Assembly: GCF_026309355.1 (NCBI RefSeq)
Contig: NZ_JAPJZK010000003.1
Span: forward strand, 62,001 to 126,000
DNA length: 64,000 nucleotides
Source of the DNA: Spartinivicinus marinus
GTDB taxonomy: Bacteria; Pseudomonadota; Gammaproteobacteria; Pseudomonadales; Zooshikellaceae
Reading direction: 5' to 3'
Shown: positions 1 through 64,000 of the stretch, one piece after another
How positions within the stretch are numbered: position 1 is the first letter of the stretch
How the letters are laid out: every line of letters starts with the position of its first letter
The notes under the pieces: generated by a model
What the model was told of the DNA's origin: nothing
Seen by the model: only the letters and a program-made list of their open reading frames with translations
The model's database searches: none
Position numbers and translations under genes: made by a program

Positions 1-447
1 TGGCTAACTTTGCTAGGGTTTTAGTTGGAGCAATTCCAACACACGCGGGTATACCACAGTATTGGGCAATGGCTTGTTTCACCTTAAACCCATAGCCTTT
101 TAAGGACGCCTCACAAGCCATATCTGTTAGGTCAAGGAATGCTTCATCAATGGAATAAACCTCAACCGTAGGGCATAGCTGCTCAAGGACAGCCATTACC
201 CGATTGGAGATATTGGCATATGACGCATAGTTTGATGAGAACACCGTATGCCATGACGTTTGATCAAACCTTGCAGTTTAAACACAGGCTCACCCATCTT
301 GATCCCTAGGGCTTTGGCTTCTGGGGATCGAGCGACGCAACACCCATCATTATTACTGAGCACTACCACGGGTTTGCCTGCCAGATCTGGCCTGAAAAGC
401 CGCTCGCAGCTTACATAAAAGCAGTTCATATCCGTGAGCGCATACAT
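1..447 (-). pseudogene. umuC: umuC, DNA polymerase V catalytic subunit, frameshifted and cut by window edge
   Basis: UmuC is the lesion-bypass polymerase subunit of the SOS response. The first 80 or so codons carry the Y-family start ([21 protein letters not shown], then the [21 protein letters not shown] block). Near base 241 the frame is lost, and the next frame continues with [16 protein letters not shown], then VEVYSIDEAFLDLTDMA with the catalytic SIDEAF motif, and PTKTLAKLA up to the window edge. One missing base in the stretch encoding HGIRC-FSSNY explains the break. It is either a genuine inactivating frameshift or a sequencing error. The gene has its own LexA box upstream and is not joined to the umuD at 18.25 kb. 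Confidence 0.85.
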
Positions 448-471
448 GCTAATTCAACAACCGACAAAATA

Positions 472-487
472 CTGTATATATAAACAG
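472..487 (-). promoter_or_regulatory. LexA (SOS) box upstream of umuC
   Basis: CTGTATATATAAACAG fits the CTGT-N8-ACAG LexA consensus with an AT-rich centre. It lies 25 bases before the umuC start codon. Repression by host LexA and induction by DNA damage is inferred. Confidence 0.85.
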
Positions 488-615
488 TATACAGGTATCT
501 AATTGGTGTCAAATCTAGTTGATATTGATCGCGCAGTGATCAGTCTGATTTACTCATTGGGTCAACATGTATATTATTCACCCTCTTAAAATCTGCTTAT
601 TATGGTTGAAGACAA

Positions 616-1344
616 TTGACTGAAGTAAATAAACCCCTGCCTTTAAAAGAAATTTTTTTAAAAGGATTAAAAACTCCCTTTCAGAATATAACGGCTTTAT
701 TGCGGTTAGGGATTCCATTTATTTTTTTAATGATTTTAATGGATTATTTGATCCCTCACCCTCCGGAAATTAGTTTTATACTGTATTTTTTTATTTATAT
801 AGTTTACTACCTGGCATTTGTGTTGAGTACCATTGGCTGTCATCGAGTTTTCCTGCTCAGCGATGAGGCGATTAAATCAACGCCCGTTTTAAGATGGACC
901 AAAAGAGAAACCAGGTTCTTATTAATATTTTTTGGGTTTTCAGTGATATATAGCGCTGCGGCGGCAATTAGCTACAATTTATTTACGTTGTTACCGGAAA
1001 ATCATTTATCGTTCAGCTCCATAATGGCTATCTTGATGCTACCGGCTACTTATTGTATTTCTAGATGGAGCCTGATTCTGCCTGCAACGGCGACAGACCA
1101 GCAAAAGTCGTTGCGATGGGCATGGAGTATATCATCTAACCATCAATTACGGTTATTTGTGTTAATTGGTTTGCTGCCGATTTTGACAAGTCAAATAATA
1201 AGCTATCTACCATTTCTACCTTATTATTTGAACTTTGTTTACGATCTTATTTGGCTAATCGTTGGGGTTATTGAGATTTGTATATTATCACTGGCTTATG
1301 AGTGGGTAGCTCAATGTAATGAAACAACTGCTGAATCCGGCTAA
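616..1344 (+). CDS. multi-pass membrane protein, unknown function
   Basis: The product has 242 residues and five or six hydrophobic segments (roughly 28-48, 52-75, 98-122, 133-152, 175-195 and 205-232), so it is an inner-membrane protein. The start is a TTG at 616; the nearby ATG at 602 closes after five codons. I do not recognise a family. The general layout resembles small uncharacterised membrane proteins of the DUF975 type, but that is only a resemblance. It lies downstream of the umuC SOS box but points away from umuC. Confidence 0.6.
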   Translation: MTEVNKPLPLKEIFLKGLKTPFQNITALLRLGIPFIFLMILMDYLIPHPPEISFILYFFIYIVYYLAFVLSTIGCHRVFLLSDEAIKSTPVLRWTKRETRFLLIFFGFSVIYSAAAAISYNLFTLLPENHLSFSSIMAILMLPATYCISRWSLILPATATDQQKSLRWAWSISSNHQLRLFVLIGLLPILTSQIISYLPFLPYYLNFVYDLIWLIVGVIEICILSLAYEWVAQCNETTAESG

Positions 1345-1428
1345 TAGCAATTTTTTAGCTGATTTTAGCGAGCTTGAGTGTATGCCAATTAATCTCAACA
1401 TGACTTCCAATGGAACATTAATCACTAA

Positions 1429-1980
1429 GTGACCGATATGAAAAAAACACCCACAATATTTAAAAGAAACCCTGATAACATGAGCGAAGTAATACAGGAA
1501 GCCCACCCTGAGTGCGACTGGGTTTTTGCTGGCGAAGGGGTTGCAACACGAAAATACGACGGCACCTGCTGTTTAATAGAAAGTGGCAAATTATATAAAC
1601 GGCGAGAGGTCAAAAAAGGCAAACCCAAGCCCGATAATTTTGTACTAGCCGACTACGATGAGGTGACCGGTAAAACGGTTGGTTGGGTTCCTGTCGATTT
1701 CGCTGTAAATGAGAATAAATGGTATCAAGAGGCTTTTAAAGAAGGCATGCCTGACGGTACCTATGAGCTGTTGGGACCCAAAATACAGGGAAACCCTGAA
1801 GGCTTTGAACGTCATGTATTGTTCAAGCATTCTGATGCAGAACAGTATGCCGATGCCCCTCGCACCTTTAACGAGTTAAAAGCGTGGTTACAACATCAAA
1901 ATATTGAAGGATTAGTCTTTCATCATCCTGATGGCAGAATGGCCAAAATTAAAAAGCGGGACTTTGGGCAAACCAGGTAA
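1429..1980 (+). CDS. RNA ligase-like nucleotidyltransferase (DUF5565 type)
   Basis: This 183-residue protein has the order of motifs of the covalent nucleotidyltransferase superfamily. RKYDGT near residues 41-46 is motif I, where the lysine would take AMP. GTYELLGPK lies in the middle, EGLVFHH is motif IV, and KIKKRDFG is motif V. The compact size and the KYDGT form match the RNA ligase 1 family proteins labelled DUF5565. Its likely reaction is ATP-dependent sealing of RNA ends, possibly repair of RNAs nicked during phage or toxin conflict; the substrate is unknown. Start choice is uncertain: GTG 1429 lies nearer a GGA-containing site, and ATG 1438 is the alternative. Confidence 0.8.
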   Translation: MTDMKKTPTIFKRNPDNMSEVIQEAHPECDWVFAGEGVATRKYDGTCCLIESGKLYKRREVKKGKPKPDNFVLADYDEVTGKTVGWVPVDFAVNENKWYQEAFKEGMPDGTYELLGPKIQGNPEGFERHVLFKHSDAEQYADAPRTFNELKAWLQHQNIEGLVFHHPDGRMAKIKKRDFGQTR

Positions 1981-2304
1981 AAGCCAGGAGGCTCAGCACT
2001 CCCAGCAGATGCCTTGTCCCAGTTATGGCCTGGTGCAAGGTGTGTGAAAGGTATTATCAAACCAAGGATCAGACAATGAATCAAAGACCAATTATAACCT
2101 GTAAACACTTACAGGTAAGTTTCGCATAAACTATCTTATGTTAAATTATATGCTAAAGAGAGTTAATTAGAACTAGTGTTTATGAACTACTGAACATAGT
2201 GTGAATCATGGCCATACCTCTTGGGGTTTCGGGGGAGTGGAACAGCCAGAACAATCCGACCGAACCCTCCTTCTAGCCCACTACCCTTTATTAATTATTT
2301 TAAT
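1981..2304. other. gene-free stretch with a LexA-like hairpin
   Basis: No convincing gene is seen in these 324 bases between the RNA ligase and the broken transporter gene. At 2097-2116 there is a perfect 8-bp inverted repeat, ACCTGTAA-ACAC-TTACAGGT. Its core also fits CTGT-N8-ACAG, but no gene starts nearby that it would control. Confidence 0.4.
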
Positions 2305-2468
2305 CTAAATAAAATATTTTTTATAGATTTTTTCGTATGACCCGTTTTTCTTTACTGTATCAAAAGCATTTCTAAGCTTCTCTACGATTTCATTAGAAAG
2401 CTTTAAACTACCTGCAAGGTATAAATCCTCATTTTGGAACGAAATACTATATGATGGTTGTCTTGTAA

Positions 2469-3779
2469 CAATACTGTAGACACTTTTAAGCAGCAATAGC
2501 CCCATAGTCGCTCATCCGTTCATATACCTGAGCGACTTTTTGTGTACTTATGCTCAGACCTAACTCATCAAAAAGTTTTTTCATTAAATGTTGATTAAAT
2601 TTTTTACGTTTCCAGGAGGCAATTGAAATAACCGTTTCATTATTGTTTCCTTTTAACTGCTGATCTTCTAGTTTCAATAAATTTAGTGCTGACAATGAAG
2701 CATTTAAATGTGTATGGATGGCTTCTTTTTTACGTGATTGACAATGGGTTAATCCTGTGTGCTGCTTAGCATCTCGGAATAGAAATTCAATTTGAAAGCG
2801 TGCTTTATAATAGTTAATGATTGTCATTGCATCCAGTTCTGTATCAGTCGAATAAAGTAATACTCTACTGGCTTGAGTATCTTGGACTTGCCTCAACATC
2901 ACGACTTTAATAGCCCGCTTGAATTTCTTTGAATAAACCTTTTTTGTGTAGACTTCTACGCCATCTTGTAAGCAGCCCTCTTGATCAAAACGATGCAGTT
3001 CTTGTTCAAAATAAACCTTTCCATCATATTTTTTGGGACGTCCAAACCCGCTGTATGCACCTTCATAAAACCACTGTAAATCAGCGTCAATTCTGAGTTT
3101 GCCAACAAGTTTTAATTTCGCTTTAACCACAGGAGTGATAAATTTTTCTTTACTATAGTAAGCATCGGCGACTAAATACTGAATGCCTTGTTCTAGAAGC
3201 TGGGGAGCCAACTCCACTACTTGTTCTGCATAGACTTCAACACGTGTTTTATTTTGTTGATCGATGGTTTGACGCACATCGTAAGTAAAAGCTGTATTCA
3301 ATTTAAGATCAACCAACGCGAGAAGTGAAGCTTCTAAGCCCTGCTGGGATTGACTCGTTGAACCATTATAAAAGTAGCCTAAGCCCTCAGTCTTCTTTCC
3401 TGACTTACTAATAAAGCTAGCATCGATAGCAGCTATACGTTCATTATCAGGGAGAGTAAGAGTTAATGCACCCCTATTAAACTGGGTAAAATCAAACTGA
3501 CGCTTATACCAGCGGCTAAAACGCTTTTCATTCATTTGGCTATAACGACTCATGTTTCTATAGGTCGCTTTACCTTGAAATACCACTAGCGTCGTCAATA
3601 AAGCGGCGATAAATGTCCGTTGAGGTTTATTAATATTGGACATTGAGCGTAAAACCGTTTTTACTATGCTTTCCAAAGATAGATTCCTGTGACAATTCGA
3701 CTTTGACAACCGCATTCTCGCAGTTTCTATCTTTGGTTCAATCCTACCATTTTAAGACCAAAAACTGTCTACAGTATTG
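2469..3779 (-). mobile_element. IS4-family insertion sequence, complete, 1311 bp
   Basis: The ends are inverted repeats: CAATACTGTAGACA, then one mismatch, then TTTT. The element is flanked by a direct repeat TTGTAA (2463-2468 and 3780-3785), the target duplication. It carries one intact transposase gene and interrupts a substrate-binding protein gene whose frame is restored exactly when the element is removed. That makes it a recent, probably still active insertion. Confidence 0.9.
2486..3715 (-). CDS. IS4-family DDE transposase
   Basis: The 409-residue protein contains the DDE core of IS4 transposases. AAIDASFISKSG holds the first Asp, YLVADAYYSK the second, and INYYKARFQIEFLFRDAKQ is the diagnostic Y-(2)-R-(3)-E-(6)-K signature with the catalytic Glu. 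It catalyses cut-and-paste movement of the surrounding element. The frame is intact. Translation could also start at the internal Met of MSNINKPQ (about 3643), but the longer form is kept because the N-terminal helix region looks coding. Confidence 0.9.
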   Translation of the reverse strand: MRLSKSNCHRNLSLESIVKTVLRSMSNINKPQRTFIAALLTTLVVFQGKATYRNMSRYSQMNEKRFSRWYKRQFDFTQFNRGALTLTLPDNERIAAIDASFISKSGKKTEGLGYFYNGSTSQSQQGLEASLLALVDLKLNTAFTYDVRQTIDQQNKTRVEVYAEQVVELAPQLLEQGIQYLVADAYYSKEKFITPVVKAKLKLVGKLRIDADLQWFYEGAYSGFGRPKKYDGKVYFEQELHRFDQEGCLQDGVEVYTKKVYSKKFKRAIKVVMLRQVQDTQASRVLLYSTDTELDAMTIINYYKARFQIEFLFRDAKQHTGLTHCQSRKKEAIHTHLNASLSALNLLKLEDQQLKGNNNETVISIASWKRKKFNQHLMKKLFDELGLSISTQKVAQVYERMSDYGAIAA

Positions 3780-4356
3780 TTGTAATATCTTCTTTTTTAA
3801 GTAAATAAAATGCTCTTACGGTTGGAACATACCATGCGTCAACACGGTTATAAATTAACATCCTAGCATTTTGAATTTCTTTGGTAACTAACTGTATTCT
3901 TTTAAAATTGTTCTTATTCAAGAAACGACTCCAAGGGGTTTCTCTAGCCACACTGATAGAAAGTCGCTTTGCTTCTACAAGCGTCTTAGGAGGAGAACCT
4001 GTTATCATGACAAAGCTGACTTCTATAGACAAAAGATTCACAATCCATAAATAGTTAGGTTCTCTGTTTTTAGTACGAGTTAGCCCAAAAATTAAATAAT
4101 TATTTTTTTCTCTTGCTGTCTTTTGAGCTCTTGGCCAGGGTGAAAATCTTGGTTTATAGGGAAGATTTGCATGCTGGTGCATCAAACCTACTATTTCGTA
4201 TAAAAAACCACGTTGTTCCTTACTATCTTCTACTGTAAATGGAGGAAGGTCAGCTGTTATCTGCATTATCGAATTAGAACTTCCAAACGCATGTGAATAA
4301 AATAATAAAAGTGATATTATCATATATTTATTTGCTTTATAAAAAAAACCATACAT

Positions 4357-4784
4357 ACTATCAACCTCATTGGTGGGTAGACAAATAAAGTCTTTAGTAA
4401 GATCGCCTCCCAACTTTCGTCATATTTTGGGCACCTAAATGCTCCAGGCCTTGGATGTGTGCGGGAAAATAAAGCCACCCCTTAGAACAACCATTATTGG
4501 GTGGGTAATAGAACATATAATCATATAATAACGAAACAACTCTTCAGACTAAGATAGTTACCAAATACTAATGTAAAAATTAAAAAGTATCGAGTAACTT
4601 AAATTTATATTAATGAGATTAATTGTGAAAAAATATTATTTATAATTTGTTTTCCTTACTCGATCTCGAATAATATAAGTTGATATCTTACCATTATGCT
4701 TTTATATAATACCATATAAGTTGATTTTCGGTAGCTAACTATCATAGGGACTCAAACTTATACCTAATTATCACTATACCTAAG
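4357..4784. other. AT-rich gene-free stretch
   Basis: Between the substrate-binding protein start and a degenerate repeat copy I see no gene. The sequence is strongly AT-rich from about 4500 and may hold the promoter of the minus-strand gene to its left. No clear -35/-10 pair was chosen. Confidence 0.3.
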
Positions 4785-4935
4785 CCACTACTCTCCTCAA
4801 TGCTCCATCCCCTACCCGCCTCTCCTGTCGTCTTCTCAAAAACAGCCGATAAGACCATGATTAGGATGGTATTTTATGTGGCAGTATTATTTATTATCAA
4901 AACTGTTTTCTTATTACGTTTCTTCTAAGGCTCAC
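4785..4935 (-). repeat. dispersed degenerate repeat, copy A
   Basis: Read on the minus strand it encodes YRLFLRRRQER...DGALRRVVA-stop, matching the C-terminal part of the small ORF at 13921-14145. The flank at 4860-4935 also resembles 14040-14130. It is one of five copies in the window (others near 12549, 13929, 15850 and 17572). Confidence 0.5.
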
Positions 4936-5181
4936 TCTTTTTAGCTTTTTATAGTCATAGTAAAAGTATATTACTGGGATAAAATACGAAATTATTATTC
5001 CACCTATTTTCGCTAAAGGTAACGGCATAGTTAAAAATATTAACTCTATTCCCCAAAATATGAACCATATTACACTTGCTACAATATATAAAATAGAAAT
5101 TATATGTTTAACTAGTGCAGCTTTTACTAATGAATTTATTCTCACATACTTTATAAACTTTCTTCGTAGGATATGTTTCAC
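4897..5181 (-). CDS. small two-helix membrane protein, unknown
   Basis: The 94-residue product is basic at both ends. It has two hydrophobic helices (about 24-49 and 55-75), so it is probably a small inner-membrane protein. The start is a GTG at 5181; a later GTG is possible. It lies just downstream of the Zorya operon on the same strand, 88 bases after the HNH gene, so it could be co-transcribed. Its 3' end overlaps repeat copy A, which weakens the case for a selected C-terminus. No family recognised. Confidence 0.4.
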   Translation of the reverse strand: MKHILRRKFIKYVRINSLVKAALVKHIISILYIVASVIWFIFWGIELIFLTMPLPLAKIGGIIISYFIPVIYFYYDYKKLKRVSLRRNVIRKQF

Positions 5182-5269
5182 TTATCTTTCTATATTATTA
5201 CTAATGAATTATTTGCCAGACTCTCCTGAAAGAGGCCTAGGCTACCCTCACTTGGTTTAGCAAATTGTA

Positions 5270-6409
5270 TTAGCGCATATAAGACTTAAATTTACTAAAC
5301 CTTTCTTTTTTATTCAAAACATTGTGTGCGTCTTTAAATTCTAAAATATACCACTTGTCTACTTTTACAGCTTTCCCACTAAGCAGTGCTACTCTTTTGC
5401 TCGGCCAAGCAATGTCTAAGTAAATAGTTTCATTAGTCTGCTGATTAGTGACAGGATACTGTACATGCGGTAACTCTAAACCAAGCGACTGACACATTTC
5501 AATAAAACCAAATAAGGCAGGATCAACAAACTTTCTAACACTTTGCCAATTTGTTGGATTTGTTAACCCTTGCTCTCGTCTCAATCTAGTTATGGTGCTC
5601 ATTTGATGAAAAGAGACTGGCATATGTTGATGAAATGGCTCTTTCCGGTGGCAGTCTTTACAGAGTGCTATTAAGTCCTGTATAGACGAGTTTGACTTGA
5701 TTCTTTCAGGGTGATGAGCATCTAATAAGTGCTTTTTCGTTCGAAGATTAACGTTGCAGTTTTGACATGTGTAATTAACCCTTTTCCTACATGCCTTTGA
5801 GCGTTCATAAAAGTCATCATCATAGCCACGGTGCCGGTGAGCAAACTGTTCTCTGGGTAGATGCTGAAACATTGAGCTATAAGTAGAAAAAAACTCTTTC
5901 AGATCGAATTTGCTAACAATTTCTTCTTTTGCTTCTAAGGGGGCGTTTGCGTAACCGTTGTAATTCAGATATCTCAAACACAGTTTGCATACCCGAAGTT
6001 TCACTTCTCCAGATATCTCTTTTTTATTACTTCGCCGTTCACCATATATTTTAAACTTGCCCGAAGTTCCTGTGGTGACAATATAGCGATCACCTGAATC
6101 CTTTTCCCTCATTTCAATGATTTTTTTACATTCAGCGACATGAAACTTATTTCCTTCACTGCCATCTTTAAGTGCAGCCTCTATGTTTTTGTGGTCAGGG
6201 ATGTATAGTAAAGTCTGCCTCCCATTCGTACTTATTAGGCCTGTATTAGTCTGAACGTGATCTATCTTGAGTTGAATACCTTCAATTAGTTCTTGGTCAA
6301 AAGCAAATTCAGCTTCTGGCATCGCTGGTTCAATCTCGAAATCACATGACTCAGCTTCCATCATCACCAAACTTCTTTCTAACTTGGAAAAATCAACATT
6401 TAGCTTCAT
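5270..6409 (-). CDS. zorE: Zorya type II HNH endonuclease (ZorE-like)
   Basis: This is the third gene of the operon. A zinc-supported HNH nuclease domain sits at about residues 205-260: C215-x2-C218, then LDAHHPERI with H232/H233, DLIALC at 250, and C253-H254. An earlier CKLC pair (141-144) may bind a second zinc. In type II Zorya systems the effector paired with the ZorAB motor is an HNH nuclease thought to cut invading DNA, and this gene fits that role by domain, position and size (379 residues). The start ATG overlaps the zorB stop as ATGA, showing translational coupling. Confidence 0.82.
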   Translation of the reverse strand: MKLNVDFSKLERSLVMMEAESCDFEIEPAMPEAEFAFDQELIEGIQLKIDHVQTNTGLISTNGRQTLLYIPDHKNIEAALKDGSEGNKFHVAECKKIIEMREKDSGDRYIVTTGTSGKFKIYGERRSNKKEISGEVKLRVCKLCLRYLNYNGYANAPLEAKEEIVSKFDLKEFFSTYSSMFQHLPREQFAHRHRGYDDDFYERSKACRKRVNYTCQNCNVNLRTKKHLLDAHHPERIKSNSSIQDLIALCKDCHRKEPFHQHMPVSFHQMSTITRLRREQGLTNPTNWQSVRKFVDPALFGFIEMCQSLGLELPHVQYPVTNQQTNETIYLDIAWPSKRVALLSGKAVKVDKWYILEFKDAHNVLNKKERFSKFKSYMR

Positions 6410-7113
6410 GATCTATCCTTGTATATCTCTCTCAATTTCGCATCTGCATTGGTTATCACTGTAAAATTCACTCTACGAGACGCTTCTTTATTTTCAGAAT
6501 TATTTTTGTGTCGTTCTAACCTAGATGAAGAATATCCGATGGCAACGAGTTTACTTCTTATAAACAGGTCATCACTGATTTGAGGTAAGGCATAAAGATG
6601 TGTGAGAACAGATTTAGTGCGCTCCTGAGATAATTCCATATTCTGGTAGTATGCCTCTTTAGGGGGAGTATTGCCTTCCCATTCGGAGCTTGTATGACCT
6701 TCTATTCGTACTTCCTGTATTACATCAAAAAATGGTGTTAACGCACTAAAATAACGAGGTGCAAACTCGTTTAGCAGCTGTCTGTACTGCTCATTAATTT
6801 CAGACTTTCCTCCCTTAAACAGAATATCTGGAGAGCGAAATGTTAATGTAAGGGTCTTTTTACTTAGATCAGCATCCCATCTTTTAAGGTCCTCGCCAAA
6901 CTCTAGCAAGAGAGCTCTATATATCGCCAATTGAGTATCCCTGTACTCAAGAGCAATTCCTTCAATCCGGTTTTTATCCTTTTGCACATTCAGCATAAAA
7001 GCAATGGCAATGAACATGAATACGACCATTAGACCTGCCATTAAATCCGATATAGATAACCAATGTGACTCCTCCTGATTATTTTTTCCCTGAGCAGTCA
7101 TGAGTTCCTTCAT
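6406..7113 (-). CDS. zorB: ZorB, MotB/OmpA-like stator protein of Zorya
   Basis: The 235-residue protein has one N-terminal transmembrane helix (about 20-42) starting SISDLMAGL. D23 sits where MotB-type proteins have their ion-binding aspartate. A periplasmic OmpA-like peptidoglycan-binding domain follows (VRIEGHTSSEW, LSQERTKSVLTHL and IGYSSSR). ZorB joins ZorA to form an ion-driven membrane complex that senses phage infection and signals to the cytoplasmic effector. It overlaps both neighbours by four bases. Confidence 0.88.
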   Translation of the reverse strand: MKELMTAQGKNNQEESHWLSISDLMAGLMVVFMFIAIAFMLNVQKDKNRIEGIALEYRDTQLAIYRALLLEFGEDLKRWDADLSKKTLTLTFRSPDILFKGGKSEINEQYRQLLNEFAPRYFSALTPFFDVIQEVRIEGHTSSEWEGNTPPKEAYYQNMELSQERTKSVLTHLYALPQISDDLFIRSKLVAIGYSSSRLERHKNNSENKEASRRVNFTVITNADAKLREIYKDRS

Positions 7114-8753
7114 TGAGCAACCCTGCTGATCGGTTGTTGAGTCAAGACGTTTTCCATAACTTTAATTAACCTGGTGTAGTCAGACGCAAATTTTTCTGTA
7201 ACAGCACCAAGATTGCTACCCAGTTGTTGAATCACTCGCTCTAGCTCTTCTCCCATGGATTGATCGATCATTTTCATTGACGTTGAAATAGTATCATTGT
7301 TTTTCAGTAACGTTTGCTCCATGGACTGCTCGATACCACCAAATAGTTTCTCGACTTCTTGCCTGTGGAGTTTAGTGAGCTCTTCTACTGTGATCGCAAG
7401 TTGATCACGGATTTGGTTTAGTTCTTTGTTATAGTATTGCGAAAACTCCGTTGTATCTTGAAGTAGGTTGTTACCAGCATTTTTGAGTGATGCGCCAACT
7501 TCCAAGCTTCCTGATTTAAGTTCTTCGATCAATACACGCATTTGTCCGTTGATGTCCTCTAGCACGATTGAAAATTGTTCCTTAATTTCGTCACTGGCAT
7601 TTGCTGTAGTTTGTGCTGACTCAGTTAATGCAGCTCTTGTCTGATCTACAGATTCTATATATTGGTCAGCACTCTGAGATATGACGTTTTCAATTTTTTC
7701 TGCGCTAGTAGTAATGCCTTCTGCTAACAAGTCATTTGCTTGTTTTACGCCTTCAATTGCAGAGTCAATTTTTTCTTTTATCTCTGGAACAGATGCAACT
7801 GCTGCATCTCTGACTTGAACGAATGCATCGAGGTGTTTATCAAGTTCTTTAATTTGATGTTGGTTGACCTCTATAACTGTTTTCAAACTATTCATGTTTT
7901 CAGGGATGGAGCTGGTGTGCTCGGTAATTTTAGATACTGAGGCTTCAGTTTCAGATATGACCTGAACACCTAGCGCATATTTTTCCTGCATATCTGCCAA
8001 TTGGATCTTATAATTTTCTTGCCATTCTACAAGCTTAAATACAGCCTCGTTTAGATCTGAAAAATTTTTTCCAAATTGTTCTTTAAGCTGATTATTAAAG
8101 TCTTTGATTACACTATTTAGTGCTACGATGACCTGTTCTGTTGCTGACTCAGACATTAGCTCTGCGAAATTATCAAGCTTGTTCCACAGCCGCTCTTGGA
8201 ACTCCGCAAAATTGCTCTCCCTCTCTTTACCTGTGTTAATAAACTCCTCCATTTTCTCCTTCAACTGAGTAATTGAACTGGTGTTATTACCATCACCCTT
8301 TTCTATGGCAACTTTGACTTCACTGGATATAGCTAATTGTTGAGACATAACCTCATAAATATCTGAAGCGTCCACGTTATCTTTACGATATTCGCCCTCA
8401 GAAGAGTTTTTTTGTTCAATATAGGAGTCAACTAGCTTGTAAAGAATGGAAAGTAGAATACCGAAAATAGACGTTACAAAAGCAGTTTTTAATCCTTCAA
8501 GTAAAGGCCCAATGCTGCCTTCAATATCACTAGTGTTAAAATGCAAGAGGCCAGCCACTATACCTATGAATGTGCCAAATATACCAAATGATGTCAGTAG
8601 TGTCGGAGCATAGTTGGTAAATCCTGTATGCTCATTTTTACGTTTGTAATAAATGGCGCTAATAAGCACCAGGAAAAGAAGTACAAGGATAACATCTGTA
8701 AGGAATTCCGGTTTAACCGCTTTCAACCCCTCTTCAATGACACCTGACAACAT
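7110..8753 (-). CDS. zorA: ZorA, MotA/ExbB-like motor protein with long coiled-coil tail
   Basis: Three predicted membrane helices lie in the first 110 residues (about 18-36, 50-71 and 88-107). The second and third form the MotA/ExbB core (SFGIFGTFIGIVAGL and TAFVTSIFGILLSIL). The remaining 430 residues are a long, mostly helical cytoplasmic tail rich in Glu, Gln, Ser and Lys. This matches ZorA, whose tail transmits motor movement to the effector. It is the first gene of a three-gene overlapping operon with zorB and the HNH gene. Upstream is a gene-free region that should hold the promoter. Confidence 0.88.
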   Translation of the reverse strand: MLSGVIEEGLKAVKPEFLTDVILVLLFLVLISAIYYKRKNEHTGFTNYAPTLLTSFGIFGTFIGIVAGLLHFNTSDIEGSIGPLLEGLKTAFVTSIFGILLSILYKLVDSYIEQKNSSEGEYRKDNVDASDIYEVMSQQLAISSEVKVAIEKGDGNNTSSITQLKEKMEEFINTGKERESNFAEFQERLWNKLDNFAELMSESATEQVIVALNSVIKDFNNQLKEQFGKNFSDLNEAVFKLVEWQENYKIQLADMQEKYALGVQVISETEASVSKITEHTSSIPENMNSLKTVIEVNQHQIKELDKHLDAFVQVRDAAVASVPEIKEKIDSAIEGVKQANDLLAEGITTSAEKIENVISQSADQYIESVDQTRAALTESAQTTANASDEIKEQFSIVLEDINGQMRVLIEELKSGSLEVGASLKNAGNNLLQDTTEFSQYYNKELNQIRDQLAITVEELTKLHRQEVEKLFGGIEQSMEQTLLKNNDTISTSMKMIDQSMGEELERVIQQLGSNLGAVTEKFASDYTRLIKVMENVLTQQPISRVAQ

Positions 8754-9086
8754 TGGCTAATTCCTTTTTTAACATTGTGACAGAAAAATTTAGCCAGAGA
8801 GGTTACTAAAATTAGTCAGATTGCGTCCATGATTATTCGAGGTATAGTTATCCTAATGAGAGTCTGCAATGGTTCCTGCATTAATTAAGCAGCTAAATGG
8901 TTAATAGTTGGCCAAAAGTCCTTATTACAGAGGCTGATAGGCCGCCCTCTGGTTCAATTCCTCAACCCCAGATAACTACCGAAAGAGGTCTCCATATCCC
9001 CAAATATATAGCCAAAGCAGCAGCGAGATACTTAAGCATTTTGAGTAAATAGTTGTATTTGGTTGTTAGAGCATCACCTTTTTTAA
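8754..9086. other. gene-free stretch upstream of zorA
   Basis: No gene seen. This interval should contain the minus-strand Zorya promoter. A T-loop-like GGTTCAATTCC near 8951 lacks a supporting tRNA fold. The interval ends at a palindromic element. Confidence 0.35.
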
Positions 9087-9300
9087 CTTGAATTCGGAGT
9101 AAAAAATAACCAAAAATTGAGGGTTTTATGAGCTTATAAGGTTTGCAAGTAGTTGCAAAGCATAGAAGATTTTATTAGTGACTTGTTATGTAGGCTTACT
9201 CTCTATTGTTTCAGAGCCAAAAAGGTATTAATTAGAGCAACAAGCAATCAAACTGTTCAAACAATTTACTAATTGTGTATTTTTTACTCCGAATTCACGT
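9087..9300. repeat. MITE-like element with 18-bp perfect terminal inverted repeats
   Basis: GAATTCGGAGTAAAAAAT at 9090-9107 is repeated exactly inverted at 9279-9296, enclosing about 170 bases without an ORF. TTTTTTAA flanks both sides (9079-9086 and 9301-9308) and may be an 8-bp target duplication, though it is low complexity. This looks like a non-autonomous transposable element between Zorya and AbiE. Confidence 0.6.
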
Positions 9301-9435
9301 TTTTTTAAGGTCATCCCAGCTTTTGCCACTTTTGCTGATGGGACTTATGAGGCCACCCAAGGTAAATAATTTAAACTTCACCCATACGGCGAACAAAACC
9401 ATCATAGAGGGTTGGCCTATTAGCCCCTACCCGAA

Positions 9436-9485
9436 ATGTTCCATATTCTAGGTAAATATTGACAAATACCGAGAATATGGAACAT
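9436..9485 (+). promoter_or_regulatory. palindromic operator with embedded -35 upstream of abiE
   Basis: The arms ATGTTCCATATTCT-A-GGTA (9436-9454) and TACC-G-AGAATATGGAACAT (9467-9485) are inverted with one mismatch around a 12-base centre that contains TTGACA (9459-9464). AbiEi antitoxins repress their own operon by binding inverted repeats, so this is the probable autoregulatory operator. Burying the -35 between the arms would block RNA polymerase. Confidence 0.7.
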
Positions 9486-9494
9486 CATAAGAAT

Positions 9495-10103
9495 ATGAAA
9501 ACGGAAACACATTTTCAGCAAGTTCTGAAGCTGGTGGGCTCTCATGGGTTGATTAGGAGCCATGATCTGGACGCTGTCAACGTGCCGAGAGTGACTCTCA
9601 CGCGAATGGTTCGACGTGGCCTACTTGTTAGAGTTGATCGGGGGCTCTATTCTATCCCCGATCGCTCAGTTTCAGAACATACCAGCCTAGCCGAGGTATC
9701 CCGAAAGAACCCTCAAGCACTGGTTTGTCTACTATCAGCACTTCAGTTTCATGGACTAACTACCCAGGCACCATTTGAAGTTTGGATAGCCATACCAAAT
9801 AAAGCTCATGCTCCCGCAATAGAATATCCGCCGCTTCGTGTCGTACGATTCTCCGGGAAGTCGCTAATTGAAGGGGTTGAAGATCATCTAGTGGAAGGCG
9901 TAACTGTTCACATAACTTGTGTTGCTAAGACTGTGGCTGACTGTTTTAAATTCCGAAATAAAATAGGCCTAGATGTGGCTCTTGAGGCACTGAATGAGTC
10001 ATGGCAAAACAGGCGAGTGCAAATTGATGAACTATGGCGTTATGCCAGTATTTGCCGTGTCACTAATGTTATCCGTCCTTACCTTGAGAGCCTGACTTCA
10101 TGA
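9495..10103 (+). CDS. abiEi: AbiEi-type antitoxin and autorepressor (type IV TA)
   Basis: The N-terminal winged helix (LKLVGSHGLIRSHDLDAVNVPRVTLTRMVRRGLLVRVDRGLYS) and the following TSLAEVSRKNPQALVCLLSAL core are hallmarks of AbiEi. AbiEi binds its promoter and counters AbiEii without tight protein contact. I place the start at ATG 9495 because it lies just after the palindromic operator. TTG 9459 is the -35 itself, and ATG 9477 falls inside the operator. The stop overlaps abiEii by four bases. Confidence 0.88.
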   Translation: MKTETHFQQVLKLVGSHGLIRSHDLDAVNVPRVTLTRMVRRGLLVRVDRGLYSIPDRSVSEHTSLAEVSRKNPQALVCLLSALQFHGLTTQAPFEVWIAIPNKAHAPAIEYPPLRVVRFSGKSLIEGVEDHLVEGVTVHITCVAKTVADCFKFRNKIGLDVALEALNESWQNRRVQIDELWRYASICRVTNVIRPYLESLTS

Positions 10104-10990
10104 GTAAACGAAATATAGCTGCATCTGTGCGAGCCCGTCTACTAAATCATGCCAGAGCGACTAAGCAAGATTTCAATCTGGTACTTACCCGTTATGCACT
10201 TGAAAGGCTCCTATACCGGATCAGCGTATCACCGCATTCCAATACTTTTTTATTGAAGGGAGCCTTACTTTTTGATCTTTGGTTTGATATTCCACACCGG
10301 CCTACCCGAGATGTAGATTTTCTTGGTTTTGGCTCAGCTGAATTGCCCCACCTACAGGAAATTTTCAAGAATATTTGCACCGTTGAAGTAGATGATGGAA
10401 TCCTTTTTCAAAAAGATACTGTCAACGCGGCGGAAATCCGCAAAGATTCACACTATGCTGGAGTACGTATTACATTGTTGTGTATTCTTGATAGTGCTCG
10501 ATGCCAAGTACAGGTCGATATTGGTTTTGGTGACGCAGTAACACCTTCTCCAGAATCGGTCGATTATCCTGTAATATTCCCTGAGTTTGATGCTCCAAAA
10601 CTGCTGGTATATCCAAAGTACACTGTTATTGCGGAGAAATTTCAAGCGCTCACATCCTTAGGCATTGCAAATAGTCGAATGAAGGACTATTTCGACCTAT
10701 GGGTACTTTCCCAACATTCAAACTTTGAAGGGGAAACTCTTAAACAGGCCATACAGGCAACTTTCGAGAGGAGAAAAACTTCGCTACCAGATCAAACACC
10801 ATTTGGCCTCACCGAGGCTTTCACACAAGATGCTCAAAAACAAACCCAGTGGAAGGCGTTCATTCGCAAAAATAATTTAGAAGCCGTATCCTTACCTGAT
10901 ATTGCCCTAACATTAATTGATTTTCTAATGCCTCCTATCATGAATACAACATTCAGGCTTGAGTGGAGTCCAGGCGGCCCATGGAATTAG
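10100..10990 (+). CDS. abiEii: AbiEii toxin, nucleotidyltransferase
   Basis: The 296-residue protein has the AbiEii nucleotidyltransferase fold: FLLKGALLFDLWF (the glycine-helix motif) followed by RPTRDVDFLGFG with the D-x-D metal site, then a C-terminal lysine-rich region containing YTVIAEKFQAL and RMKDYFDLW. AbiEii toxins modify host nucleotides or tRNA and cause growth arrest during phage infection. It is translationally coupled to abiEi. It may serve both plasmid maintenance and exclusion of rival phages. Confidence 0.9.
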   Translation: MSKRNIAASVRARLLNHARATKQDFNLVLTRYALERLLYRISVSPHSNTFLLKGALLFDLWFDIPHRPTRDVDFLGFGSAELPHLQEIFKNICTVEVDDGILFQKDTVNAAEIRKDSHYAGVRITLLCILDSARCQVQVDIGFGDAVTPSPESVDYPVIFPEFDAPKLLVYPKYTVIAEKFQALTSLGIANSRMKDYFDLWVLSQHSNFEGETLKQAIQATFERRKTSLPDQTPFGLTEAFTQDAQKQTQWKAFIRKNNLEAVSLPDIALTLIDFLMPPIMNTTFRLEWSPGGPWN

Positions 10991-11029
10991 TGACTGTGTA
11001 GCAAAACCCTAAGTGATTGATTTATAACA

Positions 11030-11071
11030 TGAAAACTGGTTAACTATTATACAAAAGTTAACCAGTTTTCA
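11030..11071. terminator. 16-bp perfect hairpin between convergent genes
   Basis: TGAAAACTGGTTAACT and its exact complement flank a 10-base loop. It sits between the end of abiEii (+) and the end of the metalloprotease gene (-). The stem ends in a short T run on either strand, so it probably terminates both transcripts. Confidence 0.65.
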
Positions 11072-11161
11072 GTGCCAGTAAGTCAGATTATGTACTTAAA
11101 TTTGTAGTAAGCAAGCTAACCTCCTGTAGAAGTTAGCTGTACACATGCTAATCAGTGCTCG

Positions 11162-12214
11162 TTACTTCCACTTACACAATGATTGACCGTCTCTGACATC
11201 GCTTTCACAACTCGTTTTATCATTAAAACCTTCACACCATTGCTGGTGTTTAAAACCTTCTGCTTTATACTGAAAATTATTATTTTTTATACAACTTTGT
11301 GGCTTCACTTCAACGTAGCCTGGATACAAATAAGCAAGGCCTTCTAAATCCCCTCTGCTTAATTCTGGTTTTTTACTACAATAATTCATAATTGAATCTT
11401 TATCATATTGCCCAATATAGTAGTTGATACCACTAAAATCAGACTTAGATTCATTGACAATAACTTTGTGAGCGTTCGCAGCGCGGTTATTACATAAAAC
11501 TCTATCTGATCGCTGATGCTCATGCAGAAGACCTAGCGCATGACCAAGTTCATGTACTACAGTATGGTGAAGTTTGGCAAAGTCTCTTTTATTAGTTAAC
11601 TTTGGTGGTACTTTAAAATCTAATGCAGGTTGTCCTAGAGGTAATGCTACTTCATTAGGAACACCAGTTCCAGGGTAGCCTGCATTTATTCCATATCGAT
11701 ATTTTCCATCAGGAAATTTAAGAAATGGAGCACTACTAATGCTAAGCCTAATATTATTATTATTTGATAAATCTTCTATTGTACAGTTACTCCAACCAGT
11801 AAAGCGAATTTTTGTTAATTTATGGTATGATATATCAACAAAATATTCTATAAGTGTCTGATAAAATGGTATATTTTTTACGACTGAAGCATAGGATTTA
11901 GTTAGATTAAATTGAAGAACTAAACCTTCTCGAATCTGTTCAATATTTTTATTTCCACGAAATACGCTATCTGAATATTTATCAATTATTTTTTGAAGTT
12001 TTTCTTCGCTAATGTTATTAATCTGTTCCATATTTTTTATATATGTTAGCTCAGGTATAAAGTCAGATATTTTTTCAGGCCCTTTTATTTGCCAGCAAAC
12101 TTTAATATTTCCTGGTTCAGGCCACTTGTTATCAGATGTATCAACTATTGAAGCAAAAGCAGGACTAATACTAAATAATAAACTCAAGGAAAGAATATTC
12201 TTATTAAACTTCAT
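11162..12214 (-). CDS. secreted metzincin zinc metalloprotease, astacin-like
   Basis: A signal peptide (MKFNKNILSLSLLFSISPAFA) is followed by a metalloprotease domain with the full metzincin site HELGHALGLLH (H221, E222, H225, H231). The Met-turn DSIMNYC has M276. The C-terminal 60 residues are cysteine-rich. It would cleave proteins outside the cell. It stands alone on the minus strand, with no secretion or inhibitor gene nearby. It is an accessory cargo gene rather than part of phage assembly. The N-terminal half (about 25-180) has no family I recognise. Confidence 0.82.
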   Translation of the reverse strand: MKFNKNILSLSLLFSISPAFASIVDTSDNKWPEPGNIKVCWQIKGPEKISDFIPELTYIKNMEQINNISEEKLQKIIDKYSDSVFRGNKNIEQIREGLVLQFNLTKSYASVVKNIPFYQTLIEYFVDISYHKLTKIRFTGWSNCTIEDLSNNNNIRLSISSAPFLKFPDGKYRYGINAGYPGTGVPNEVALPLGQPALDFKVPPKLTNKRDFAKLHHTVVHELGHALGLLHEHQRSDRVLCNNRAANAHKVIVNESKSDFSGINYYIGQYDKDSIMNYCSKKPELSRGDLEGLAYLYPGYVEVKPQSCIKNNNFQYKAEGFKHQQWCEGFNDKTSCESDVRDGQSLCKWK

Positions 12215-12668
12215 GAGAAAAGCCTTTTATAAAATCAAAATGTTAAATATTTAAAACATCGAGTTTCAATATATTAAAAATACTTATTGTATAAGTACTT
12301 AGCAACTTTTTATTAGGTGAGTGATAAGGCTTACTGTACTCGTTTCTGCCTTATTTCAAAATATATACGATATAAGCAGTAATACTTAAATATATTTTAT
12401 TGATTCCTCTTTAGGCATACATCTTCCTTACAATTTACAGGCATGACTTCATTTCTTCGCCTAGCAAAGAACGATCAACACGACACCTGCAGACCAGTGA
12501 TGGTGTAGTATATCGCTCGTTTCCCAGCCAACCATCATATAGTCAGTTATGAGTAAAACTTAACCATATGATTCTTTGGGCTACTGAGTGTTCCATCCCG
12601 CCTATAGCCCTTTACAATACATTTAAAATCAATCCCCAAATAGGTAGACCAGTCCAAGACTGGCCTAC
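12215..12668. other. gene-free stretch with repeat copy B
   Basis: AT-rich DNA upstream of the metalloprotease with no gene seen. At 12549-12612 it contains a copy of the dispersed degenerate repeat, whose minus strand reads DGTLSSPKNHMVKFYS-stop. Confidence 0.45.
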
Positions 12669-13625
12669 CTATTTAACTATGTCATGAAGCCAAGGTGCAT
12701 CTAAAGTCCAGAAAATAATATTTACTCCGAGATAATGATCAGCAAATTCAATAAATTCTTCTTTGGTGAACTTATTTTTTGTTTGTGGATTGGTATATGT
12801 GAGCGTTGGTTGTTGAACAGCCATTGCAATAATGTCCAGCTTCCCTTGGTATTTATGGAAAAATGGATAGGAATTTTTCATGTGTCCATTTTTATAAGGA
12901 ACAATATCAGGACCACCCAGTCCTATGCTGTTCTTATAAGCAATTTCAAATAGTTTAGACATATAGCCTTGATTATTATTCCATTCACAAGGCCAAAAAT
13001 TAACGTACTGGATAACATGTGATTTTTTAAAAGATTTTTTGGCAAATAATATATTGTCTACTGTTGCTGAAAAATATCGGTCACATGTAAAACCTAGTTT
13101 AGTCGCTTTTTTTCTATCAATACCAATTGCTGTCTCTGGAAGGTTAATGCCCGCTATTTTTCCATCAAAGGACTCCGAAAGAGCTTTAAGAAGCTTTTGA
13201 TATCTTTCCCTCAATTGAGAGTTCCATTGCATAGCAACCCAACCAGATCCTGCTGGTTTCCCTTCGCCAGGGTTGTCAGACTGTTGAATTAAACCTCCGA
13301 GATATTGTGGCTCATTCTGTAAATACAGAGGGATATTTCTGTGTTCAGGTTCAAAAAAGCGGTCTTGGATTTGAACAAATAACTTTTTATTCATTTTTTT
13401 TAAGATAGACATATCTCTTTCAATTGCAGAAAAATCATAGTTGTCTTTTGACTTTTCTAATTGTTTCCATGAATAAACAATCTGCGCACCTTTAATATCT
13501 TCTCGCAAAAAAATCGGACTCGTAAGTGAATCAGAATCAGTGAAAATATAGTTTTGGGGAGAATCAGCTTGGACCCTCTGCCAAAAAAGTAAAAAATACA
13601 ACAGTAATGTAGTGATATTTCGCAT
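12669..13625 (-). CDS. secreted protein, possible TIM-barrel glycosidase
   Basis: The first 20 residues (MRNITTLLLYFLLFWQRVQA) form a signal peptide. The mature part has a pattern seen in (beta/alpha)8 glycoside hydrolases: an early GAQIVYSWKQLEKSKDNYDFS, a central KIAGINLPETAIGIDR with an acidic residue at a strand end, and a late GVNIIFWTLDAPWL. The family is not certain and the substrate is unknown. It lies beside the metalloprotease on the same strand, 450 bases apart and so probably separately transcribed. Both look like secreted cargo acting on the host's surroundings. Confidence 0.6.
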   Translation of the reverse strand: MRNITTLLLYFLLFWQRVQADSPQNYIFTDSDSLTSPIFLREDIKGAQIVYSWKQLEKSKDNYDFSAIERDMSILKKMNKKLFVQIQDRFFEPEHRNIPLYLQNEPQYLGGLIQQSDNPGEGKPAGSGWVAMQWNSQLRERYQKLLKALSESFDGKIAGINLPETAIGIDRKKATKLGFTCDRYFSATVDNILFAKKSFKKSHVIQYVNFWPCEWNNNQGYMSKLFEIAYKNSIGLGGPDIVPYKNGHMKNSYPFFHKYQGKLDIIAMAVQQPTLTYTNPQTKNKFTKEEFIEFADHYLGVNIIFWTLDAPWLHDIVK

Positions 13626-13920
13626 AGCCTGAAACCTTACTTTTTTGCTGAAATCAGAATGATAATTCTTTAGTTAAGTTGGGTGTAACAGATCAGTAGC
13701 TTAGAATGCCATGGTGTGTGGATGTGCTAGTAGTGAAAAATAATACATAATTAACCATTATTGTATAATCGGATCATTTAAACCTTATAAAATAGTGTTT
13801 TTACAGCGGAATAAAAATATTGGCAGCTGAAAATAAAGACACCAAAAACATAAGCACAACTTTTTAGAATTATGAATTTTAATATCCAAAACCTTTTAAT
13901 TGTCATTTGAATGTAAAATT
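13626..13920. other. AT-rich gene-free stretch
   Basis: No gene seen; it precedes the possible glycosidase start and should contain its promoter. Confidence 0.3.
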
Positions 13921-14145
13921 TTATTCAGCCTTCTGATGTGTATAAAACACAACCAGATGACTCTCAGGGCCGCTTAGTGCTCTGTTTTCCTTCTCCCTCG
14001 CCTCAAGCCTTTCCAATAATAGCCGATAACGATCAGATTCGGATGTTTTTATATACGACAGTATCATAATACTGTTTTTGGTATTTTTTATTATCAAACT
14101 CTTGTTTTTATTACATTTTTTCCTAAAACCCTCCGATAATCCCAA
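13921..14145 (-). CDS. small ORF that is the most intact copy of a dispersed repeat
   Basis: The 74-codon reading frame ends SDRYRLLLERLEAREKENRA then LSGPESHLVVFYTHQKAE. Pieces of the same peptide, with stops, are encoded at four other places in the window (near 4800, 12580, 15900 and 17620). Either this is a real small protein whose relatives have decayed, or it is the remnant of a larger gene end carried with mobile cassettes. No family recognised and no clear ribosome site was found. Confidence 0.35.
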   Translation of the reverse strand: MGLSEGFRKKCNKNKSLIIKNTKNSIMILSYIKTSESDRYRLLLERLEAREKENRALSGPESHLVVFYTHQKAE

Positions 14146-14225
14146 TTGTCGGAGTTATGAGGCTATTTTTTGAAGGTTTGATTACGAGCTGATCTGCTTT
14201 AGAAAGGAATGGCAGGCATGTGGAG

Positions 14226-14258
14226 AGCTGGCTAGATACGTGCAAATACCCGATTAAT
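14226..14258 (-). repeat. cassette-array spacer, partial unit f
   Basis: It contains GGCTAGATAC...TACCCGATTA, the same 3'-flank motif seen after five other cassette genes (consensus TAGATAC-AGCTCTTACCCTATTA on the plus strand). Confidence 0.5.
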
Positions 14259-14658
14259 CATTTTGCGGAGGACCTTCTATATAAGCTTTAACACCTTCAG
14301 GAATTACTTCCCATGATGCCTTTGACCCAACATAAATATGGTAGCCAACTTCAATTTCAGGATTACCATTTAAACAGCCAAGTGTAATACCATGAACAGA
14401 GCCTTTATAGGTACCACACAATGTTGACCCGCACCGACTACAAAAGCGCAAACCATAACCAGGCTGTGATTCATAGCTGGTTAAAAGCTCCTCTCCTTTC
14501 ATCCACACAAAGTCGCTTGGTTTTACAAGCGCATAGGATGATGCTTGCGAGCTAAATGCCTTACGGCAGCGCGAACAATGGCACGATCTCGCATCCCTTA
14601 TAGTTCCTTCGACTTTGTACTTTATACTTCCACAAAAGCATTCACCCGTAATTGGCAT
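14254..14658 (-). CDS. GFA family protein (glutathione-dependent formaldehyde-activating enzyme fold)
   Basis: The 134-residue protein has the GFA zinc ligands in order: GECFCGSIKY, then SCHCSRCRKAF, then RFCSRCGSTLCG. These proteins bind two zincs; the founding member condenses formaldehyde with glutathione, but most relatives have unknown substrates. GFA genes are common passengers of integron cassettes, which suits its place in an array of small, independently spaced minus-strand genes. A clear AGGAG lies just before the ATG, next to the conserved spacer. Confidence 0.88.
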   Translation of the reverse strand: MPITGECFCGSIKYKVEGTIRDARSCHCSRCRKAFSSQASSYALVKPSDFVWMKGEELLTSYESQPGYGLRFCSRCGSTLCGTYKGSVHGITLGCLNGNPEIEVGYHIYVGSKASWEVIPEGVKAYIEGPPQND

Positions 14659-14671
14659 TTATTCTCCTGAT

Positions 14672-14719
14672 GCTTAACTATTAATGAGCATTACTCTGAC
14701 GATGCTGGTATGAGCTTGC
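14672..14719 (-). repeat. cassette-array spacer, unit a (interrupted by a MITE)
   Basis: On the minus strand it ends TCGTCAGAGTAATGCTCATTAATA-GTTAAGC just before the GFA start. Its other half, TAGATACCAGCTCTTAGCCTATTA, continues at 14821-14844 beyond the inserted element. GTTAAGC fits the GTTRRRY 3' core of attC sites. Confidence 0.55.
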
Positions 14720-14822
14720 TATAGGCTTCCAGAAAAATAAGTTGGCAGTACACAATCATAAGCCCTATAAACTCAAGGGTTGTAGGAGGTAGTTCGCCAA
14801 GTTATTTATCTGGAAAGCTATA
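14720..14822. repeat. MITE-like palindromic element, copy 1 (103 bp)
   Basis: The ends are inverted: TATAGGCTTCCAGAAAAATAA at the left and TTATTTATCTGGAAAGCTATA at the right, with GTTGGCA/CGCCAA continuing the stem. A second copy in the opposite orientation is at 43427-43528. TA at both ends suggests a TA target site, as for mariner-type MITEs. It splits a cassette spacer. Confidence 0.75.
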
Positions 14823-14850
14823 GATACCAGCTCTTAGCCTATTATTAGTT

Positions 14851-15309
14851 TCACACTATAACACGACAGTTATCACATTTACCTGTACCCCAAAACACTT
14901 CTTCATTCAATTGATCACCACAACAGGGGCAGTGGGTAGGTTTACCATCGTCTGTGTCATGAAACCACCAATAGTACGTAGGCCACTGTAATGAAAGCTC
15001 TTTGGCAAGCTTCATGCCCAAGACGTTAACCTCCCCTTTTGAGTCAAGTAATTTCTTCTTCGCATACTCCTCGTACTCACCTGAGTCGATCCATAGACGA
15101 TATAAAGAACCATAGACGCTAAAGCAGCGTGCAATGCTGTCACACATTACACCTGTTATACCAAGCCTTTCCGGATCAATCTCTTTACGACATCTAAAAC
15201 AATTAATGGGATTATTTGTAAACATGTAGACAAGTAGAAGACGATCAACAACTTCGCACTCACATACCTCAATATCTGTAAACGGCCTTAGTCTTACGTA
15301 TTTATCCAT
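14851..15309 (-). CDS. zinc-ribbon protein resembling the DUF2310 C-terminal half
   Basis: The 152-residue protein has a CFRCRKEID pair near residue 38 and a closing ribbon CPCCGDQL...GKCDNCRVIV. Between them, YGSLYRLWIDSGEYEEYAKKKLLD and LQWPTYYWWFHDTDDG match the pattern of DUF2310, a family of zinc-ribbon proteins thought to bind nucleic acid. It is shorter than full family members, which usually exceed 250 residues. Function unknown. It is a member of the cassette array. Confidence 0.6.
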   Translation of the reverse strand: MDKYVRLRPFTDIEVCECEVVDRLLLVYMFTNNPINCFRCRKEIDPERLGITGVMCDSIARCFSVYGSLYRLWIDSGEYEEYAKKKLLDSKGEVNVLGMKLAKELSLQWPTYYWWFHDTDDGKPTHCPCCGDQLNEEVFWGTGKCDNCRVIV

Positions 15310-15315
15310 TCTGAA

Positions 15316-15388
15316 TCATAACTGATTAATAAACTTCACTCTGACTTTGGCTTGGGGGCTGGCTAGATTTCAGCTTTTACCCGATTAA
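15316..15388 (-). repeat. cassette-array spacer, unit b
   Basis: On the minus strand it reads GGGTAAAAGCTGAAATCTAGC ... GTCAGAGTGAAGTTTATTAATC-AGTTATGATTC, a diverged copy of the spacer between neighbouring genes. It lies between the DUF3658 gene and the DUF2310-like gene. Confidence 0.55.
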
Positions 15389-15398
15389 ATGCTGCATG

Positions 15399-15695
15399 CT
15401 ACGGTAACCTCACTTCACAATACCGCATATATTTTAAATCACCCTCAGCTACCAGATAACCCTGAGCTACTAGGTGAGCAACCCTTTGTGAATAGAAAAC
15501 ATCAGGTATACCTTTTACCCGATTAGGTAAATCGCACATTGTTGCTCCTACAAGATAAGCCACCTTACGATTGTATTTCGGGTGCACATGGCTAAGTAAC
15601 ATCTGATCTATTTCAGCTAGTTGCTCATCGGAAAGTGCTGCTACAAGATCCATTTCCTCTGTGGTTAGCTCTCTGTCGGGAGTCTCATCATGCAC
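15399..15695 (-). CDS. DUF3658 domain protein
   Basis: The residues LSDEQLAEIDQMLLSHVHPKYNRKVAYLVG, IPDVFYSQRVAHLVAQGYL and GDLKYMRYCEVRLP match DUF3658, a small domain of unknown biochemical role. I place the start at a GTG (15695) because AGGAGG lies six bases before it. The open frame continues 19 codons further to a TTG that has no ribosome site and looks like spacer DNA. It would encode 98 residues. Cassette-array member. Confidence 0.75.
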   Translation of the reverse strand: MHDETPDRELTTEEMDLVAALSDEQLAEIDQMLLSHVHPKYNRKVAYLVGATMCDLPNRVKGIPDVFYSQRVAHLVAQGYLVAEGDLKYMRYCEVRLP

Positions 15696-15849
15696 TTTGG
15701 GCCTCCTAATAAGATTTAACTGTATCGATTTATAAAAATAATATCGTGACAAACATACTATTAACTAGAAAAATAATTCGGTGTATTTATTAAATTTTAA
15801 ACTATTTAATAATTATGTTTGTGAGAAAAGCCTATCGATTGAAGGTGAC

Positions 15850-15970
15850 TACAGTTTAACCATAAGGCTCTTGGGTCTGCTCAGTGCTCCATCCCCACCC
15901 ACCTCCCCTGTCTCTATTTTAAAACCAGCCGATAAACCCTCTTTTAGCGGCAGTTACCAGGAAATATATG
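15850..15970 (-). repeat. dispersed degenerate repeat, copy D
   Basis: The minus strand reads YRLVLK-stop-RQG ... GALSRPKSLMVKL-stop, a decayed version of the 13921-14145 peptide. It lies between two cassette genes. Confidence 0.5.
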
Positions 15971-16027
15971 ACAGTTTGGTTGTAGTTTGATCAGTTTAGG
16001 TAGACAGTTTAGCTGAGTGGTGTGGGG

Positions 16028-16064
16028 AGAGCTTGAGTAGATACTAGCTCTTACCCTATTAGGC
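16028..16064 (-). repeat. cassette-array spacer, partial unit c
   Basis: AGTAGATACTAGCTCTTACCCTATTA repeats the 3'-flank motif directly after the stop of the gene at 16070-16486. The other half of the spacer is replaced by repeat copy D and AT-rich DNA. Confidence 0.5.
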
Positions 16065-16069
16065 ACTCG

Positions 16070-16486
16070 TCAGTCAAACTGATAATAGAACTTAAACAAG
16101 TACCAACCATTTCCTGACGATGACAACAAATCAATGTAGCCACAGTCATCATCAAAACCTTTGCAAACCAAATAAACTTCACCATCTACTGAGCGCAAAA
16201 AAATATCCACGATATCTAAAGCATCATTGCTAGAATATCCTAGTTTTGGTTTGCTATAGAATTCATCAAACAGCTCAACCAATTCTTCTTTATTGGTGAT
16301 ACTGACTTCAATGCCATCTAATTCCTCATCATTTAATCCATCTAATCTATATCGATGCTTGATTTCGCCAACAGTGGGCTTTGACTCCAAAGATTCGAAT
16401 TCTATAGACATGCCGCCATCTGAGAAAGCCTTTGAAAATCTCTCTCCTAACCTAGTAAATTTGCTTTCCAATTCACCAAACGCCAT
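16070..16486 (-). CDS. small acidic cassette protein, immunity-like, unknown
   Basis: A 138-residue acidic, soluble protein with no signal or membrane segment. Its composition (many Asp/Glu, alternating short strands and helices, NKEELVELFDEFYSK and SGNGWYLFKFYYQFD) is typical of immunity proteins from polymorphic toxin loci, but no toxin is nearby and no family is recognised. It starts with ATG four bases after AGGA, next to the GTTAGGC end of the spacer. Confidence 0.55.
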   Translation of the reverse strand: MAFGELESKFTRLGERFSKAFSDGGMSIEFESLESKPTVGEIKHRYRLDGLNDEELDGIEVSITNKEELVELFDEFYSKPKLGYSSNDALDIVDIFLRSVDGEVYLVCKGFDDDCGYIDLLSSSGNGWYLFKFYYQFD

Positions 16487-16492
16487 TCCTAT

Positions 16493-16564
16493 GCCTAACT
16501 ATTAATGAACGTCACTCTGACGCTGATGGGTTGAACTTACTAGATACAAGCTCTTACCCTATTA
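16493..16564 (-). repeat. cassette-array spacer, unit d (best copy, attC-like)
   Basis: On the minus strand GTTCAAC and GTTAGGC, which fit the RYYYAAC and GTTRRRY core sites of integron attC, bound an interior with the perfect stem CGTCA-GAG-TGACG. Upstream is the shared motif TAATAGGGTAAGAGCTTGTATCTA. The core-to-core distance is 44 bases, short for attC. Confidence 0.6.
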
Positions 16565-17053
16565 TGGTAGCTTCGAGTTTGCAAGCTGGTTAAAAGTACC
16601 CAAAACGTATTTGTCATAAATTACTTTCAAGATATTGCTGTATGTAGAAAAATTAAAATTGGTTTCATTGCTTTCCAATAATTTAAATATTTCAGCAGTT
16701 TCAGGGATAGCAGTTAAGCGACCATCCTTGAATGCCTCAATCGTCTTCTTAGTAATTTCTGCTGAATGAAATGAATCATCATGTTCAGTAATCATATCGT
16801 TCAAATCACATAGAACATATATAACCGCGGCTATTCTCAGAAAGTTTTCGTTAATTTCTGGATTGTGAGCCTCTTCTACAACTACGTCTAAGTATCGAAA
16901 ACCTTCAAATAATTCAGGTTCAATATAAACTGTTTCATCACCGCAGAAACAGCCTTCGGTAGCTAGATGATAAAAAAGCAATAAACCTGAAGCAACTGCT
17001 TTGTTACCCTCCATATAATTAGTGTCGTCGATCTTCATTTGTTTAGTAGCCAT
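16562..17053 (-). CDS. cassette protein, unknown
   Basis: A 163-residue mainly helical soluble protein with no recognised domain. It is acidic in the middle (NDMITEHDDSFHSAEITKK) and has a possible helical bundle after residue 75. It starts at ATG inside the GTTATGG end of its spacer; an internal Met six codons on is the alternative. Size, isolation and spacing match the neighbouring cassettes. Immunity or stress functions are possible, but nothing in the sequence shows one. Confidence 0.55.
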   Translation of the reverse strand: MATKQMKIDDTNYMEGNKAVASGLLLFYHLATEGCFCGDETVYIEPELFEGFRYLDVVVEEAHNPEINENFLRIAAVIYVLCDLNDMITEHDDSFHSAEITKKTIEAFKDGRLTAIPETAEIFKLLESNETNFNFSTYSNILKVIYDKYVLGTFNQLANSKLP

Positions 17054-17104
17054 AACTATTAATGAACGTCACACTAACGCAGACGGTATTGGAGATCAGG
17101 CTAG
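17053..17104 (-). repeat. cassette-array spacer, unit e
   Basis: The minus strand reads TGCGTTAGTGTGACGTTCATTAATAGTTATGG, matching unit d in 22 bases around TGACGTTCATTAATAGTTA. The 3'-flank half is diverged. Confidence 0.55.
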
Positions 17105-17595
17105 CCGGATAAGTGCCAGTCTGTCTCAATTTCAATATAATCTGCTGCCTCTTCTGCAACCCACCATTGGTCAAAGCATTTTTGCAGATCTGATGTTTGC
17201 CCAAGAACTTTTTCCAAGTCCACTATTTCATCCAATAATCCATACTCTAACTCATCCTTTAAAAATGACTCTTTGCATTTTTCTAGTATTTTTCTTCTCC
17301 AGCCTTCTAGGTGCTTTTCGAAATATAATTCTTCAGTCATTACAACTTGTGGTCTTGATATTTCATTTAAATCATCTGTATTAAAATGTGAAGAAAGCCT
17401 TTCTATCAGTTCTTCTTTGGCTCGTACTATATAAACCCTCCTAGTTAAAATATCTTGGATTGCAGGGTCGTAAGTTGTCATTTGATTTCCATCTTTAAAG
17501 ATTACTATTAAGGCATAATTTAAGTCTTTATTGGCCTTGTATTTTGACTGAATCTTCCTTATAGGTCTAATCCTTCTAATGTGTATAAAACTCAA
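17101..17595 (-). CDS. cassette protein, unknown
   Basis: About 164 residues, soluble. The first part (LNYALIVIFKDGNQMTTYDPAIQDILTRRVY) looks like a small beta-rich domain; the rest is helical and acidic. The open frame begins with TTG inside repeat copy E, so the true start may be further in. No family recognised. It is the last gene of the array before the WGR and umuD genes on the other strand. Confidence 0.5.
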   Translation of the reverse strand: MSFIHIRRIRPIRKIQSKYKANKDLNYALIVIFKDGNQMTTYDPAIQDILTRRVYIVRAKEELIERLSSHFNTDDLNEISRPQVVMTEELYFEKHLEGWRRKILEKCKESFLKDELEYGLLDEIVDLEKVLGQTSDLQKCFDQWWVAEEAADYIEIETDWHLSG

Positions 17596-17735
17596 CCAAA
17601 ATGATCATCAATTTACTTACTGCGCCAATCCCAGCCAACCTCACCTACAGCCATTTCAAAAACAGCCGACAAAGCCCAAGAACCGGATAGCTTTCTACTA
17701 CGCTGGTAGTATGTTATTAAAAGGCGTAATACGTA
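17572..17735 (-). repeat. dispersed degenerate repeat, copy E
   Basis: The minus strand reads CRLFLKWL-stop-VRLAG...GAVSKLMIILVEFYTH-stop in one frame, matching the 13921-14145 peptide with one internal stop. It overlaps the 5' end of the neighbouring cassette gene. Confidence 0.5.
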
Positions 17736-17895
17736 ATATGGTACATCTGTTATTAATCACTAGCACTACTAAACTGGCAACAAACGGATGTAAGTGATTA
17801 CTCTTGATTGATAAGGAACAGTCACAAAAAAGTAAATTGATCTACTTGCTTTACCCTGCTTAACTCAAGGCCAGCCTATAGCCAGGTGGCCATGG

Positions 17896-18153
17896 ATGAT
17901 TTACTTAAAACTCAGTGATCCAGAGACCAATACTCACAAGTTCTACACGCTTTTGATTCAGAAAGACCTGTTTGGTCATTGGGCACTATTACGCCAGTGG
18001 GGAAGAATTGGCACCAAAGGGACAATCAAAGTAGACACCTTTGATTGCTACGAAAAAGCACACGCAGCCCTAGAAAGAATCCAAAAACAAAAACTGCGCA
18101 AGGGTTACTTTCTCAAGCACTCTGAGTCTGTAACAGAACGGCAGGTTGACTAG
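17896..18153 (+). CDS. WGR domain protein
   Basis: The 85-residue protein is a lone WGR domain: HWALLRQWGRIGTKGTIKVDTFDCYEKAHAALERIQKQKLRKGY. WGR domains bind nucleic acid ends in PARP-type proteins and occur as small stand-alone proteins in bacteria and phages. Position just ahead of the SOS-controlled umuD hints at a DNA-repair link, but it precedes the LexA box and is not obviously under its control. ATG 17896 is used; ATG 17892 is out of frame and closes quickly. Confidence 0.8.
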   Translation: MIYLKLSDPETNTHKFYTLLIQKDLFGHWALLRQWGRIGTKGTIKVDTFDCYEKAHAALERIQKQKLRKGYFLKHSESVTERQVD

Positions 18154-18220
18154 TTTCCTATCAACTTTACCTAGCCGATAGAAATTTATGATTGTGAGGA
18201 ACTGGCTTTAAGTTAAAATA

Positions 18221-18236
18221 CTGTAAATATATACAG
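18221..18236 (+). promoter_or_regulatory. LexA (SOS) box upstream of umuD
   Basis: CTGTAAATATATACAG matches CTGT-N8-ACAG. It ends 16 bases before the umuD start, so LexA bound here would cover the promoter. Confidence 0.9.
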
Positions 18237-18252
18237 TATTTAATGGTAGGCA

Positions 18253-18684
18253 ATGCAGGTCATTCAACGCTATACAGCCAAGCAACATTCATCTCAGGTA
18301 GCAGTACCACTGCTATCTAGCCATGTGGCGGCAGGATTTCCGTCGCCTGCAGATGATTATGTCGAGGCAGACTTAAACCTTCACGACTTTGCTGTGAAGC
18401 ATCCGGCGGCAACTTTCTTTGTCCGTGCCACAGGTGAATCCATGGTGGAAGTGGGAATTCAATCGGGTGATATTCTGGTGGTAGATCGGGCTTTGACACC
18501 ACAAAACGGTGATATTGTCATTGCGGCACTCGAAGGTGAGTTAACTGTAAAACAGTTGCGACTCTCAAAAAACAAAGCTTGGCTAATACCACGTAATCCT
18601 CAATTTAAGCCGATTGAAATCACGGAGCACTTTGATTGTGTGATTTGGGGTGTGGTTGCCCATAGTCTGCACAGTTTTCGTTGA
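18253..18684 (+). CDS. umuD: UmuD-like S24 peptidase, SOS mutagenesis / HumD-like
   Basis: A 143-residue LexA-superfamily protein. The self-cleavage site is A27-G28 (HVAAGFPSP). The catalytic Ser is S63 in RATGESMVEVGI and the Lys is K100 in EGELTVKQL, spaced as in E. coli UmuD (S60, K97). After RecA-stimulated cleavage UmuD' joins UmuC for translesion synthesis. Phage P1 carries a related gene (humD). Here umuC is 18 kb away and divergent, with its own LexA box, so the usual umuDC operon is split. Confidence 0.92.
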   Translation: MQVIQRYTAKQHSSQVAVPLLSSHVAAGFPSPADDYVEADLNLHDFAVKHPAATFFVRATGESMVEVGIQSGDILVVDRALTPQNGDIVIAALEGELTVKQLRLSKNKAWLIPRNPQFKPIEITEHFDCVIWGVVAHSLHSFR

Positions 18685-18722
18685 ATGTTTCCTTTGTTGC
18701 TGAATAGATTAGGGGAATAATT

Positions 18723-19166
18723 ATGTTGCGGTATTGCCATTACCATGCCCAGGTGTTTATTCACCAAGCACAATTTATCTCAATATTAGAAACCTTGTGT
18801 TATCACCACAGTGATATTAATGAGCAGAATCAACAATCCTTTATCAGTGAAGAATTTAAGCAACTGGGTTTTTCGGTTGGTTTTGATGGGCAAGGTAATA
18901 TTAATCGGTTGCTGTTAACTCACTCACCTGATGCGGATATTGATGATTTATTGGTACCGATTGCTCCTTATGTTGAATCGGGGAGTTTTATTGAACTATC
19001 CGTATGTCCTGATTCGCCTGGTTTAAGTGATTCTTTTACGGTTCATCGTTGGCAATTTACTGGCCATGGGGTGAGTAAACAACATTTTATGGTTATGCAA
19101 ACACCTTGCTCAATTGTCAGTCGTTGTCATCAAAAAAATAAAGGAAATTTATCTGTAGCAGCGTAA
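18723..19166 (+). CDS. unknown protein downstream of umuD
   Basis: A 147-residue protein with no recognised family. It is Cys- and His-bearing near the start (RYCHYHAQVFIHQAQF) and has a beta-rich middle (FSVGFDGQGNINRLLL). A good ribosome site (AGGGGAA) precedes the ATG. It begins 38 bases after umuD on the same strand, with no terminator between, so it is probably in the SOS-controlled transcript. Confidence 0.6.
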   Translation: MLRYCHYHAQVFIHQAQFISILETLCYHHSDINEQNQQSFISEEFKQLGFSVGFDGQGNINRLLLTHSPDADIDDLLVPIAPYVESGSFIELSVCPDSPGLSDSFTVHRWQFTGHGVSKQHFMVMQTPCSIVSRCHQKNKGNLSVAA

Positions 19167-19198
19167 TAAAAAAATGTTGTAAATAAATACTAGCCGTA

Positions 19199-19399
19199 TT
19201 AACCGGCTAGTTTCCAATGCGTGACTAATTTACTGATATTATGACCGACAGTCGTTAAGTAAAATTCGCCACCATTGTCGTGGTATGCGCGTATTTTTTC
19301 AGTTATTAATTTATCTCGATCATGGTATCGACAAATTACGTCAACACGGCTATTTATAGGTGGTAAAGAGGTATTGATATCTTGGTAGTCGTTCGTCAT
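19199..19399 (-). CDS. small unknown protein
   Basis: A 66-residue product (LPPINSRVDVICRYHDRDKL then GGEFYLTTVGHNISKLVTHWKLAG) with balanced composition and a strand-rich pattern that reads like a real folded small protein. It converges with the preceding gene and lies just before the first late-type promoter element. No family recognised. Confidence 0.45.
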   Translation of the reverse strand: MTNDYQDINTSLPPINSRVDVICRYHDRDKLITEKIRAYHDNGGEFYLTTVGHNISKLVTHWKLAG

Positions 19400-19460
19400 A
19401 GAGGCTTTCTGTTGTATTTAATTAATCCCATCATAACCCATTTTAAAAAAATGACATACG

Positions 19461-19504
19461 ATATTTTTTTATCATAGACAGCATGAAAATTTTATGAATA
19501 ATAA
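19461..19504 (+). promoter_or_regulatory. late-type promoter element, copy 1
   Basis: A-T7-ATC (ends 19473), then 25 bases, then a -10-like TAATAA (19499-19504). Same spacing as five other copies. It would start transcription near 19511, at the first base of a structured leader. Confidence 0.65.
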
Positions 19505-19510
19505 CAATTC

Positions 19511-19626
19511 ATGCAGGCGGGTTACCCGTAAGTTGAAACTGTTCATTCCCTCCTTTACCCCCTTACCCGCCTGCTTTCTCCTTATGACCCTTTGAGTTTG
19601 CAGGCTTAGTGCCTGCTTTTTTTTTT
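19511..19626 (+). ncRNA. predicted ~116-nt structured RNA or attenuator leader
   Basis: The predicted transcript starts about seven bases after the copy-1 promoter and ends at the terminator. GCAGGCGGGT (19513-19522) pairs perfectly with ACCCGCCTGC (19565-19574). The terminator stem is GCAGGC/GCCTGC. Because GCCTGC at 19569-19574 can also pair with GCAGGC at 19600-19605, the first stem and the terminator share an alternative anti-terminator pairing. No ORF with a ribosome site is visible inside. It is either a free small RNA or a leader that controls read-through into the tail operon. Confidence 0.55.
19600..19626 (+). terminator. intrinsic terminator between tandem late promoters
   Basis: GCAGGC-TTAGT-GCCTGC followed by ten T residues. 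It would stop transcripts from the copy-1 promoter before the copy-2 promoter begins. Confidence 0.9.
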
Positions 19627-19648
19627 GCCCATTATTTTTATAAGGTGC

Positions 19649-19693
19649 AATATTTTTTTATCATGGACGCTCCTGTTTTTTTCTGAATAATAG
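19649..19693 (+). promoter_or_regulatory. late-type promoter element, copy 2
   Basis: AATA-T7-ATC (ends 19662) and, 25 bases on, TAATAG (19688-19693). TGAATAATA is shared with copy 1 at the identical distance. It precedes the spike/fibre operon starting at 19759. Confidence 0.7.
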
Positions 19694-19758
19694 ATCTTGT
19701 TCTACATGTAAAAGCCAGCCTTAGGGCCTGCGCTTTATTAAATTGAGGGGGCTGTTGG

Positions 19759-20358
19759 ATGATTAAAAAACTCTGTGCCGTCTCATTGGTAAGTCACCCG
19801 AAAGTGCTGGCACAAGGGGCTTTCAACGGTGAATACTTGATTGTTGACCAGTTAACTCCTTTAAGTGGGCGGCTTGAGCAGTGGCAGCCAGGATTATTAG
19901 AGACACTCAATCATACATTGAATAAACAGTTTCTGATTTTAGTAGAAGACGCTAGTCGTTTATTTAATATGGGTTATACCTTGACCTTGGATCAATCCGC
20001 ACCGGCAGAAAACCGCAGTTATCAAAATATTGCTCTGGATTATTATTTTGCTTTAAGTGGTTTAGGGGAAATCCAAGGTAATCAATTAGGTAATATTATT
20101 TTTCAACATGGCTTGCAACGTCATCAAATTCACCGAAATTCGATTAATATTGATAAAGACGACAAAGGCCGCAATCGTTATGACATTGATTACCAGAGAT
20201 TTACCGGTTATCAACGAGCGGTTTTATTATTAGTACTGGGAGCCTTACACTTTAATCCCGCGTCTCATGACTATTTAACCCTATTATTAGGCAGTAAACC
20301 CCCTGATAAGCTAGCCCACTTACCGCCAGGATTAGCGGCGATTATCCGAGGGCGCTAG
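19759..20358 (+). CDS. unknown phage protein, first gene of the spike/fibre operon
   Basis: A 199-residue protein, preceded by a strong GAGGGGG ribosome site. The FLILVEDASRLFNMGY segment and a later RFTGYQRAVLLLVLGAL helix resemble the acidic strands of RNase H-like nucleases, but the match is too weak to name. It is followed within two bases by a baseplate gene, so it belongs to the virion operon. Confidence 0.55.
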   Translation: MIKKLCAVSLVSHPKVLAQGAFNGEYLIVDQLTPLSGRLEQWQPGLLETLNHTLNKQFLILVEDASRLFNMGYTLTLDQSAPAENRSYQNIALDYYFALSGLGEIQGNQLGNIIFQHGLQRHQIHRNSINIDKDDKGRNRYDIDYQRFTGYQRAVLLLVLGALHFNPASHDYLTLLLGSKPPDKLAHLPPGLAAIIRGR

Positions 20359-20359
20359 C

Positions 20360-20668
20360 ATGCAACATGCGCGGCTATCCCCGTTAACGATCCAGGATCC
20401 CTTATTACGTACTCAGTTTTATAAGGCATTGCGTAATCCACTGCCTGAATGGCAAATCCATGAAGTGGCCCTGGATGAAGTGTTGATGCCAGAGTTAATT
20501 TCGCTTCGCTTTTATGGCACTCCCCAGCTCAAAAAAATTGTGGTGATTATTGCTCAGCTAGACGACATGCGCGGGGCATTAAAAGCAGGCACAACCCTAC
20601 AGTTGCCGCCCATTAAATGGATTCGCCAACAAATCAAAGCCTATGCTGATTCTGAGGGGCGCGCATGA
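20360..20668 (+). CDS. baseplate wedge protein, gp53/tail-X-like
   Basis: A 102-residue protein with the pattern of small baseplate proteins that carry a LysM-like end: LISLRFYGTPQLKKIVVIIAQLDD, then ALKAGTTLQLPPIKWIRQQI. T4 gp53 and P2 gpX share this layout. It would sit at the hub-wedge contact. It overlaps the next gene by four bases. Confidence 0.65.
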   Translation: MQHARLSPLTIQDPLLRTQFYKALRNPLPEWQIHEVALDEVLMPELISLRFYGTPQLKKIVVIIAQLDDMRGALKAGTTLQLPPIKWIRQQIKAYADSEGRA

Positions 20669-21735
20669 ACCCTTTTAAAGGCGTAAATTTTCGGCATCAG
20701 GACCGTGAGTTTGCGGAGCTACGCCGCCAACTACGTCAGAGCCGAGGCAGTGCCCGACGCACCTTATCACCGAATCAAATCCGCATGGCCATTCGCACGG
20801 GGGAAATGCCCCCCAATGCGGAAGTATTAATCGGTACCCGAGAAGACGGCACCCCATTTACTATCGAGGATTTAACCGGGTTTGCTCAAGCCCAAAAACG
20901 CCTGGCTAAGCAGTTTGGTTCGGCTAAGGGCGTGCCTACAGATCAGCTAATTGCTTCATCTCGGGCGATTGATGTGGAACGGGCTAACCTGGAGATTCGC
21001 TCCGCTCGACTTTATAAAATACACGGCTCTACCCTTACCTTTAGCGTCACAGCCAGCGGTAAATACCAAGCCCAGTTTCACCAGGTCAAAGTCAGGTTAG
21101 AAGACTGGTGGCGACATTTAACTGATGCAGGCAACGTTAACCGAGCCATGACCCAAACCCTGGCCGGCCCGGTATCGTTTGATTGTGATTGTGGGCGTCA
21201 TCAATTCTGGTATCGCTATGTCGCGACGGTGGGTGGATTTGCGATTCAGCCGTATGAAAAAGACTTCCCCAAAGTACGTAACCCACAGTTACGCGGCTGC
21301 TGTTGTAAACATGTATTGAAGGTGTTTCGGGCTTTAAAAAGCCCTACCGTGAAAACTCAGTTAACCCAACAAATGATTCGCCAGGCTGAACAGGCGGGTT
21401 TTGCTGGCGATACCCGTCATCAGTTCATGACTCGGCAAGATCATCAGCAACTCAGCCGGGCGCGGGTGGGTGAGTTAAACCAGGAAAAAATTCGTGCTGA
21501 ACTGGCCAGGCAAGCGAATTTAGGGTTACGCCGTCACGTAAATACACCCGCTAACCGTAAAAAAATTAATCGTGTGAGAACGAAAATGACTCAACAGCTA
21601 ACCGCACAACAAAGAGCCCAAATCCAACAAGAATTAGCGTTTGCTCAGCGTTACAACATACCGGCAAATACCGTGTACCAAAAATTTGCGGATGAATTAG
21701 GGATGTCTGCAGAGGCCATTCAACAGCAATTATGA
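20665..21735 (+). CDS. SWIM zinc-finger protein in tail operon
   Basis: 356 residues. The centre has a SWIM-type zinc site (C-x-C-xn-C-x-H): FDCDCGRH near residue 174, then a run of cysteines and GCCCKHVLKVF near 213-222. The N-terminus is basic, with RRQLRQSRGSARR. The C-terminal third is helical and Gln/Ala/Arg-rich. SWIM domains bind DNA or proteins. Being tightly packed in the tail operon (four-base overlaps on both sides) suggests a structural or ejected protein. Specific role unknown. Confidence 0.6.
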   Translation: MNPFKGVNFRHQDREFAELRRQLRQSRGSARRTLSPNQIRMAIRTGEMPPNAEVLIGTREDGTPFTIEDLTGFAQAQKRLAKQFGSAKGVPTDQLIASSRAIDVERANLEIRSARLYKIHGSTLTFSVTASGKYQAQFHQVKVRLEDWWRHLTDAGNVNRAMTQTLAGPVSFDCDCGRHQFWYRYVATVGGFAIQPYEKDFPKVRNPQLRGCCCKHVLKVFRALKSPTVKTQLTQQMIRQAEQAGFAGDTRHQFMTRQDHQQLSRARVGELNQEKIRAELARQANLGLRRHVNTPANRKKINRVRTKMTQQLTAQQRAQIQQELAFAQRYNIPANTVYQKFADELGMSAEAIQQQL

Positions 21736-22232
21736 TTCAACCCCAGGACTTTTTAGCATTAACTGAACGGCTGGCGAGTGATACGAAACAATTTTTATTT
21801 CAGTCGCGGGATACTCGGCAAGTGATGTTATTTAAGGCTCTGCAAGACCAGGCGTCAGATCCTTTGGACTTGGTAGGTACTCTGGAACAACGCGAAACCA
21901 CTGTCAATTATGCAGCACCGATTATTGTGAAAGCGCGTTTTTTCCCCAATGACAATCCACAAAATTTATTAGCATCAGGGTTTCAGTCAGCGCCTGATTT
22001 TGAAAGCCCTAAAACGGTCTTGCTCGATTCAGAGCCCGTGCCTGAGCAAAGCATTCTCTGGTGTGAAGATCGTTTACCCAATGACAAGAAAACCGTGGAA
22101 TTATTTTATGTATTGGCTGCTACCCCAATTGGCAAACACGGTTTGGTGGGCGCTAAACACCAGGTATTGCCCATGAGTCATGCCGACACACAAGCATTAC
22201 TGGCTTTAATTGATGAGGTAACCCATGATTAA
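21732..22232 (+). CDS. unknown tail-associated protein
   Basis: A 166-residue protein overlapping both neighbours by a few bases, so co-translated. There is no recognised domain. The middle is beta-rich (PIIVKARFFPND) and a weakly hydrophobic segment follows (VELFYVLAATPIGKHGL). It lies just before the tail fibre and could be a fibre-attachment or baseplate protein, by position only. Confidence 0.5.
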   Translation: MIQPQDFLALTERLASDTKQFLFQSRDTRQVMLFKALQDQASDPLDLVGTLEQRETTVNYAAPIIVKARFFPNDNPQNLLASGFQSAPDFESPKTVLLDSEPVPEQSILWCEDRLPNDKKTVELFYVLAATPIGKHGLVGAKHQVLPMSHADTQALLALIDEVTHD

Positions 22233-23754
22233 TGCGAATAGCTGGCCACAACAGCCGGCTAATGATTTACGCATAGATACTGCATGGCGTGAGAATTACT
22301 CTGGTGCCACGATAAACCGCAAACTAGCTGGCGTGTTACCCACCGGGATTTATAGCGGTTTTCATGTCACGGTTGATACAGAAACCCCTTTTCAAATTTT
22401 GGTGGGTGATGCGATTGAAGAGTCGATAGCCGTGGTTGAAACCCAAGGTTATTCACTGACTGCACGGATGCCTGCTGGAATGCAAAAACCATTAACGATA
22501 CAACCAGGTGACACCCAACATATTGTGATTACTGTGGATTACCAGCAGCACCAAGTGAGTACGGTTGAGCTGGTGGTGACCCCTACCCTCACCCCACATA
22601 GTGTGGTGTTAGCTACCCTGCAAGTGCCGTCAGATGCTGAAATGTTAACTGCAAGTATGCTGGATATCAGTCGACGTATCGAGCGAATCCCGGTCTTAAT
22701 GCATGAGCAAAAGGAAAATCCCCATCCCCAATATCAGCTGGTAGCTAACATGCCACGCATTATTGATCAGTTAAATGCCGATCAAGCCGATGCGTGTTTA
22801 TCGGCACGGCAAGGTAAAAAACTGCATGAACTCATTAAAAACCTTCCACCAACTATTGATCATTTACGCTCGCAATCAACGACTGATACCTTATCCGCCA
22901 ACCAGGGGCGTATTTTAAAAGAAATGATTGATACCATTAATGCCTTTTTATCGTCAGACAGCGATGAAATTGAGTCATTAAAAAATATTGTTGAGTATAT
23001 TAAACAAAATAAAGAAAACCTACAGAACTTAGGTATCGATAATATTGCAGGGTTACGAGATGCTTTAAATACCAAACTGGATAAGGCCCGATTTGACCAA
23101 CTGGCTATCCCAGATGTAGCTCAATTACCCGCCGTATTAGCCAGTAAAGCCAATGACGAGTCGGTTTATAAAAAAACGGGCGGCACACTATCAGGCTCCG
23201 TGCATTTTGATATTGTTCAAGGCGCATGGAGCCATGGCATTAACTGGACTGGTTTAACGGATATATTTTCAATTCATGTGCGTGAAACCGCAGGTGGTGA
23301 AACTTGTGGGCTGTATTTTCAAGCTCAAGATAACACGAATGATTTATTTGTATTTGAGCACTACAACGATACTCAACCTAAACAGATTTTAGTAATGGAT
23401 CATAATGCTGCGACCATGGATGTTAATTTTACCTGCAATGGGGCGATTTACGCGAAAGGGGATGTCACGGCATTTTCAGATCGACGATTAAAACAACATA
23501 TTAACCCTATTTCCTCGCCACTAAATAAATTGCACCAACTTGGCGGTTACCACTATCAGCGCTCTGATACGGGTGATTATCAAGTGGGGGTAATTGCTCA
23601 AGAAGTACAACAAGTATTACCTGACGCAGTAAGAACAACAGAGGACGGCTATCTATCCGTTAACAGTACTGGCGTGGTCGCTTTATTAGTGGAAGCGGTG
23701 AAAGTCCTTTCTCACAAAGTCTCTGTTTTAGAGGAGCAATTGCATGGCGGTTAG
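22225..23754 (+). CDS. tail fibre with C-terminal S74 intramolecular chaperone
   Basis: 509 residues. The N-terminal 150 are likely the baseplate-attachment part. Then come NPHPQYQL and two copies of a D-x-LSA-x-QG fibre motif. The last 92 residues are a peptidase S74 domain: SDRRLKQHI with S418, D419 and K423, GYHYQRSDTGDYQVGVIAQEVQQVLPDAV, and a terminal coiled coil. S74 domains guide trimer folding of fibres and then cut themselves off. It binds the host cell, with the next gene as the probable tip. Confidence 0.88.
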   Translation: MINANSWPQQPANDLRIDTAWRENYSGATINRKLAGVLPTGIYSGFHVTVDTETPFQILVGDAIEESIAVVETQGYSLTARMPAGMQKPLTIQPGDTQHIVITVDYQQHQVSTVELVVTPTLTPHSVVLATLQVPSDAEMLTASMLDISRRIERIPVLMHEQKENPHPQYQLVANMPRIIDQLNADQADACLSARQGKKLHELIKNLPPTIDHLRSQSTTDTLSANQGRILKEMIDTINAFLSSDSDEIESLKNIVEYIKQNKENLQNLGIDNIAGLRDALNTKLDKARFDQLAIPDVAQLPAVLASKANDESVYKKTGGTLSGSVHFDIVQGAWSHGINWTGLTDIFSIHVRETAGGETCGLYFQAQDNTNDLFVFEHYNDTQPKQILVMDHNAATMDVNFTCNGAIYAKGDVTAFSDRRLKQHINPISSPLNKLHQLGGYHYQRSDTGDYQVGVIAQEVQQVLPDAVRTTEDGYLSVNSTGVVALLVEAVKVLSHKVSVLEEQLHGG

Positions 23755-24610
23755 GTGTGAAGGGCCAATCACATTTACGGATATTGCCACTGAATTTAAA
23801 GGCAATAAACCGTTCAGCTTATCGCAGTATTACCGGGGTAAAAGCCTGGTTCCTGATGCCCCTTCCAATGCCAAAATTGCCACAACAGGGGTTATTGCCT
23901 TTAGTCAGTTTTACTGTAGTGCTAATCAGGTAATTAAACGTATCAGTAGCGCGGTAGTGAATGGGACCAATGCCGATGCTTGGTTTACACCAGGCGAACG
24001 ACAGGCCTCGTGTATTTTAATTGTCAATCCAGGGGTGTATGTCACCGGGCATGGTGGGGCTGATCGACATGGTGGCGGTCATGGTAATGCTGGGGGTACT
24101 GGCATGAATGTCAATATGGCGCATTTTCCTGGTGGGTTAACGTTAGAAGTCTACGGCCATATTTGGGGAGGCGGTGGCGGCGGCGCGGGTGCAAACTATC
24201 GGCACAGTTATACCGGTGGGCATGGAGGAACAGGTATTGTCGTGAATCATGGCACCTTAAGACTAAAAGTCCATCCGGGGGGCAGTGTTGTTGGCGGCGG
24301 TGGTGGAGGTGGTAGTTCAAGAGAAAATAAAAATGATGGAGGTGGTGGCGGACAGCCCTACGGTGGAAGAGGGAGAGGCGAGTATCATAGCGGCGCAGGT
24401 CGAGGCAGCTTATATGGTCCAGGTCATGGTACTGATTATCGATGGGAGTCTTGTCGTACTCATGGTCGTGGTGAAGAGCGCACTTGTAGTAATAAACGAA
24501 ATTATTCCGGTGCGGGTGGAGCTGTTGGCCATCATGGCGCGGGAGGTAACCGCGGTTCATCGGGTGGGCGTGCTGGTGCGGCTACTGCTGGGAGTGTTCA
24601 ATGGCTATAA
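23744..24610 (+). CDS. glycine-rich receptor-binding adhesin, gp38-like
   Basis: 288 residues. The N-terminus (ITFTDIATEFKGNKPFSLSQYYRG) is like the attachment part of T-even type gp38 adhesins. From about residue 100 the protein is dominated by glycine runs (GGGGGGAGAN, GGGGGGGSS, GGGGG) separated by short Tyr/His/Asn/Ser loops. In S16-type gp38 such runs form polyglycine II helices with variable loops that touch the receptor. It overlaps the fibre gene and has a GAGGAG ribosome site. This is the likely host-range determinant. Confidence 0.82.
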   Translation: MAVRCEGPITFTDIATEFKGNKPFSLSQYYRGKSLVPDAPSNAKIATTGVIAFSQFYCSANQVIKRISSAVVNGTNADAWFTPGERQASCILIVNPGVYVTGHGGADRHGGGHGNAGGTGMNVNMAHFPGGLTLEVYGHIWGGGGGGAGANYRHSYTGGHGGTGIVVNHGTLRLKVHPGGSVVGGGGGGGSSRENKNDGGGGGQPYGGRGRGEYHSGAGRGSLYGPGHGTDYRWESCRTHGRGEERTCSNKRNYSGAGGAVGHHGAGGNRGSSGGRAGAATAGSVQWL

Positions 24611-25320
24611 CCTCGCCCCCCACACTGACTAACCTATCAAGAGTAGATAAAGCGTTTGGATGTCACCTGGTAAAAGCCTATGAAAACATTGGATCTGATG
24701 ACTCTAATTTACAATCTTTTTTTATTAGACCATCCCATCATAAAATATTTAGAGGTGAATTAGACAGTCCTTTAGTATTCATGAAGCAATTGGGCAAACA
24801 GGGTTATTTTCAACAACAAAACCAAACGGCTGCCGTTACCCTACCCTTAATTTATTATTTTCGGGATATCAGTTTAGCCAGTGCCGATCCCGAACATTAT
24901 GGTGGGATCTATCAAGATATACTCTGGTTAAAGGATCTAGAAACACCTTATCAACTACAGGTGATGTATTTTGATATTACCTATCGATTGGTTTTTGTCG
25001 GTCATGAGCGCAATCACCCGGAACAATTAGCCCTTGCCTGGTATTTTTTTATTAACCAGAAACAACATAATCACCACAAAATTCCATTGATCTATCTGAT
25101 TGCTGATGAAAAATTCACCGCTGAAGCTTATATCCGAGAACCGGAAACCCTACTGGCAACAGATATTAGTTTGGACCCACATCAAGAAACCCGGTTATTT
25201 GCCCTGGAAGTACAGCACACCTTATTAACACCCATTCTGGTAGGAAATGAGAGCCAGTTAATCGAACCTATTCAGTTTAATTTACGGGTATTTCCGTTTG
25301 GCAGCCAACCCCGCATTTGA
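24601..25320 (+). CDS. unknown virion-operon protein
   Basis: 239 residues, beta-rich, unknown family. Notable stretches are LIYYFRDISLASADPEHYGGIYQDILWL and a C-terminal FNLRVFPFGSQPRI. It overlaps its neighbours at both ends and precedes the hub and spike genes, so a baseplate hub or sheath-terminator role is plausible by position only. Confidence 0.5.
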   Translation: MAITSPPTLTNLSRVDKAFGCHLVKAYENIGSDDSNLQSFFIRPSHHKIFRGELDSPLVFMKQLGKQGYFQQQNQTAAVTLPLIYYFRDISLASADPEHYGGIYQDILWLKDLETPYQLQVMYFDITYRLVFVGHERNHPEQLALAWYFFINQKQHNHHKIPLIYLIADEKFTAEAYIREPETLLATDISLDPHQETRLFALEVQHTLLTPILVGNESQLIEPIQFNLRVFPFGSQPRI

Positions 25321-26323
25321 ACATGTTTTAATTCAGGAAGTTCGTTATCAGGATAAACCCTTAGATTTAAGCTGGTTAATCGAAGCGGTTTATATTGAAA
25401 CATTGGATTTATCCGGGCCTAAATTAATCTTAAAATTGAATGATCGTGAAGCGATTTTTCGAGATGATTTAGGCATTAAGCCTTTTGAGACATTAACAGT
25501 TACCCTTGCCGATCCCTACCGACGGGATGAATTAGACACGATAGAGCGCTTTGCGATTCTTACTATGCCCATGGATGCTGAATCCGTTTTAACCCTGAAT
25601 TGTTTGAGTGAGGTGATTTTTCAACTAAAAACCCCGGCTGTGATGGCCCGTTTTTTTGTGGGAGAAGCCCCTGAAAGCGTGGTTAAATCCCTGGTAAATC
25701 ACACAACCATACAATCCAATGCCTTTCCTGCCATCGAGGATTATCATCTATTGCCGGGTATGCGGCCCAGTCGCTTACTTAAGCAAATTGCCCGTGAAAC
25801 AGCAGCGGTGATTCATTATCAACGCCAGCAGTTTACGTTTAAGCCCATTTCAACACTACTTGAAAAAACGGCTCTCATTTCCTACCACTATGACGATGCA
25901 CGCCAGCAAAATCAGATTGTTTCACTCAAAAAAACCAATGCGGATCCACTCATCCAGAGTTTTACGCAACGCCAGTTTACGGGTTGGCACTTAGCTCAAG
26001 GCATTCTTAATTCGAGTAATGCAAATACTACTGATTCGTCCACTGTACCGCGTGAATTGGTAGGATTTAAGAGCCCAATTACGTTAGCCAATTTAAATAC
26101 CCTGTTAACGCCAGCACTGGAATTTACTTGCTTAGGCAATGGAGCGCTGCAAGCGGGTATTACTCTTCAGCTGGTGTTTAATCGTAACCATACGGAACTA
26201 CCGATTGATGAAAGTTTACCCGACAAAGTGATTATTCAGTCAGTGGCACATCGCTATTCCGCCCAAAAATACCAATGCCGGGTTAAAACCTGTTTGCCTT
26301 TAAACAATGAACAATACCACTGA
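25298..26323 (+). CDS. baseplate hub protein, gpD/gp27-like
   Basis: 341 residues. It starts at TTG inside the previous gene and overlaps the spike gene by 17 bases. The order is typical of hub proteins: an early FEHVLIQEVRYQDKPLDLSWLIEAVYIET domain, LLPGMRPSRLLKQIARETAAVIHYQ in the middle, and a beta-rich end (GALQAGITLQLVF, then VAHRYSAQKYQCRVKT). It would form the trimeric hub that holds the spike at the tube end. Confidence 0.65.
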   Translation: MAANPAFEHVLIQEVRYQDKPLDLSWLIEAVYIETLDLSGPKLILKLNDREAIFRDDLGIKPFETLTVTLADPYRRDELDTIERFAILTMPMDAESVLTLNCLSEVIFQLKTPAVMARFFVGEAPESVVKSLVNHTTIQSNAFPAIEDYHLLPGMRPSRLLKQIARETAAVIHYQRQQFTFKPISTLLEKTALISYHYDDARQQNQIVSLKKTNADPLIQSFTQRQFTGWHLAQGILNSSNANTTDSSTVPRELVGFKSPITLANLNTLLTPALEFTCLGNGALQAGITLQLVFNRNHTELPIDESLPDKVIIQSVAHRYSAQKYQCRVKTCLPLNNEQYH

Positions 26324-27041
26324 GTTAAATCCTCCCCTCTCACCAAGTCATTATCACGGCCAGGTTATTAATACCGATGACCCGAAAAAATGCCAGCGGG
26401 TACAGGTACAGATTTTAGGATTAACCGAAGGGGTGCCAACAGACAAATTACCCTGGGCCGAATATTTATTACCCATTGGTGCTCGTTATAACGCTGGCAG
26501 TTTTACTCCAGTACAGGTAGGTGACTGGGTTTGGGTGGATTTTCCGTATATCAGCCATGGTCAACCCGATACACGACGCCCGCGGATTATTGGCAGCGCG
26601 CACTTTTGTCCAGAAGGGCAGCCCAATACCCCACATGAGTCGTGGGCGGGGCCTGAATCCTTTAATCATCAACGTACTGATGAAGAGCCCAAGCCAACTG
26701 CAGCACAATATCACCAATCATCCGTGATTACACAGCATGGGATTACTGTCGAGTATGAACCGCCAGGTTGTTACCGTGTCACACATCGCGCAACCGGCAC
26801 CGCTTTTGAGTTAAACGAGCAAGGTGTCGTATTACACAGTGAACAAAAAGCCTTGTTTTCCAGCAAAACCAACACCAAACTGATTGCGGGTAATCAATTA
26901 ACCATTAATGTCTTAGCCGGCGATACCATCTTGAATGTGCAAAGCGGCAATCTATCCATTAAATCGGCAAAAAACATTATTTTTGAAGCAGGACAAAATT
27001 TTATTGTGAAGGCGAAAAAATTTATTGAGGAGTTGGGGTAA
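26307..27041 (+). CDS. central spike protein with gp5-type OB domain
   Basis: 244 residues. The N-terminal OB fold reads DPKKCQRVQVQILGL, VQVGDWVWVDFPY and RRPRIIGSAHF, as in T4 gp5 and P2 gpV. From about residue 150 onward short beta repeats form the needle (FELNEQGVVLHSE, LTINVLAGDTILNVQSGNLSIKSAKNIIFEAG). No lysozyme domain is present. The spike pierces the outer membrane, and the PAAR tip follows at the next base. Confidence 0.88.
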   Translation: MNNTTELNPPLSPSHYHGQVINTDDPKKCQRVQVQILGLTEGVPTDKLPWAEYLLPIGARYNAGSFTPVQVGDWVWVDFPYISHGQPDTRRPRIIGSAHFCPEGQPNTPHESWAGPESFNHQRTDEEPKPTAAQYHQSSVITQHGITVEYEPPGCYRVTHRATGTAFELNEQGVVLHSEQKALFSSKTNTKLIAGNQLTINVLAGDTILNVQSGNLSIKSAKNIIFEAGQNFIVKAKKFIEELG

Positions 27042-27334
27042 TGCCGGCTATTGCAATATTAGGCTCCATCTGTAGTGGTCATGGCTGTTGGCCACCTCGT
27101 GCAAACAGTGAAGGCGACCCCCTGCATACCATCAACGGAAAACCAGTGCATTGTAAGGGGCATCGCTGGCTACCCCACACCTGTCCTACCATACCTGAAA
27201 CGCATGCTGGCGTGACTTCAAGTGGCAGTCCCAACCATATTATTAATGGCAAACCTTTAGCGCGGGTTGGTGATAGTATCAGTTGTGGACCGACAATTGC
27301 GACAGGAGAGTCGCTTCACCAAGTCAAAGAGTAA
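27041..27334 (+). CDS. PAAR-domain spike tip
   Basis: 97 residues with PAAR repeats: SICSGHGC, INGKPVHCKGHRW, TSSGSPNHIINGKPLARVGDSISCG. Histidines and cysteines would bind the metal at the point of the needle. It is short, with no toxin extension, and overlaps the spike stop by one base, so the two are made together. Confidence 0.9.
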   Translation: MPAIAILGSICSGHGCWPPRANSEGDPLHTINGKPVHCKGHRWLPHTCPTIPETHAGVTSSGSPNHIINGKPLARVGDSISCGPTIATGESLHQVKE

Positions 27335-27578
27335 TCAATTGTAAGAAGCCGATAAATTAGACAATAACTGTACTCTATTAAACAGATTAATACTGATACA
27401 AAAAATAATTACTACAAGTGTAAATATTCATGCCTGTTGTGCCGTATATAGGATACAATTGGTATTCTTTTTTGTGTTGTTGCCAGTAAGGAATACAGTA
27501 TGCGATTTATCCATTGGCATATAAAAATGGAATCAATTCATTTTGCTTTCCCCCAATTAAACTCCCCTCATTTTTAAT

Positions 27579-28193
27579 ATGAATACTTATAAGCACGCCT
27601 TAATATCGGTTAAACACTGGGGAGGATGTATTGATGACTACTATCCAATCCATGATTTTATCGATAGCACAAAGGCTCTATGCAGTGATAGTCGACACCG
27701 TATACTCCATACTTTATGGGGAATAAGGGAAATTGTTGTACCTGTATTTGGCAATACCATTACCAATAGTGATAGCAAGACAGTTGATGTCAAAGACTTA
27801 TGTGAAAAAGACCATTTATTAATCGATTATCACTACCGATTTATTCCTACTCTATCAGACTTTGTTGAATTAATTGATACTTCAGCCATCCCCAACTGGA
27901 CAACAACCATTAATACAATGCATGGCTTGTATGCTGAAAACCCAGCCGTGAGCAAACTATTAATGTCTCCCTTAGCCAATACAGGCAAGCTTGCATCGTT
28001 GTTGTTCACACATAATAGCTGGTTTATCAATGAGATTTTACCGCTAGTGATGGGAACGCAGCCACTACTCACTGAATTTGCTATCTCGCCAAATGATATT
28101 TTTAATAACATGGATTTTGAGTTATGGCTGAATAATGGCTCTGCTCCGCCGCCCAGTGCTGTCAAACTTCAAAAAACTAAAGTCGCTGTATAA
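27579..28193 (+). CDS. DUF6915-type protein, possible moron
   Basis: 204 residues. The first 110 match the DUF6915 pattern: HALISVKHWGGCIDDYYPIHDFIDSTKALCSDSRHRILHTLWGI, then GNTITNSDSKTVDVKDLCEKDHLLIDY and RFIPTLSDFVELI. The rest is helical and unfamiliar. Function unknown. It lies between the PAAR gene and the capsid module and, with the next gene, forms a two-gene insert not needed for virion assembly in related phages. Confidence 0.65.
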   Translation: MNTYKHALISVKHWGGCIDDYYPIHDFIDSTKALCSDSRHRILHTLWGIREIVVPVFGNTITNSDSKTVDVKDLCEKDHLLIDYHYRFIPTLSDFVELIDTSAIPNWTTTINTMHGLYAENPAVSKLLMSPLANTGKLASLLFTHNSWFINEILPLVMGTQPLLTEFAISPNDIFNNMDFELWLNNGSAPPPSAVKLQKTKVAV

Positions 28194-28237
28194 TCCCGTT
28201 AAATTTACGCTTTTGAAATTCAAATGGTGCCACATTT

Positions 28238-29017
28238 ATGAGCCAAAAAAGTTATGTCATTCGCAAACTTGCCTTTCACTACAATGACGAATGTTCCTAT
28301 GTACATTGTTCAGGGGGAATAGAAGCTTATTTTCAAGATAAAGAAGAAGCCACCCAACGTTACAAAGCATTAGAGTGCAAAGCATTTAGAAATGAAGATT
28401 TATTTGATTTAGAGCAACTGCACCCATGTGGTGATGGTGACGAAGAAACTTGGCTGGCATTAAATAACTATTTTGTTGAGTCTTTTGGTGAACCCTTCCT
28501 GGAACCTGATGATGAAGGCAATTATGACTTTTATCATGATGTAGAAATCTATATACCAGATCATGCAACTGATGATCAAATATGGACTATCAGGGAGATG
28601 ACAGGTATTCGTTTTCATGAGCTAGCAGAATTCGATCGCCCTGAACCAGTATTTTATACCATATGGTTACCAACACAAAATGAATACTACGGTTACGATG
28701 AAGAAGCACCTCGTCTCTTCAATAGCTATGACTATGCACTTCGTGTTGTTAAGAACAGTAGTTACCTGTTTAATGAAGATATTGTATTGAAAGGGGAATT
28801 AGAAGATCTCAGTAACCAGCCGATACTGCTTGAAGCACTCATAAGTAAACACTCTGGTTTATCGAGAACAAAACGATCTAAAAATTTAAAGATAAAAAAG
28901 GATGGAGAAACGCTCGTTGTTGTGAATGACTTGCTAAAACAACCTTTATTTGAAATCAAAGAATATTCGATAGAAGATGCCAAAAAAATTGACCATAGTA
29001 TGTATGAAGAAATGTAA
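28238..29017 (+). CDS. unknown acidic protein, possible moron
   Basis: 259 residues, strongly acidic in the first two thirds (GDGDEETWLALNNYF, LEPDDEGNYDFYHDVEIYIPDHATDDQ) with a basic tail (RTKRSKNLKIKK). There is no signal peptide or membrane helix. No family recognised. It sits 44 bases after the DUF6915 gene and is closed by a terminator, so the pair is a separate unit. Confidence 0.55.
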   Translation: MSQKSYVIRKLAFHYNDECSYVHCSGGIEAYFQDKEEATQRYKALECKAFRNEDLFDLEQLHPCGDGDEETWLALNNYFVESFGEPFLEPDDEGNYDFYHDVEIYIPDHATDDQIWTIREMTGIRFHELAEFDRPEPVFYTIWLPTQNEYYGYDEEAPRLFNSYDYALRVVKNSSYLFNEDIVLKGELEDLSNQPILLEALISKHSGLSRTKRSKNLKIKKDGETLVVVNDLLKQPLFEIKEYSIEDAKKIDHSMYEEM

Positions 29018-29039
29018 CTGGTTTTTCTAGGTAATAAAT

Positions 29040-29075
29040 ACAAACAAGCCTCGGTGATGGGGCTTGTTTATATCA
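29040..29075 (+). terminator. terminator after the two-gene insert
   Basis: AAACAAGCC and GGCTTGTTT form a 9-bp perfect stem around TCGGTGATG, with a T-rich end. Confidence 0.75.
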
Positions 29076-29179
29076 TTTATTATATAACTGAGCCAGCTCA
29101 CTATAGCGTTGTTCCTTAATCTTTGCCAATAGCAAATGTCTCAAATCCTGTAAGCAATTTACGATATTTAAATAACTGC

Positions 29180-29224
29180 AATATTTTTCAGTCAGCGGGT
29201 GGTTTTAATCTTCTATGTTAGGGT
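29180..29224 (+). promoter_or_regulatory. late-type promoter element, copy 3 (diverged)
   Basis: AATATTTTTCAGTC (ends 29193) and, 25 bases on, TAGGGT (29219-29224). It is weaker than the other copies but has the same spacing, and it lies 40 bases before the major capsid gene. Confidence 0.45.
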
Positions 29225-29263
29225 GGTGCTCTATCAGTCTGATACCCGGAGTATTCACCTGCT

Positions 29264-30823
29264 ATGGTCGCAACGATCACCCAATACCACAACCGAATTA
29301 ATACCATTAATGAAAAAGCCGCCCTATTCCGCCAGGCGGTAATCAATCCCCAAGTTGAATCCGCTAACACCAACCGATTTATTACTGACAACGCCGAACG
29401 TAACAGCCAGTTAAAAGCCGTTGTTAAAGATACGATTTTTGATGCGGCAGGCGAGCAAGGCCCTTTATTGTTAGGGGTTACTGCGAATGCCGTGCGTGCT
29501 TATTATGATCAGCGCGGCTGTTTACCCTCTGCGGAAATGATGGCCAGTGCCTATCACACCATCGAAAATATGCTGGTGAATACTGCTAACCATAAAATTA
29601 TGGATGCGGCGACATCGACCAGTGAAGGCATTATAAAGCGTAATCACCAGGTCGCGTTAATAGTGCCTACCATGTTGACCAGTATTACCAATGATATGGT
29701 CACGCATATTCCACCCAATTACGATAAATCGGAAATTTTTGCGATTACCCGACGGGCAGGGTCTACCTTTGGTGACCTGAAAAAAGGTGATCTCATTGAC
29801 TATTCGTTCCATGGTCAGTATTCCTCCATGAATCAGCGACAGCCCGTGGCGACTGGGGATGGTACTACTAAGGAGTTCACCAAAAGTATTGGTATGCCTG
29901 TGCGTAAAGAGCTGGTACGGGTTTACCATGATCGTAACCTGGTAGCCGAAGATTTAAATGGTCGTGGATTATTGTCTGGGCATTTCGTTGATGCTGATGG
30001 CCAGGCCGTGACGGTGACAGGTTCTGTCGACCATGATAATGGTGGGATTACCATTAATTTTTCAGTACCGCCTAAAAATGGCATTGAAATTCATGTGGCG
30101 TATGATGTCTCTATCGAAAAAGACCCATCATTAATTCCTAAAATTGATCATGAAATGGAGTCCTGGATCGTCTATCCGCACGAATCCGCAATTGCGGCCA
30201 GCGCGACCATTCAAGCAGTATTCAGCGCCCGTCGTGAGTTCAGTATTGACCTGAATGCATTAAATTTCAGTTCGGCTAAAAACATTCTCGCCGCTGAAAA
30301 AGACCGCCGCCGTTTAATCGATATGTATTTCTTTGCCATGGGTAATCGTCAATGGAAATACACGGTCCCCAGTGCCCTTAAATTCACTGATCATTATGAA
30401 ACTCTACGCCAGACCTTTTATGAAATCAGCCAGGATTTAATGTACCGCACTAAAAAAAGTGGTTTGGTGGGGATTATTGCTGGCCCCAAAGCCTCCGCGT
30501 TATTGAAGTCGATTGGTGCTCCCCATGTAAAAATGGCCCCCGGTTATCGTCATACCCCTCAACCCCATTATGTGGGCAAGGTGTTTGAATTTGATTTTAA
30601 AGAAGATCCGTTTGCCCCTGACTGGCAAATCTTCTGTTATGCCAAGGGTCGCGATCATGGTGATTCGGGTTATGTGGCAGCCGATGCGATCAGTGCCATT
30701 AATTACCAGCACCCGATTGATGAAAAATTACGCCATAGTAATACCCTGTATGAATTAGCCTACCGGGATTTGCACCCTAAAAATGGCCGAACCTATTACA
30801 CCCTACTCACCTTAGTGCCTTAA
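29264..30823 (+). CDS. major capsid protein (T4 gp23 / P1 gp23 type)
   Basis: 519 residues. Features of HK97-fold capsid proteins of large myoviruses include a helical N-arm, FSARREFSIDLNALN before the spine helix region, GLVGIIAGPKASALLKSIGAP, and the late P-loop-like GRDHGDSGYVAADAISAI before a C-terminal strand. An insert at about 200-300 is beta-rich and may be a surface domain. It is followed by a small gene and the tail sheath, the same pairing as capsid and sheath in P1 (genes 23 and 22). Confidence 0.8.
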   Translation: MVATITQYHNRINTINEKAALFRQAVINPQVESANTNRFITDNAERNSQLKAVVKDTIFDAAGEQGPLLLGVTANAVRAYYDQRGCLPSAEMMASAYHTIENMLVNTANHKIMDAATSTSEGIIKRNHQVALIVPTMLTSITNDMVTHIPPNYDKSEIFAITRRAGSTFGDLKKGDLIDYSFHGQYSSMNQRQPVATGDGTTKEFTKSIGMPVRKELVRVYHDRNLVAEDLNGRGLLSGHFVDADGQAVTVTGSVDHDNGGITINFSVPPKNGIEIHVAYDVSIEKDPSLIPKIDHEMESWIVYPHESAIAASATIQAVFSARREFSIDLNALNFSSAKNILAAEKDRRRLIDMYFFAMGNRQWKYTVPSALKFTDHYETLRQTFYEISQDLMYRTKKSGLVGIIAGPKASALLKSIGAPHVKMAPGYRHTPQPHYVGKVFEFDFKEDPFAPDWQIFCYAKGRDHGDSGYVAADAISAINYQHPIDEKLRHSNTLYELAYRDLHPKNGRTYYTLLTLVP

Positions 30824-30899
30824 GCGGCACTGAGTTAATGAGTTATTTTTTGATTCTTTTTTTTTCGATTGTTTTTAATTATTTTTTGGAGTGTAGGCT

Positions 30900-31157
30900 A
30901 TGGCAACTCGCCGCAAAAATACGTCAACTGACACCGCTACTGAAGATAAACCCGAGTCAGCCGAACGCTTTTTTGAAGTGGTTTTTAAAAATGCCAGTGT
31001 GTCACCGTTGGAATGCACCTTGAGTAAACGTCGAATCTGGATTGCTGGGCATGCGAATACTGCCCCGGATATTTTTACAGAATCAGAAGTCGTGCATTTA
31101 AAAGAAGTGTTAAAAGGTTTTCCAGCGATTACCATGCGTATTGATGAGGTGGCATGA
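30900..31157 (+). CDS. small protein between capsid and sheath
   Basis: 85 residues, with a clear GGAG ribosome site. The basic start (MATRRKNTSTDTATEDK) is followed by a compact beta-alpha part (ERFFEVVFKNASVSPLECTLSKRRIWIAGHAN). It may be a decoration or cement protein, judged only by size and place. It overlaps the sheath gene by four bases. Confidence 0.6.
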   Translation: MATRRKNTSTDTATEDKPESAERFFEVVFKNASVSPLECTLSKRRIWIAGHANTAPDIFTESEVVHLKEVLKGFPAITMRIDEVA

Positions 31158-32974
31158 TTAGTCAAACCATAACGGAGAGTGCGGGAATTACCGTACTCAA
31201 ACCCATTGATAACAATATTTCGCTCACGGGCAGCAGTCAGACCATTGGTGCAACAGTCGTAGCAGCCTCGCAAGGCCCGGTCGGTAAGCCGGTCACGGTT
31301 ACGGCGGATAATTGGCAATCGATTTTTGGCAAGCCTTTACCCATGTCCGCCGGTACCAAAGCCGAGGGCTTACGGCATCTGAAGGATGCATTAACTGAGT
31401 GTGCTGCCTGTCAGGTCGTTCGTGTGGTTGGCACTGGGGCACAATTTCCAAGCCTGGCATTTCCGGTAAAACCCGAAGCCCCCGCCGCTAAAGATTATAA
31501 AGTCACCATACAATCCACACCGATAGTTGAAAGCGACACCATTAAAATACTGCTATCGTCGTCTGCTTTAGATTTTACTGTGAGTGCTACTGAAGCAGAT
31601 GGCTGGACCGTAGACATTAACAGTCAGCTGTATAACCTGCACCATTTTCAGCATGGCGCTACCCCGGTATTGTGGATTGCTAAAGACGACAGTCTCAATC
31701 TGGAAGCCATGACCAGTGGCACCAAGCTGGTGATTCATGGCAAGGCCCAGCAAACGTCACCTGACGTATTAACCGCGAGCCACCCTTATGGCACTGAGAT
31801 GGCAGTGGCTCAGGATTACTGGTTAGTGGTGTGGCCGGTGGATGGTCATCCCAGTGATCACCGCCGAGTGGAAATTACCGCCCTGGATGATGTTGACCAG
31901 CGTTTTACCCTGGCTTTTTATGAAGATCACTATGGCCAATCGCAGTTAGTAGAATCCTACCAGGTAGGCATTGATACTGATGATATTGATGATCAGGGCT
32001 TAAGTGCTTATGCGCCGACTGTTTTAGAAGAACGTTCTTCCCGGTTTCGGTGTCAGGTGGCGTACAACGCCCGCTGGGCTGATGTAATGCCATTGCGTGG
32101 CGCTTTTACAGGTGGCAGTAATGGTGAATCACCCACCACTGAGCAATGGATCGAAGCATGGTCACGCCTTAAATCCGATGATGTCAGCTTTGATTTATTG
32201 TTTGCCGCTGGTCAATACGATACCGCAGTATTAGCTCATGCGATTGAGATTGCTGAAGGCCGATTAACTCAATTGAAACTGGATGTTCCCCCTTACTTAA
32301 CGGAAAGTGCCGCACTTAAATGGCTGGAAGATGCCAATTTGGAAAGCTATCAGGCGCAGGCGATACATTACCCCTATAAAGCGAATGATGAATGGTACGG
32401 TGGTAAAAGTTTGTGGGGCGCATCTGGTGCATTGGTGGCAGCCAAGGCCCGTTGTTATGCGACACCGACCGGCCATGGCGCTGTTTCGGGTGCTCATTAT
32501 ACGGCAGCGGGTGAAAGCCGCGGCCTCATTAATCGGCGTGGGATCGAGCCCTTACACAGCACCGGTTTTGTATTACCGGATGAGCGCGTAGAGGCTCGGA
32601 TGAATCCGGTTGATAAAGGAAAATTTATTAATGACTGTTTAAATCTCTGGCCCAAAAATAATTATTTACGGTTTGAACATGTGGTGGCGGTTTTAAATGC
32701 CATTTCCCATGAATTTATTCAGGCGGCGAGTGTCGCCAAGTTTGAACCCGATGGGCTAACCCTCTCGTTATTAACCACCTTAGCCAATGACATTTGTCAG
32801 CGCCGGGTAGATGCCGGCGCGTTTGTGAATCCCCGAAACCCCGAGCGTGATGGGGAAAACCCGTTTCGTATTGATATTAAACAACTGGAAATTGATCTTT
32901 GGCAAGTCGAGGTGAGTTTTGCACCCACCGGTGTGGCTCGTCGCATTGCCCTGCAACCCAAATTAATGCGCTAA
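31154..32974 (+). CDS. contractile tail sheath protein
   Basis: 606 residues. The start (GITVLKPIDNNISLTGSSQTIGATVVAASQGPVGKPVTV) and the C-terminal domain (RFEHVVAVLNAISHEFIQAA, then NPFRIDIKQLEIDLWQVEVSFAPTGVARRI) are characteristic of sheath proteins, where the C-terminal domain and linker arms mesh neighbouring subunits. The middle holds protruding domains. It contracts around the tube to drive injection. Confidence 0.9.
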   Translation: MISQTITESAGITVLKPIDNNISLTGSSQTIGATVVAASQGPVGKPVTVTADNWQSIFGKPLPMSAGTKAEGLRHLKDALTECAACQVVRVVGTGAQFPSLAFPVKPEAPAAKDYKVTIQSTPIVESDTIKILLSSSALDFTVSATEADGWTVDINSQLYNLHHFQHGATPVLWIAKDDSLNLEAMTSGTKLVIHGKAQQTSPDVLTASHPYGTEMAVAQDYWLVVWPVDGHPSDHRRVEITALDDVDQRFTLAFYEDHYGQSQLVESYQVGIDTDDIDDQGLSAYAPTVLEERSSRFRCQVAYNARWADVMPLRGAFTGGSNGESPTTEQWIEAWSRLKSDDVSFDLLFAAGQYDTAVLAHAIEIAEGRLTQLKLDVPPYLTESAALKWLEDANLESYQAQAIHYPYKANDEWYGGKSLWGASGALVAAKARCYATPTGHGAVSGAHYTAAGESRGLINRRGIEPLHSTGFVLPDERVEARMNPVDKGKFINDCLNLWPKNNYLRFEHVVAVLNAISHEFIQAASVAKFEPDGLTLSLLTTLANDICQRRVDAGAFVNPRNPERDGENPFRIDIKQLEIDLWQVEVSFAPTGVARRIALQPKLMR

Positions 32975-32993
32975 TTTTTTGAGGAATTTATTT

Positions 32994-33635
32994 ATGTTTG
33001 ATACCGGCTCCCCTGGTGATTTACAAACGACAGATATCGACTATTGGTGTCTGGATAATAGCAACCCATTAATTATGGATAGCATTATTGACCAATTTGG
33101 GGATCAACAATTACGGGCAAGTGCCATGGCTAGCGCGTTAGCCTGGGTAGAAAATGATGAAGTGACCCCGGATGCACTGACCGAAATTGTCTCCGGGATG
33201 GCGGACGTTGCTATTGAGGATGATATCACCCAACCGGAAGAAGATTATTATGAAGATTTAACCCGTGAAACGGCTATTGCCCTTACAGCATTAGGGGCTG
33301 AAAATCGGGATGTGAAAACCCTCTTTGAACGCCAGGATGAAGCCAGTGCGTTAACCGTCGCTCAGCAAATTGAAGATAAACTCAGCACCGAGCCTAAAGA
33401 CGACGGTACCTTAGTCGCTGAATACGCCATTATCCGTCCAGAGCCGGTGATGGATAAAGCCGAACGACGTGTCATTGATGGCAAGATTGTCCTGAAAAAA
33501 ATCCCTGTTCGTAAACGCCGGATGACGGCTGCGCAAAAAGCCGCCTTGAAAAAAGCACGACGCAAGGCACACAGTGCCGCCGCCAAACGGGCACGGGCCA
33601 AAGCCATGAAGTTGCGGTCACAGCGAGGCTTGTAA
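32994..33635 (+). CDS. virion protein with lysine/arginine-rich tail
   Basis: 213 residues from ATG 32994, chosen because TGAGGA lies ahead of it. The first two thirds are acidic and helical. The last 45 residues are extremely basic (AAQKAALKKARRKAHSAAAKR, ending KAMKLRSQRGL), suited to binding DNA or an acidic partner. It lies between sheath and tube genes, so it is a neck, tail-completion or DNA-contacting structural protein. Family not named. Confidence 0.55.
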   Translation: MFDTGSPGDLQTTDIDYWCLDNSNPLIMDSIIDQFGDQQLRASAMASALAWVENDEVTPDALTEIVSGMADVAIEDDITQPEEDYYEDLTRETAIALTALGAENRDVKTLFERQDEASALTVAQQIEDKLSTEPKDDGTLVAEYAIIRPEPVMDKAERRVIDGKIVLKKIPVRKRRMTAAQKAALKKARRKAHSAAAKRARAKAMKLRSQRGL

Positions 33636-33639
33636 TTAA

Positions 33640-34242
33640 ATGGCTGGGCTCTGGCAACAAGGGGAGCTGACGCAAGTGGGGCTGAATGACAATCGGATCA
33701 GCCCTTACTTAAAATGTTGGATTCATCAACATACCACATTGGTAGTAGGTGCCATTGGTGAGGGTACCACCAAAGACATCAGTGCCACCTGGTCCAGCCC
33801 TTTTGAAACTGATTCGCTCGGCGCACAAGAGCCGGTCCAGAAATCCGCTGGGTTAACTCAATCGTTAACCGGGCTAACATCGGTCACCACCTTGAATAGC
33901 CAGCAGGTATGGGAAGGTAATCAGCCTCATCAGTTTACGTTGAGCTTGCAATTGTATGCCTTAGTTGACCCTAAAAATGAAGTCGAAGCGGCCATTAAAG
34001 CGCTGGAGTTAATGGCCACACCTGACGTTAATGATTTAGTGCCACTGGGCCGCAAACCCGAATCTGTCTGGATTAATATTGGTCGCAATGTGATGTGTGG
34101 GCCTTGCGTGATTGAAAGCTTGCAAGTGCCGCTCGATGGGCCACGGGATAAAAACGGTTACTTATTAGAGGCACTGGTACAGCTATCTATAAAAACCGAA
34201 AAAATGCTGGCCCGTCGTGATATCCCTGCCACCTATGGTTAA
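33640..34242 (+). CDS. tail tube / baseplate junction-like protein
   Basis: 200 residues. SPFETDSLGAQEP, then TTLNSQQVWEGNQPHQFTLSLQLYALVDPKNEVEAAIKALELM, and WINIGRNVMCGPCVIESLQVPLDG follow the pattern of gp48-like proteins that join the tube to the baseplate. It would cap or start the tube. Translation continues directly into the tube gene. Confidence 0.65.
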   Translation: MAGLWQQGELTQVGLNDNRISPYLKCWIHQHTTLVVGAIGEGTTKDISATWSSPFETDSLGAQEPVQKSAGLTQSLTGLTSVTTLNSQQVWEGNQPHQFTLSLQLYALVDPKNEVEAAIKALELMATPDVNDLVPLGRKPESVWINIGRNVMCGPCVIESLQVPLDGPRDKNGYLLEALVQLSIKTEKMLARRDIPATYG

Positions 34243-34271
34243 TGGTTTTATTTTCTGGAGTAACAGTGATT

Positions 34272-34760
34272 ATGTCACGTATACCCAATGTTAAAGGCGA
34301 TATTCCCTTATTAAAACGTGCTTACTCAAAAAACGTGGCCATGGGTGAGCGTGCGGTGGCGTCTGATTTTGAGATGACCATCAAAGGCTATGAGGATTTA
34401 ACCGTATTAGTCCGTACCGCCCAATTACCCGAGATTTCCCGCGGCGAGCCGGTGGAGGACTTTGGTTTATACGGCCAGGGTTTTCAGCAATACGGTGCCG
34501 TGAAACGGGACGGTGATATTACCGTGAATATGGTGGAGTTAAAAACCGGCCTGGTCCAAGACACTTTATTTGAAATTATTGAGCAGAAAAAATACGTCAC
34601 TATTGAAATGGTGTTAGTCGGGGAAGGTCAACAGCGCCGAGGCTGGCAACTGGAAGACTGTATTGTAAAAGCCGATCCTGGGGAATTAGATACGTCTAAC
34701 CGGGTGGGTACCGTCCAAATTCCAATCACCATTCACTACAACTGGTGTGAACGCCTATGA
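34272..34760 (+). CDS. tail tube protein (gp19-like)
   Basis: 162 residues from ATG 34272, which has TGGAG ahead. The open frame extends to 34242, but that part overlaps the previous stop. The beta-barrel pattern (SDFEMTIKGYEDLTVLVRTAQLPEI, GDITVNMVELKTG, and the closing VGTVQIPITIHYNWCERL) fits contractile-tail tube proteins, which stack as hexamers to form the DNA channel. Confidence 0.78.
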   Translation: MSRIPNVKGDIPLLKRAYSKNVAMGERAVASDFEMTIKGYEDLTVLVRTAQLPEISRGEPVEDFGLYGQGFQQYGAVKRDGDITVNMVELKTGLVQDTLFEIIEQKKYVTIEMVLVGEGQQRRGWQLEDCIVKADPGELDTSNRVGTVQIPITIHYNWCERL

Positions 34761-35317
34761 CACCATTGGATTTATTAGCCGATATTAAAGCGGAGTTTTC
34801 CTTATTATTGTTGGATGATGAAGTGACGTTTTTAACCTTATTAAAACGCAGTTGTCGCACCTATCATGACAGTATTGGTTTTCAGAAAACAATGGTATTA
34901 ACCCCTGAACAATTGACCGAGGGTGTTGAAGCCCCTGACGATTACGAAGGATTATTAACGGCTTATGATGAACGCCAGCAACCGGCACCGATTATTTTGC
35001 ATGGCAATACATTAATTTATAAATTTGGTAAAAAGTCAGCCGGTGATGTCACGGTTATTTATTTTTCGGACCTTACTCGCTGGGATTTCAATAAAGACCA
35101 TTTTCCACCCCATACCAAAGTCAGTTTTATTCATAGCCATTTACACGGGTTGATTAGCCTGGCGAATAATGAGCGGCTACGGGGGATGCACCAGGCTGCG
35201 GAATTATCCGCTGACCATTTACCGGTAGAGGCGGATATTCGAGGGCAATTAACTGAACTGGAAGCAATCATGAAAGAGCATCCGCCCTTTTTAACCGCAG
35301 CCCAGCTGAGTCATTAA
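34757..35317 (+). CDS. putative neck / head-completion protein
   Basis: 186 residues. The helical start (PLDLLADIKAEFSLLLLDDEVTFLTLLKRSCRTYHDSIG) resembles small head-tail connector proteins, followed by a beta-rich middle and a helical end. It overlaps the tube gene by four bases. Role assigned by pattern and place only; it could equally be a tail terminator. Confidence 0.45.
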   Translation: MTPLDLLADIKAEFSLLLLDDEVTFLTLLKRSCRTYHDSIGFQKTMVLTPEQLTEGVEAPDDYEGLLTAYDERQQPAPIILHGNTLIYKFGKKSAGDVTVIYFSDLTRWDFNKDHFPPHTKVSFIHSHLHGLISLANNERLRGMHQAAELSADHLPVEADIRGQLTELEAIMKEHPPFLTAAQLSH

Positions 35318-35321
35318 GTAA

Positions 35322-35819
35322 ATGGCTATCGATTTTACTCAGCAACGGTTAGCGGTTAAACGCAGTGTCCAGCAGGCTTTTCAACAAAACTGGCAATTTA
35401 AACTTGAGATTGAAGGCCAACCCACTGACTTTGCGCTGTTTGTGAAAGACGTGACCTATGGGCTGTTTACGATTAATACTAACCCCATTTTAACTGGAGC
35501 GAGTTTTGTTAATTTACCCCATCAAGCGGAACCGGGATTACTAACAGTCACCCTACGCGATCACCAAGACCGGCGCATTCACCGTTGGTTACTCGATTGG
35601 ATGGCCAGGATTCAGAATCCAGATGGTACCTTAAATCCACCCTTACACCCAACACTGGGTTATGTACGACAGTTGCAACTATTGCAGCTTACTGAACAGA
35701 ATAATGAGCAATTAATTAACACCTTTTTAGTGTATCCCAGTCAGGCTGGCGAGATTACCGAGTCTTATACTGAGCCTGGATTTTTAGAGTTTTCCGTGAC
35801 CTTTACGAGGTTTCGATAA
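35322..35819 (+). CDS. tube-like baseplate protein (gp54/tube initiator type)
   Basis: 165 residues with a tube-protein fold pattern distinct from the main tube: FALFVKDVTYGLFTINTNPI, LTVTLRDHQDRRIHRWLLDWMARIQNPDGT, and a closing GFLEFSVTFTRFR. Such second tube-like proteins sit at the tube base. It precedes the chaperone gene by one base. Confidence 0.6.
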   Translation: MAIDFTQQRLAVKRSVQQAFQQNWQFKLEIEGQPTDFALFVKDVTYGLFTINTNPILTGASFVNLPHQAEPGLLTVTLRDHQDRRIHRWLLDWMARIQNPDGTLNPPLHPTLGYVRQLQLLQLTEQNNEQLINTFLVYPSQAGEITESYTEPGFLEFSVTFTRFR

Positions 35820-35820
35820 T

Positions 35821-36600
35821 ATGCATTATTTAGCCCCCCTACCCCGCCCCAGCCAACCGGAATTAACGATCCGATTACGAGAAGCGACAGTAAAAGATAT
35901 GCTGGCAATTGCCGATACGCAGCCAGAACTAGAAGAACACATCACCACGGAGTATTTAAATCAATTACAGGCCCCTGAAACCTACAGTGATGCACGCCAA
36001 TGGACCGGGGATGACAGACGCCTGGCGGTGTATTGGTATGCCCTGCACACCTTGCCAGATACTCAGATGACCCTGGATTATACCTGCCCCAGCTGTGATA
36101 AAGCGCTGAGCTACCGCTTGGATTTAAGGGATTTGGCTGATAGCAGTACAACACTTAAAGCTAAGCCTTATCGAGAAGTTGTTTTTAAGGGAGAAGTATT
36201 GAATATTAAACCACTGACAGGTGAGGCGTTAGAGCAACTTGAACAATTTAAACTCATTCTCAATCAGTTAGAGAATCACAGCGCCGAATACCGACAAAAA
36301 AAAGCGGAATTACCATTATCAGAAATAACCTATTGTCTGGATTTTGCTGAGCAAAATGTAGAGGATGAAGCCAAAAAACAATGGTTATTTAAATTAACGG
36401 CCAGTGAGTTTATCCAATTAAAACAACTGATCAGTGAAAAACTCACTGAATTACAACACGGCTTGCCGTCGGTCATGCATGATGGCCAACTGCAATTAAC
36501 CACTCAAGTACCGACTTGTGATTGTGAGGTGCAAAAAAATAATGACGGGTTAACTTTATTTTTTCCCTTTCGGGATTACTTCCAGTTGCCAGATATATAA
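35821..36600 (+). CDS. tail assembly chaperone, short form (gp26-like, zinc CxxC)
   Basis: 259 residues. A CPSCDKALSYRLDL zinc pair lies near residue 88, with helical regions around 120-215 and a second pair DCEV/TCDC near the end. Position immediately before the tape measure matches the tail chaperones that fold the tape measure (lambda G, P2 E, T4 gp26/51). The stop at 36598 follows an ATATATA tract that allows a frameshift into a 47-codon extension. Confidence 0.65.
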   Translation: MHYLAPLPRPSQPELTIRLREATVKDMLAIADTQPELEEHITTEYLNQLQAPETYSDARQWTGDDRRLAVYWYALHTLPDTQMTLDYTCPSCDKALSYRLDLRDLADSSTTLKAKPYREVVFKGEVLNIKPLTGEALEQLEQFKLILNQLENHSAEYRQKKAELPLSEITYCLDFAEQNVEDEAKKQWLFKLTASEFIQLKQLISEKLTELQHGLPSVMHDGQLQLTTQVPTCDCEVQKNNDGLTLFFPFRDYFQLPDI

Positions 36601-36739
36601 CCTAAAAGGCTGGCATATTTTATTAGCCAATTTATGTTTACAGGGCCAACAAAACTTAGGGGATTTACTCGCTTGTGATGTGTCGACGGTAATTAAATTA
36701 CATGACCAGCTCCAACAACGAAACCAACGTCGCCGCTAA
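36593..36739 (+). CDS. frameshift extension of the tail chaperone (T-like domain)
   Basis: This open frame has no start codon. Read after a slip at ATATATA it continues DI-YNLKGWHILLANLCLQGQQ and NLGDLLACDVSTVIKLHDQLQQRNQRRR. A tRNA on ATA (36595-36597) moved back two bases re-pairs perfectly with ATA (36593-36595). The product would be about 306 residues. The extension overlaps the start of the tape measure gene, as in known G-GT arrangements. A +1 slip at the stop codon is the alternative. Confidence 0.55.
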   Translation: MYNLKGWHILLANLCLQGQQNLGDLLACDVSTVIKLHDQLQQRNQRRR

Positions 36740-38708
36740 TAGGACACTGATAGCGGCTACACCCGTAGTGGATACCGAATCACCAAATACTGTTTTATCC
36801 CCATGGGACAGTGAAATTGTCGATTTATTGGAAACGGTCGCAGACAATACTGAGGGGCTGAATGCTGGTGTAACGGTGCAGGTAGAGCCAACAGCGATTA
36901 CTGCTAGCGCAGCAGAGTCAATTCCTGCCAACACACCATTTGTCGTTGAAAATACCCTGGTAGAACACACCGTCATTGCCGAACAAAACCAGCCACAACC
37001 CGAGGTTGTAGCCGCAACACCTGCCGAAGCAGATCAACAACATAGTCTGGCAGGACTACAGGCCGCTCATTCTACGTCAGATGGAGACCAAACAACACCA
37101 ATCACTACAAATGAAAATACAACCGCTGCCGCCAATACGACTCATCAAAGTGCGCCAATTCGGTTAGCTAACGGTCAGTTTGCCAGTCGTGCTCAACTCA
37201 GCACGCAGTTTGGTAAATTGCAGGCTTCAATGGGAACCCATCAAGGGGATTTAGCGGGCTATGCATTAGGCGGAGGGTTATGGTCAGTCGCTAAAGAAAC
37301 CATGGGGTTAATGCACCACGCCCAGGGGTTATTTAATCGTGTCCGCGGGGATCGTGCTAATACCAATAGCACTCAAAATAGAACAACTAACCGCGCAAAC
37401 CGACCTAACCGCCAAGCAGAAAACAGGTCAGCCAATACAACACAGGCGATCACCAACAATAGAGAAAATACGACACATTCCAATACGACTCGTGCAGAAA
37501 ACACCGCAAGCGCCGCCAATGTCAGTCAGTCAGCAACACCTCAGTATCGTGCAACAAATGACCAACGCCCTAATCAACCCGACAGCGCTCAGGCAGCGCC
37601 TGTCATGCCCCAGGCTTCTGAAACACCACAGTTGTCGGCGGGACAGCAACAACACGCAGCAGTGCAAGCGCAGGTACACCAAAGCCAGCAACAGCAACTC
37701 GTCAGTGATCAATTAGAGCGCCAAACGTTTTCACTAATTTCTGAGGAAAGAAATACCCAGCAGCTGCTACAGAATATTTCCAATCAACTCGCCCAACAAG
37801 CCAGCTGCTGTTGTGGCAGTGGTAGGCCAGATATAGGCCTTGATGAATTAGACAGACAACAGCGGTCGGATGATCAAGACAACAATCGTCGTCGTAATAA
37901 TCGTAGCCGTCGTTGGTTATCCAAGCTTGGTAAGTTCGCTAAATTCGGAGGACCCGTGGCAGGTGTCGTCACTGCCGCAACGACTTATGAAGCCTTACAA
38001 GATCGTGAGGATTTATCAGTACCCCAAAAGGTAGTGCAGATGGGCGCTGCAACTACAGGGACAATGGGAGGTGCCGCTGCGGGGGCAATGGCGGGTGCCT
38101 CGTTAGGTAGTGTAGTGCCATTGTTAGGGACAGCCGTAGGCGGATTGATTGGTGGCATTATTGGTGGAGTGGCTGGTAACTGGGTAGGTGATCTGGCTGG
38201 TCAGACTGCCAGTGATTATTTAGCTGAAAAGCCTTCTACAGAAGCCGTATTTGAGTTGGACAACGAAAAAGCAGCTCCCCAAGTTATCGAGGTAGATCAC
38301 TCTAAATTACAGTTTACGAATACAGACAAGCTGGTGGTGAATACTGCAACCACCAGCCAACATCAGGGTAGGATTAGCTCTACTACTATAGCAGAACCTG
38401 TCGCGGCCGATGTGAATCGGCATTCTCCCCCCGTTGATCCAGCGCCACTTAATATTAACGACAGGCCAAGTACGACAGTTGAAGACCACGATTATGTTAA
38501 TTCATCAGTGGCTAACTCGCCTTCGCCTACCGTAACACTGGATGAACAAAAACTCGGGCAAGCCTTAGCGAAATCGCTGCAACAATTACTCACTGTGCGA
38601 CCGGTGCAGCCAACTTCTATGCCTAATTCAGCCCCGTCGGAGTTTTCGTCGATACCCACGGAATTTGATGACGTGGTGTTAACCCTGATGAGTCACGACC
38701 GGATTTAA
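36702..38708 (+). CDS. tail tape measure protein
   Basis: 668 residues. The first 400 are rich in Asn, Gln, Thr and Ala with low complexity. A basic patch (NNRRRNNRSRRWLSKL) and a hydrophobic, glycine-zipper segment (GTMGGAAAGAMAGASLGSVVPLLGTAVGGLIGGIIGGVAGNWVG) follow. This segment is probably inserted into the host membrane during injection. At about 0.15 nm per residue the tail would be near 100 nm. Location after the chaperone supports the assignment. Confidence 0.78.
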   Translation: MTSSNNETNVAANRTLIAATPVVDTESPNTVLSPWDSEIVDLLETVADNTEGLNAGVTVQVEPTAITASAAESIPANTPFVVENTLVEHTVIAEQNQPQPEVVAATPAEADQQHSLAGLQAAHSTSDGDQTTPITTNENTTAAANTTHQSAPIRLANGQFASRAQLSTQFGKLQASMGTHQGDLAGYALGGGLWSVAKETMGLMHHAQGLFNRVRGDRANTNSTQNRTTNRANRPNRQAENRSANTTQAITNNRENTTHSNTTRAENTASAANVSQSATPQYRATNDQRPNQPDSAQAAPVMPQASETPQLSAGQQQHAAVQAQVHQSQQQQLVSDQLERQTFSLISEERNTQQLLQNISNQLAQQASCCCGSGRPDIGLDELDRQQRSDDQDNNRRRNNRSRRWLSKLGKFAKFGGPVAGVVTAATTYEALQDREDLSVPQKVVQMGAATTGTMGGAAAGAMAGASLGSVVPLLGTAVGGLIGGIIGGVAGNWVGDLAGQTASDYLAEKPSTEAVFELDNEKAAPQVIEVDHSKLQFTNTDKLVVNTATTSQHQGRISSTTIAEPVAADVNRHSPPVDPAPLNINDRPSTTVEDHDYVNSSVANSPSPTVTLDEQKLGQALAKSLQQLLTVRPVQPTSMPNSAPSEFSSIPTEFDDVVLTLMSHDRI

Positions 38709-38710
38709 CT

Positions 38711-39058
38711 GTGCAAGCACTGGATCATTTACTGTCAGTTTCCGCCGATGGATTAACCATTCATCATGATAGCCAAGCCATTCATAACAACGTGCAAGAA
38801 TGGTTTGCTAATGCGCAATTTACGATTGCTGACAACCCTGCATGGGGACATAACCTGTCGCCGTTTCGGTTTGCACCACAAAATGAAGATACAGCCGTTG
38901 CCCTGGAAATCAGTATCGTGAAAAAACTCAGTCAGGATGTAGAGGGCTTATCGATTCAAGGGATCCGAGTCAGCTGGCCCGCGATTGATGTTATGCAGGT
39001 GGTGATACGCCACCAGATGGGTGCAACCAATCTACAACTGTCGAATAAGGAATTATGA
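38711..39058 (+). CDS. gp25-like baseplate wedge protein
   Basis: 115 residues beginning with GTG. NPAWGHNLSPFRFAPQNEDTAVALEISIVKKLSQDVEGLSIQGIRVSW matches the gp25 / phage-lysozyme-like wedge family found in all contractile tails, which nucleates sheath assembly at the baseplate. It overlaps the J-like gene. Confidence 0.85.
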   Translation: MQALDHLLSVSADGLTIHHDSQAIHNNVQEWFANAQFTIADNPAWGHNLSPFRFAPQNEDTAVALEISIVKKLSQDVEGLSIQGIRVSWPAIDVMQVVIRHQMGATNLQLSNKEL

Positions 39059-40455
39059 TGTCGCTGGATAATCACCAAGCCGCTTTAAATGAATTTATTC
39101 GAATTATTGAACAGCAACCGGCATTGCAACCTTTAGCCCGTTCACAAGTCATGCAGGGGCTGAATATTTTTCAGAATTTAGCCTTGTCGTATGCCTTGCA
39201 TCGAGTCGAACGCGCTCACCAGGAAAGTTATTTATCAACCGCCCTTAACCGGTCAAGTATTTTAGCCCTGGCAGAAGACCGGCAATATTTACCGACTCGT
39301 CCGGCACCGTCTCAAGGAACAGCTACCATTATCAATAACAGCGCTGAAACAGTTGGGCTACCGGCAGGCCTGGCGCTGTTATCAGAACAACAACTGCATT
39401 ATCAATTGGTTGAAGGTATCAAAATACCCGCCAATAGCCGTGCAACCGTTGCCATTACCCAGCTAAAACAACAGCAACTGACGTTTACGATTGAAGAAGA
39501 AAAGCCATTTATTGAGTTACTACTGGAAACTGCCTTAAGTACCACCATCCATCAATTACAGGTCTGGGTGGATGAAGGCGAAGGACCACAGGAGTGGCAA
39601 CAGGCTCGATTATTTAGAAATACCGATGGGGATAGCCTGGCATACGACGAGTTTTACACCCATACCGATCAAGTCGGCATCCGGTTGGGTAATGGAATTT
39701 TTGGGAAAATTCCGGCACGGAATGCAACGGTGACGATTGCACTACAACTGACCGAAGGACAGACCACTTTAATGCCCAATCAACCGTTATTTCCGCTGCA
39801 ATCCGGGATTGCCAGCGACATCGAAATAACGACCGCAAATGTCATTGAGGGGGGCCGCCCAGGTGAAAGCATAGAAGCCATTAGACGTAATGCGTTGTAT
39901 TACCCACTCTATAACGAGAATAAAGTGTGGGATGATGATTATGTATTTTTTATCAAGCGTAATCATCCCAATGTGCTTTGGTGCAATGTGTGGGGCGAGC
40001 AAGAAGCAGAAGCCATGCATGGTACACCTAATGTGAACTTTATTAATAAAATTTTTATTTGTGTGTATGCCCCTGATGACGAGGCCATTGGTGAAAAAAT
40101 ACTGCAATCCCTTCAAACCGTACCCCAGCTTAACCGCCGTTATGAGTTAGTGAAACGGAACGATGTGGGCTTTGCAGTCAACATTAAAGGCACCCTACAT
40201 CGATCTGTTGTACTTAGTGAAGCCAGGCAACAAATACAACAGTTACTCATCCAGCATTATGATAAGGACTCGCCACAAAAGCGGGAAAAAGCCCAGGTAA
40301 GGGACTTCTATCGGTTAATGAATAACCTGGGGATTTTTGATCAACATGCCGATATTGCAATTAGTATTGATGGTCCAGCAGAGCCAAAAAACCTGTCAGA
40401 AATGTTATTTATTGATATAGAAAAAACTATGGCACAATTAACCCTAACCTATTAG
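39055..40455 (+). CDS. baseplate J / gp6-like wedge protein
   Basis: 466 residues. The order is as in baseplate J proteins: a helical start, a beta segment (VGIRLGNGIFGKIPARNATVTIALQLTEG), the central motif EGGRPGESIEAIRRNALYY, and a C-terminal VNIKGTLHRSVVLSEARQQIQQLL. Dimers form the iris of the baseplate that triggers contraction. It directly follows the gp25-like gene, the standard order. Confidence 0.88.
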   Translation: MMSLDNHQAALNEFIRIIEQQPALQPLARSQVMQGLNIFQNLALSYALHRVERAHQESYLSTALNRSSILALAEDRQYLPTRPAPSQGTATIINNSAETVGLPAGLALLSEQQLHYQLVEGIKIPANSRATVAITQLKQQQLTFTIEEEKPFIELLLETALSTTIHQLQVWVDEGEGPQEWQQARLFRNTDGDSLAYDEFYTHTDQVGIRLGNGIFGKIPARNATVTIALQLTEGQTTLMPNQPLFPLQSGIASDIEITTANVIEGGRPGESIEAIRRNALYYPLYNENKVWDDDYVFFIKRNHPNVLWCNVWGEQEAEAMHGTPNVNFINKIFICVYAPDDEAIGEKILQSLQTVPQLNRRYELVKRNDVGFAVNIKGTLHRSVVLSEARQQIQQLLIQHYDKDSPQKREKAQVRDFYRLMNNLGIFDQHADIAISIDGPAEPKNLSEMLFIDIEKTMAQLTLTY

Positions 40456-40503
40456 AAAAGGCTTTAAGTCAACAACCCAAATCAAAGGATAAGGACTGAA
40501 AAA

Positions 40504-40773
40504 GTGCCCTGTTATCATTTAAATGAAGGTGGCATTATTTGTGGTGAGTTAGGCCCACATTGCAGTGACTGTTTAGATGTTTGCGAATATTTATGTGACT
40601 TTCCGGTGGGTAAAGGTAAAACCTGCGATAGGCGACTGTGTACAACCCATGCTCACGAAGTTGGAATAGACCTTCATTATTGCTCTAATCATTTAAGCGA
40701 GTGGCAACACTTTGTTGAAAGTGGAGGAGTTATTAAAGCGGTGTTGGAAAATATAAAACCCTTTAAAAAATAA
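40504..40773 (+). CDS. small cysteine-rich protein
   Basis: 89 residues from GTG. It has ten cysteines plus histidines (GGIICGELGPHCSDCLDVCEYLCDFPVGKGKTCDRRLCTTHAHEVG, then LHYCSNH), so probably two zinc sites. Similar small Cys-rich proteins are common phage morons with unknown function. It ends the head-tail operon, with the inverted cargo block beyond. Confidence 0.6.
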   Translation: MPCYHLNEGGIICGELGPHCSDCLDVCEYLCDFPVGKGKTCDRRLCTTHAHEVGIDLHYCSNHLSEWQHFVESGGVIKAVLENIKPFKK

Positions 40774-40845
40774 TTATTTTAATTTTCCAGTCCATTAAAC
40801 AAAACAAATTTTTTGAACCAATGGTTCAAGCAGAGTAATTACTGC

Positions 40846-41439
40846 TCAAAATATTCTTATCGGATAAAGTTTGAGAAGGCTGTTCACAGGCTCTACTTCA
40901 TCAATGACGGCTGATACATCCATACAATTTGGTTGCAGGTAGCAAATTAAGACTACTTCTACAATCCATTGACCTAAAAAGGTGACATAACTGGTTTCAT
41001 AGCGCGTCCCTACCTGCCATTTTTCTTTAAGCGCTAACACAGTAAAACGCTGTCCTCCCATATCCGTTTCATAAACAGGCTTGATTAGCTGAGCCCCCTC
41101 ACTCATAACCAGGCTTTTTTGATATTCAAGTGGGGTTCCGCTTATACCCTCTTTAGGCATAGTGCTAATGATCAGGGTATTTTTTGGATTTTTATGCTGA
41201 TAATAAATTTCGACTACTCTTGACTTGTCAAATGTGAAAACATATCGCTTAGTGGGTGAGTTTGGTTTGTGAATATAAAAGACATTGGTTTTTTTAATCC
41301 ACCAGTCTTTGGGTAACTCAATAGTGACATTCACATCCACTAACTCTATTGAGTGAGTTCCAATACTCATTAATGATGTAACAATGAATAGCATCCAGAT
41401 CATTCTATACAACATAACACTATCAATAGTATCCAACAT
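40846..41439 (-). CDS. exported or membrane-anchored protein of the inverted cargo block
   Basis: 197 residues. A hydrophobic N-terminal segment (MLYRMIWMLFIVTSLMSIGTHS) is either a signal peptide or an anchor. It is followed by a beta-rich domain of the form seen in small lipid- or surface-associated bacterial proteins (VDVNVTIELPKDWWIKK, RYVFTFDKSRVVEIYY). No family recognised. It is the last gene of a minus-strand trio inside the plus-strand virion region. Confidence 0.55.
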   Translation of the reverse strand: MLDTIDSVMLYRMIWMLFIVTSLMSIGTHSIELVDVNVTIELPKDWWIKKTNVFYIHKPNSPTKRYVFTFDKSRVVEIYYQHKNPKNTLIISTMPKEGISGTPLEYQKSLVMSEGAQLIKPVYETDMGGQRFTVLALKEKWQVGTRYETSYVTFLGQWIVEVVLICYLQPNCMDVSAVIDEVEPVNSLLKLYPIRIF

Positions 41440-41606
41440 TAATCTTTTACTTCTTTATTTATCATAGCAAAATAAATTGAGATCGTTTGTTTTCAGTTTA
41501 CAATAAAGTCTTGGTAAGAAAGAAGAACTGAATAATAAATAGAGTAGTTATAGATTTCGATTTTATGCTAATAACTCTAGTCATAAGTAAAAGTGTAGGA
41601 GATATT

Positions 41607-42452
41607 TCAACCGCACCCACCACATCCTCCGCAACCACTACAACCACCACCACAACCATCTTCTACTTTATTTTTATTAATTGGACGAAACAAGTCCTCA
41701 ATATCAGCATAAGACGTGTTCGATAGTGAAGACATACCATGGATAGCTGCTATAAGTGTATAAGATGTATTTCGAATAGAAACAGTCTGTCTTAATTCTC
41801 TCAAATAAGCTTTCCCTAATAAACTCATTCGTTCAGGGCTACAAATAAACAAGACTAGGTAGATACCAATAACCAATAATATAATGTGAATAAAAATTCC
41901 TTCTGAAGTACCCAACAAAACTAATCTTACAAAGAAAACCCCAATAATTAGTGTCATTCCAATAAGTATATTTTTTCTGGCAAGGGTTTTATTGACACCT
42001 GTATTTAGAAGCCTGTCTTGTTGCAAAGATTCTTCATAAGCTAAACAAAAACCTGATACTTTTTGATATAAACTCTCAAGCACTCCTTCTTCTGACTGGA
42101 CACCACATAAACCATCATAAACAACTCGTTCTATAGGAGTTAATTGTTTTATATCTGGTCCATTACTGAGCTGACGATAGTCTATAACAATTTTATCATC
42201 AATTAAGTTACCAAAAGTCTCTGCATAACCTCGCTCGACAAGACTTACTGCTATTACATATGTAAGCTCATTTATTGCACCATGTAAATAAGCTATTTTA
42301 TAAGGATTAATAGGGCTCTCAAGTAATGGAACTTTCATTTTTCTAGTGGAATCTTTTAAGTCTTGAATTCCTTGTAAACACGCAGGTAAAAGAAAAATAA
42401 CTAACGTAAAAAATACAATAAAATAAATATCGCCTGAAAGTTCTGTACTCAT
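41607..42452 (-). CDS. TIGR04222-type membrane protein with Gly-Cys tail
   Basis: 281 residues with an N-terminal membrane helix, an acidic cytoplasmic middle, two more helices (about 168-188 and 195-213), and a closing CGGGCSGCGGCGGCG. The fold layout and Gly-Cys end are typical of the TIGR04222 family. The tail could bind metal. Its upstream partner resembles the glycine-rich-domain protein that often accompanies this family. Confidence 0.7.
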   Translation of the reverse strand: MSTELSGDIYFIVFFTLVIFLLPACLQGIQDLKDSTRKMKVPLLESPINPYKIAYLHGAINELTYVIAVSLVERGYAETFGNLIDDKIVIDYRQLSNGPDIKQLTPIERVVYDGLCGVQSEEGVLESLYQKVSGFCLAYEESLQQDRLLNTGVNKTLARKNILIGMTLIIGVFFVRLVLLGTSEGIFIHIILLVIGIYLVLFICSPERMSLLGKAYLRELRQTVSIRNTSYTLIAAIHGMSSLSNTSYADIEDLFRPINKNKVEDGCGGGCSGCGGCGGCG

Positions 42453-42625
42453 TGTGTTACTCCGATAGATTATTGGATTAAAACAATCTACTCCAAACTT
42501 AGCATATTTAATTTTTCAGCCGTAGCTTCAAATACTATACTCACCTTCTACTTATTTCTTTGTAGATTTAATTAAATAGCTCATCTCATTTTGTTTGAAT
42601 GACTCATAAAAATTTTCCATAATAG

Positions 42626-43177
42626 TTAATTTGTTAATTTCTTGGCTATTAGGTTCTTTAAGCTGACGGTAATCCCAAACATAGGAATAATCAAATTTTG
42701 CTTAGTATTTACTCTCTGGTAATGAATATCAGTGCCAAAACGAATATTAGCCTCTGGCCATATATCAGCAGGTGGTTCTTTATCAAAAAAGAGCCTGTAA
42801 CTCTCTAACGTTTTGTTATACCAATTATCAAACTTATTACGCTCACAGGAGCCCCCTTTAGTTGGGTTATGATGCAATGGTCTACCAAGTGTTTCACCAC
42901 AGAGCTTATCCCAATAAGACTTTGTGTAGAGCAAGTGTAGATGCCATGCCTGGTCAACCTGATCTGAGGGGGTCACAGGGTGACCTGCTTCCATAGCTAA
43001 AAATAAAAATCTTCTGTATTCAGTAATCACCCGCACTGCAAATCCCAATGACCAACCATTGTCCCTTGCTAAGCGGGCCTCAAAAGGAAACTCAGTGACT
43101 CCTTCATTAAAGGGATATGCCATGATTCGCTCGTACAGATCGTGAGCACCAGAACCTGTCGCCAGTTTAATAGACAT
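42626..43177 (-). CDS. glycine-rich-domain-protein-like (DUF1399) protein
   Basis: 183 residues from ATG 43177, which has GAGGTGAGG ahead; the frame is open to 43204. EYRRFLFLAMEAGHPVTPSDQVDQAWHLHLLYTKSYWDKLCGETLGRPLHHNPTKGG is the conserved core of this family. It is probably an operon with the TIGR04222 gene. Function unknown, but the pairing recurs in bacterial genomes. Confidence 0.7.
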   Translation of the reverse strand: MSIKLATGSGAHDLYERIMAYPFNEGVTEFPFEARLARDNGWSLGFAVRVITEYRRFLFLAMEAGHPVTPSDQVDQAWHLHLLYTKSYWDKLCGETLGRPLHHNPTKGGSCERNKFDNWYNKTLESYRLFFDKEPPADIWPEANIRFGTDIHYQRVNTKQNLIIPMFGITVSLKNLIAKKLTN

Positions 43178-43204
43178 AAGAATAACCTCACCTCTAGCAG
43201 GCAA

Positions 43205-43426
43205 TAATTAGCATAATGAAAGCACGCCTGGAGATTTTACAAAGCCAGATTTAAAAAGTAGACAATCATTGGGTTTAAAACCAATTGTTAGAATATTAAG
43301 AGTTAATACTACAAGCCCCTTTCAGAAAAATAAAAAGAAATTAAATATAATTTTAAAGTAATAACTTTTGTTTTTATCTATTAAAGGGACTAAAGAATAA
43401 GCTTAAAATTAAAGTGAATATTTAAC
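43205..43426. other. AT-rich gene-free stretch upstream of the cargo block
   Basis: No gene seen. It must hold the minus-strand promoter of the cargo genes and runs into the second MITE copy. Confidence 0.35.
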
Positions 43427-43528
43427 TATAGCTTTCCAGATAAGTAATTTGGCGACTCTCTACTTAAAACATTAACTTTATAGAACAAATTATATCGTGC
43501 TGCCAACTTTGTTTTCTGGAAGCCTATA
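43427..43528. repeat. MITE-like palindromic element, copy 2 (102 bp)
   Basis: TATAGCTTTCCAGATAA at the left and TTTTCTGGAAGCCTATA at the right mirror the copy at 14720-14822 in opposite orientation, including TTTGGCG and TGCCAA inside. The internal loop differs, as expected for an old family. It sits at the border between the cargo block and the next virion module. Confidence 0.75.
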
Positions 43529-43574
43529 TTAGATCTCATAAAATCAATGAACTATTATCACCTAAAGAAATAGG

Positions 43575-43605
43575 CAGCAATATATAATATTGCTGACATT
43601 TTTTT
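43575..43605 (+). terminator. hairpin with T run, overlapping promoter copy 4
   Basis: CAGCAATA-TATAA-TATTGCTG is followed by ACA and seven T residues. It could end transcription while its T run also forms the next promoter element. Confidence 0.5.
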
Positions 43606-43639
43606 ATCGTCGTCCTTTTCCTCGAATTTACAGTATCCT
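43596..43639 (+). promoter_or_regulatory. late-type promoter element, copy 4
   Basis: ACA-T7-ATC (ends 43608), then TATCCT 25 bases on (43634-43639). It lies 30 bases before the tail-protein-I gene. Confidence 0.6.
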
Positions 43640-43670
43640 AGCCAAATGATTATTCAGTTAGTGGTATAAC

Positions 43671-44489
43671 GTGCAACACTGGTTAGTTAATCGGCTCACA
43701 GCCAGTAAACAGACTTCTGAACGTTGGGTACAGCTGGCCATGTCCCTGGAATTATTTTGGGATCAGCAATTTACCCCGGCTATTGAACGGGTCGAAAACA
43801 GTCGTTCGATTTTTACCGCCAGTCCGAAAGACCTGGAAAAAGCGTTAGCGGATATGGGCAGTTTTTTTGATGTCTTCATGCCCATTGCGGAAACCAATAA
43901 GCCTCTGGCGATTGCCTGGCGTCGTGATGAATTGCATTACAAAGACACTTCGCTACCCGTGCAATCGATTCTGGCGCGTAATTTCAGTGGGCTAAATACT
44001 CGCTGGGAACCCTTGTATGCCAAAGACGCAGAGTCTTATCAACAAGGCACTTTTTATTCAACAGATGAAGTACATGACTTGGGGCATGCGCTGGATGATT
44101 ATTTTTTAACATCTCGGGGCCGGTTATGGGTTGATCTAGGGCACTTACGGTTATTGCAAATCAGTCGCAGCGAATTCGAAACCATTGTCCGTCAAGAAAT
44201 AGAGAAGATCCGCCCCACCCACATTGTTTATGAAGGTGAACTATTCCAGCTAAGTATTCATTTCAAAGCAAAACCTGATCGGTTGCTAATTGAAACCCAG
44301 AAGACAGAAAGGCCGGCTCATTTACCTTATCAAGATCAATTTGAAACACCTCGCCTCGATTGGCAAACCATCCGACAGCGAGAGTTAACACCACTCTTAC
44401 AATATAACGAGAGTCCTTACTTTTATTTTGATGATGTACCCGCTGACTATGCCCCGCTTGATACATACGTTGAGAATGTTAATGCATGA
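43671..44489 (+). CDS. baseplate protein, tail protein I-like
   Basis: 272 residues from GTG. The pattern fits tail protein I: HWLVNRLTASKQTSERWVQLAMSLELFWDQQF, then LPVQSILARNFSGLNTRWEPLYA, and GRLWVDLGHLRLLQISRSEFETIVRQEIEKIRPTHIVYEGEL, the last being the typical Y-x-KP-like wedge region. It links baseplate and fibre. It normally follows J; here a cargo block separates them. Confidence 0.65.
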   Translation: MQHWLVNRLTASKQTSERWVQLAMSLELFWDQQFTPAIERVENSRSIFTASPKDLEKALADMGSFFDVFMPIAETNKPLAIAWRRDELHYKDTSLPVQSILARNFSGLNTRWEPLYAKDAESYQQGTFYSTDEVHDLGHALDDYFLTSRGRLWVDLGHLRLLQISRSEFETIVRQEIEKIRPTHIVYEGELFQLSIHFKAKPDRLLIETQKTERPAHLPYQDQFETPRLDWQTIRQRELTPLLQYNESPYFYFDDVPADYAPLDTYVENVNA

Positions 44490-44917
44490 TAACCAATAAC
44501 AACACCTGGCAACGCGCCCTGTTGTTGCCCCGTTACTATGAAAAAAATGCCCATTCAATTGCTGGTTTAAGCTCCCAGTTTCAGATCAAAAAATTTCAGT
44601 TAGGCCATGATCCTGACTTAATCGATGAAACAACCAGTCCACCTGGCTTGAGAACCTTTGATACCTCATTAAACCAGTTAGCTAATGTGTTTTATGAAGC
44701 CCCTTTTAAACCTGGTGACATTGTGTTTGCCAATGGCCGGTTACTGTTTAAATGCGTGATGCCAGAGGGGGCTATTGCCGCACCCGCTAAGTACTCGTTG
44801 ACGGGGTTAATAGATCAGGAAGATGATTTAATCGCCATCTCACTGGATTTGCCCGATTGGGTTACACCAACCGAAGGGGTACGCATTCACCCATATATTA
44901 ATTTCCCAATAGGTTAA
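44486..44917 (+). CDS. putative baseplate-fibre connector
   Basis: 143 residues overlapping the previous gene by four bases. Beta-rich: GDIVFANGRLLFKCVMPEGAIAAPAKYSLTGLIDQEDDLIAISLDLPDWV. This resembles the start of tail-collar or fibre-attachment proteins, but no family is certain. Confidence 0.5.
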   Translation: MITNNNTWQRALLLPRYYEKNAHSIAGLSSQFQIKKFQLGHDPDLIDETTSPPGLRTFDTSLNQLANVFYEAPFKPGDIVFANGRLLFKCVMPEGAIAAPAKYSLTGLIDQEDDLIAISLDLPDWVTPTEGVRIHPYINFPIG

Positions 44918-44935
44918 TTATTTAAAAGGCGTTCT

Positions 44936-45559
44936 ATGGTTGACAGTAATAAACAACACCTACAGTTTGATTTTGATAATTTCAATGCCACTGGCTTAAA
45001 GCCTCTCGTTAAAGCGTTAAAAAAGCGGGATGTGACAGTAAATGATATAGAAGGCAGTAAGCGTGCTGTCCGTAAGTCCGGTGTCCTGACCAAAAAAGCC
45101 ACGTTATTTTTAGCAGATGGGCAAAAACTGATTATTGAGGCTACCGCTCAGGGGGCTATTTTTCAAGTGAAATTAAATAATCAGGTATTGGCCATTAAAA
45201 ACGTTGATAATCTGAATAAAGCCGTGAAAGAAATTTCAGATTTTGTCCATAAAAACTCGAAAAGTTTTCAGGCAAAGCTTAGAAAAATGGCTGAGCGTAA
45301 ACAGGGTCAGTCCAATAGTGGATCCCGCCAGGCCAAACTGAGCACCCAACAGCAGCTAGCCGAAAAACAACAATTAATTGATGACTACCGGCTAACGGTC
45401 GAGCAACTTACAGCAGAATTAAATGAATTATTGCAAGCCATTACTAAATTGGAAAACAGCAATGCGGCATTAACGACGGAAATTGCCGAGCTACAAAGCC
45501 AGATCAATTCTCAACAAGAAACCCTGGATCAATTAATTCAACCACCGATTGCAGCCTAA
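44936..45559 (+). CDS. DarA_N-like domain plus coiled coil
   Basis: 207 residues. The first 120 (LKALKKRDVTVNDIEGSKRAVRKSGVL, KKATLFLADGQKLIIEATAQGAIFQVKLNN) share a layout with the middle of the next gene, including the strand-rich A-x-F-x-DGQ-L segment. They resemble the N-terminal domain of P1 DarA and related polyvalent proteins. A coiled coil occupies 140-205. It likely enters the capsid and protects injected DNA; this is inference. Confidence 0.55.
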   Translation: MVDSNKQHLQFDFDNFNATGLKPLVKALKKRDVTVNDIEGSKRAVRKSGVLTKKATLFLADGQKLIIEATAQGAIFQVKLNNQVLAIKNVDNLNKAVKEISDFVHKNSKSFQAKLRKMAERKQGQSNSGSRQAKLSTQQQLAEKQQLIDDYRLTVEQLTAELNELLQAITKLENSNAALTTEIAELQSQINSQQETLDQLIQPPIAA

Positions 45560-45562
45560 ACC

Positions 45563-46669
45563 ATGAATAAGCTACAGGTTCACCTGGATTATGACCCACT
45601 TGCAAAGGGTTTTGATAGCATTACCTTGGAAGAGTGGTTTGACCAGCTTTCAACTGCAGACAGCCTCGACTTACTAACAGAGCCGCTACCCTTACAGGTG
45701 CTGGATGATGCGTTTTATCCAGAGGATGAGCCTGCTTTAATTCTGGATATGGTATCCGCCAAATACCAGCGACTCCCGAGAACCCTGGCCGCTTTGCGTC
45801 GTGTCATTCAAAAAAAGCTGGCGACACTAGACGGCAACCTGGTGATTGGTGATGCCACAATCAGCAAACCCCGTAAAAATAAATTATTTGCCACGGTCAC
45901 CGCCCAATTTATTTGCAGTGACGGCCAAACGTTATCAGCGCAATTTCATGCCCCCGATAAAGACCCGCTGATTGTTAATCAAAACGACACCCTGATCGCT
46001 TATCGCTGGTTATTAAATAAGCGGGACATTACCCACATAGTGTCAGCTAAACAGAACGGAAATACATTAACTGATATTAGCCTGGATGAACTCGCCTTTA
46101 AACTGGCACAGTTAATCAGTGGTAATTCCGCAAAATTCATTGAGCGCCAACAACAGCTAAAACAAGCCCAAGCCGAACTACAGGCCGCAGATGACGAGCT
46201 AACCGCCCTGGAAAATCAGGCCACGGAATTAACGACACAAATTGCAGAACAACAGCAAAAACACCAGGACTTGGAAGAGGAGAACCAAACGTTGACGGCC
46301 CAACGAGACGAGTTAAAAAAACTACTGGAAGAAATGCTTTCGGAAATTGAAGCCGCCAAAGCAGAAGCCGATGAGAAACGTCAGCAAGAACAGCAACAAC
46401 CCCAAACTACCACAAGTGAGATCACTGCCGCCAATGATGGAGACAATACCTCAGCAGATGAAAACGACGAAGAGCAGCGCCTAGTTAAAATCCTTGAGGA
46501 TATTTTGGAGGGTAAATACGACCATTTAGGCTCATTTGGGATTTTCGATACGTTAGAACCACCTGCAGATCGATTAATCGAAATGGGGTTGGGTGAAAAA
46601 TACGACGAGTTAATTGGCAACGTCGCGGAATATTACGCACGCAAAGATGCTGAAGAACACCCGTTGTAA
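45563..46669 (+). CDS. Dar/Ddr-type protein with DarA_N-like domain and coiled coil
   Basis: 368 residues. Residues 100-195 repeat the domain of the previous gene (FATVTAQFICSDGQTLSAQFHAPDKDPL, SLDELAFKLAQLISGNSAKFIE). A long coiled coil spans 195-280, then an acidic Gln/Asn/Thr linker and a compact end (EEQRLVKILEDILEGKYDHLG, LIEMGLGEKYDELIGNVAEYY). It is probably part of the antirestriction or internal-head set, by analogy with P1 darA, ddrA and ddrB. Confidence 0.5.
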   Translation: MNKLQVHLDYDPLAKGFDSITLEEWFDQLSTADSLDLLTEPLPLQVLDDAFYPEDEPALILDMVSAKYQRLPRTLAALRRVIQKKLATLDGNLVIGDATISKPRKNKLFATVTAQFICSDGQTLSAQFHAPDKDPLIVNQNDTLIAYRWLLNKRDITHIVSAKQNGNTLTDISLDELAFKLAQLISGNSAKFIERQQQLKQAQAELQAADDELTALENQATELTTQIAEQQQKHQDLEEENQTLTAQRDELKKLLEEMLSEIEAAKAEADEKRQQEQQQPQTTTSEITAANDGDNTSADENDEEQRLVKILEDILEGKYDHLGSFGIFDTLEPPADRLIEMGLGEKYDELIGNVAEYYARKDAEEHPL

Positions 46670-46685
46670 TAGGAGTAATTAATGC

Positions 46686-47009
46686 ATGGCCCAAGGTATT
46701 GAAAAATTACGTTTTGCCAAACAACTGAAAAAACTGCAAGAACAAGCGTTTAGTGAAAACACCAAAGGGATTGAAAAGCTCAAGCTGGTAAAAGAAATTA
46801 AAGTGGTGCGAGAAGCATTAGCGGTGAATAGCAAATCCACCATTAGTCGTTTTCAGCAGTTATTGGCAGGTGAATTTAATAAACTAGACCCCAAAGCCTT
46901 TATCAAAATGGTTAAATCCATCGTGGTGGATGAAGAAGCCAACGTTGATGAAATTAAACAACCGGTCGTCGACTATTTAATTAATCACCTCAACCTAAAA
47001 GCGGCTTAA
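46686..47009 (+). CDS. small helical protein with duplicated GIEKL motif
   Basis: 107 residues. GIEKLRFAKQLKKLQEQAF at the start is repeated as GIEKLKLVKEIKVVREAL 25 residues on, an internal duplication. The remainder is helical. No family is certain; such GIEKL helices occur in multi-domain antirestriction polypeptides. It is co-transcribed between two Dar/Ddr-like genes. Confidence 0.55.
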   Translation: MAQGIEKLRFAKQLKKLQEQAFSENTKGIEKLKLVKEIKVVREALAVNSKSTISRFQQLLAGEFNKLDPKAFIKMVKSIVVDEEANVDEIKQPVVDYLINHLNLKAA

Positions 47010-47011
47010 CT

Positions 47012-48763
47012 ATGAATGCTGTTTTTAAGCCGATTACACAAGCGGTTAGCTGGTCAGGCATTGAGGAGGCATTTTTTCTGTTGCTGGAGACACCACCGAC
47101 AGAAAGTGCTTTTCAGGTAATGGGAGCGATTGATACCCTCAAACAAACACCGCTAGGCGAGTTTAATTCGCAAGTTCAAGCTGCCTGGTTACAACTGAAT
47201 CACTGGCAGCGTAGACTACAAATTCACCCTGATGCCTCATTGGCTGAGCTGATCCACCGGAATACTCCTTTTTGGGACTTGAAAGGCCTACTGAATCAAT
47301 GGGGTCCGCCAGATAATATTGGCCAAGCCCAACTGGAAAAAAACAGAGCCCAGGGTCAACAGCTTCGCGAGCAGCTGATTGAATCAGAAAATGCTCAGTT
47401 AGCCAGTGAAATACAACAATTACAACAGTCACTGGATGACATTAAAGCGCCTTATCAAAAGTCCCATAAGGAAATCAGCCGCATATTATCGGATATACGA
47501 GAACAGCATGGCTTAACTGAAATGAGACTGAATTTAGAAGTTGAAATCAGTTTATTCAACAACAAGGCCAAGCATCGAAATAGAGATTATGAAGCGCTGG
47601 TAAAAGAAGAGCAGGCCATTCGTGCTAAAGCGGATCACTATCAACAATTAGTCAATCAATATATAAAGCCGGTTCAAGACGAGTGGAATCAAACAGCGCT
47701 CTACAAACCCGATGAAGCCACCAAACAACAAGTCGTTGAAACACAACAGGCAATTAACCAAAAAGCTGAACAGCTCATGTCGGGTGTTTATGATCAACTA
47801 ATTAATCAATCGACTATCTCTGCGCAGGTAGCTCAGCAATGGGCAAAAGAGCAGTCTATTTCAACAACTGTTATAAACCGACTCAAAAAAGTGGGTTACA
47901 GTAAAACCCAGCTATTAAAAGACATGGCTGAATTTTATCGGCTCACCCATGGTCGATTATCTCAGGTATCCGTTGTCAGTGATGGAAGAAAACGAGCAGC
48001 AGCTTCTGTTACAGAGGGGATCGTCTATGTTGATGGGGATTTTGATAAAACGACCTTGTTTCATGAAATGGCCCATCTATTAGAAAACGATCCAGTCACC
48101 AAAGCCACAGCACAACAGTTTGTGGAATCACGAAAAGAAGGGCCACTTCAACCATTACAAGAATTGGCAGGTAACACCAACTACCGATCAGATGAAAAGG
48201 CCTACCCAGATTCGTTTATTAACCCTTATGTAGGTAAATATTATGCTGATGGCAGTACAGAAGTCATGTCGATGGGGTTAGAGCACTTTGCTTCTTCAGT
48301 TAAATTATACGAGCTATTCAATAACGACCCGGATATGTTTGATTGTTTATTGGGTTTTTTAAACAATACATCGACTGCAGAGCAAGACCTTTTTAAACAA
48401 ATCCGCCAGCAAAAGAGTGCTGACCATGATTTTTATCAACAACTGTTTAAACGAGTCAAACCAATTAAAATCACTAAGGAATTTATTACCGCAGGGCCTT
48501 TGATGGGGTATCAGTTTTTAAACTCAAGTACCAGAGACCGCCATACAGGACGCAAAAAAACTGGTCGATTGGTGGTGGCGCCAGATGGCTCAAATGATTT
48601 TATGGCATCAGAGTTAGATGCTAAAGCCTGGGCTTATTTACACCAGATGAATCAGCAAGGCATTCAATCTCATCCAATAGAAAACTTAAAAAAACTGATT
48701 ACCCATCGCCAGGCACCTGATTGGTTTCAGCCTGGAATGGTCATTCCTGAACTAAAAAGTTAA
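47012..48763 (+). CDS. coiled-coil protein with zincin metallopeptidase domain
   Basis: 583 residues. The first 290 are mostly helical coiled coil. The C-terminal half has HEMAHLLE (H351, E352, H355) preceded by EGIVYVDGDFDKTTLF, and a later EVMSMGLEHF, whose Glu could be the third zinc ligand. Phage polyvalent proteins often carry such zincins, possibly to process virion or host proteins after injection. The target is unknown. Confidence 0.6.
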   Translation: MNAVFKPITQAVSWSGIEEAFFLLLETPPTESAFQVMGAIDTLKQTPLGEFNSQVQAAWLQLNHWQRRLQIHPDASLAELIHRNTPFWDLKGLLNQWGPPDNIGQAQLEKNRAQGQQLREQLIESENAQLASEIQQLQQSLDDIKAPYQKSHKEISRILSDIREQHGLTEMRLNLEVEISLFNNKAKHRNRDYEALVKEEQAIRAKADHYQQLVNQYIKPVQDEWNQTALYKPDEATKQQVVETQQAINQKAEQLMSGVYDQLINQSTISAQVAQQWAKEQSISTTVINRLKKVGYSKTQLLKDMAEFYRLTHGRLSQVSVVSDGRKRAAASVTEGIVYVDGDFDKTTLFHEMAHLLENDPVTKATAQQFVESRKEGPLQPLQELAGNTNYRSDEKAYPDSFINPYVGKYYADGSTEVMSMGLEHFASSVKLYELFNNDPDMFDCLLGFLNNTSTAEQDLFKQIRQQKSADHDFYQQLFKRVKPIKITKEFITAGPLMGYQFLNSSTRDRHTGRKKTGRLVVAPDGSNDFMASELDAKAWAYLHQMNQQGIQSHPIENLKKLITHRQAPDWFQPGMVIPELKS

Positions 48764-48795
48764 CGGCTTTATACTACATAAGGCATAGCCAATTT

Positions 48796-49512
48796 ATGTA
48801 TCGATTTAAAATTCAACATTATTTAGGCGATCCTATTACCATTACATTGGATGCCGAATGGGAACAAAAAGCGACAGCAACCATAGAAGGCCCCGACTTT
48901 GATAGTTTCTTAGTCACTGACTATATGCGGCACCATGGTTATACGCCTTTTGGCAAAACCGCTGAATTTCCACGCCTGGCACCCATGGATATTCATTGCA
49001 CCTATTCAACCTCACCGGAATTTGAGTTTGAATTACTGGAAGGGGATTTACTGCCCTATCCACCTTCACCCGGTTTATCAAAAGACAGCTTGCCGCCAGC
49101 GGAATACTATGACCATTTATTCCCCGCCTATAAACAGAAAATACAATTTAAGTCATTTGAGGTGTATATCACTCAGCAACCTGGCGATATCTTGCAAGGA
49201 TATACTGACAGTGGTGAGCCCTGGCAACGTAAAGTCACACATTCTCTAGGTTATATGCGTGATACCAGTCAGTCCGTTTCACTCGATATTATTGTGGGGC
49301 ATCAAATGGAATCTGAGCGAGTCTTTATGGCAAAACCGCCTGGTGAATACCCAGTGTATTTGTTAGGGTTTAGTGACAAAGCAGAAGCAACCCGCATCTT
49401 TCATCATCATTACCCGAGTGATGACCAAACGCCCCTGTATAAATTAAGTGAAGACAGTTTCGCCACAATGTTGGATTTTATTGGTAGTGATAACGATGAA
49501 GTAATTGACTAA
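48796..49512 (+). CDS. protein with polyvalent-protein InPase-like C-terminal domain
   Basis: 238 residues. Residues 125-235 match the layout of the domain called inorganic-pyrophosphatase-like in polyvalent proteins: SGEPWQRKVTHSLGYMRDTSQSVSLDIIVGHQ, then EYPVYLLGFSDKAEATRIFHHHYP and YKLSEDSFATML. The acidic GADGD-type metal residues expected there are replaced by Ser/Gln/Val, so catalysis is doubtful. It ends the Dar-like operon. Confidence 0.5.
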   Translation: MYRFKIQHYLGDPITITLDAEWEQKATATIEGPDFDSFLVTDYMRHHGYTPFGKTAEFPRLAPMDIHCTYSTSPEFEFELLEGDLLPYPPSPGLSKDSLPPAEYYDHLFPAYKQKIQFKSFEVYITQQPGDILQGYTDSGEPWQRKVTHSLGYMRDTSQSVSLDIIVGHQMESERVFMAKPPGEYPVYLLGFSDKAEATRIFHHHYPSDDQTPLYKLSEDSFATMLDFIGSDNDEVID

Positions 49513-49592
49513 CTAATATTAAAGGGCAGCTATTTAGCCTGCCTTACGCTTTTATTTTTATTCACTTTTAAAAAACAACAATTATTTTTCCC

Positions 49593-49637
49593 AATATTTT
49601 TATATCAGCGGTCGATTTTCACATTTCAATTTACAAT
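49593..49637 (+). promoter_or_regulatory. late-type promoter element, copy 5
   Basis: AATATTTTTATATC (ends 49606) and, 25 bases on, TACAAT (49632-49637), a near-consensus -10. It lies 60 bases before the DNA methylase gene. Confidence 0.55.
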
Positions 49638-49697
49638 GGTTCCAATTGTTGAATAGGAGATTTTTTCAATCTCCTAAGCTGTTATTGGAGCCAGTAT

Positions 49698-50180
49698 TTG
49701 AGCCTTTCTTCTCACCAGTCTGCACGCATGAAAAACGATGAGTGGCTTACACCACCTAGTATTTTGACGACTCTTGGCTCATTTGATTTAGACCCATGCT
49801 CTCCTATCAATCGCCCCTGGCCTACAGCGACAACTCACTATACCAAACAAGATAATGGCTTAACAAAGCCCTGGTTTGGCCGGGTTTGGTTAAATCCCCC
49901 TTTTGGCCAAGAAGCCAAAAAATGGTTTAAAAAAATGGCTGAGCATAATAACGGTATTGCACTCATTCCTGCTCGAACTGAAACACATCTCTTTTTTGAG
50001 TTTATCTGGGATAAAGCCAGTGCCATTTTATTTTTAAAAGGTCGACCGCGTTTCTATACCGTTGATGGAAAAGCCGCCCCGTTTAATTCAGGTGCGCCTA
50101 TCTGTTTAGTGGCCTACGGGCAACAAAATGCAGTCCTGCTCAAGCAATCGTCTCTCGGTTTTTGTGTTTGTTGTAAATAG
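49698..50180 (+). CDS. phage N6-adenine DNA methyltransferase
   Basis: 160 residues. The family signatures are present: DEWLTPPSILTTLGSFDLDPCSP and the catalytic VWLNPPFGQEAKKWFKK (NPPF). AILFLKGRPRFYT and GAPICLVAYG close the domain. It methylates adenine in phage DNA, shielding it from restriction or marking it for packaging. TTG 49698 is chosen for its GGAG eight bases upstream; ATG 49728 is the alternative. Confidence 0.88.
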   Translation: MSLSSHQSARMKNDEWLTPPSILTTLGSFDLDPCSPINRPWPTATTHYTKQDNGLTKPWFGRVWLNPPFGQEAKKWFKKMAEHNNGIALIPARTETHLFFEFIWDKASAILFLKGRPRFYTVDGKAAPFNSGAPICLVAYGQQNAVLLKQSSLGFCVCCK

Positions 50181-50218
50181 TCGTTTATTAATCACTTTCA
50201 TGGTTAATGTAAAGGTTT

Positions 50219-53200
50219 ATGCAAAATACGTCAGATACTTCCTTTCAAGCTATCCACGCCGCCCACTCCCTTTCTGATTTAATTAATGCCTTCTGGGGCT
50301 ACCTTAAGCCGGCAGATCCAATCGAGCCTGAGCCTACACCGGATGATTCCACGACAGAAGCAACTGATACCCTGTTTGGCTTACAAAAAGGTGGCAAGGT
50401 TTATCGTGAAAAAATCAATGCCCAAACCCGTGAGATTCTAGAACGAGTGAAAGGCGATCCTGAAGCCTTAACCGCGACAGATCGAGCTATCTTACGACAG
50501 TACAGTGGCCGCGGTGGTTTAAAAAATGAAGCCAGTTTATTTGAGTACTATACCCCTACCCCAGTCGCTGAAGGCATTTGGGATGCCTTGTCTGTCAATG
50601 GCTTTGCTAACGGTAATGTCTTAGAACCCTCAACGGGTGCCGGTGTATTTAGTGCCACTAAACCTGAAGGGGTGATTATTTCCGGGGCCGAAATTGACGA
50701 AACCGCCGCCCAAGTGAATCAGCTGTTACACCCCACCGATAGTATTAAAAACCAGTCCTTTGAAGAATTATGCGCCAATACCCCGGATAACAGTTTTGAT
50801 TCTGTCGTCGGTAATGTGCCATTTGGGGAAGGACGGCAGTTTGCCCTGCATGACCCCGCTTACCGACAAACGAAATCCATTGAACAGTATTTTGTACTCA
50901 GGGCAATTGATAAAGCCAAGCCTGGGGCACTGATTGCGTTAATCGTGCCACCCCGGATAGTCGACAATACCCGACTGCATGCTTTCCGCGCCAAAGTCAG
51001 TAAAAAAGCCGAGTTTTTAGGGGCGCATAAATTACCCTCAAAAACATTCAGTCAACAAGGGACCGATACGGTTACCGATTTAATTGTGTTAAAAAAACAC
51101 CCCGCCGACTTAGCGGAAAAAATCGATGCTTTATCTAAAGAGGTATTAGAGGAAGCCAATGTCCTATGGACGCCGTTTATTAAAGGGCAATATTTTAAAG
51201 ATGAAGGCAAACGTTTTATACATAAACGCCCGGACAGTACTACCAAAGCCGCCCAACAATCATTAAATAACACTGCGATTAAACGGGCTTTAGCCCACAA
51301 GTTCACCAGTCGTATTGACTGGGATTTATTGGAAATTACTGAGGCTACCGTTCCCCTTTATCAAGACGGCGATACCCGAGTCATCAATGGTCTGATGCAT
51401 ACCCTCAAAGACAGTGAGTGGATAGCAGATGTCAAAGGCCAACCCAATGTGATTGATAAAGCTACTTATGGGGTTGGCTCCATTGAAGAGTTAACTGCAT
51501 TATTAGAGAGCCCCACTGGTTTACTACAATTGTCGTTTGAGCAAGTTGAATCGGCTTTTACCACCTGGCCAGCATTATTTAAGCCCCACCAACGGGATGT
51601 GATCACCCATGCCCGACAACAGCCGGACGCCTTGAGAGAACAGGTATTACGGGGCGGTTTGCTAGGGTGTCAGGTGATTCGGCTAAAAAGCCAGTTGCAA
51701 CAAGGCGAAGCGGCAGATGATTTAGGGGGTTTACAAGCCTTAATTAAAGCCGAGTTTGAACGGTATGGACCACCGTCTCGCAGTAAAAAACTGATTATTA
51801 AAGACAGCACTGCTAAAGCCTGGGGTGCATTTTCCAACGCTACTGACAAAGACGGCGAATTATCACCCTTATTACAGGGCCAGGTCACCGAACAGGCCCA
51901 AGGTTATGACCCCACTCATGCCTTATCCATCGTTGAATATTTATTGAATGTTGAGAAACAACCTTATGTGGAATTAGCCGACATTCAGCGCTTATATAAC
52001 GGCTCCCCACCCATCGAAAACTTAGGGGATATTACCCGGTTTGATGCACTGGCCATTACTCCTGATGGCCATATTTTACCAACCAATGATTATTACAGTG
52101 GCGATGTTGTAGACAAAAGCCAACAGTTGTTATCGGTAATGGCTGATGAAAAAGACCAGCGGCTTATTGATAAATGGCAGGCACAAATTGATGAGATGCA
52201 ACGCCGCCGGAGTCACACCGCTTTAAAAGATGTGCAATTCAGTTTGCGCCATAAAACCCTGGACCGACACTATTTGCTGGATTTTTTAAAGGAACAACAA
52301 GGGTTTCAATTTTCATATAAAGTCGAAAAGTCAGTAGCCACTCGACTCCCCAACGGTTCAATAGAAGTCAGTCAAACCCGTGTGGTCGATACTAAAGATC
52401 CCAGCGGGCAATTTTCAGCGATTGCTCGTTGGGGTGAAAAACCCAAAGGGTTTGAGCTGCAATTACTCAATTATTTAAACGGCAAACCTACCCGCGTTAA
52501 AGAAGAAGACCAGGCGTATTTTCGGGAGCGAATGAAACGCTTGGAGTCGCAGTTTAATTTATACCTGCAAACCCATGTGAATGCCGAACAGATAGAGCAG
52601 GATTATAACGACCAAGTTAACCGCTATATTACCCCTGAACTGTCTGGCGAGAATTTAAATCTATCGGACACCTCCGGTGCAGTAAACCTCCATGATTACC
52701 AGAATAAAGCCATTCGCCAATTAAGCGAACAAGGCGCAGGTTTTTTATGTTTTGGTACAGGGTTAGGTAAAACATTTTCTGGTTTAGGCCTTGCGCAATA
52801 TAATCTGGACATGGGGCGTGCTAAACGTACCTTGATTGTGACACCCGATAGTGTGCTGGAAAACTGGGGCCGTAATGCCCAACAATTCTTTACTAAAGGC
52901 AAACCCTTTTTATTGGTGGGCTATCACACCAAAAAAGACAACGATGATTTAGTCGTCACAGAAGTCGTTGTTGATGATCAAGGTAACCCTAAGCTAGATA
53001 ATAACGGTAAGCCTATTAAGCGAGAGGTGATGGTTAAAGATGATCCCCAAGCTATTTTTAAAAAATGCTGGGAAATTCCTCACGGTAAATACAGCCTGAT
53101 TATTATGTCCCACCAGGTGTATGAGCGCCTGCCATTAAAACCAGAAACCAAATTACGCTACCAAGAAAAATGGTTTAACAATAATTTAATCAGCAATACC

Positions 53201-56200
53201 GAGCTGAACAAAGCAACCGAGAGTTATAAAAAGGAAAAAGAAAAAGCCCGTATACAAGGGGAATATGGCGATGAAGGTACCACTAAAAAAGACCAGCTCC
53301 CCTACTTTGAAGATTTAGGGGTTGATAGTGTCATTGTCGACGAAGCCCACCGTTTTAAAAACTCCCATAAATTAGGCAGCAAAGGTAATAACCTGGCGTA
53401 TTTATCCAAAGTCAGTCCCTCACAACGGGCGAAAGATATGTCACTCAAAATGGATTTTTTACGGGATAACAACAACGGTCGTGGCCCCTATATGCTGACA
53501 GCCACACCACTGACGAGCAGCCCAGTCGAAGCCTTTAATATGTTATCCCTGACGATGCCAATGGAGAAATTTCATCAGCTGGGTATTTATACGCCTGATG
53601 ATTTTATTGATGTATTTGGCGAAATCGATACGGTAGATAAACTCAAAATCACCGGCGATAGTGTCGCAAAAGAAGGCCTGGTCGGTTTTAGAAACTTAAG
53701 TGGTCTGCGTAGCTTATTTAAAGAGCAGGCCATAATTAAAAATGCGGACGATGTGGGCTTGGAAATCCCCCAAGCGGAAGAAGTGACAACCGATTGTCAG
53801 TTATCCGATGAGCAAGCAGCGATTTACGAGGAGCTACGTAAAGAAGCCGAAAAAGGCAGTGACCGCCCTATTTTTTCAGTGATGCGGGAGATGGAACGGG
53901 TTGCCACCGATATGGACTTATACTCAGGCACCTTGACCAGTTATATTCCGAAAAAACATCACAAAGCCTTATTGGCAGTTCTTGCTGGGATGCCTGAGAC
54001 TAAAACCATTAATGTGATTATCGAAGGTGAAAAAGATAAACAAGACATCCTATTGGATGATGAGTTAGACGAAGCATCCGATCCCATGCAACTCGTTATT
54101 CACCAGGCCTTTGAAAAAGAATTCGAACAAGGATTAAAAAAACACGGTATTCCCATCACCGATGTGACCCACCCCTTAACACCTAAATACAGCCAATTAA
54201 TGGAGAATTTACGTGCCGAATATGACGGTGGTGGAAAGCAGCTAATATTTTCGTCTGAAAAATCCCAGCACCGTAAACTAACCCGTTTAATTCAGCATCA
54301 TTTACCCATGGATATGAAAAAAATCGGGATTATTAATGCGGATGAAGCTGCCGGTGCGAAAACCCAAAAACTGGCCCATGCTTATAATGCCGGAAGTATT
54401 CAAATTATTATTGCCAATGAACGAGCAGAAGAAGGTGTCGATTTACAACATGGAACCTCGGCTATTCATAACCTGACGTTCCCCTGGACACCCGACAAGT
54501 TAACCCAACGTAAAGGCCGTGGGGTTCGCCAAGGGAATACACAAAGCCGAGTTAAGATTTATAACTATGTGGCACAAAGCACCCTGGATGAATATCGCCT
54601 GCATTTAATTGGCCGTAAAGAAGGCTGGATTAATAAAATCCTGACGGATAACACGATTCATCAGACCAAAAACGGTGACATGTTGGACCCTGAAGAATTA
54701 GCCATGTTATTGGCCTCTGATCCTGAAGCCTATCAACAAAAAGTGGCTGAAGCGAAAGCCAAGCGTGCCAAACAAGAAACCGCTAAAGTCCGTGCCGATA
54801 TTGTTCGGGAATTAAAAAGCCTATTAAATGCCGAAGCCGCGTTAATTGAACATCAAACTGAAAATACTGCGCTGGCGAAAGAAAAGCTGCAAAGTCGAGT
54901 GGATAAAAACAGTAGTTCTATTGCGGCTATCAAAATCCAACTCGTCCACAGCGATGATCCTGCATTACAAAAAGAGCTGGCTCGTTATCAGTCCCAACAT
55001 GACAAACTCAGCCAACAATTAGCCAACTTTGATGAAGACCATGCCACCAAAGGCGAACAGCTGGAACACAAGATTAAACGGCACCGGGTGTACTTGCTAG
55101 ATAAAGCTGAAGAAGGCAAATTATTTTTTGATCCCAGTGTCATAACCAACACCGATCAGGTGTACATTATCGATAGTGATTATGTCATTACAGTAGGCAC
55201 TGTACTTGAAGTCTCAGACCGGATTTGGGGTGATAATGCCGCGTATAAAGTGGTCAGTATTGCAGCTAAGCATGGTTTCCTCAATACGATTAATGTTGAA
55301 GGTCAAACCAAACAGTTCTGGTTACAAGAGCTGGGCCGAGATGAAATTAAACTATCCTCATTATCCGCAGCTGATTTTGATAAACAACAGTTACTGTCAA
55401 AGCGTTTGACCTATGAAAATTTAGATTCTATCGAACCCTCCATTTATCATCAGTTGGTGGATCAAATCAACCTGGAAGATGATGGCTTTTTAATTCAGAC
55501 CAGCAGTGGTGCATTACAACTGATCAATGGCAGACAAGCCACCACCAAACAAAAAGGTCAGGTGCTTTGGCCTGAGTCAACAAATCAAACTCAATGTAAA
55601 CGGGTGATGGAATTTTATGCCACTTTTATACGGGAAGAGCCTGATGAAAGTGAGCGTTTTGAGGACCTGGAAAGTGTCATGAGGACCTGGTTTGGCCGGT
55701 CCTATGAAAGGAAAGTGACTTATTATCTAGACTCTGCTACCCAGGCCGATGTTAATGCCCAACTGGCTAAGACTTGGCAAATCTTATTTCAAGAGCAAGG
55801 ATTAGCCACCAGTGACCACCAAAAAAACCTAGATTTGTTTTATGGGAAGCTGGATGAACTGAGTAGCAGCCTATTTGGTACTGTTAAAGGACTTGGTGCC
55901 AATTTTAATGAAATACAACATTGGGTAGATAACTTTATTGCCTCCCAAGAAAATCAGTTGATCATGGCAGCCGATCAACAGGCTACCCGAGAAGCAGAAG
56001 CAGCAGTAAGAAATCACGACGATTTTCGTGAAATTCCAAAGCACCTGGCAGATCAATTAGCGGAGGTTGGCATCACCGCGCGCTTTAATACCACTGATAT
56101 GACCACCGCCACCAAAAAAGTAAAACGTCGGACCTGGGGTGGTGAATTTATCCCCGCTTTTGAGGCACTGTTTTTACATGATCGGTATGCAAAGAACGGC

Positions 56201-56344
56201 AAGCTCTATGCAAACAAAGACAGTTTGAAATCGCGTTATGGAGCCTCATTTACGATGGACAGTCCAGGATTTGAAGGGTCATGGTGGTGGCTACGTTCAC
56301 CGGCAAACGAAGATTTACAACAGATAACTGAATTATTGGTGTAG
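50219..56344 (+). CDS. giant DarB-like methyltransferase-helicase antirestriction protein
   Basis: 2041 residues. First comes an N6-adenine methyltransferase: EYYTPTPVAEGIWDAL, NVLEPSTGAGVFSA, and the catalytic NVPF near 197, a variant of NPPF. Then a superfamily 2 SNF2-type helicase: LCFGTGLGKTFSGL (Walker A, ~842), VIVDEAHRFKN (~1037), LTATPLTSSP, and the C-terminal RKGRGVRQGNTQSR (~1430). A coiled coil follows at ~1500-1610, then further small domains. P1 DarB has this plan and is injected with the DNA to protect it from type I restriction. It lies directly upstream of portal and protease genes, as in P1. Confidence 0.88.
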   Translation: MQNTSDTSFQAIHAAHSLSDLINAFWGYLKPADPIEPEPTPDDSTTEATDTLFGLQKGGKVYREKINAQTREILERVKGDPEALTATDRAILRQYSGRGGLKNEASLFEYYTPTPVAEGIWDALSVNGFANGNVLEPSTGAGVFSATKPEGVIISGAEIDETAAQVNQLLHPTDSIKNQSFEELCANTPDNSFDSVVGNVPFGEGRQFALHDPAYRQTKSIEQYFVLRAIDKAKPGALIALIVPPRIVDNTRLHAFRAKVSKKAEFLGAHKLPSKTFSQQGTDTVTDLIVLKKHPADLAEKIDALSKEVLEEANVLWTPFIKGQYFKDEGKRFIHKRPDSTTKAAQQSLNNTAIKRALAHKFTSRIDWDLLEITEATVPLYQDGDTRVINGLMHTLKDSEWIADVKGQPNVIDKATYGVGSIEELTALLESPTGLLQLSFEQVESAFTTWPALFKPHQRDVITHARQQPDALREQVLRGGLLGCQVIRLKSQLQQGEAADDLGGLQALIKAEFERYGPPSRSKKLIIKDSTAKAWGAFSNATDKDGELSPLLQGQVTEQAQGYDPTHALSIVEYLLNVEKQPYVELADIQRLYNGSPPIENLGDITRFDALAITPDGHILPTNDYYSGDVVDKSQQLLSVMADEKDQRLIDKWQAQIDEMQRRRSHTALKDVQFSLRHKTLDRHYLLDFLKEQQGFQFSYKVEKSVATRLPNGSIEVSQTRVVDTKDPSGQFSAIARWGEKPKGFELQLLNYLNGKPTRVKEEDQAYFRERMKRLESQFNLYLQTHVNAEQIEQDYNDQVNRYITPELSGENLNLSDTSGAVNLHDYQNKAIRQLSEQGAGFLCFGTGLGKTFSGLGLAQYNLDMGRAKRTLIVTPDSVLENWGRNAQQFFTKGKPFLLVGYHTKKDNDDLVVTEVVVDDQGNPKLDNNGKPIKREVMVKDDPQAIFKKCWEIPHGKYSLIIMSHQVYERLPLKPETKLRYQEKWFNNNLISNTELNKATESYKKEKEKARIQGEYGDEGTTKKDQLPYFEDLGVDSVIVDEAHRFKNSHKLGSKGNNLAYLSKVSPSQRAKDMSLKMDFLRDNNNGRGPYMLTATPLTSSPVEAFNMLSLTMPMEKFHQLGIYTPDDFIDVFGEIDTVDKLKITGDSVAKEGLVGFRNLSGLRSLFKEQAIIKNADDVGLEIPQAEEVTTDCQLSDEQAAIYEELRKEAEKGSDRPIFSVMREMERVATDMDLYSGTLTSYIPKKHHKALLAVLAGMPETKTINVIIEGEKDKQDILLDDELDEASDPMQLVIHQAFEKEFEQGLKKHGIPITDVTHPLTPKYSQLMENLRAEYDGGGKQLIFSSEKSQHRKLTRLIQHHLPMDMKKIGIINADEAAGAKTQKLAHAYNAGSIQIIIANERAEEGVDLQHGTSAIHNLTFPWTPDKLTQRKGRGVRQGNTQSRVKIYNYVAQSTLDEYRLHLIGRKEGWINKILTDNTIHQTKNGDMLDPEELAMLLASDPEAYQQKVAEAKAKRAKQETAKVRADIVRELKSLLNAEAALIEHQTENTALAKEKLQSRVDKNSSSIAAIKIQLVHSDDPALQKELARYQSQHDKLSQQLANFDEDHATKGEQLEHKIKRHRVYLLDKAEEGKLFFDPSVITNTDQVYIIDSDYVITVGTVLEVSDRIWGDNAAYKVVSIAAKHGFLNTINVEGQTKQFWLQELGRDEIKLSSLSAADFDKQQLLSKRLTYENLDSIEPSIYHQLVDQINLEDDGFLIQTSSGALQLINGRQATTKQKGQVLWPESTNQTQCKRVMEFYATFIREEPDESERFEDLESVMRTWFGRSYERKVTYYLDSATQADVNAQLAKTWQILFQEQGLATSDHQKNLDLFYGKLDELSSSLFGTVKGLGANFNEIQHWVDNFIASQENQLIMAADQQATREAEAAVRNHDDFREIPKHLADQLAEVGITARFNTTDMTTATKKVKRRTWGGEFIPAFEALFLHDRYAKNGKLYANKDSLKSRYGASFTMDSPGFEGSWWWLRSPANEDLQQITELLV

Positions 56345-56346
56345 CA

Positions 56347-56775
56347 ATGGCAATTAACGTATTTACTGAAACTGAATTACAACCCCTGCTCGATGAGGCT
56401 ACAGCAAACCAGACTAAGGAACAGTTTATTAGCCGCACCGTTGAAAACCTGATCAATACGTTACGGCGTAACGCTTTGCACTACCGAGCCTATGGTCCCT
56501 ACTGGTGGTGGCTAAAAAAATTACTAATGGAGCAAGGCGATACACGTACATTATTTCCAGTCGGTAATCTCGATGAGGAAATACTGAATCAATTGACATT
56601 CAATGACCCGGCTTACGGGATCGTTGCTGCTTGGCAATATGCTGAGTGGCAGTTTGAAATGGGGGCACAGGCGAATACTCAACATGTGCTGGATACTGAA
56701 GAGGGTGACTTCTTGACCTATGAACTCTTTGATGAAGAGCTAGAAGTCAGAGCAGCGTTACGCCAGGCTCATTGA
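56347..56775 (+). CDS. unknown protein between DarB-like and portal
   Basis: 142 residues, helical, with many aromatic residues (HYRAYGPYWWWLKKLLM, GIVAAWQYAEWQFEM) and an acidic end. It starts two bases after the giant gene's stop. A similar WWW stretch ends the giant protein (GSWWWLRSP), so the two may interact. No family recognised; P1 has a small gene at the comparable place. Confidence 0.5.
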   Translation: MAINVFTETELQPLLDEATANQTKEQFISRTVENLINTLRRNALHYRAYGPYWWWLKKLLMEQGDTRTLFPVGNLDEEILNQLTFNDPAYGIVAAWQYAEWQFEMGAQANTQHVLDTEEGDFLTYELFDEELEVRAALRQAH

Positions 56776-56920
56776 TTAGTGGCTAACTTTCTAATTGAAG
56801 ACTGCACCGCTCCCACCGGGAAGTGGGCTATAGCTATCACCCACTTTCCATGGAACATTAAATTGTTCCACGTGTAACGCATGTAGCAGTGCTACACAGC
56901 ATATATACCCACCCACATAC
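56776..56920. other. intergenic hairpins before the portal operon
   Basis: TGGAACA-TTAAAT-TGTTCCA (about 56850-56870) is one clear inverted repeat. CCCAC-CGGGAA-GTGGG near 56815 and GTAGCAGTGCTAC near 56884 are shorter. They may be terminators or regulator sites ahead of the promoter at 56921. Confidence 0.4.
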
Positions 56921-56965
56921 AATATTTTTTTATCTGCCGTACTTTACATCAAACCATTATATACT
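56921..56965 (+). promoter_or_regulatory. late-type promoter element, copy 6
   Basis: AATA-T7-ATC (ends 56934), then TATACT 25 bases on (56960-56965). It lies 19 bases before the portal start codon. Confidence 0.7.
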
Positions 56966-56983
56966 CGCTCAAAAGGCGAGTTT

Positions 56984-58582
56984 ATGGCAGTAGAGACCGA
57001 AAAACCCAAGAAAAAAAGTCGTTGGAAACGCTTGTTTTCCGGCTTTAATGAAAACGAACCCATTCATGATAGCCCGGTTAGTGGTATTGCTTGTGATTTA
57101 TCCAGTATGGAACGGCTATTAAATCAGCCGCTACAAACTGATGATGCCAGTCACTACGAACCACTAAAAACCCCCTTCCCCACTGACCGCACCCTGCAAT
57201 ACAAAATCTATGATGAAATGGCGGTGGATCCGTCGATTGATGCCGCTTTAAAAATGCATATTCAGCATGCCCTTTCTGCTACTACTGACACCAATGAGAT
57301 CATTTTTATTGAGTCAAAGGACGGTCAACCAAACCAAGTGATTTCAGATTTGAATGACACGTTTCGGGATTTGTTTAATGCGCAATTACATAACTGGGCT
57401 TATGAAGCCGCTAAGTATGGCGTGTGTTATGTCCGACCTTATGGTGCAGAAGGTAAAGGCATCCAACATATACGGCATGATCGTTATACCCATCCTCTTT
57501 CAATTAAGGAATTTGAACGAGCCGGATTATTAGCAGGTTATCGATCAAAACACCAACCCGCCGACCAAAGACAACAGCTAATCGAACCCTGGAAAGTCGT
57601 CAGTTTTAAAATACCCCAATGGTCCAACTTGTGTAGCCATCAACAACACCAACCTTCACGAGAACACACACAGTTTAATCTGGCATCTGATGATTACGAA
57701 AATGACCCGGTTGTTGAAACTACCCATTATGGAGAATCACTGTTAAGAGCGGCGTTTGATCCCTGGCAAAAACTCGAACAAGCCTCCACTGCCTTAAGTG
57801 TGGCTCGCTGGAATGCCGGTAAAAAAGATCGGTTTATTGGAGTCAATGTAGGGCAAGAATCTCCCCAAAAAGCCGCTGGTTACTTCAACACCATTGCCAA
57901 GATCTTAAAACAAAAGTCGGATCACTCTTCTAATCAAGCCATGTCCAAAGGCTTCTTTAACACTATCAATAACCTGGTGTTTCCAGTGTGGTCAAGTGGG
58001 TCTGGCAAGGTGGATATTCAAACCGAAGTCAATGATGTGAATATCGCTTCCATCGAAGATGTGAATTTTATAGTCAATCGACTTGCGTCTGCACTGAGCG
58101 TTGATAAGTCATTGTTAGGTTTTACGGATGACCTGTCGGGCGGTCTGGGGGATGGTGGTTTTTTTAGGATGGCCATTGCCGCAGCGATTAAAGCCAACCT
58201 GGTTCGAAATGCAGTACGTAATGGTATCGAACGATTATTCGAGATTCATGTAGCGTATAAATACAACAAGGTATATACGCCCGACGACAAACCCTGGGTG
58301 ATTAAATTCAACAGTATTAATACCGCACTGGAACAAGAGCAAGCTCAAGCCCAAGAAGTACGAGCCAACTTTGCAACATCTGTCGTTTCGCTGATTCAAC
58401 TGATTGATCCTGAGTTCCAACTACTGGATAAGAAAGACGCTCTGAACTGGGTCATGACAGAGTTAATGCAATTTCAGGCAGACGACATTAGCCCTCTGTT
58501 TACTTCCAAAAAACCCTCCTCTACTCAAGACCAGCCAAGCAAACCAAACGAGCCCAAGCATGAGCAAAAACAAACTCAATAA
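56984..58582 (+). CDS. portal protein
   Basis: 532 residues. Typical portal features are YDEMAVDPSIDAALKMHIQHALS near the start, TTHYGESLLRAAFDPWQKLEQASTALSVARW in the clip/stem part, and LSVDKSLLGFTDDLSGGLGDGGFF followed by a long C-terminal helix. A dodecamer would form the DNA gate in the capsid. The Gln/Pro-rich end overlaps the protease gene by 23 bases. It matches P1 prt in position. Confidence 0.82.
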   Translation: MAVETEKPKKKSRWKRLFSGFNENEPIHDSPVSGIACDLSSMERLLNQPLQTDDASHYEPLKTPFPTDRTLQYKIYDEMAVDPSIDAALKMHIQHALSATTDTNEIIFIESKDGQPNQVISDLNDTFRDLFNAQLHNWAYEAAKYGVCYVRPYGAEGKGIQHIRHDRYTHPLSIKEFERAGLLAGYRSKHQPADQRQQLIEPWKVVSFKIPQWSNLCSHQQHQPSREHTQFNLASDDYENDPVVETTHYGESLLRAAFDPWQKLEQASTALSVARWNAGKKDRFIGVNVGQESPQKAAGYFNTIAKILKQKSDHSSNQAMSKGFFNTINNLVFPVWSSGSGKVDIQTEVNDVNIASIEDVNFIVNRLASALSVDKSLLGFTDDLSGGLGDGGFFRMAIAAAIKANLVRNAVRNGIERLFEIHVAYKYNKVYTPDDKPWVIKFNSINTALEQEQAQAQEVRANFATSVVSLIQLIDPEFQLLDKKDALNWVMTELMQFQADDISPLFTSKKPSSTQDQPSKPNEPKHEQKQTQ

Positions 58583-59588
58583 AGTCACTTGTACATTTAA
58601 TATCTTTGAAAACGGTAGAAGCTACTCAGGCAAAGAACGTGGTTATGTGCTCGATAACTTTAAGAAAATCATTGACTCACCTGAAACCCAAGAGCGATTG
58701 AAACTTAGGGAGATGGTGGGTTATGTGGGTCATGGTATTCGCGAACTGACGAATAAATTGTTCCCTGGTGAAACTGATGTTGCCAAACTGGATAGTGGCA
58801 AAGAAATTGTCATCAAAGCGATTCCAGCTTGTGTATGTACCGAACTTAACATTGATGATGAAGGCAACGTTACACACTCACAAGAAATTTTAGACAACGA
58901 AGAAGGTAAAACCCTACTTGGGTTACACAACTCGAAAGTGGGTGGTTTTTCAATTGCGGCACGAGGAAGTGAAACAGGTGCGAATACATTCTTAAATCAG
59001 ATCAGCGGTTTTGATTATGTAATCAATCCAAACTTTGCTAACAACCGTGGCTATGTCCTCGACTCCACAGCAGAAGAGAAACCTAACTTTGCAGCCATCC
59101 TTGATGCCATCAAGCAAACAGGTGTAAATGAAGAGGATGCAGAAAACAGACTTCAACAGTGGTTTGATTCAGTTGAACTGTCATACAACCAGAACCAAAT
59201 GTACTTTCATGAGCTGGTGAAGCTACAAGCGTTGTATGATCACTTAAACCAAGAACAGACAACACTGGTTAATGATAATGATACGCTGAAGCAAACCATC
59301 GAAAAAGAAGCACAACAGAGGCAGTCCTTGTTTGCCGAATTTGCTAAAAACTCACCTGTCGTAATAACCGATGCCGTAGCAAATGCCCTGGTTAACCCAT
59401 CAACTGTAGAAGACCTGGAACCACTCAAAGCCTTGCTAGATAACGCTACGAAAATAGATGGTAAACAACTGCCGTTGAAAAGGAGTAAACGCTCTCAAGA
59501 GCCCCCCTCCCCTACTCCAAGCTTTTTAGTCAGTGACCCAATGGAATATGGAGCGATTGAAACTGCGCCAGAGGTTTCTATGTATTAA
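58560..59588 (+). CDS. prohead protease, possibly fused to scaffold
   Basis: 342 residues. IKAIPACVCTELNIDDEGNVTHSQEILDNEEGKTLLGLHNSKVGGFSIAARGSE has the pattern of S80-type head-maturation proteases, with the Ser of GFSIAARG as the likely nucleophile. The usual His near ACV is not obvious; H55 in VGHGIREL is a candidate. Residues 225-275 form a coiled coil like a scaffold. It follows portal, as P1 pro follows prt. Confidence 0.7.
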   Translation: MSKNKLNKVTCTFNIFENGRSYSGKERGYVLDNFKKIIDSPETQERLKLREMVGYVGHGIRELTNKLFPGETDVAKLDSGKEIVIKAIPACVCTELNIDDEGNVTHSQEILDNEEGKTLLGLHNSKVGGFSIAARGSETGANTFLNQISGFDYVINPNFANNRGYVLDSTAEEKPNFAAILDAIKQTGVNEEDAENRLQQWFDSVELSYNQNQMYFHELVKLQALYDHLNQEQTTLVNDNDTLKQTIEKEAQQRQSLFAEFAKNSPVVITDAVANALVNPSTVEDLEPLKALLDNATKIDGKQLPLKRSKRSQEPPSPTPSFLVSDPMEYGAIETAPEVSMY

Positions 59589-59663
59589 CAAATATACATT
59601 TATCGGCTTATAGGTCCCAGACAAAAAATTATTTTCTTTTTAAAATCAACAACTTAAATAAAA

Positions 59664-59682
59664 GGGGTCCCGGGACCCCCTT
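59664..59682. terminator. GC-rich palindrome between convergent operons
   Basis: GGGGTCCCGGGACCCC is a 16-base perfect palindrome, with AAA before and TTT after, so it can terminate from both sides. It separates the portal operon (+) from the partition operon (-). A parS-like function cannot be excluded. Confidence 0.7.
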
Positions 59683-60134
59683 TATACATCATCAAGGGGA
59701 AGCTCTTTTCCAAAGGCGTTCATTTTCCAATACCTCCTATATATAGCTGTGTAAATAATTCTTCTTTTTACACCAATCAATCCAACCTCTGTTTCATTAA
59801 TATAGTCAACTTTATCCTCTAGCTGCCTATCAATTTCAATAGGCAGAGTTAAAAAGATTGTTTTCATTTCCAGCCCTTTATGCCTATTACTTGTATCTGT
59901 ATCAAGCAATAACATGAACTCATCATGAGGCTGATCTAACATATCTTTGAGCGCTTCTGCAATCCAGATGGATTGCTGCTTTTTATTATAACTATCCCTT
60001 TGAAGAGCTTTATTTAGCAGGTTAAAGCAGTGGGCAGTTATATCAACAGAAGTTGAGGTTAATTCATTTTTATAATCTTTGTTTTCAAAGAAAAATCTTA
60101 CATCATTCCAAGATGAAATACTTTGTGTAATCAT
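59682..60134 (-). CDS. third gene of the partition operon, unknown
   Basis: 150 residues from ATG 60134, which has GGAG six bases ahead; an upstream TTG lies within that ribosome site. Helical N-terminal half, then LEMKTIFLTLPIEIDRQLEDKVDYIN, which could be a ribbon-helix-like DNA-binding piece. It follows parB by 18 bases and may be an accessory partition regulator. No family recognised. Confidence 0.55.
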   Translation of the reverse strand: MITQSISSWNDVRFFFENKDYKNELTSTSVDITAHCFNLLNKALQRDSYNKKQQSIWIAEALKDMLDQPHDEFMLLLDTDTSNRHKGLEMKTIFLTLPIEIDRQLEDKVDYINETEVGLIGVKRRIIYTAIYRRYWKMNAFGKELPLDDV

Positions 60135-60152
60135 AAAAAGCTCCAATCTTCA

Positions 60153-61277
60153 CTACTCGCTAAAAACAGTATTACCAATTTCTAAAAAGCTATTCCATGC
60201 TTTTTCTATTTGTTCAAAGTCATTCCAGTCCAAATCTTGAATGACAGTTTTTAGCTGCGAGAATTCTTTTGATTTAGAGTATCTCTTTAAGATATCTTTT
60301 ATTAGCTCACTGTTTTTAGTAGTCCCCATTTTAAGTGTTCGTTTTCCATAGTCTCTTTTACTGCTTTTAATTTGGGCTACTTCTTCATTTTCGAAATAAC
60401 TGCATTCCTTTAGTTCACCCTCAAACTCAGAATATTTTTTTAACAGTTCGCTTCTAACTTTAGCTGGATTCTTTTTTAATTCTTGGTGAAGTTTAACTGC
60501 TGGCTTTAGTGATGTAATAACGTGCTTATGTACTAGTTTTTTAACTAGCTCACAGCTATGTAAAACTCTATAAAAACTCCTTGCATTTTGATTTGAAAGA
60601 CCAGTCTCTTTTTCTAAATCTGAAACTGTTGCAGGTTTACCATACTTTATTGTGTACTCAGTATTAACAAGCTCAACAAATGATAGTTTATCTGCTAAAG
60701 ACATATCAGACTGACCAGCATTCTCTTTGAACTGTATTTTCGCAACTTCAAACGGAGAGTTATAAACTTCAGTAGATTTTTCTATTTCAGCATAAATTAA
60801 ATGTTCTTCAAGGATGTATGCTGCAATAAAGCGTCTTTGCCCATATATAACTTTATAAACACCAGAATTATCATCTAGCAGCTTAATAGGTGGTAAGACG
60901 CTAATGCCATCTAAGTAAATTGTTTTAGCTAATGCACAAATTTCTTCGTAATCAGATTTTGCTTTTTTAAGTGCAAATCTATCAAACTTTAGCTTATGTT
61001 CTAAGTTATCAAAAGAAGGAAATAATATATCCCCCTCCTTCTTTTGTATTACGCAATCACTAGCTCCTACTTTTAACCAAGATTTAAGCTGCTGCGGTGT
61101 AAATGAAAGAGCCCTTACGTTACTAAGATTGTGATGAATCATGTCCATTCTAATTGGACCTGCATCACGACGTAATTCTTGTGACTTACTTACAAGTTCG
61201 TCTCTACTTAGTTTTTTTTCAGTAGTTCCACTGTCAGTATTTGAATTTCTACTTGGAATTCTAAACATTCCACTCAT
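60153..61277 (-). CDS. parB: ParB, centromere-binding partition protein
   Basis: 374 residues. ISVLPPIKLLDDNSGVYKVIYGQRRFIAAYIL is the ParB nuclease-like / CTP-binding core with its G-x-RR-x-x-A motif. A helix-turn-helix region follows (GKPATVSDLEKETGLSNQNARSFYRVL) and a helical dimerisation end. It loads at parS and spreads, and ParA moves the complexes apart. Its start overlaps the parA stop by four bases. Confidence 0.85.
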   Translation of the reverse strand: MSGMFRIPSRNSNTDSGTTEKKLSRDELVSKSQELRRDAGPIRMDMIHHNLSNVRALSFTPQQLKSWLKVGASDCVIQKKEGDILFPSFDNLEHKLKFDRFALKKAKSDYEEICALAKTIYLDGISVLPPIKLLDDNSGVYKVIYGQRRFIAAYILEEHLIYAEIEKSTEVYNSPFEVAKIQFKENAGQSDMSLADKLSFVELVNTEYTIKYGKPATVSDLEKETGLSNQNARSFYRVLHSCELVKKLVHKHVITSLKPAVKLHQELKKNPAKVRSELLKKYSEFEGELKECSYFENEEVAQIKSSKRDYGKRTLKMGTTKNSELIKDILKRYSKSKEFSQLKTVIQDLDWNDFEQIEKAWNSFLEIGNTVFSE

Positions 61278-62182
61278 TTAAAGACCCTCTTATAAATTTC
61301 TTCGCAGGTTTCTAAAAGTTCATGTTTGTCATTTTCTTGCTGCGATTTTTTATGCCCATATTTCTTAGCCATAACAGAGGATGGCCACTCTAAAAAACTT
61401 GAAGGTTCTGCAGGTGTTTCACTCAATCTTGTAATTGTTACTCTTTTGTACATTGGTGGATCAATTATCAAGTCACCATGCTGATCTTTAAGAAACTCTA
61501 AGCGCTTTTTTTGACTTGCAGATTTGTCATAGATTGTTGGAACAATGCCAGCCAGTTTAATTTCATGGTCACTACATACAACATCATTCTGCTGTCCAAC
61601 AAAAATTTTCATTGCTTCAAGTCCTTCTAAAGACATTTGCGCAAGCTGAACAGGAATGAAAACATGTGTACTAGCTCTTAAAGCCCCAATTACAAGAGGG
61701 TTTTTATCTGGAGGTGTATCGATAATTACAACATCATATGCACTTCTCAGTTCAGGAAGCTTAAAAAACTCAAGTGGCCTGTTGTATACCCTTTCAAGTA
61801 AGTAATCTGGACTATTTTTGAGAACAGCATCAAGCCGGCTTGACCATGAAGGAACAATATCTAAGTTAGGTATACTGGTTGGATAAGGCACAACCATTTG
61901 GCCATGATAAATTCCATGAAAACTTGTTCTTGGTGGAAAATCGGAGGGGTCATTACCTTCTCTATAGTCCGGATGAACAGGAGGAATAGCAGTTCCATCG
62001 ATTTCTGCTCTTGTTTCTTCTGACTCCATTCTTAGATAACGCCTAGAAAGTGATCCCTGCTTATCCAGGTCTATTAGAAGAGTTCTTTTGTTTTTAAGTT
62101 GAGCTGTGTAAGAGGCTATTACTTGAGCAAGTGTAGTTTTTGCTTCGCCCCCCTTATGAGTTGCACTTGTAATGATTTTCAT
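61274..62182 (-). CDS. parA: ParA, Walker-type partition ATPase
   Basis: 302 residues from ATG 62182; a TTG one codon earlier is also open. The deviant Walker A is HKGGEAKTTLA, with the signature first Lys at residue 10, but GVG is replaced by EA-K. AYDVVIIDTPPDKNPL is Walker B. There is no N-terminal DNA-binding domain, so it is a type Ib-size ParA. It drives segregation of the plasmid prophage. Confidence 0.88.
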   Translation of the reverse strand: MKIITSATHKGGEAKTTLAQVIASYTAQLKNKRTLLIDLDKQGSLSRRYLRMESEETRAEIDGTAIPPVHPDYREGNDPSDFPPRTSFHGIYHGQMVVPYPTSIPNLDIVPSWSSRLDAVLKNSPDYLLERVYNRPLEFFKLPELRSAYDVVIIDTPPDKNPLVIGALRASTHVFIPVQLAQMSLEGLEAMKIFVGQQNDVVCSDHEIKLAGIVPTIYDKSASQKKRLEFLKDQHGDLIIDPPMYKRVTITRLSETPAEPSSFLEWPSSVMAKKYGHKKSQQENDKHELLETCEEIYKRVFK

Positions 62183-62257
62183 CAAAGTGATTCCATCTGT
62201 TAGTTGGAATATTCATTAAAAGAGTACATATCTTAAATAATAGCAGTACTCACATAT

Positions 62258-62291
62258 ATATGTACAAATAGGCGACTAAGATTGTACATAT
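62258..62291. promoter_or_regulatory. inverted-repeat operator upstream of parAB
   Basis: ATATGTACAA (62258-62267) and TTGTACATAT (62282-62291) are perfect inverse copies, 14 bases apart; a third GTACATAT is at 62224-62231. They lie 75-110 bases before parA, suited to autoregulation by ParA, ParB or the third gene, or to ParB binding. Confidence 0.6.
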
Positions 62292-62747
62292 TTTATTATT
62301 TTCTAACAATATATAGGTTTAAATTTTTTATTAATAAGTAAAAAATTTGTATGTTTTTAAAACATAATACATTCATTTTGAGCAGAAATTTACCATTTCT
62401 TATAACTATAACTACTATATATGTAAATATAATATACTATAGGTATACTATAGAGAGTTTGTAAGTTATTGATTTATAAAAGAAAATACCATTAACTTGG
62501 TTAAAAAAATACATTTTTGGTCGAAATAATACGAAACTTGGTTATTAAAATACATAAGCCGCCTATTTTTTGACCTACAGTTAATGCTGTAACAAATATG
62601 TTGAAAAATAGGTTGAGATAGTCTTAAATATAGGCCAGGGTATATTAGGTATGGTGTTGCTATAAGTTGAGAAAACATTAAACGTTTTGTATGAAAAATA
62701 GCCGCTCTGGTTTGAAATATAGTTTCGGTTTAAGGTATTTCACTTAA
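62292..62747. other. AT-rich intergenic region with putative replication origin
   Basis: A gene-free stretch between divergent parA and rep. It holds two direct 21-base repeats (62494-62514 and 62535-62555, 19 of 21 identical, each starting AACTTGGTTA and ending AAAATACAT) 41 bases apart. An inverted pair, CCTATTTTT (62562-62570) and AAAAATAGG (62604-62612), follows. AT-richness, iteron-like repeats and a neighbouring initiator gene are typical of an origin. Confidence 0.55.
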
Positions 62748-64000
62748 ATGACAGTTAAGCTTGTTTACAGGAAGGAGGAGGGTAGTTATCAAGGCTCAAA
62801 AGTAATAGCTGATATGATAGCCCTCTTGTCCAAGAAAGCTGCAGATCTAAGCTTGCCAATGGATGCTTCCAAGCTAAACCGTAGTCCTGTGATTAGCTCA
62901 ATTGAGCTGAAGTGTCTCATAGCGATGATGGAGTTATCACGAAGAGAAAGAGAGTATTTAGGTATCACCCAGCATCAATGGTCTTATTCAGATCTTGCTA
63001 AAACTATCAATTTTCCAAATCGAAACTATGAATTAATCAAAAAGTCTGTCTACAGACTAAGTAGCATCAAGATTGCAACTTTTGATGATCTAACCACCGC
63101 TAAAAGTATAGTTACTTATTTATCTGAAAATGATGAGTTAATACACAAGCCTTTTACAAAAGCAGTATTAAGTGCTGAGAGTAAATCTTTTAAGATTAAA
63201 TCGGCAGGTGTATTTAATTACTCATTAGCTGATTGGTTTTATGATGATCTTCATAAAGTTTACACTCATGTTGATTTCAACTATTTAAGTAAGTTATCAA
63301 GCACTCAAACTATTGCCCTGTATAAATTATGCAGACCATATGTTCAAAATCAACATGTAGGCAGAGAGGTCCACTCCAGAATATATAGTCAAGAGGAACT
63401 TTCTTGTTTACTTTTTATGCCAAATTTAGTTAATGTATTTCCATCTGAGGCAAGAAAACAGATAGAATCAAAGATTAAGACCGTATCTAAAAAAGACCTG
63501 GATATTGAGGTAAGGTTAATCGCATCAGGTAAAAAAGGATTTCAGTTTATTATAAAAAAAATAGTGTTTAAACGAGACTCAAATGAATTGAGCCAATATA
63601 TTAAAAGCTTGACTAAAAGAAAAGATTTAATTAATAATGACGACTTAAATAAGTTGAGCTTGTACGATTTATGTAGAATACACTTAAATATAAACCAAAC
63701 TGATAAATACATTGTTACTGAAGATGGCTCTCCTGGCTTATTTGCTGAGGTTTTGGGTCTTGATAAAGTTGAAAAATTTATCAAGGAACTAGTATTATCT
63801 GGTGGTAGAAGACAGCATGGTGCTTATGTATATAAAGCACTGAAAAACAAATATTTAAGGGAAATAAATCAAAATAAAGATTCAGCTCCCTCTGAGTTTG
63901 ATACTAATTTAAATAAAGATGGGAATGAGAAAGAAATAATAACTGACCCATTTAAAAGAAATATTATACTATATAATAATGCTTTAAATGTATCATCAAA
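62748..64000 (+). CDS. Rep_3-like plasmid replication initiator, cut by window end
   Basis: An open frame of 417 codons with no stop before the window ends. Early residues read IALLSKKAADLSLPMDASKL, then a winged-helix region (ELKCLIAMMELSRREREYLG). Later, LSKLSSTQTIALYKLCRPYVQ and YSQEELSCLLFMPNLVNVFPSEARKQIESKIKTVSKKDLDIEVRL match the second winged helix of Rep_3 initiators. It binds iterons to open the origin. The tail beyond about 330 is longer than usual. Confidence 0.72.
   Translation, partial: MTVKLVYRKEEGSYQGSKVIADMIALLSKKAADLSLPMDASKLNRSPVISSIELKCLIAMMELSRREREYLGITQHQWSYSDLAKTINFPNRNYELIKKSVYRLSSIKIATFDDLTTAKSIVTYLSENDELIHKPFTKAVLSAESKSFKIKSAGVFNYSLADWFYDDLHKVYTHVDFNYLSKLSSTQTIALYKLCRPYVQNQHVGREVHSRIYSQEELSCLLFMPNLVNVFPSEARKQIESKIKTVSKKDLDIEVRLIASGKKGFQFIIKKIVFKRDSNELSQYIKSLTKRKDLINNDDLNKLSLYDLCRIHLNINQTDKYIVTEDGSPGLFAEVLGLDKVEKFIKELVLSGGRRQHGAYVYKALKNKYLREINQNKDSAPSEFDTNLNKDGNEKEIITDPFKRNIILYNNALNVSS

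What the first reader, a model, noticed from the sequence alone, without database searches (positions are those of the whole stretch)
19461..56965. A shared bipartite promoter element precedes every virion module
Six sites share A-T7-ATC (four exact: 19461, 19649, 43598, 56924; two diverged: 29180, 49593), then exactly 25 bases, then a hexamer of the form TAnnnT (TAATAA, TAATAG, TATCCT, TATACT, TACAAT, TAGGGT). Five sit 19-70 bases before the first gene of a structural module and one precedes a predicted leader RNA. The T-rich block ends about 26 bases before the -10, too far for a sigma-70 -35, so it looks like a phage activator site. P1 late promoters use a different activator box, so this would be a new late-control system.
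Basis: seen in the sequence. Interest (0 to 1): 0.78.

Follow-up and report, generated by a model that had tools for sequence, protein, structure and literature searches.

The report
Late-gene promoters of marine phage-plasmids
A repeated DNA switch stands before the particle-making genes of a virus that lives as a plasmid in a marine bacterium; it looks like a late-gene control system unlike that of the model phage P1, and a small DNA-binding protein encoded on the same plasmid is its likely operator.

Summary
Six sites with a T-rich block and a TAnnnn hexamer exactly 25 bases later lie on one strand of a P1-related phage-plasmid. A matrix from those six finds three unseen site classes outside the window, on this plasmid, a second phage-plasmid of the same cell and Spartinivicinus ruber pA (27-32; background there at most 12.1, in the window 16.5). 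Between species, box (94%) and hexamer (96%) are kept where spacer and flanks drift. The box is wider than reported, about -52 to -34, covering the -35 position. It precedes late modules and also a nuclease-like/ssb operon and an unassigned ORF. P1's activator Lpa is absent. Vibrio and Photobacterium relatives have a different box (TGTTGMTGC-N19-TAnnnT) in the same register, mostly before the same modules. The regulator candidate is an 88-aa helix-turn-helix protein outside the window (C3 20507-20773), found in 10 of 72,556 plasmids and 0 of 50,697 phage records. Best reading: activator-dependent late promoters, distinct from Lpa control. Promoter activity, binding and the activator's identity are inferred.

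The parts
19459..19504 (+). Site 1: box CGATATTTTTTTATC (19459-19473) and hexamer TAATAA (19499-19504); precedes a structured terminated RNA
   Evidence: counterparts in pA (L001 5567) and C4 (85709) and in same-genus genome G071
19511..19632 (+). Predicted leader or small RNA ending in an intrinsic terminator (stem 19600-19616, then T10)
   Evidence: fold -34.9 kcal/mol, z -5.6; terminator-like site; pA counterpart z -3.7; only one Rfam match, far below its gathering score
19648..19693 (+). Site 2: box CAATATTTTTTTATC (19648-19662), hexamer TAATAG (19688-19693), before the tail module starting at 19759
   Evidence: counterparts in pA, C4 and G071
29179..29224 (+). Site 3: diverged box CAATATTTTTCAGTC, hexamer TAGGGT, 39 bp before gene 29264 (31% identical to P1 gene 23, which is annotated major capsid protein)
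   Evidence: counterparts pA 110448 and C4 75847
43594..43639 (+). Site 4: box TGACATTTTTTTATC, hexamer TATCCT, before gene 43671 (homologue of P1 gene 16, tail tube family) and the DarA-type genes that follow
   Evidence: counterparts in pA and C4
49592..49637 (+). Site 5: box CAATATTTTTATATC, hexamer TACAAT, before ORF 49698 (methyltransferase-like) and the DarB-type gene 50219
   Evidence: counterparts C4 57477 and, with one substitution in the box, pA 132025
56920..56965 (+). Site 6: box CAATATTTTTTTATC, hexamer TATACT, 18 bp before the portal gene 56984
   Evidence: counterparts in pA, C4 and G071
56984..58582 (+). Portal protein, 37% identical to P1 Prt over 79% of its length, 44-52% to relatives that share the helix-turn-helix candidate
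19759..27334 (+). Tail/baseplate module downstream of site 2

Best explanation
The sites are the late promoters of a P1-related phage-plasmid. Each has a TAnnnn -10 hexamer (7 of 9 classes TAnnnT), mostly no good sigma-70 -35, and instead an activator box (CRATATTTTTTTATCAKSG) from about -52 to -34. During lytic growth a phage-encoded activator binds the box next to the -35 position and lets the host sigma-70 polymerase open these promoters together (class II activation; it would work like Mu C/Mor, or like lambda cI at PRM, the latter recalled). The best candidate activator is a small XRE-type helix-turn-helix protein of 88 aa, encoded outside the window on the strand opposite the late genes (C3 20507-20773; identical on C4). 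A sister system in Vibrio and Photobacterium phage-plasmids uses an orthologous protein and a diverged box in the same register. Shown: sites, spacing, conservation, gene positions, no Lpa and no plasmid sigma factor found, co-occurrence with the protein. Inferred: promoter activity, lytic timing, activation, and that this protein binds the box.
For: Out-of-sample recovery: a matrix from the six window sites puts first C3 18882 and 21313 (28.0, 27.2), pA 30818 and 32922 (28.0, 27.2) and C4 22569, 17354 and 14923 (32.2, 28.0, 27.2); these are three independent site classes with their orthologues. Next in those scans: 13.3 at C3 13668, itself the counterpart of C4 22569 with one T fewer, then 12.1 or less; inside the window the best non-site scores 16.5. 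With nine classes, 25 instances on C3, C4 and pA score 27.9 or more and the next is 13.2; all 25 are + on C3 and pA, - on C4. Ungapped footprint C3 versus pA at 8 sites: box 94%, hexamer 96%, spacer 77%, flanks 47-74%. The 15-mer CRAYATTTWTWTATC occurs 13 times on C3+C4 (0.26 Mb) and twice on the rest of the genome (6.6 Mb). Sister boxes: p0908 6 sites (26.8-33.4, next 11.8) and Photobacterium toruni 5 (26.5-32.7, next 11.6), which trained that matrix; V. campbellii 6 (21.9-33.4, next 16.2) and viral contig G295 6 (24.2-33.4, next 12.9), not in the training set but close kin. Regulator: of C3 proteins with homologues in p0908 and P. toruni but not P1 and outside the virion and lysis/packaging modules (four), the helix-turn-helix protein is the one, recombinase apart, with a regulator-type match. 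It is in 10 of 72,556 plasmids and, by one query, 0 of 50,697 phage records. Of the records examined, 8 of 8 with it (C3, C4, pA, p0908, P. toruni, V. campbellii, G295, G296) have boxes; 3 of 3 without a tblastn orthologue (P1, THAF64, G293) have none above 14.9 with either matrix. AlphaFold2: five helices, mean pLDDT 88.5; top solved folds include restriction-modification controller proteins and phage repressors.
Against: No transcript, binding or genetic data. The protein-box co-occurrence is confounded by shared descent: the 8 records are close by portal identity, and C3 and C4 are near copies. Foldseek E-values are 0.3 or worse. The profile behind the label (phrog_7950, 'transcriptional repressor') is a generic helix-turn-helix model: it matches 14 of 14 control genomes and 17 places in this genome, two of them the candidate, and G293, which has no box, has a match at 5e-9. 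Sites 1 and 2 have a fair -35 (TAGACA, TGGACG) 16 bp from AATAAT, so they may not need an activator. Some Spartinivicinus copies show a GATA-N6-TATC dyad, but the Vibrio box shows no clear one. p0908's best Spartinivicinus-type hit (23.5; V. campbellii counterpart 24.4) is not followed by an annotated gene for over 300 bp. The p0908 sites match the C3 pattern at 5 of 6 module heads only: 30815 has no separate C3 counterpart, and the counterpart of site 4 in V. campbellii, G295 and P. toruni scores only 10.2-11.4.
Confidence: 0.75

Rival explanations
1. Same promoters, but the activator is another phage protein or a host factor, not the 88-aa helix-turn-helix protein.
For: Other shared genes outside the late modules exist (phrog_503 nuclease-like, a 140-aa protein, a tyrosine recombinase). 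pA also has an HTH_ParB-type protein. The co-occurrence may be plain common descent.
Against: The helix-turn-helix protein is the only one of those, recombinase apart, with a regulator-type match; it lies on the strand opposite the late genes in all 8 records examined; those records are the ones with boxes.
Confidence: 0.35
2. Host sigma-70 promoters strengthened by an A/T-rich UP element, with no phage activator.
For: A T-tract near -45 resembles an UP element (recalled); sites 1 and 2 have a 4-of-6 -35 at 16 bp.
Against: Other sites lack a -35: portal CCGTAC and terminase CCAGGT stand at 17 bp (read). The conserved part includes T and C at -39 and -38 and a mostly conserved G at -34, and the sister box is TGTTGMTGC with a weaker T run, which an UP element would not need.
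Confidence: 0.12
3. A phage or host alternative sigma factor reads the box as its -35.
For: Box plus hexamer at fixed spacing is also what a sigma factor would need.
Against: All 12 Sigma70 region 2 matches lie on C1, none on C3 or C4; the host's own sigmas are not excluded. A 19-bp box ending some 20 bp before the -10 is unlike a -35 hexamer.
Confidence: 0.06
4. The repeats are binding sites for partition, packaging or recombination and the -10 match is coincidental.
For: Repeated conserved sites on a plasmid can have such roles.
Against: One strand per plasmid, at module heads, fixed hexamer spacing conserved between C3 and pA; TA stands at that spacing in 6 of 80 control contigs.
Confidence: 0.03

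Closest known systems
Phage P1 late promoters and Lpa (gp10)
   Same: Related virion genes; one activator-type promoter for each of several late modules; a -10 hexamer without a standard -35.
   Different: P1 uses AAGTGACTT-like boxes centred at -22 and Lpa; here the box ends near -34 and Lpa is not found. Kinship of the candidate with Lpa was tested only by tblastn and profile searches, which found none.
Phage Mu Mor/C-activated middle and late promoters
   Same: Activator site upstream of or overlapping the -35, non-consensus -35, several late operons switched on by one phage protein (passages of PMC4461284).
   Different: Different box; kinship of the candidate with Mor/C was not tested.
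Restriction-modification controller (C) proteins
   Same: Small helix-turn-helix proteins; among the nearest solved folds to the candidate.
   Different: No restriction system is implied; the fold match is weak (E 0.3-1).
Vibrio P1-like phage-plasmids p0908 and pVv01
   Same: p0908 carries the sister box and the orthologous protein. pVv01 is an active mitomycin-inducible phage close to p0908 (PMC4132613, read whole); record NC_025128.1, which by host and length is probably pVv01, has the protein.
   Different: The box in p0908 is TGTTGMTGC-N19-TAnnnT; NC_025128.1 was not fetched; PMC4132613 does not discuss late promoters.

Membership tests
P1 Lpa-dependent late promoters | 9-bp box AAGTGACTT-like centred at -22 | tested here: not met
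   The 11 annotated P1 late promoters were printed in register (two, LPpmgL and LPhot, deviate clearly); the nine Spartinivicinus sites were read by eye and show no such box.
P1 Lpa-dependent late promoters | Lpa gene (phrog_1704) | tested here: not met
   Found in 1 of 7 genomes or records searched, P1 only.
Mu C/Mor-type activated promoters | Activator box adjacent to or overlapping -35, with a -10 and a poor -35 | tested here: met
   Columns conserved from -52 to -34 and TA at -12/-11; architecture only, and two sites have a fair -35.
Mu C/Mor-type activated promoters | Mor/C family activator | not tested
   No Mor/C profile search was made.
Sigma-70 promoter with UP element | -35 near TTGACA at 16-18 bp from -10 | tested here: inconclusive
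   Scanned for sites 1 and 2 only: fair. Portal and terminase read by eye: poor.
Alternative sigma promoter | Sigma factor gene on the element | tested here: not met
   12 Sigma70_r2 matches, all on C1; the host's own sigmas are not excluded.
XRE/controller-type transcription regulator (candidate protein) | Helix-turn-helix fold | tested here: inconclusive
   Confident model; top matches are mostly XRE-type proteins but E is 0.3 or worse.
XRE/controller-type transcription regulator (candidate protein) | Binds DNA and activates transcription | not testable with these tools
   Needs bench work.

The most novel reading that the evidence does not exclude
P1-type phage-plasmids have exchanged their whole late-control system several times while keeping much of the module order: Lpa with a -22 box in P1, a small XRE-type activator with a box at about -40 that has co-diverged with its protein between Spartinivicinus and Vibrionaceae, and a third, unrelated element at the -10 in Vibrio sp. 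THAF64. In this clade the same promoter type also drives a terminated structured RNA and a nuclease-like/ssb operon.
Probability: 0.45. Interest if true: 0.7.

Novelty: new variant of a known kind. Interest (0 to 1): 0.6.

Why it matters
P1 is the model phage-plasmid and Lpa its known late activator. If right, a marine branch runs a similar virion programme with a different activator and promoter class, so late control is a swappable part. It gives a way to predict late operons in poorly annotated phage-plasmids, and names one small gene as the lytic late switch to test. Two such plasmids in one cell carry identical candidates and near-identical boxes, which predicts that they switch on together.

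Tried and rejected
Rejected: Lpa-type control; a plasmid-borne sigma factor; chance T-runs. Five matches of the 15-mer that are not at counterpart sites (G013, G003, two on C1, G071 C30) have no TA at the spacing; that G071 C30 is chromosomal was not checked. Rfam gave only sub-threshold matches for the leader and for the V. campbellii stretch. A first reading of pA gene 32639-32911 as the candidate's orthologue was wrong and was corrected to 32116-32382, which RefSeq covers with two small ORFs. The palindrome at C3 128455 / pA 6890 was left aside. Literature: no paper on late promoters of this clade was among the rows listed (1 of 1; 15 of 22; 10 of 10; 12 of 52; 12 of 16; 8 of 33; 6 of 20); only the held open-licence library was searched. 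The p0908 paper (PMC2168046) is not held. The P1 genome paper (PMC523184) was not read: that look-up failed on a search term and was not repeated.

Coverage limits: C3 and C4 were scanned in pieces, so a site or ORF across a piece border would be missed; the last 1,916 bp of C4 were not fetched. Of 10 plasmids with the candidate protein, 4 were fetched (pA, p0908, P. toruni, V. campbellii NZ_CP026318); the other Vibrio records, those of V. cholerae, V. vulnificus, V. parahaemolyticus and V. anguillarum among them, were seen in listings only. The sister box was first seen by eye in chosen upstream stretches and then scanned.
Full report
What is there. The window is bases 62001-126000 of contig C3 (137,004 bp) of a 6.88 Mb, four-contig genome. 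Its stretch 19400-44000 matches plasmid pA of Spartinivicinus ruber at 83.9% over 80% and no record of the phage collection by megablast. The late genes are P1-like: the portal is 37% identical to P1 Prt over 79% of its length, and many tail, baseplate, DarA- and DarB-type genes match P1. A second contig, C4 (121,916 bp), is a related phage-plasmid in the same genome; blastn pieces over 400 bp add up to 78 kb at 96.9%.

The sites. All six reported sites are real, with small coordinate corrections. A matrix (30 columns scored over a 47-base span) made from nine site classes gives 25 instances on C3, C4 and pA scoring 27.9-36.6 and then a gap to 13.2. Trained on the six window sites only, it puts 18882 and 21313 on top of the parts of C3 outside the window (28.0, 27.2), then 13668 (13.3, a counterpart of C4 22569 with one T fewer), then 11.6; pA 1-98000 and C4 1-40000 behave the same; inside the window the best non-site is 16.5, at C3 121630 on the minus strand. 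A core-only matrix without the hexamer ranks 21313 and 18882 first outside the window, and both have TAnnnT at the fixed spacing. Aligned without gaps at the box, C3 and pA keep 94% of box and 96% of hexamer positions over 8 sites, against 77% in the spacer and 47-74% outside.

Specificity. The 15-mer CRAYATTTWTWTATC occurs 15 times in the whole genome, 13 of them on C3 and C4. Of 23 genomes (own and relatives) 5 have it: this one, two of the same genus, and two others with one copy each. Five copies that are not at counterpart sites have no TA at +25. In 80 viral contigs picked only by the 15-mer, TA at +25 occurs in 6.

Position and extent. By column, the nine Spartinivicinus classes are conserved from about -52 to -34 and at -12, -11 and, less, -7. 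The box therefore covers the -35 position. Module heads with a site: tail, capsid-type, gene-16-type with the DarA-type genes, methyltransferase/DarB and portal in the window; outside it the lysis/packaging module (C3 21313), a nuclease-like/ssb pair (C3 18882) and a 472-aa ORF of untested function (C3 13668, counterpart C4 22569). The block 27579-29017 has no site.

The leader. Between sites 1 and 2 lies a 122-base stretch that folds far better than shuffles (z -5.6) and holds an intrinsic-terminator-like site; the pA counterpart folds likewise (z -3.7) and G071 has a similar sequence. V. campbellii and p0908 also have a T7-type box before a stretch without an annotated gene, downstream of pacB, but that stretch folds only modestly better than shuffles (z -1.8, 10 of 200 shuffles as good).

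Relatives. In p0908, P. toruni, V. campbellii and viral contig G295 late modules are preceded not by this box but by TGTTGMTGC or a close variant, 19 bases before a hexamer of the form TAnnnT or CAnnnT. It occupies -40 to -32. p0908 gives 6 sites at 26.8-33.4 with the next at 11.8; P. toruni 5, next 11.6; V. campbellii 6 at 21.9-33.4, next 16.2; G295 6, next 12.9. p0908 and P. toruni sites trained the matrix; V. campbellii and G295 did not but are close kin. Five of the six p0908 sites head counterparts of modules that have a C3 site; the sixth (30815) heads the DarA-type genes, which in C3 follow site 4 without a site of their own, while the counterpart of site 4 has only a variant box (TGTCGTGGC-type, 10.2-11.4 in V. 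campbellii, G295 and P. toruni). G296, the best portal match outside the genus (52% there; 47.7% over a longer alignment), has mixed boxes: TGTTGMTGC or TGTTGATGT forms at 26.1, 25.0 and 18.9 (the gene after the second was not examined), by eye a TATCGATGC form before a DarA-type gene, and a T7-type box at 16.7. P1, THAF64 and G293 have nothing above 14.9 with either matrix.

The candidate activator. Comparing C3 proteins with p0908, P. toruni and P1, four shared genes missing from P1 lie outside the virion and lysis/packaging modules: a phrog_503 nuclease-like gene, an 88-aa helix-turn-helix protein, a 140-aa protein and a tyrosine recombinase. The 88-aa protein (C3 20507-20773, minus strand) is identical on C4, 89% in pA, and 44-50% in p0908, P. 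toruni and V. campbellii. By tblastn it is in 10 of 72,556 plasmids (8 Vibrio, P. toruni, S. ruber) and 0 of 50,697 phage records (one query). Pattern scans returned two genome contigs, one a weak Microbulbifer match, and five viral contigs, at least one of which repeats a genome contig. The AlphaFold2 model (7 sequences) has pLDDT 88.5 and pTM 0.77 with five helices; among Foldseek's first eight are C.BclI, CapH, C.AhdI, Aca1 and P22 C2, all at E 0.3 or worse. The PHROG label comes from a generic helix-turn-helix model. I put about 0.5 on this protein being the activator; co-occurrence is confounded by descent.

How it most likely works. Step 1, inferred: induction of the phage-plasmid expresses the activator from an operon on the strand opposite the late genes. 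Step 2, inferred: it binds the box and, from next to the -35 position, recruits or isomerises host sigma-70 polymerase at the TAnnnT -10. Step 3, shown in anatomy only: virion, packaging and lysis modules, and a few other genes, share this control. No plasmid sigma factor and no Lpa was found.

Known systems. P1 has 11 Lpa promoters with a 9-bp inverted repeat (passages of PMC10695390); Mu C works from a site upstream of the -35 (passages of PMC4461284). The present promoters resemble Mu's in layout and P1's in genomic use; the P1 membership features were tested and not met, and Mor/C kinship was not tested. pVv01, a plasmid close to p0908, is a working phage (PMC4132613, read whole). PMC8198154 and PMC10879196 were seen in passages only; other papers in listings only.

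Verdict. A real, conserved regulatory element; a late-promoter class distinct from P1's is the best reading; the activator is named but unproven.

Noticed in passing
L032/L033 (Vibrio sp. THAF64 pTHAF64_c), e.g. 52850, 67496, 13423: Several late upstream regions share TTCCCCGTC right after a -10-like sequence, and TTCCGAAC recurs on both strands, often near -10-like sequences (operator-like); perhaps a third promoter type in P1-like phage-plasmids (read by eye, no chance test).
   Followed up: partly
L030 48450-48680; L025 (p0908 67902 and downstream): A T7-type box precedes a stretch of about 200 nt without an annotated gene that ends in a terminator-like hairpin, downstream of pacB.
   Followed up: partly
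L030 about 48252-48270; p0908 counterpart in L025; L046 about 17515-17530: Shared inverted repeat TAGGAACAATGGTCCTA; may be a recombination site or operator.
   Followed up: no
L008 2455-2490 (C3 128455); L002 6890: A TTTATCAGTGATAAA-type palindrome lies upstream of a 140-aa gene and has a counterpart in pA; it looks like a separate operator.
   Followed up: no
L002/L003 (pA): The P1-like phage-plasmid pA carries a gas vesicle gene cluster, an RHS gene and a VgrG-type gene by its annotation.
   Followed up: no
C3 and C4 of G000: Two related phage-plasmids in one genome with identical candidate activators and near-identical boxes; co-induction is predicted.
   Followed up: partly
L002 32116-32382: The candidate gene in pA is not annotated as one ORF in RefSeq; two small ORFs are listed under it.
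   Followed up: yes
L033 13743-14171 (THAF64 62743-63171): A gene annotated as RNA polymerase alpha C-terminal domain protein lies among the structural genes of THAF64.
   Followed up: no
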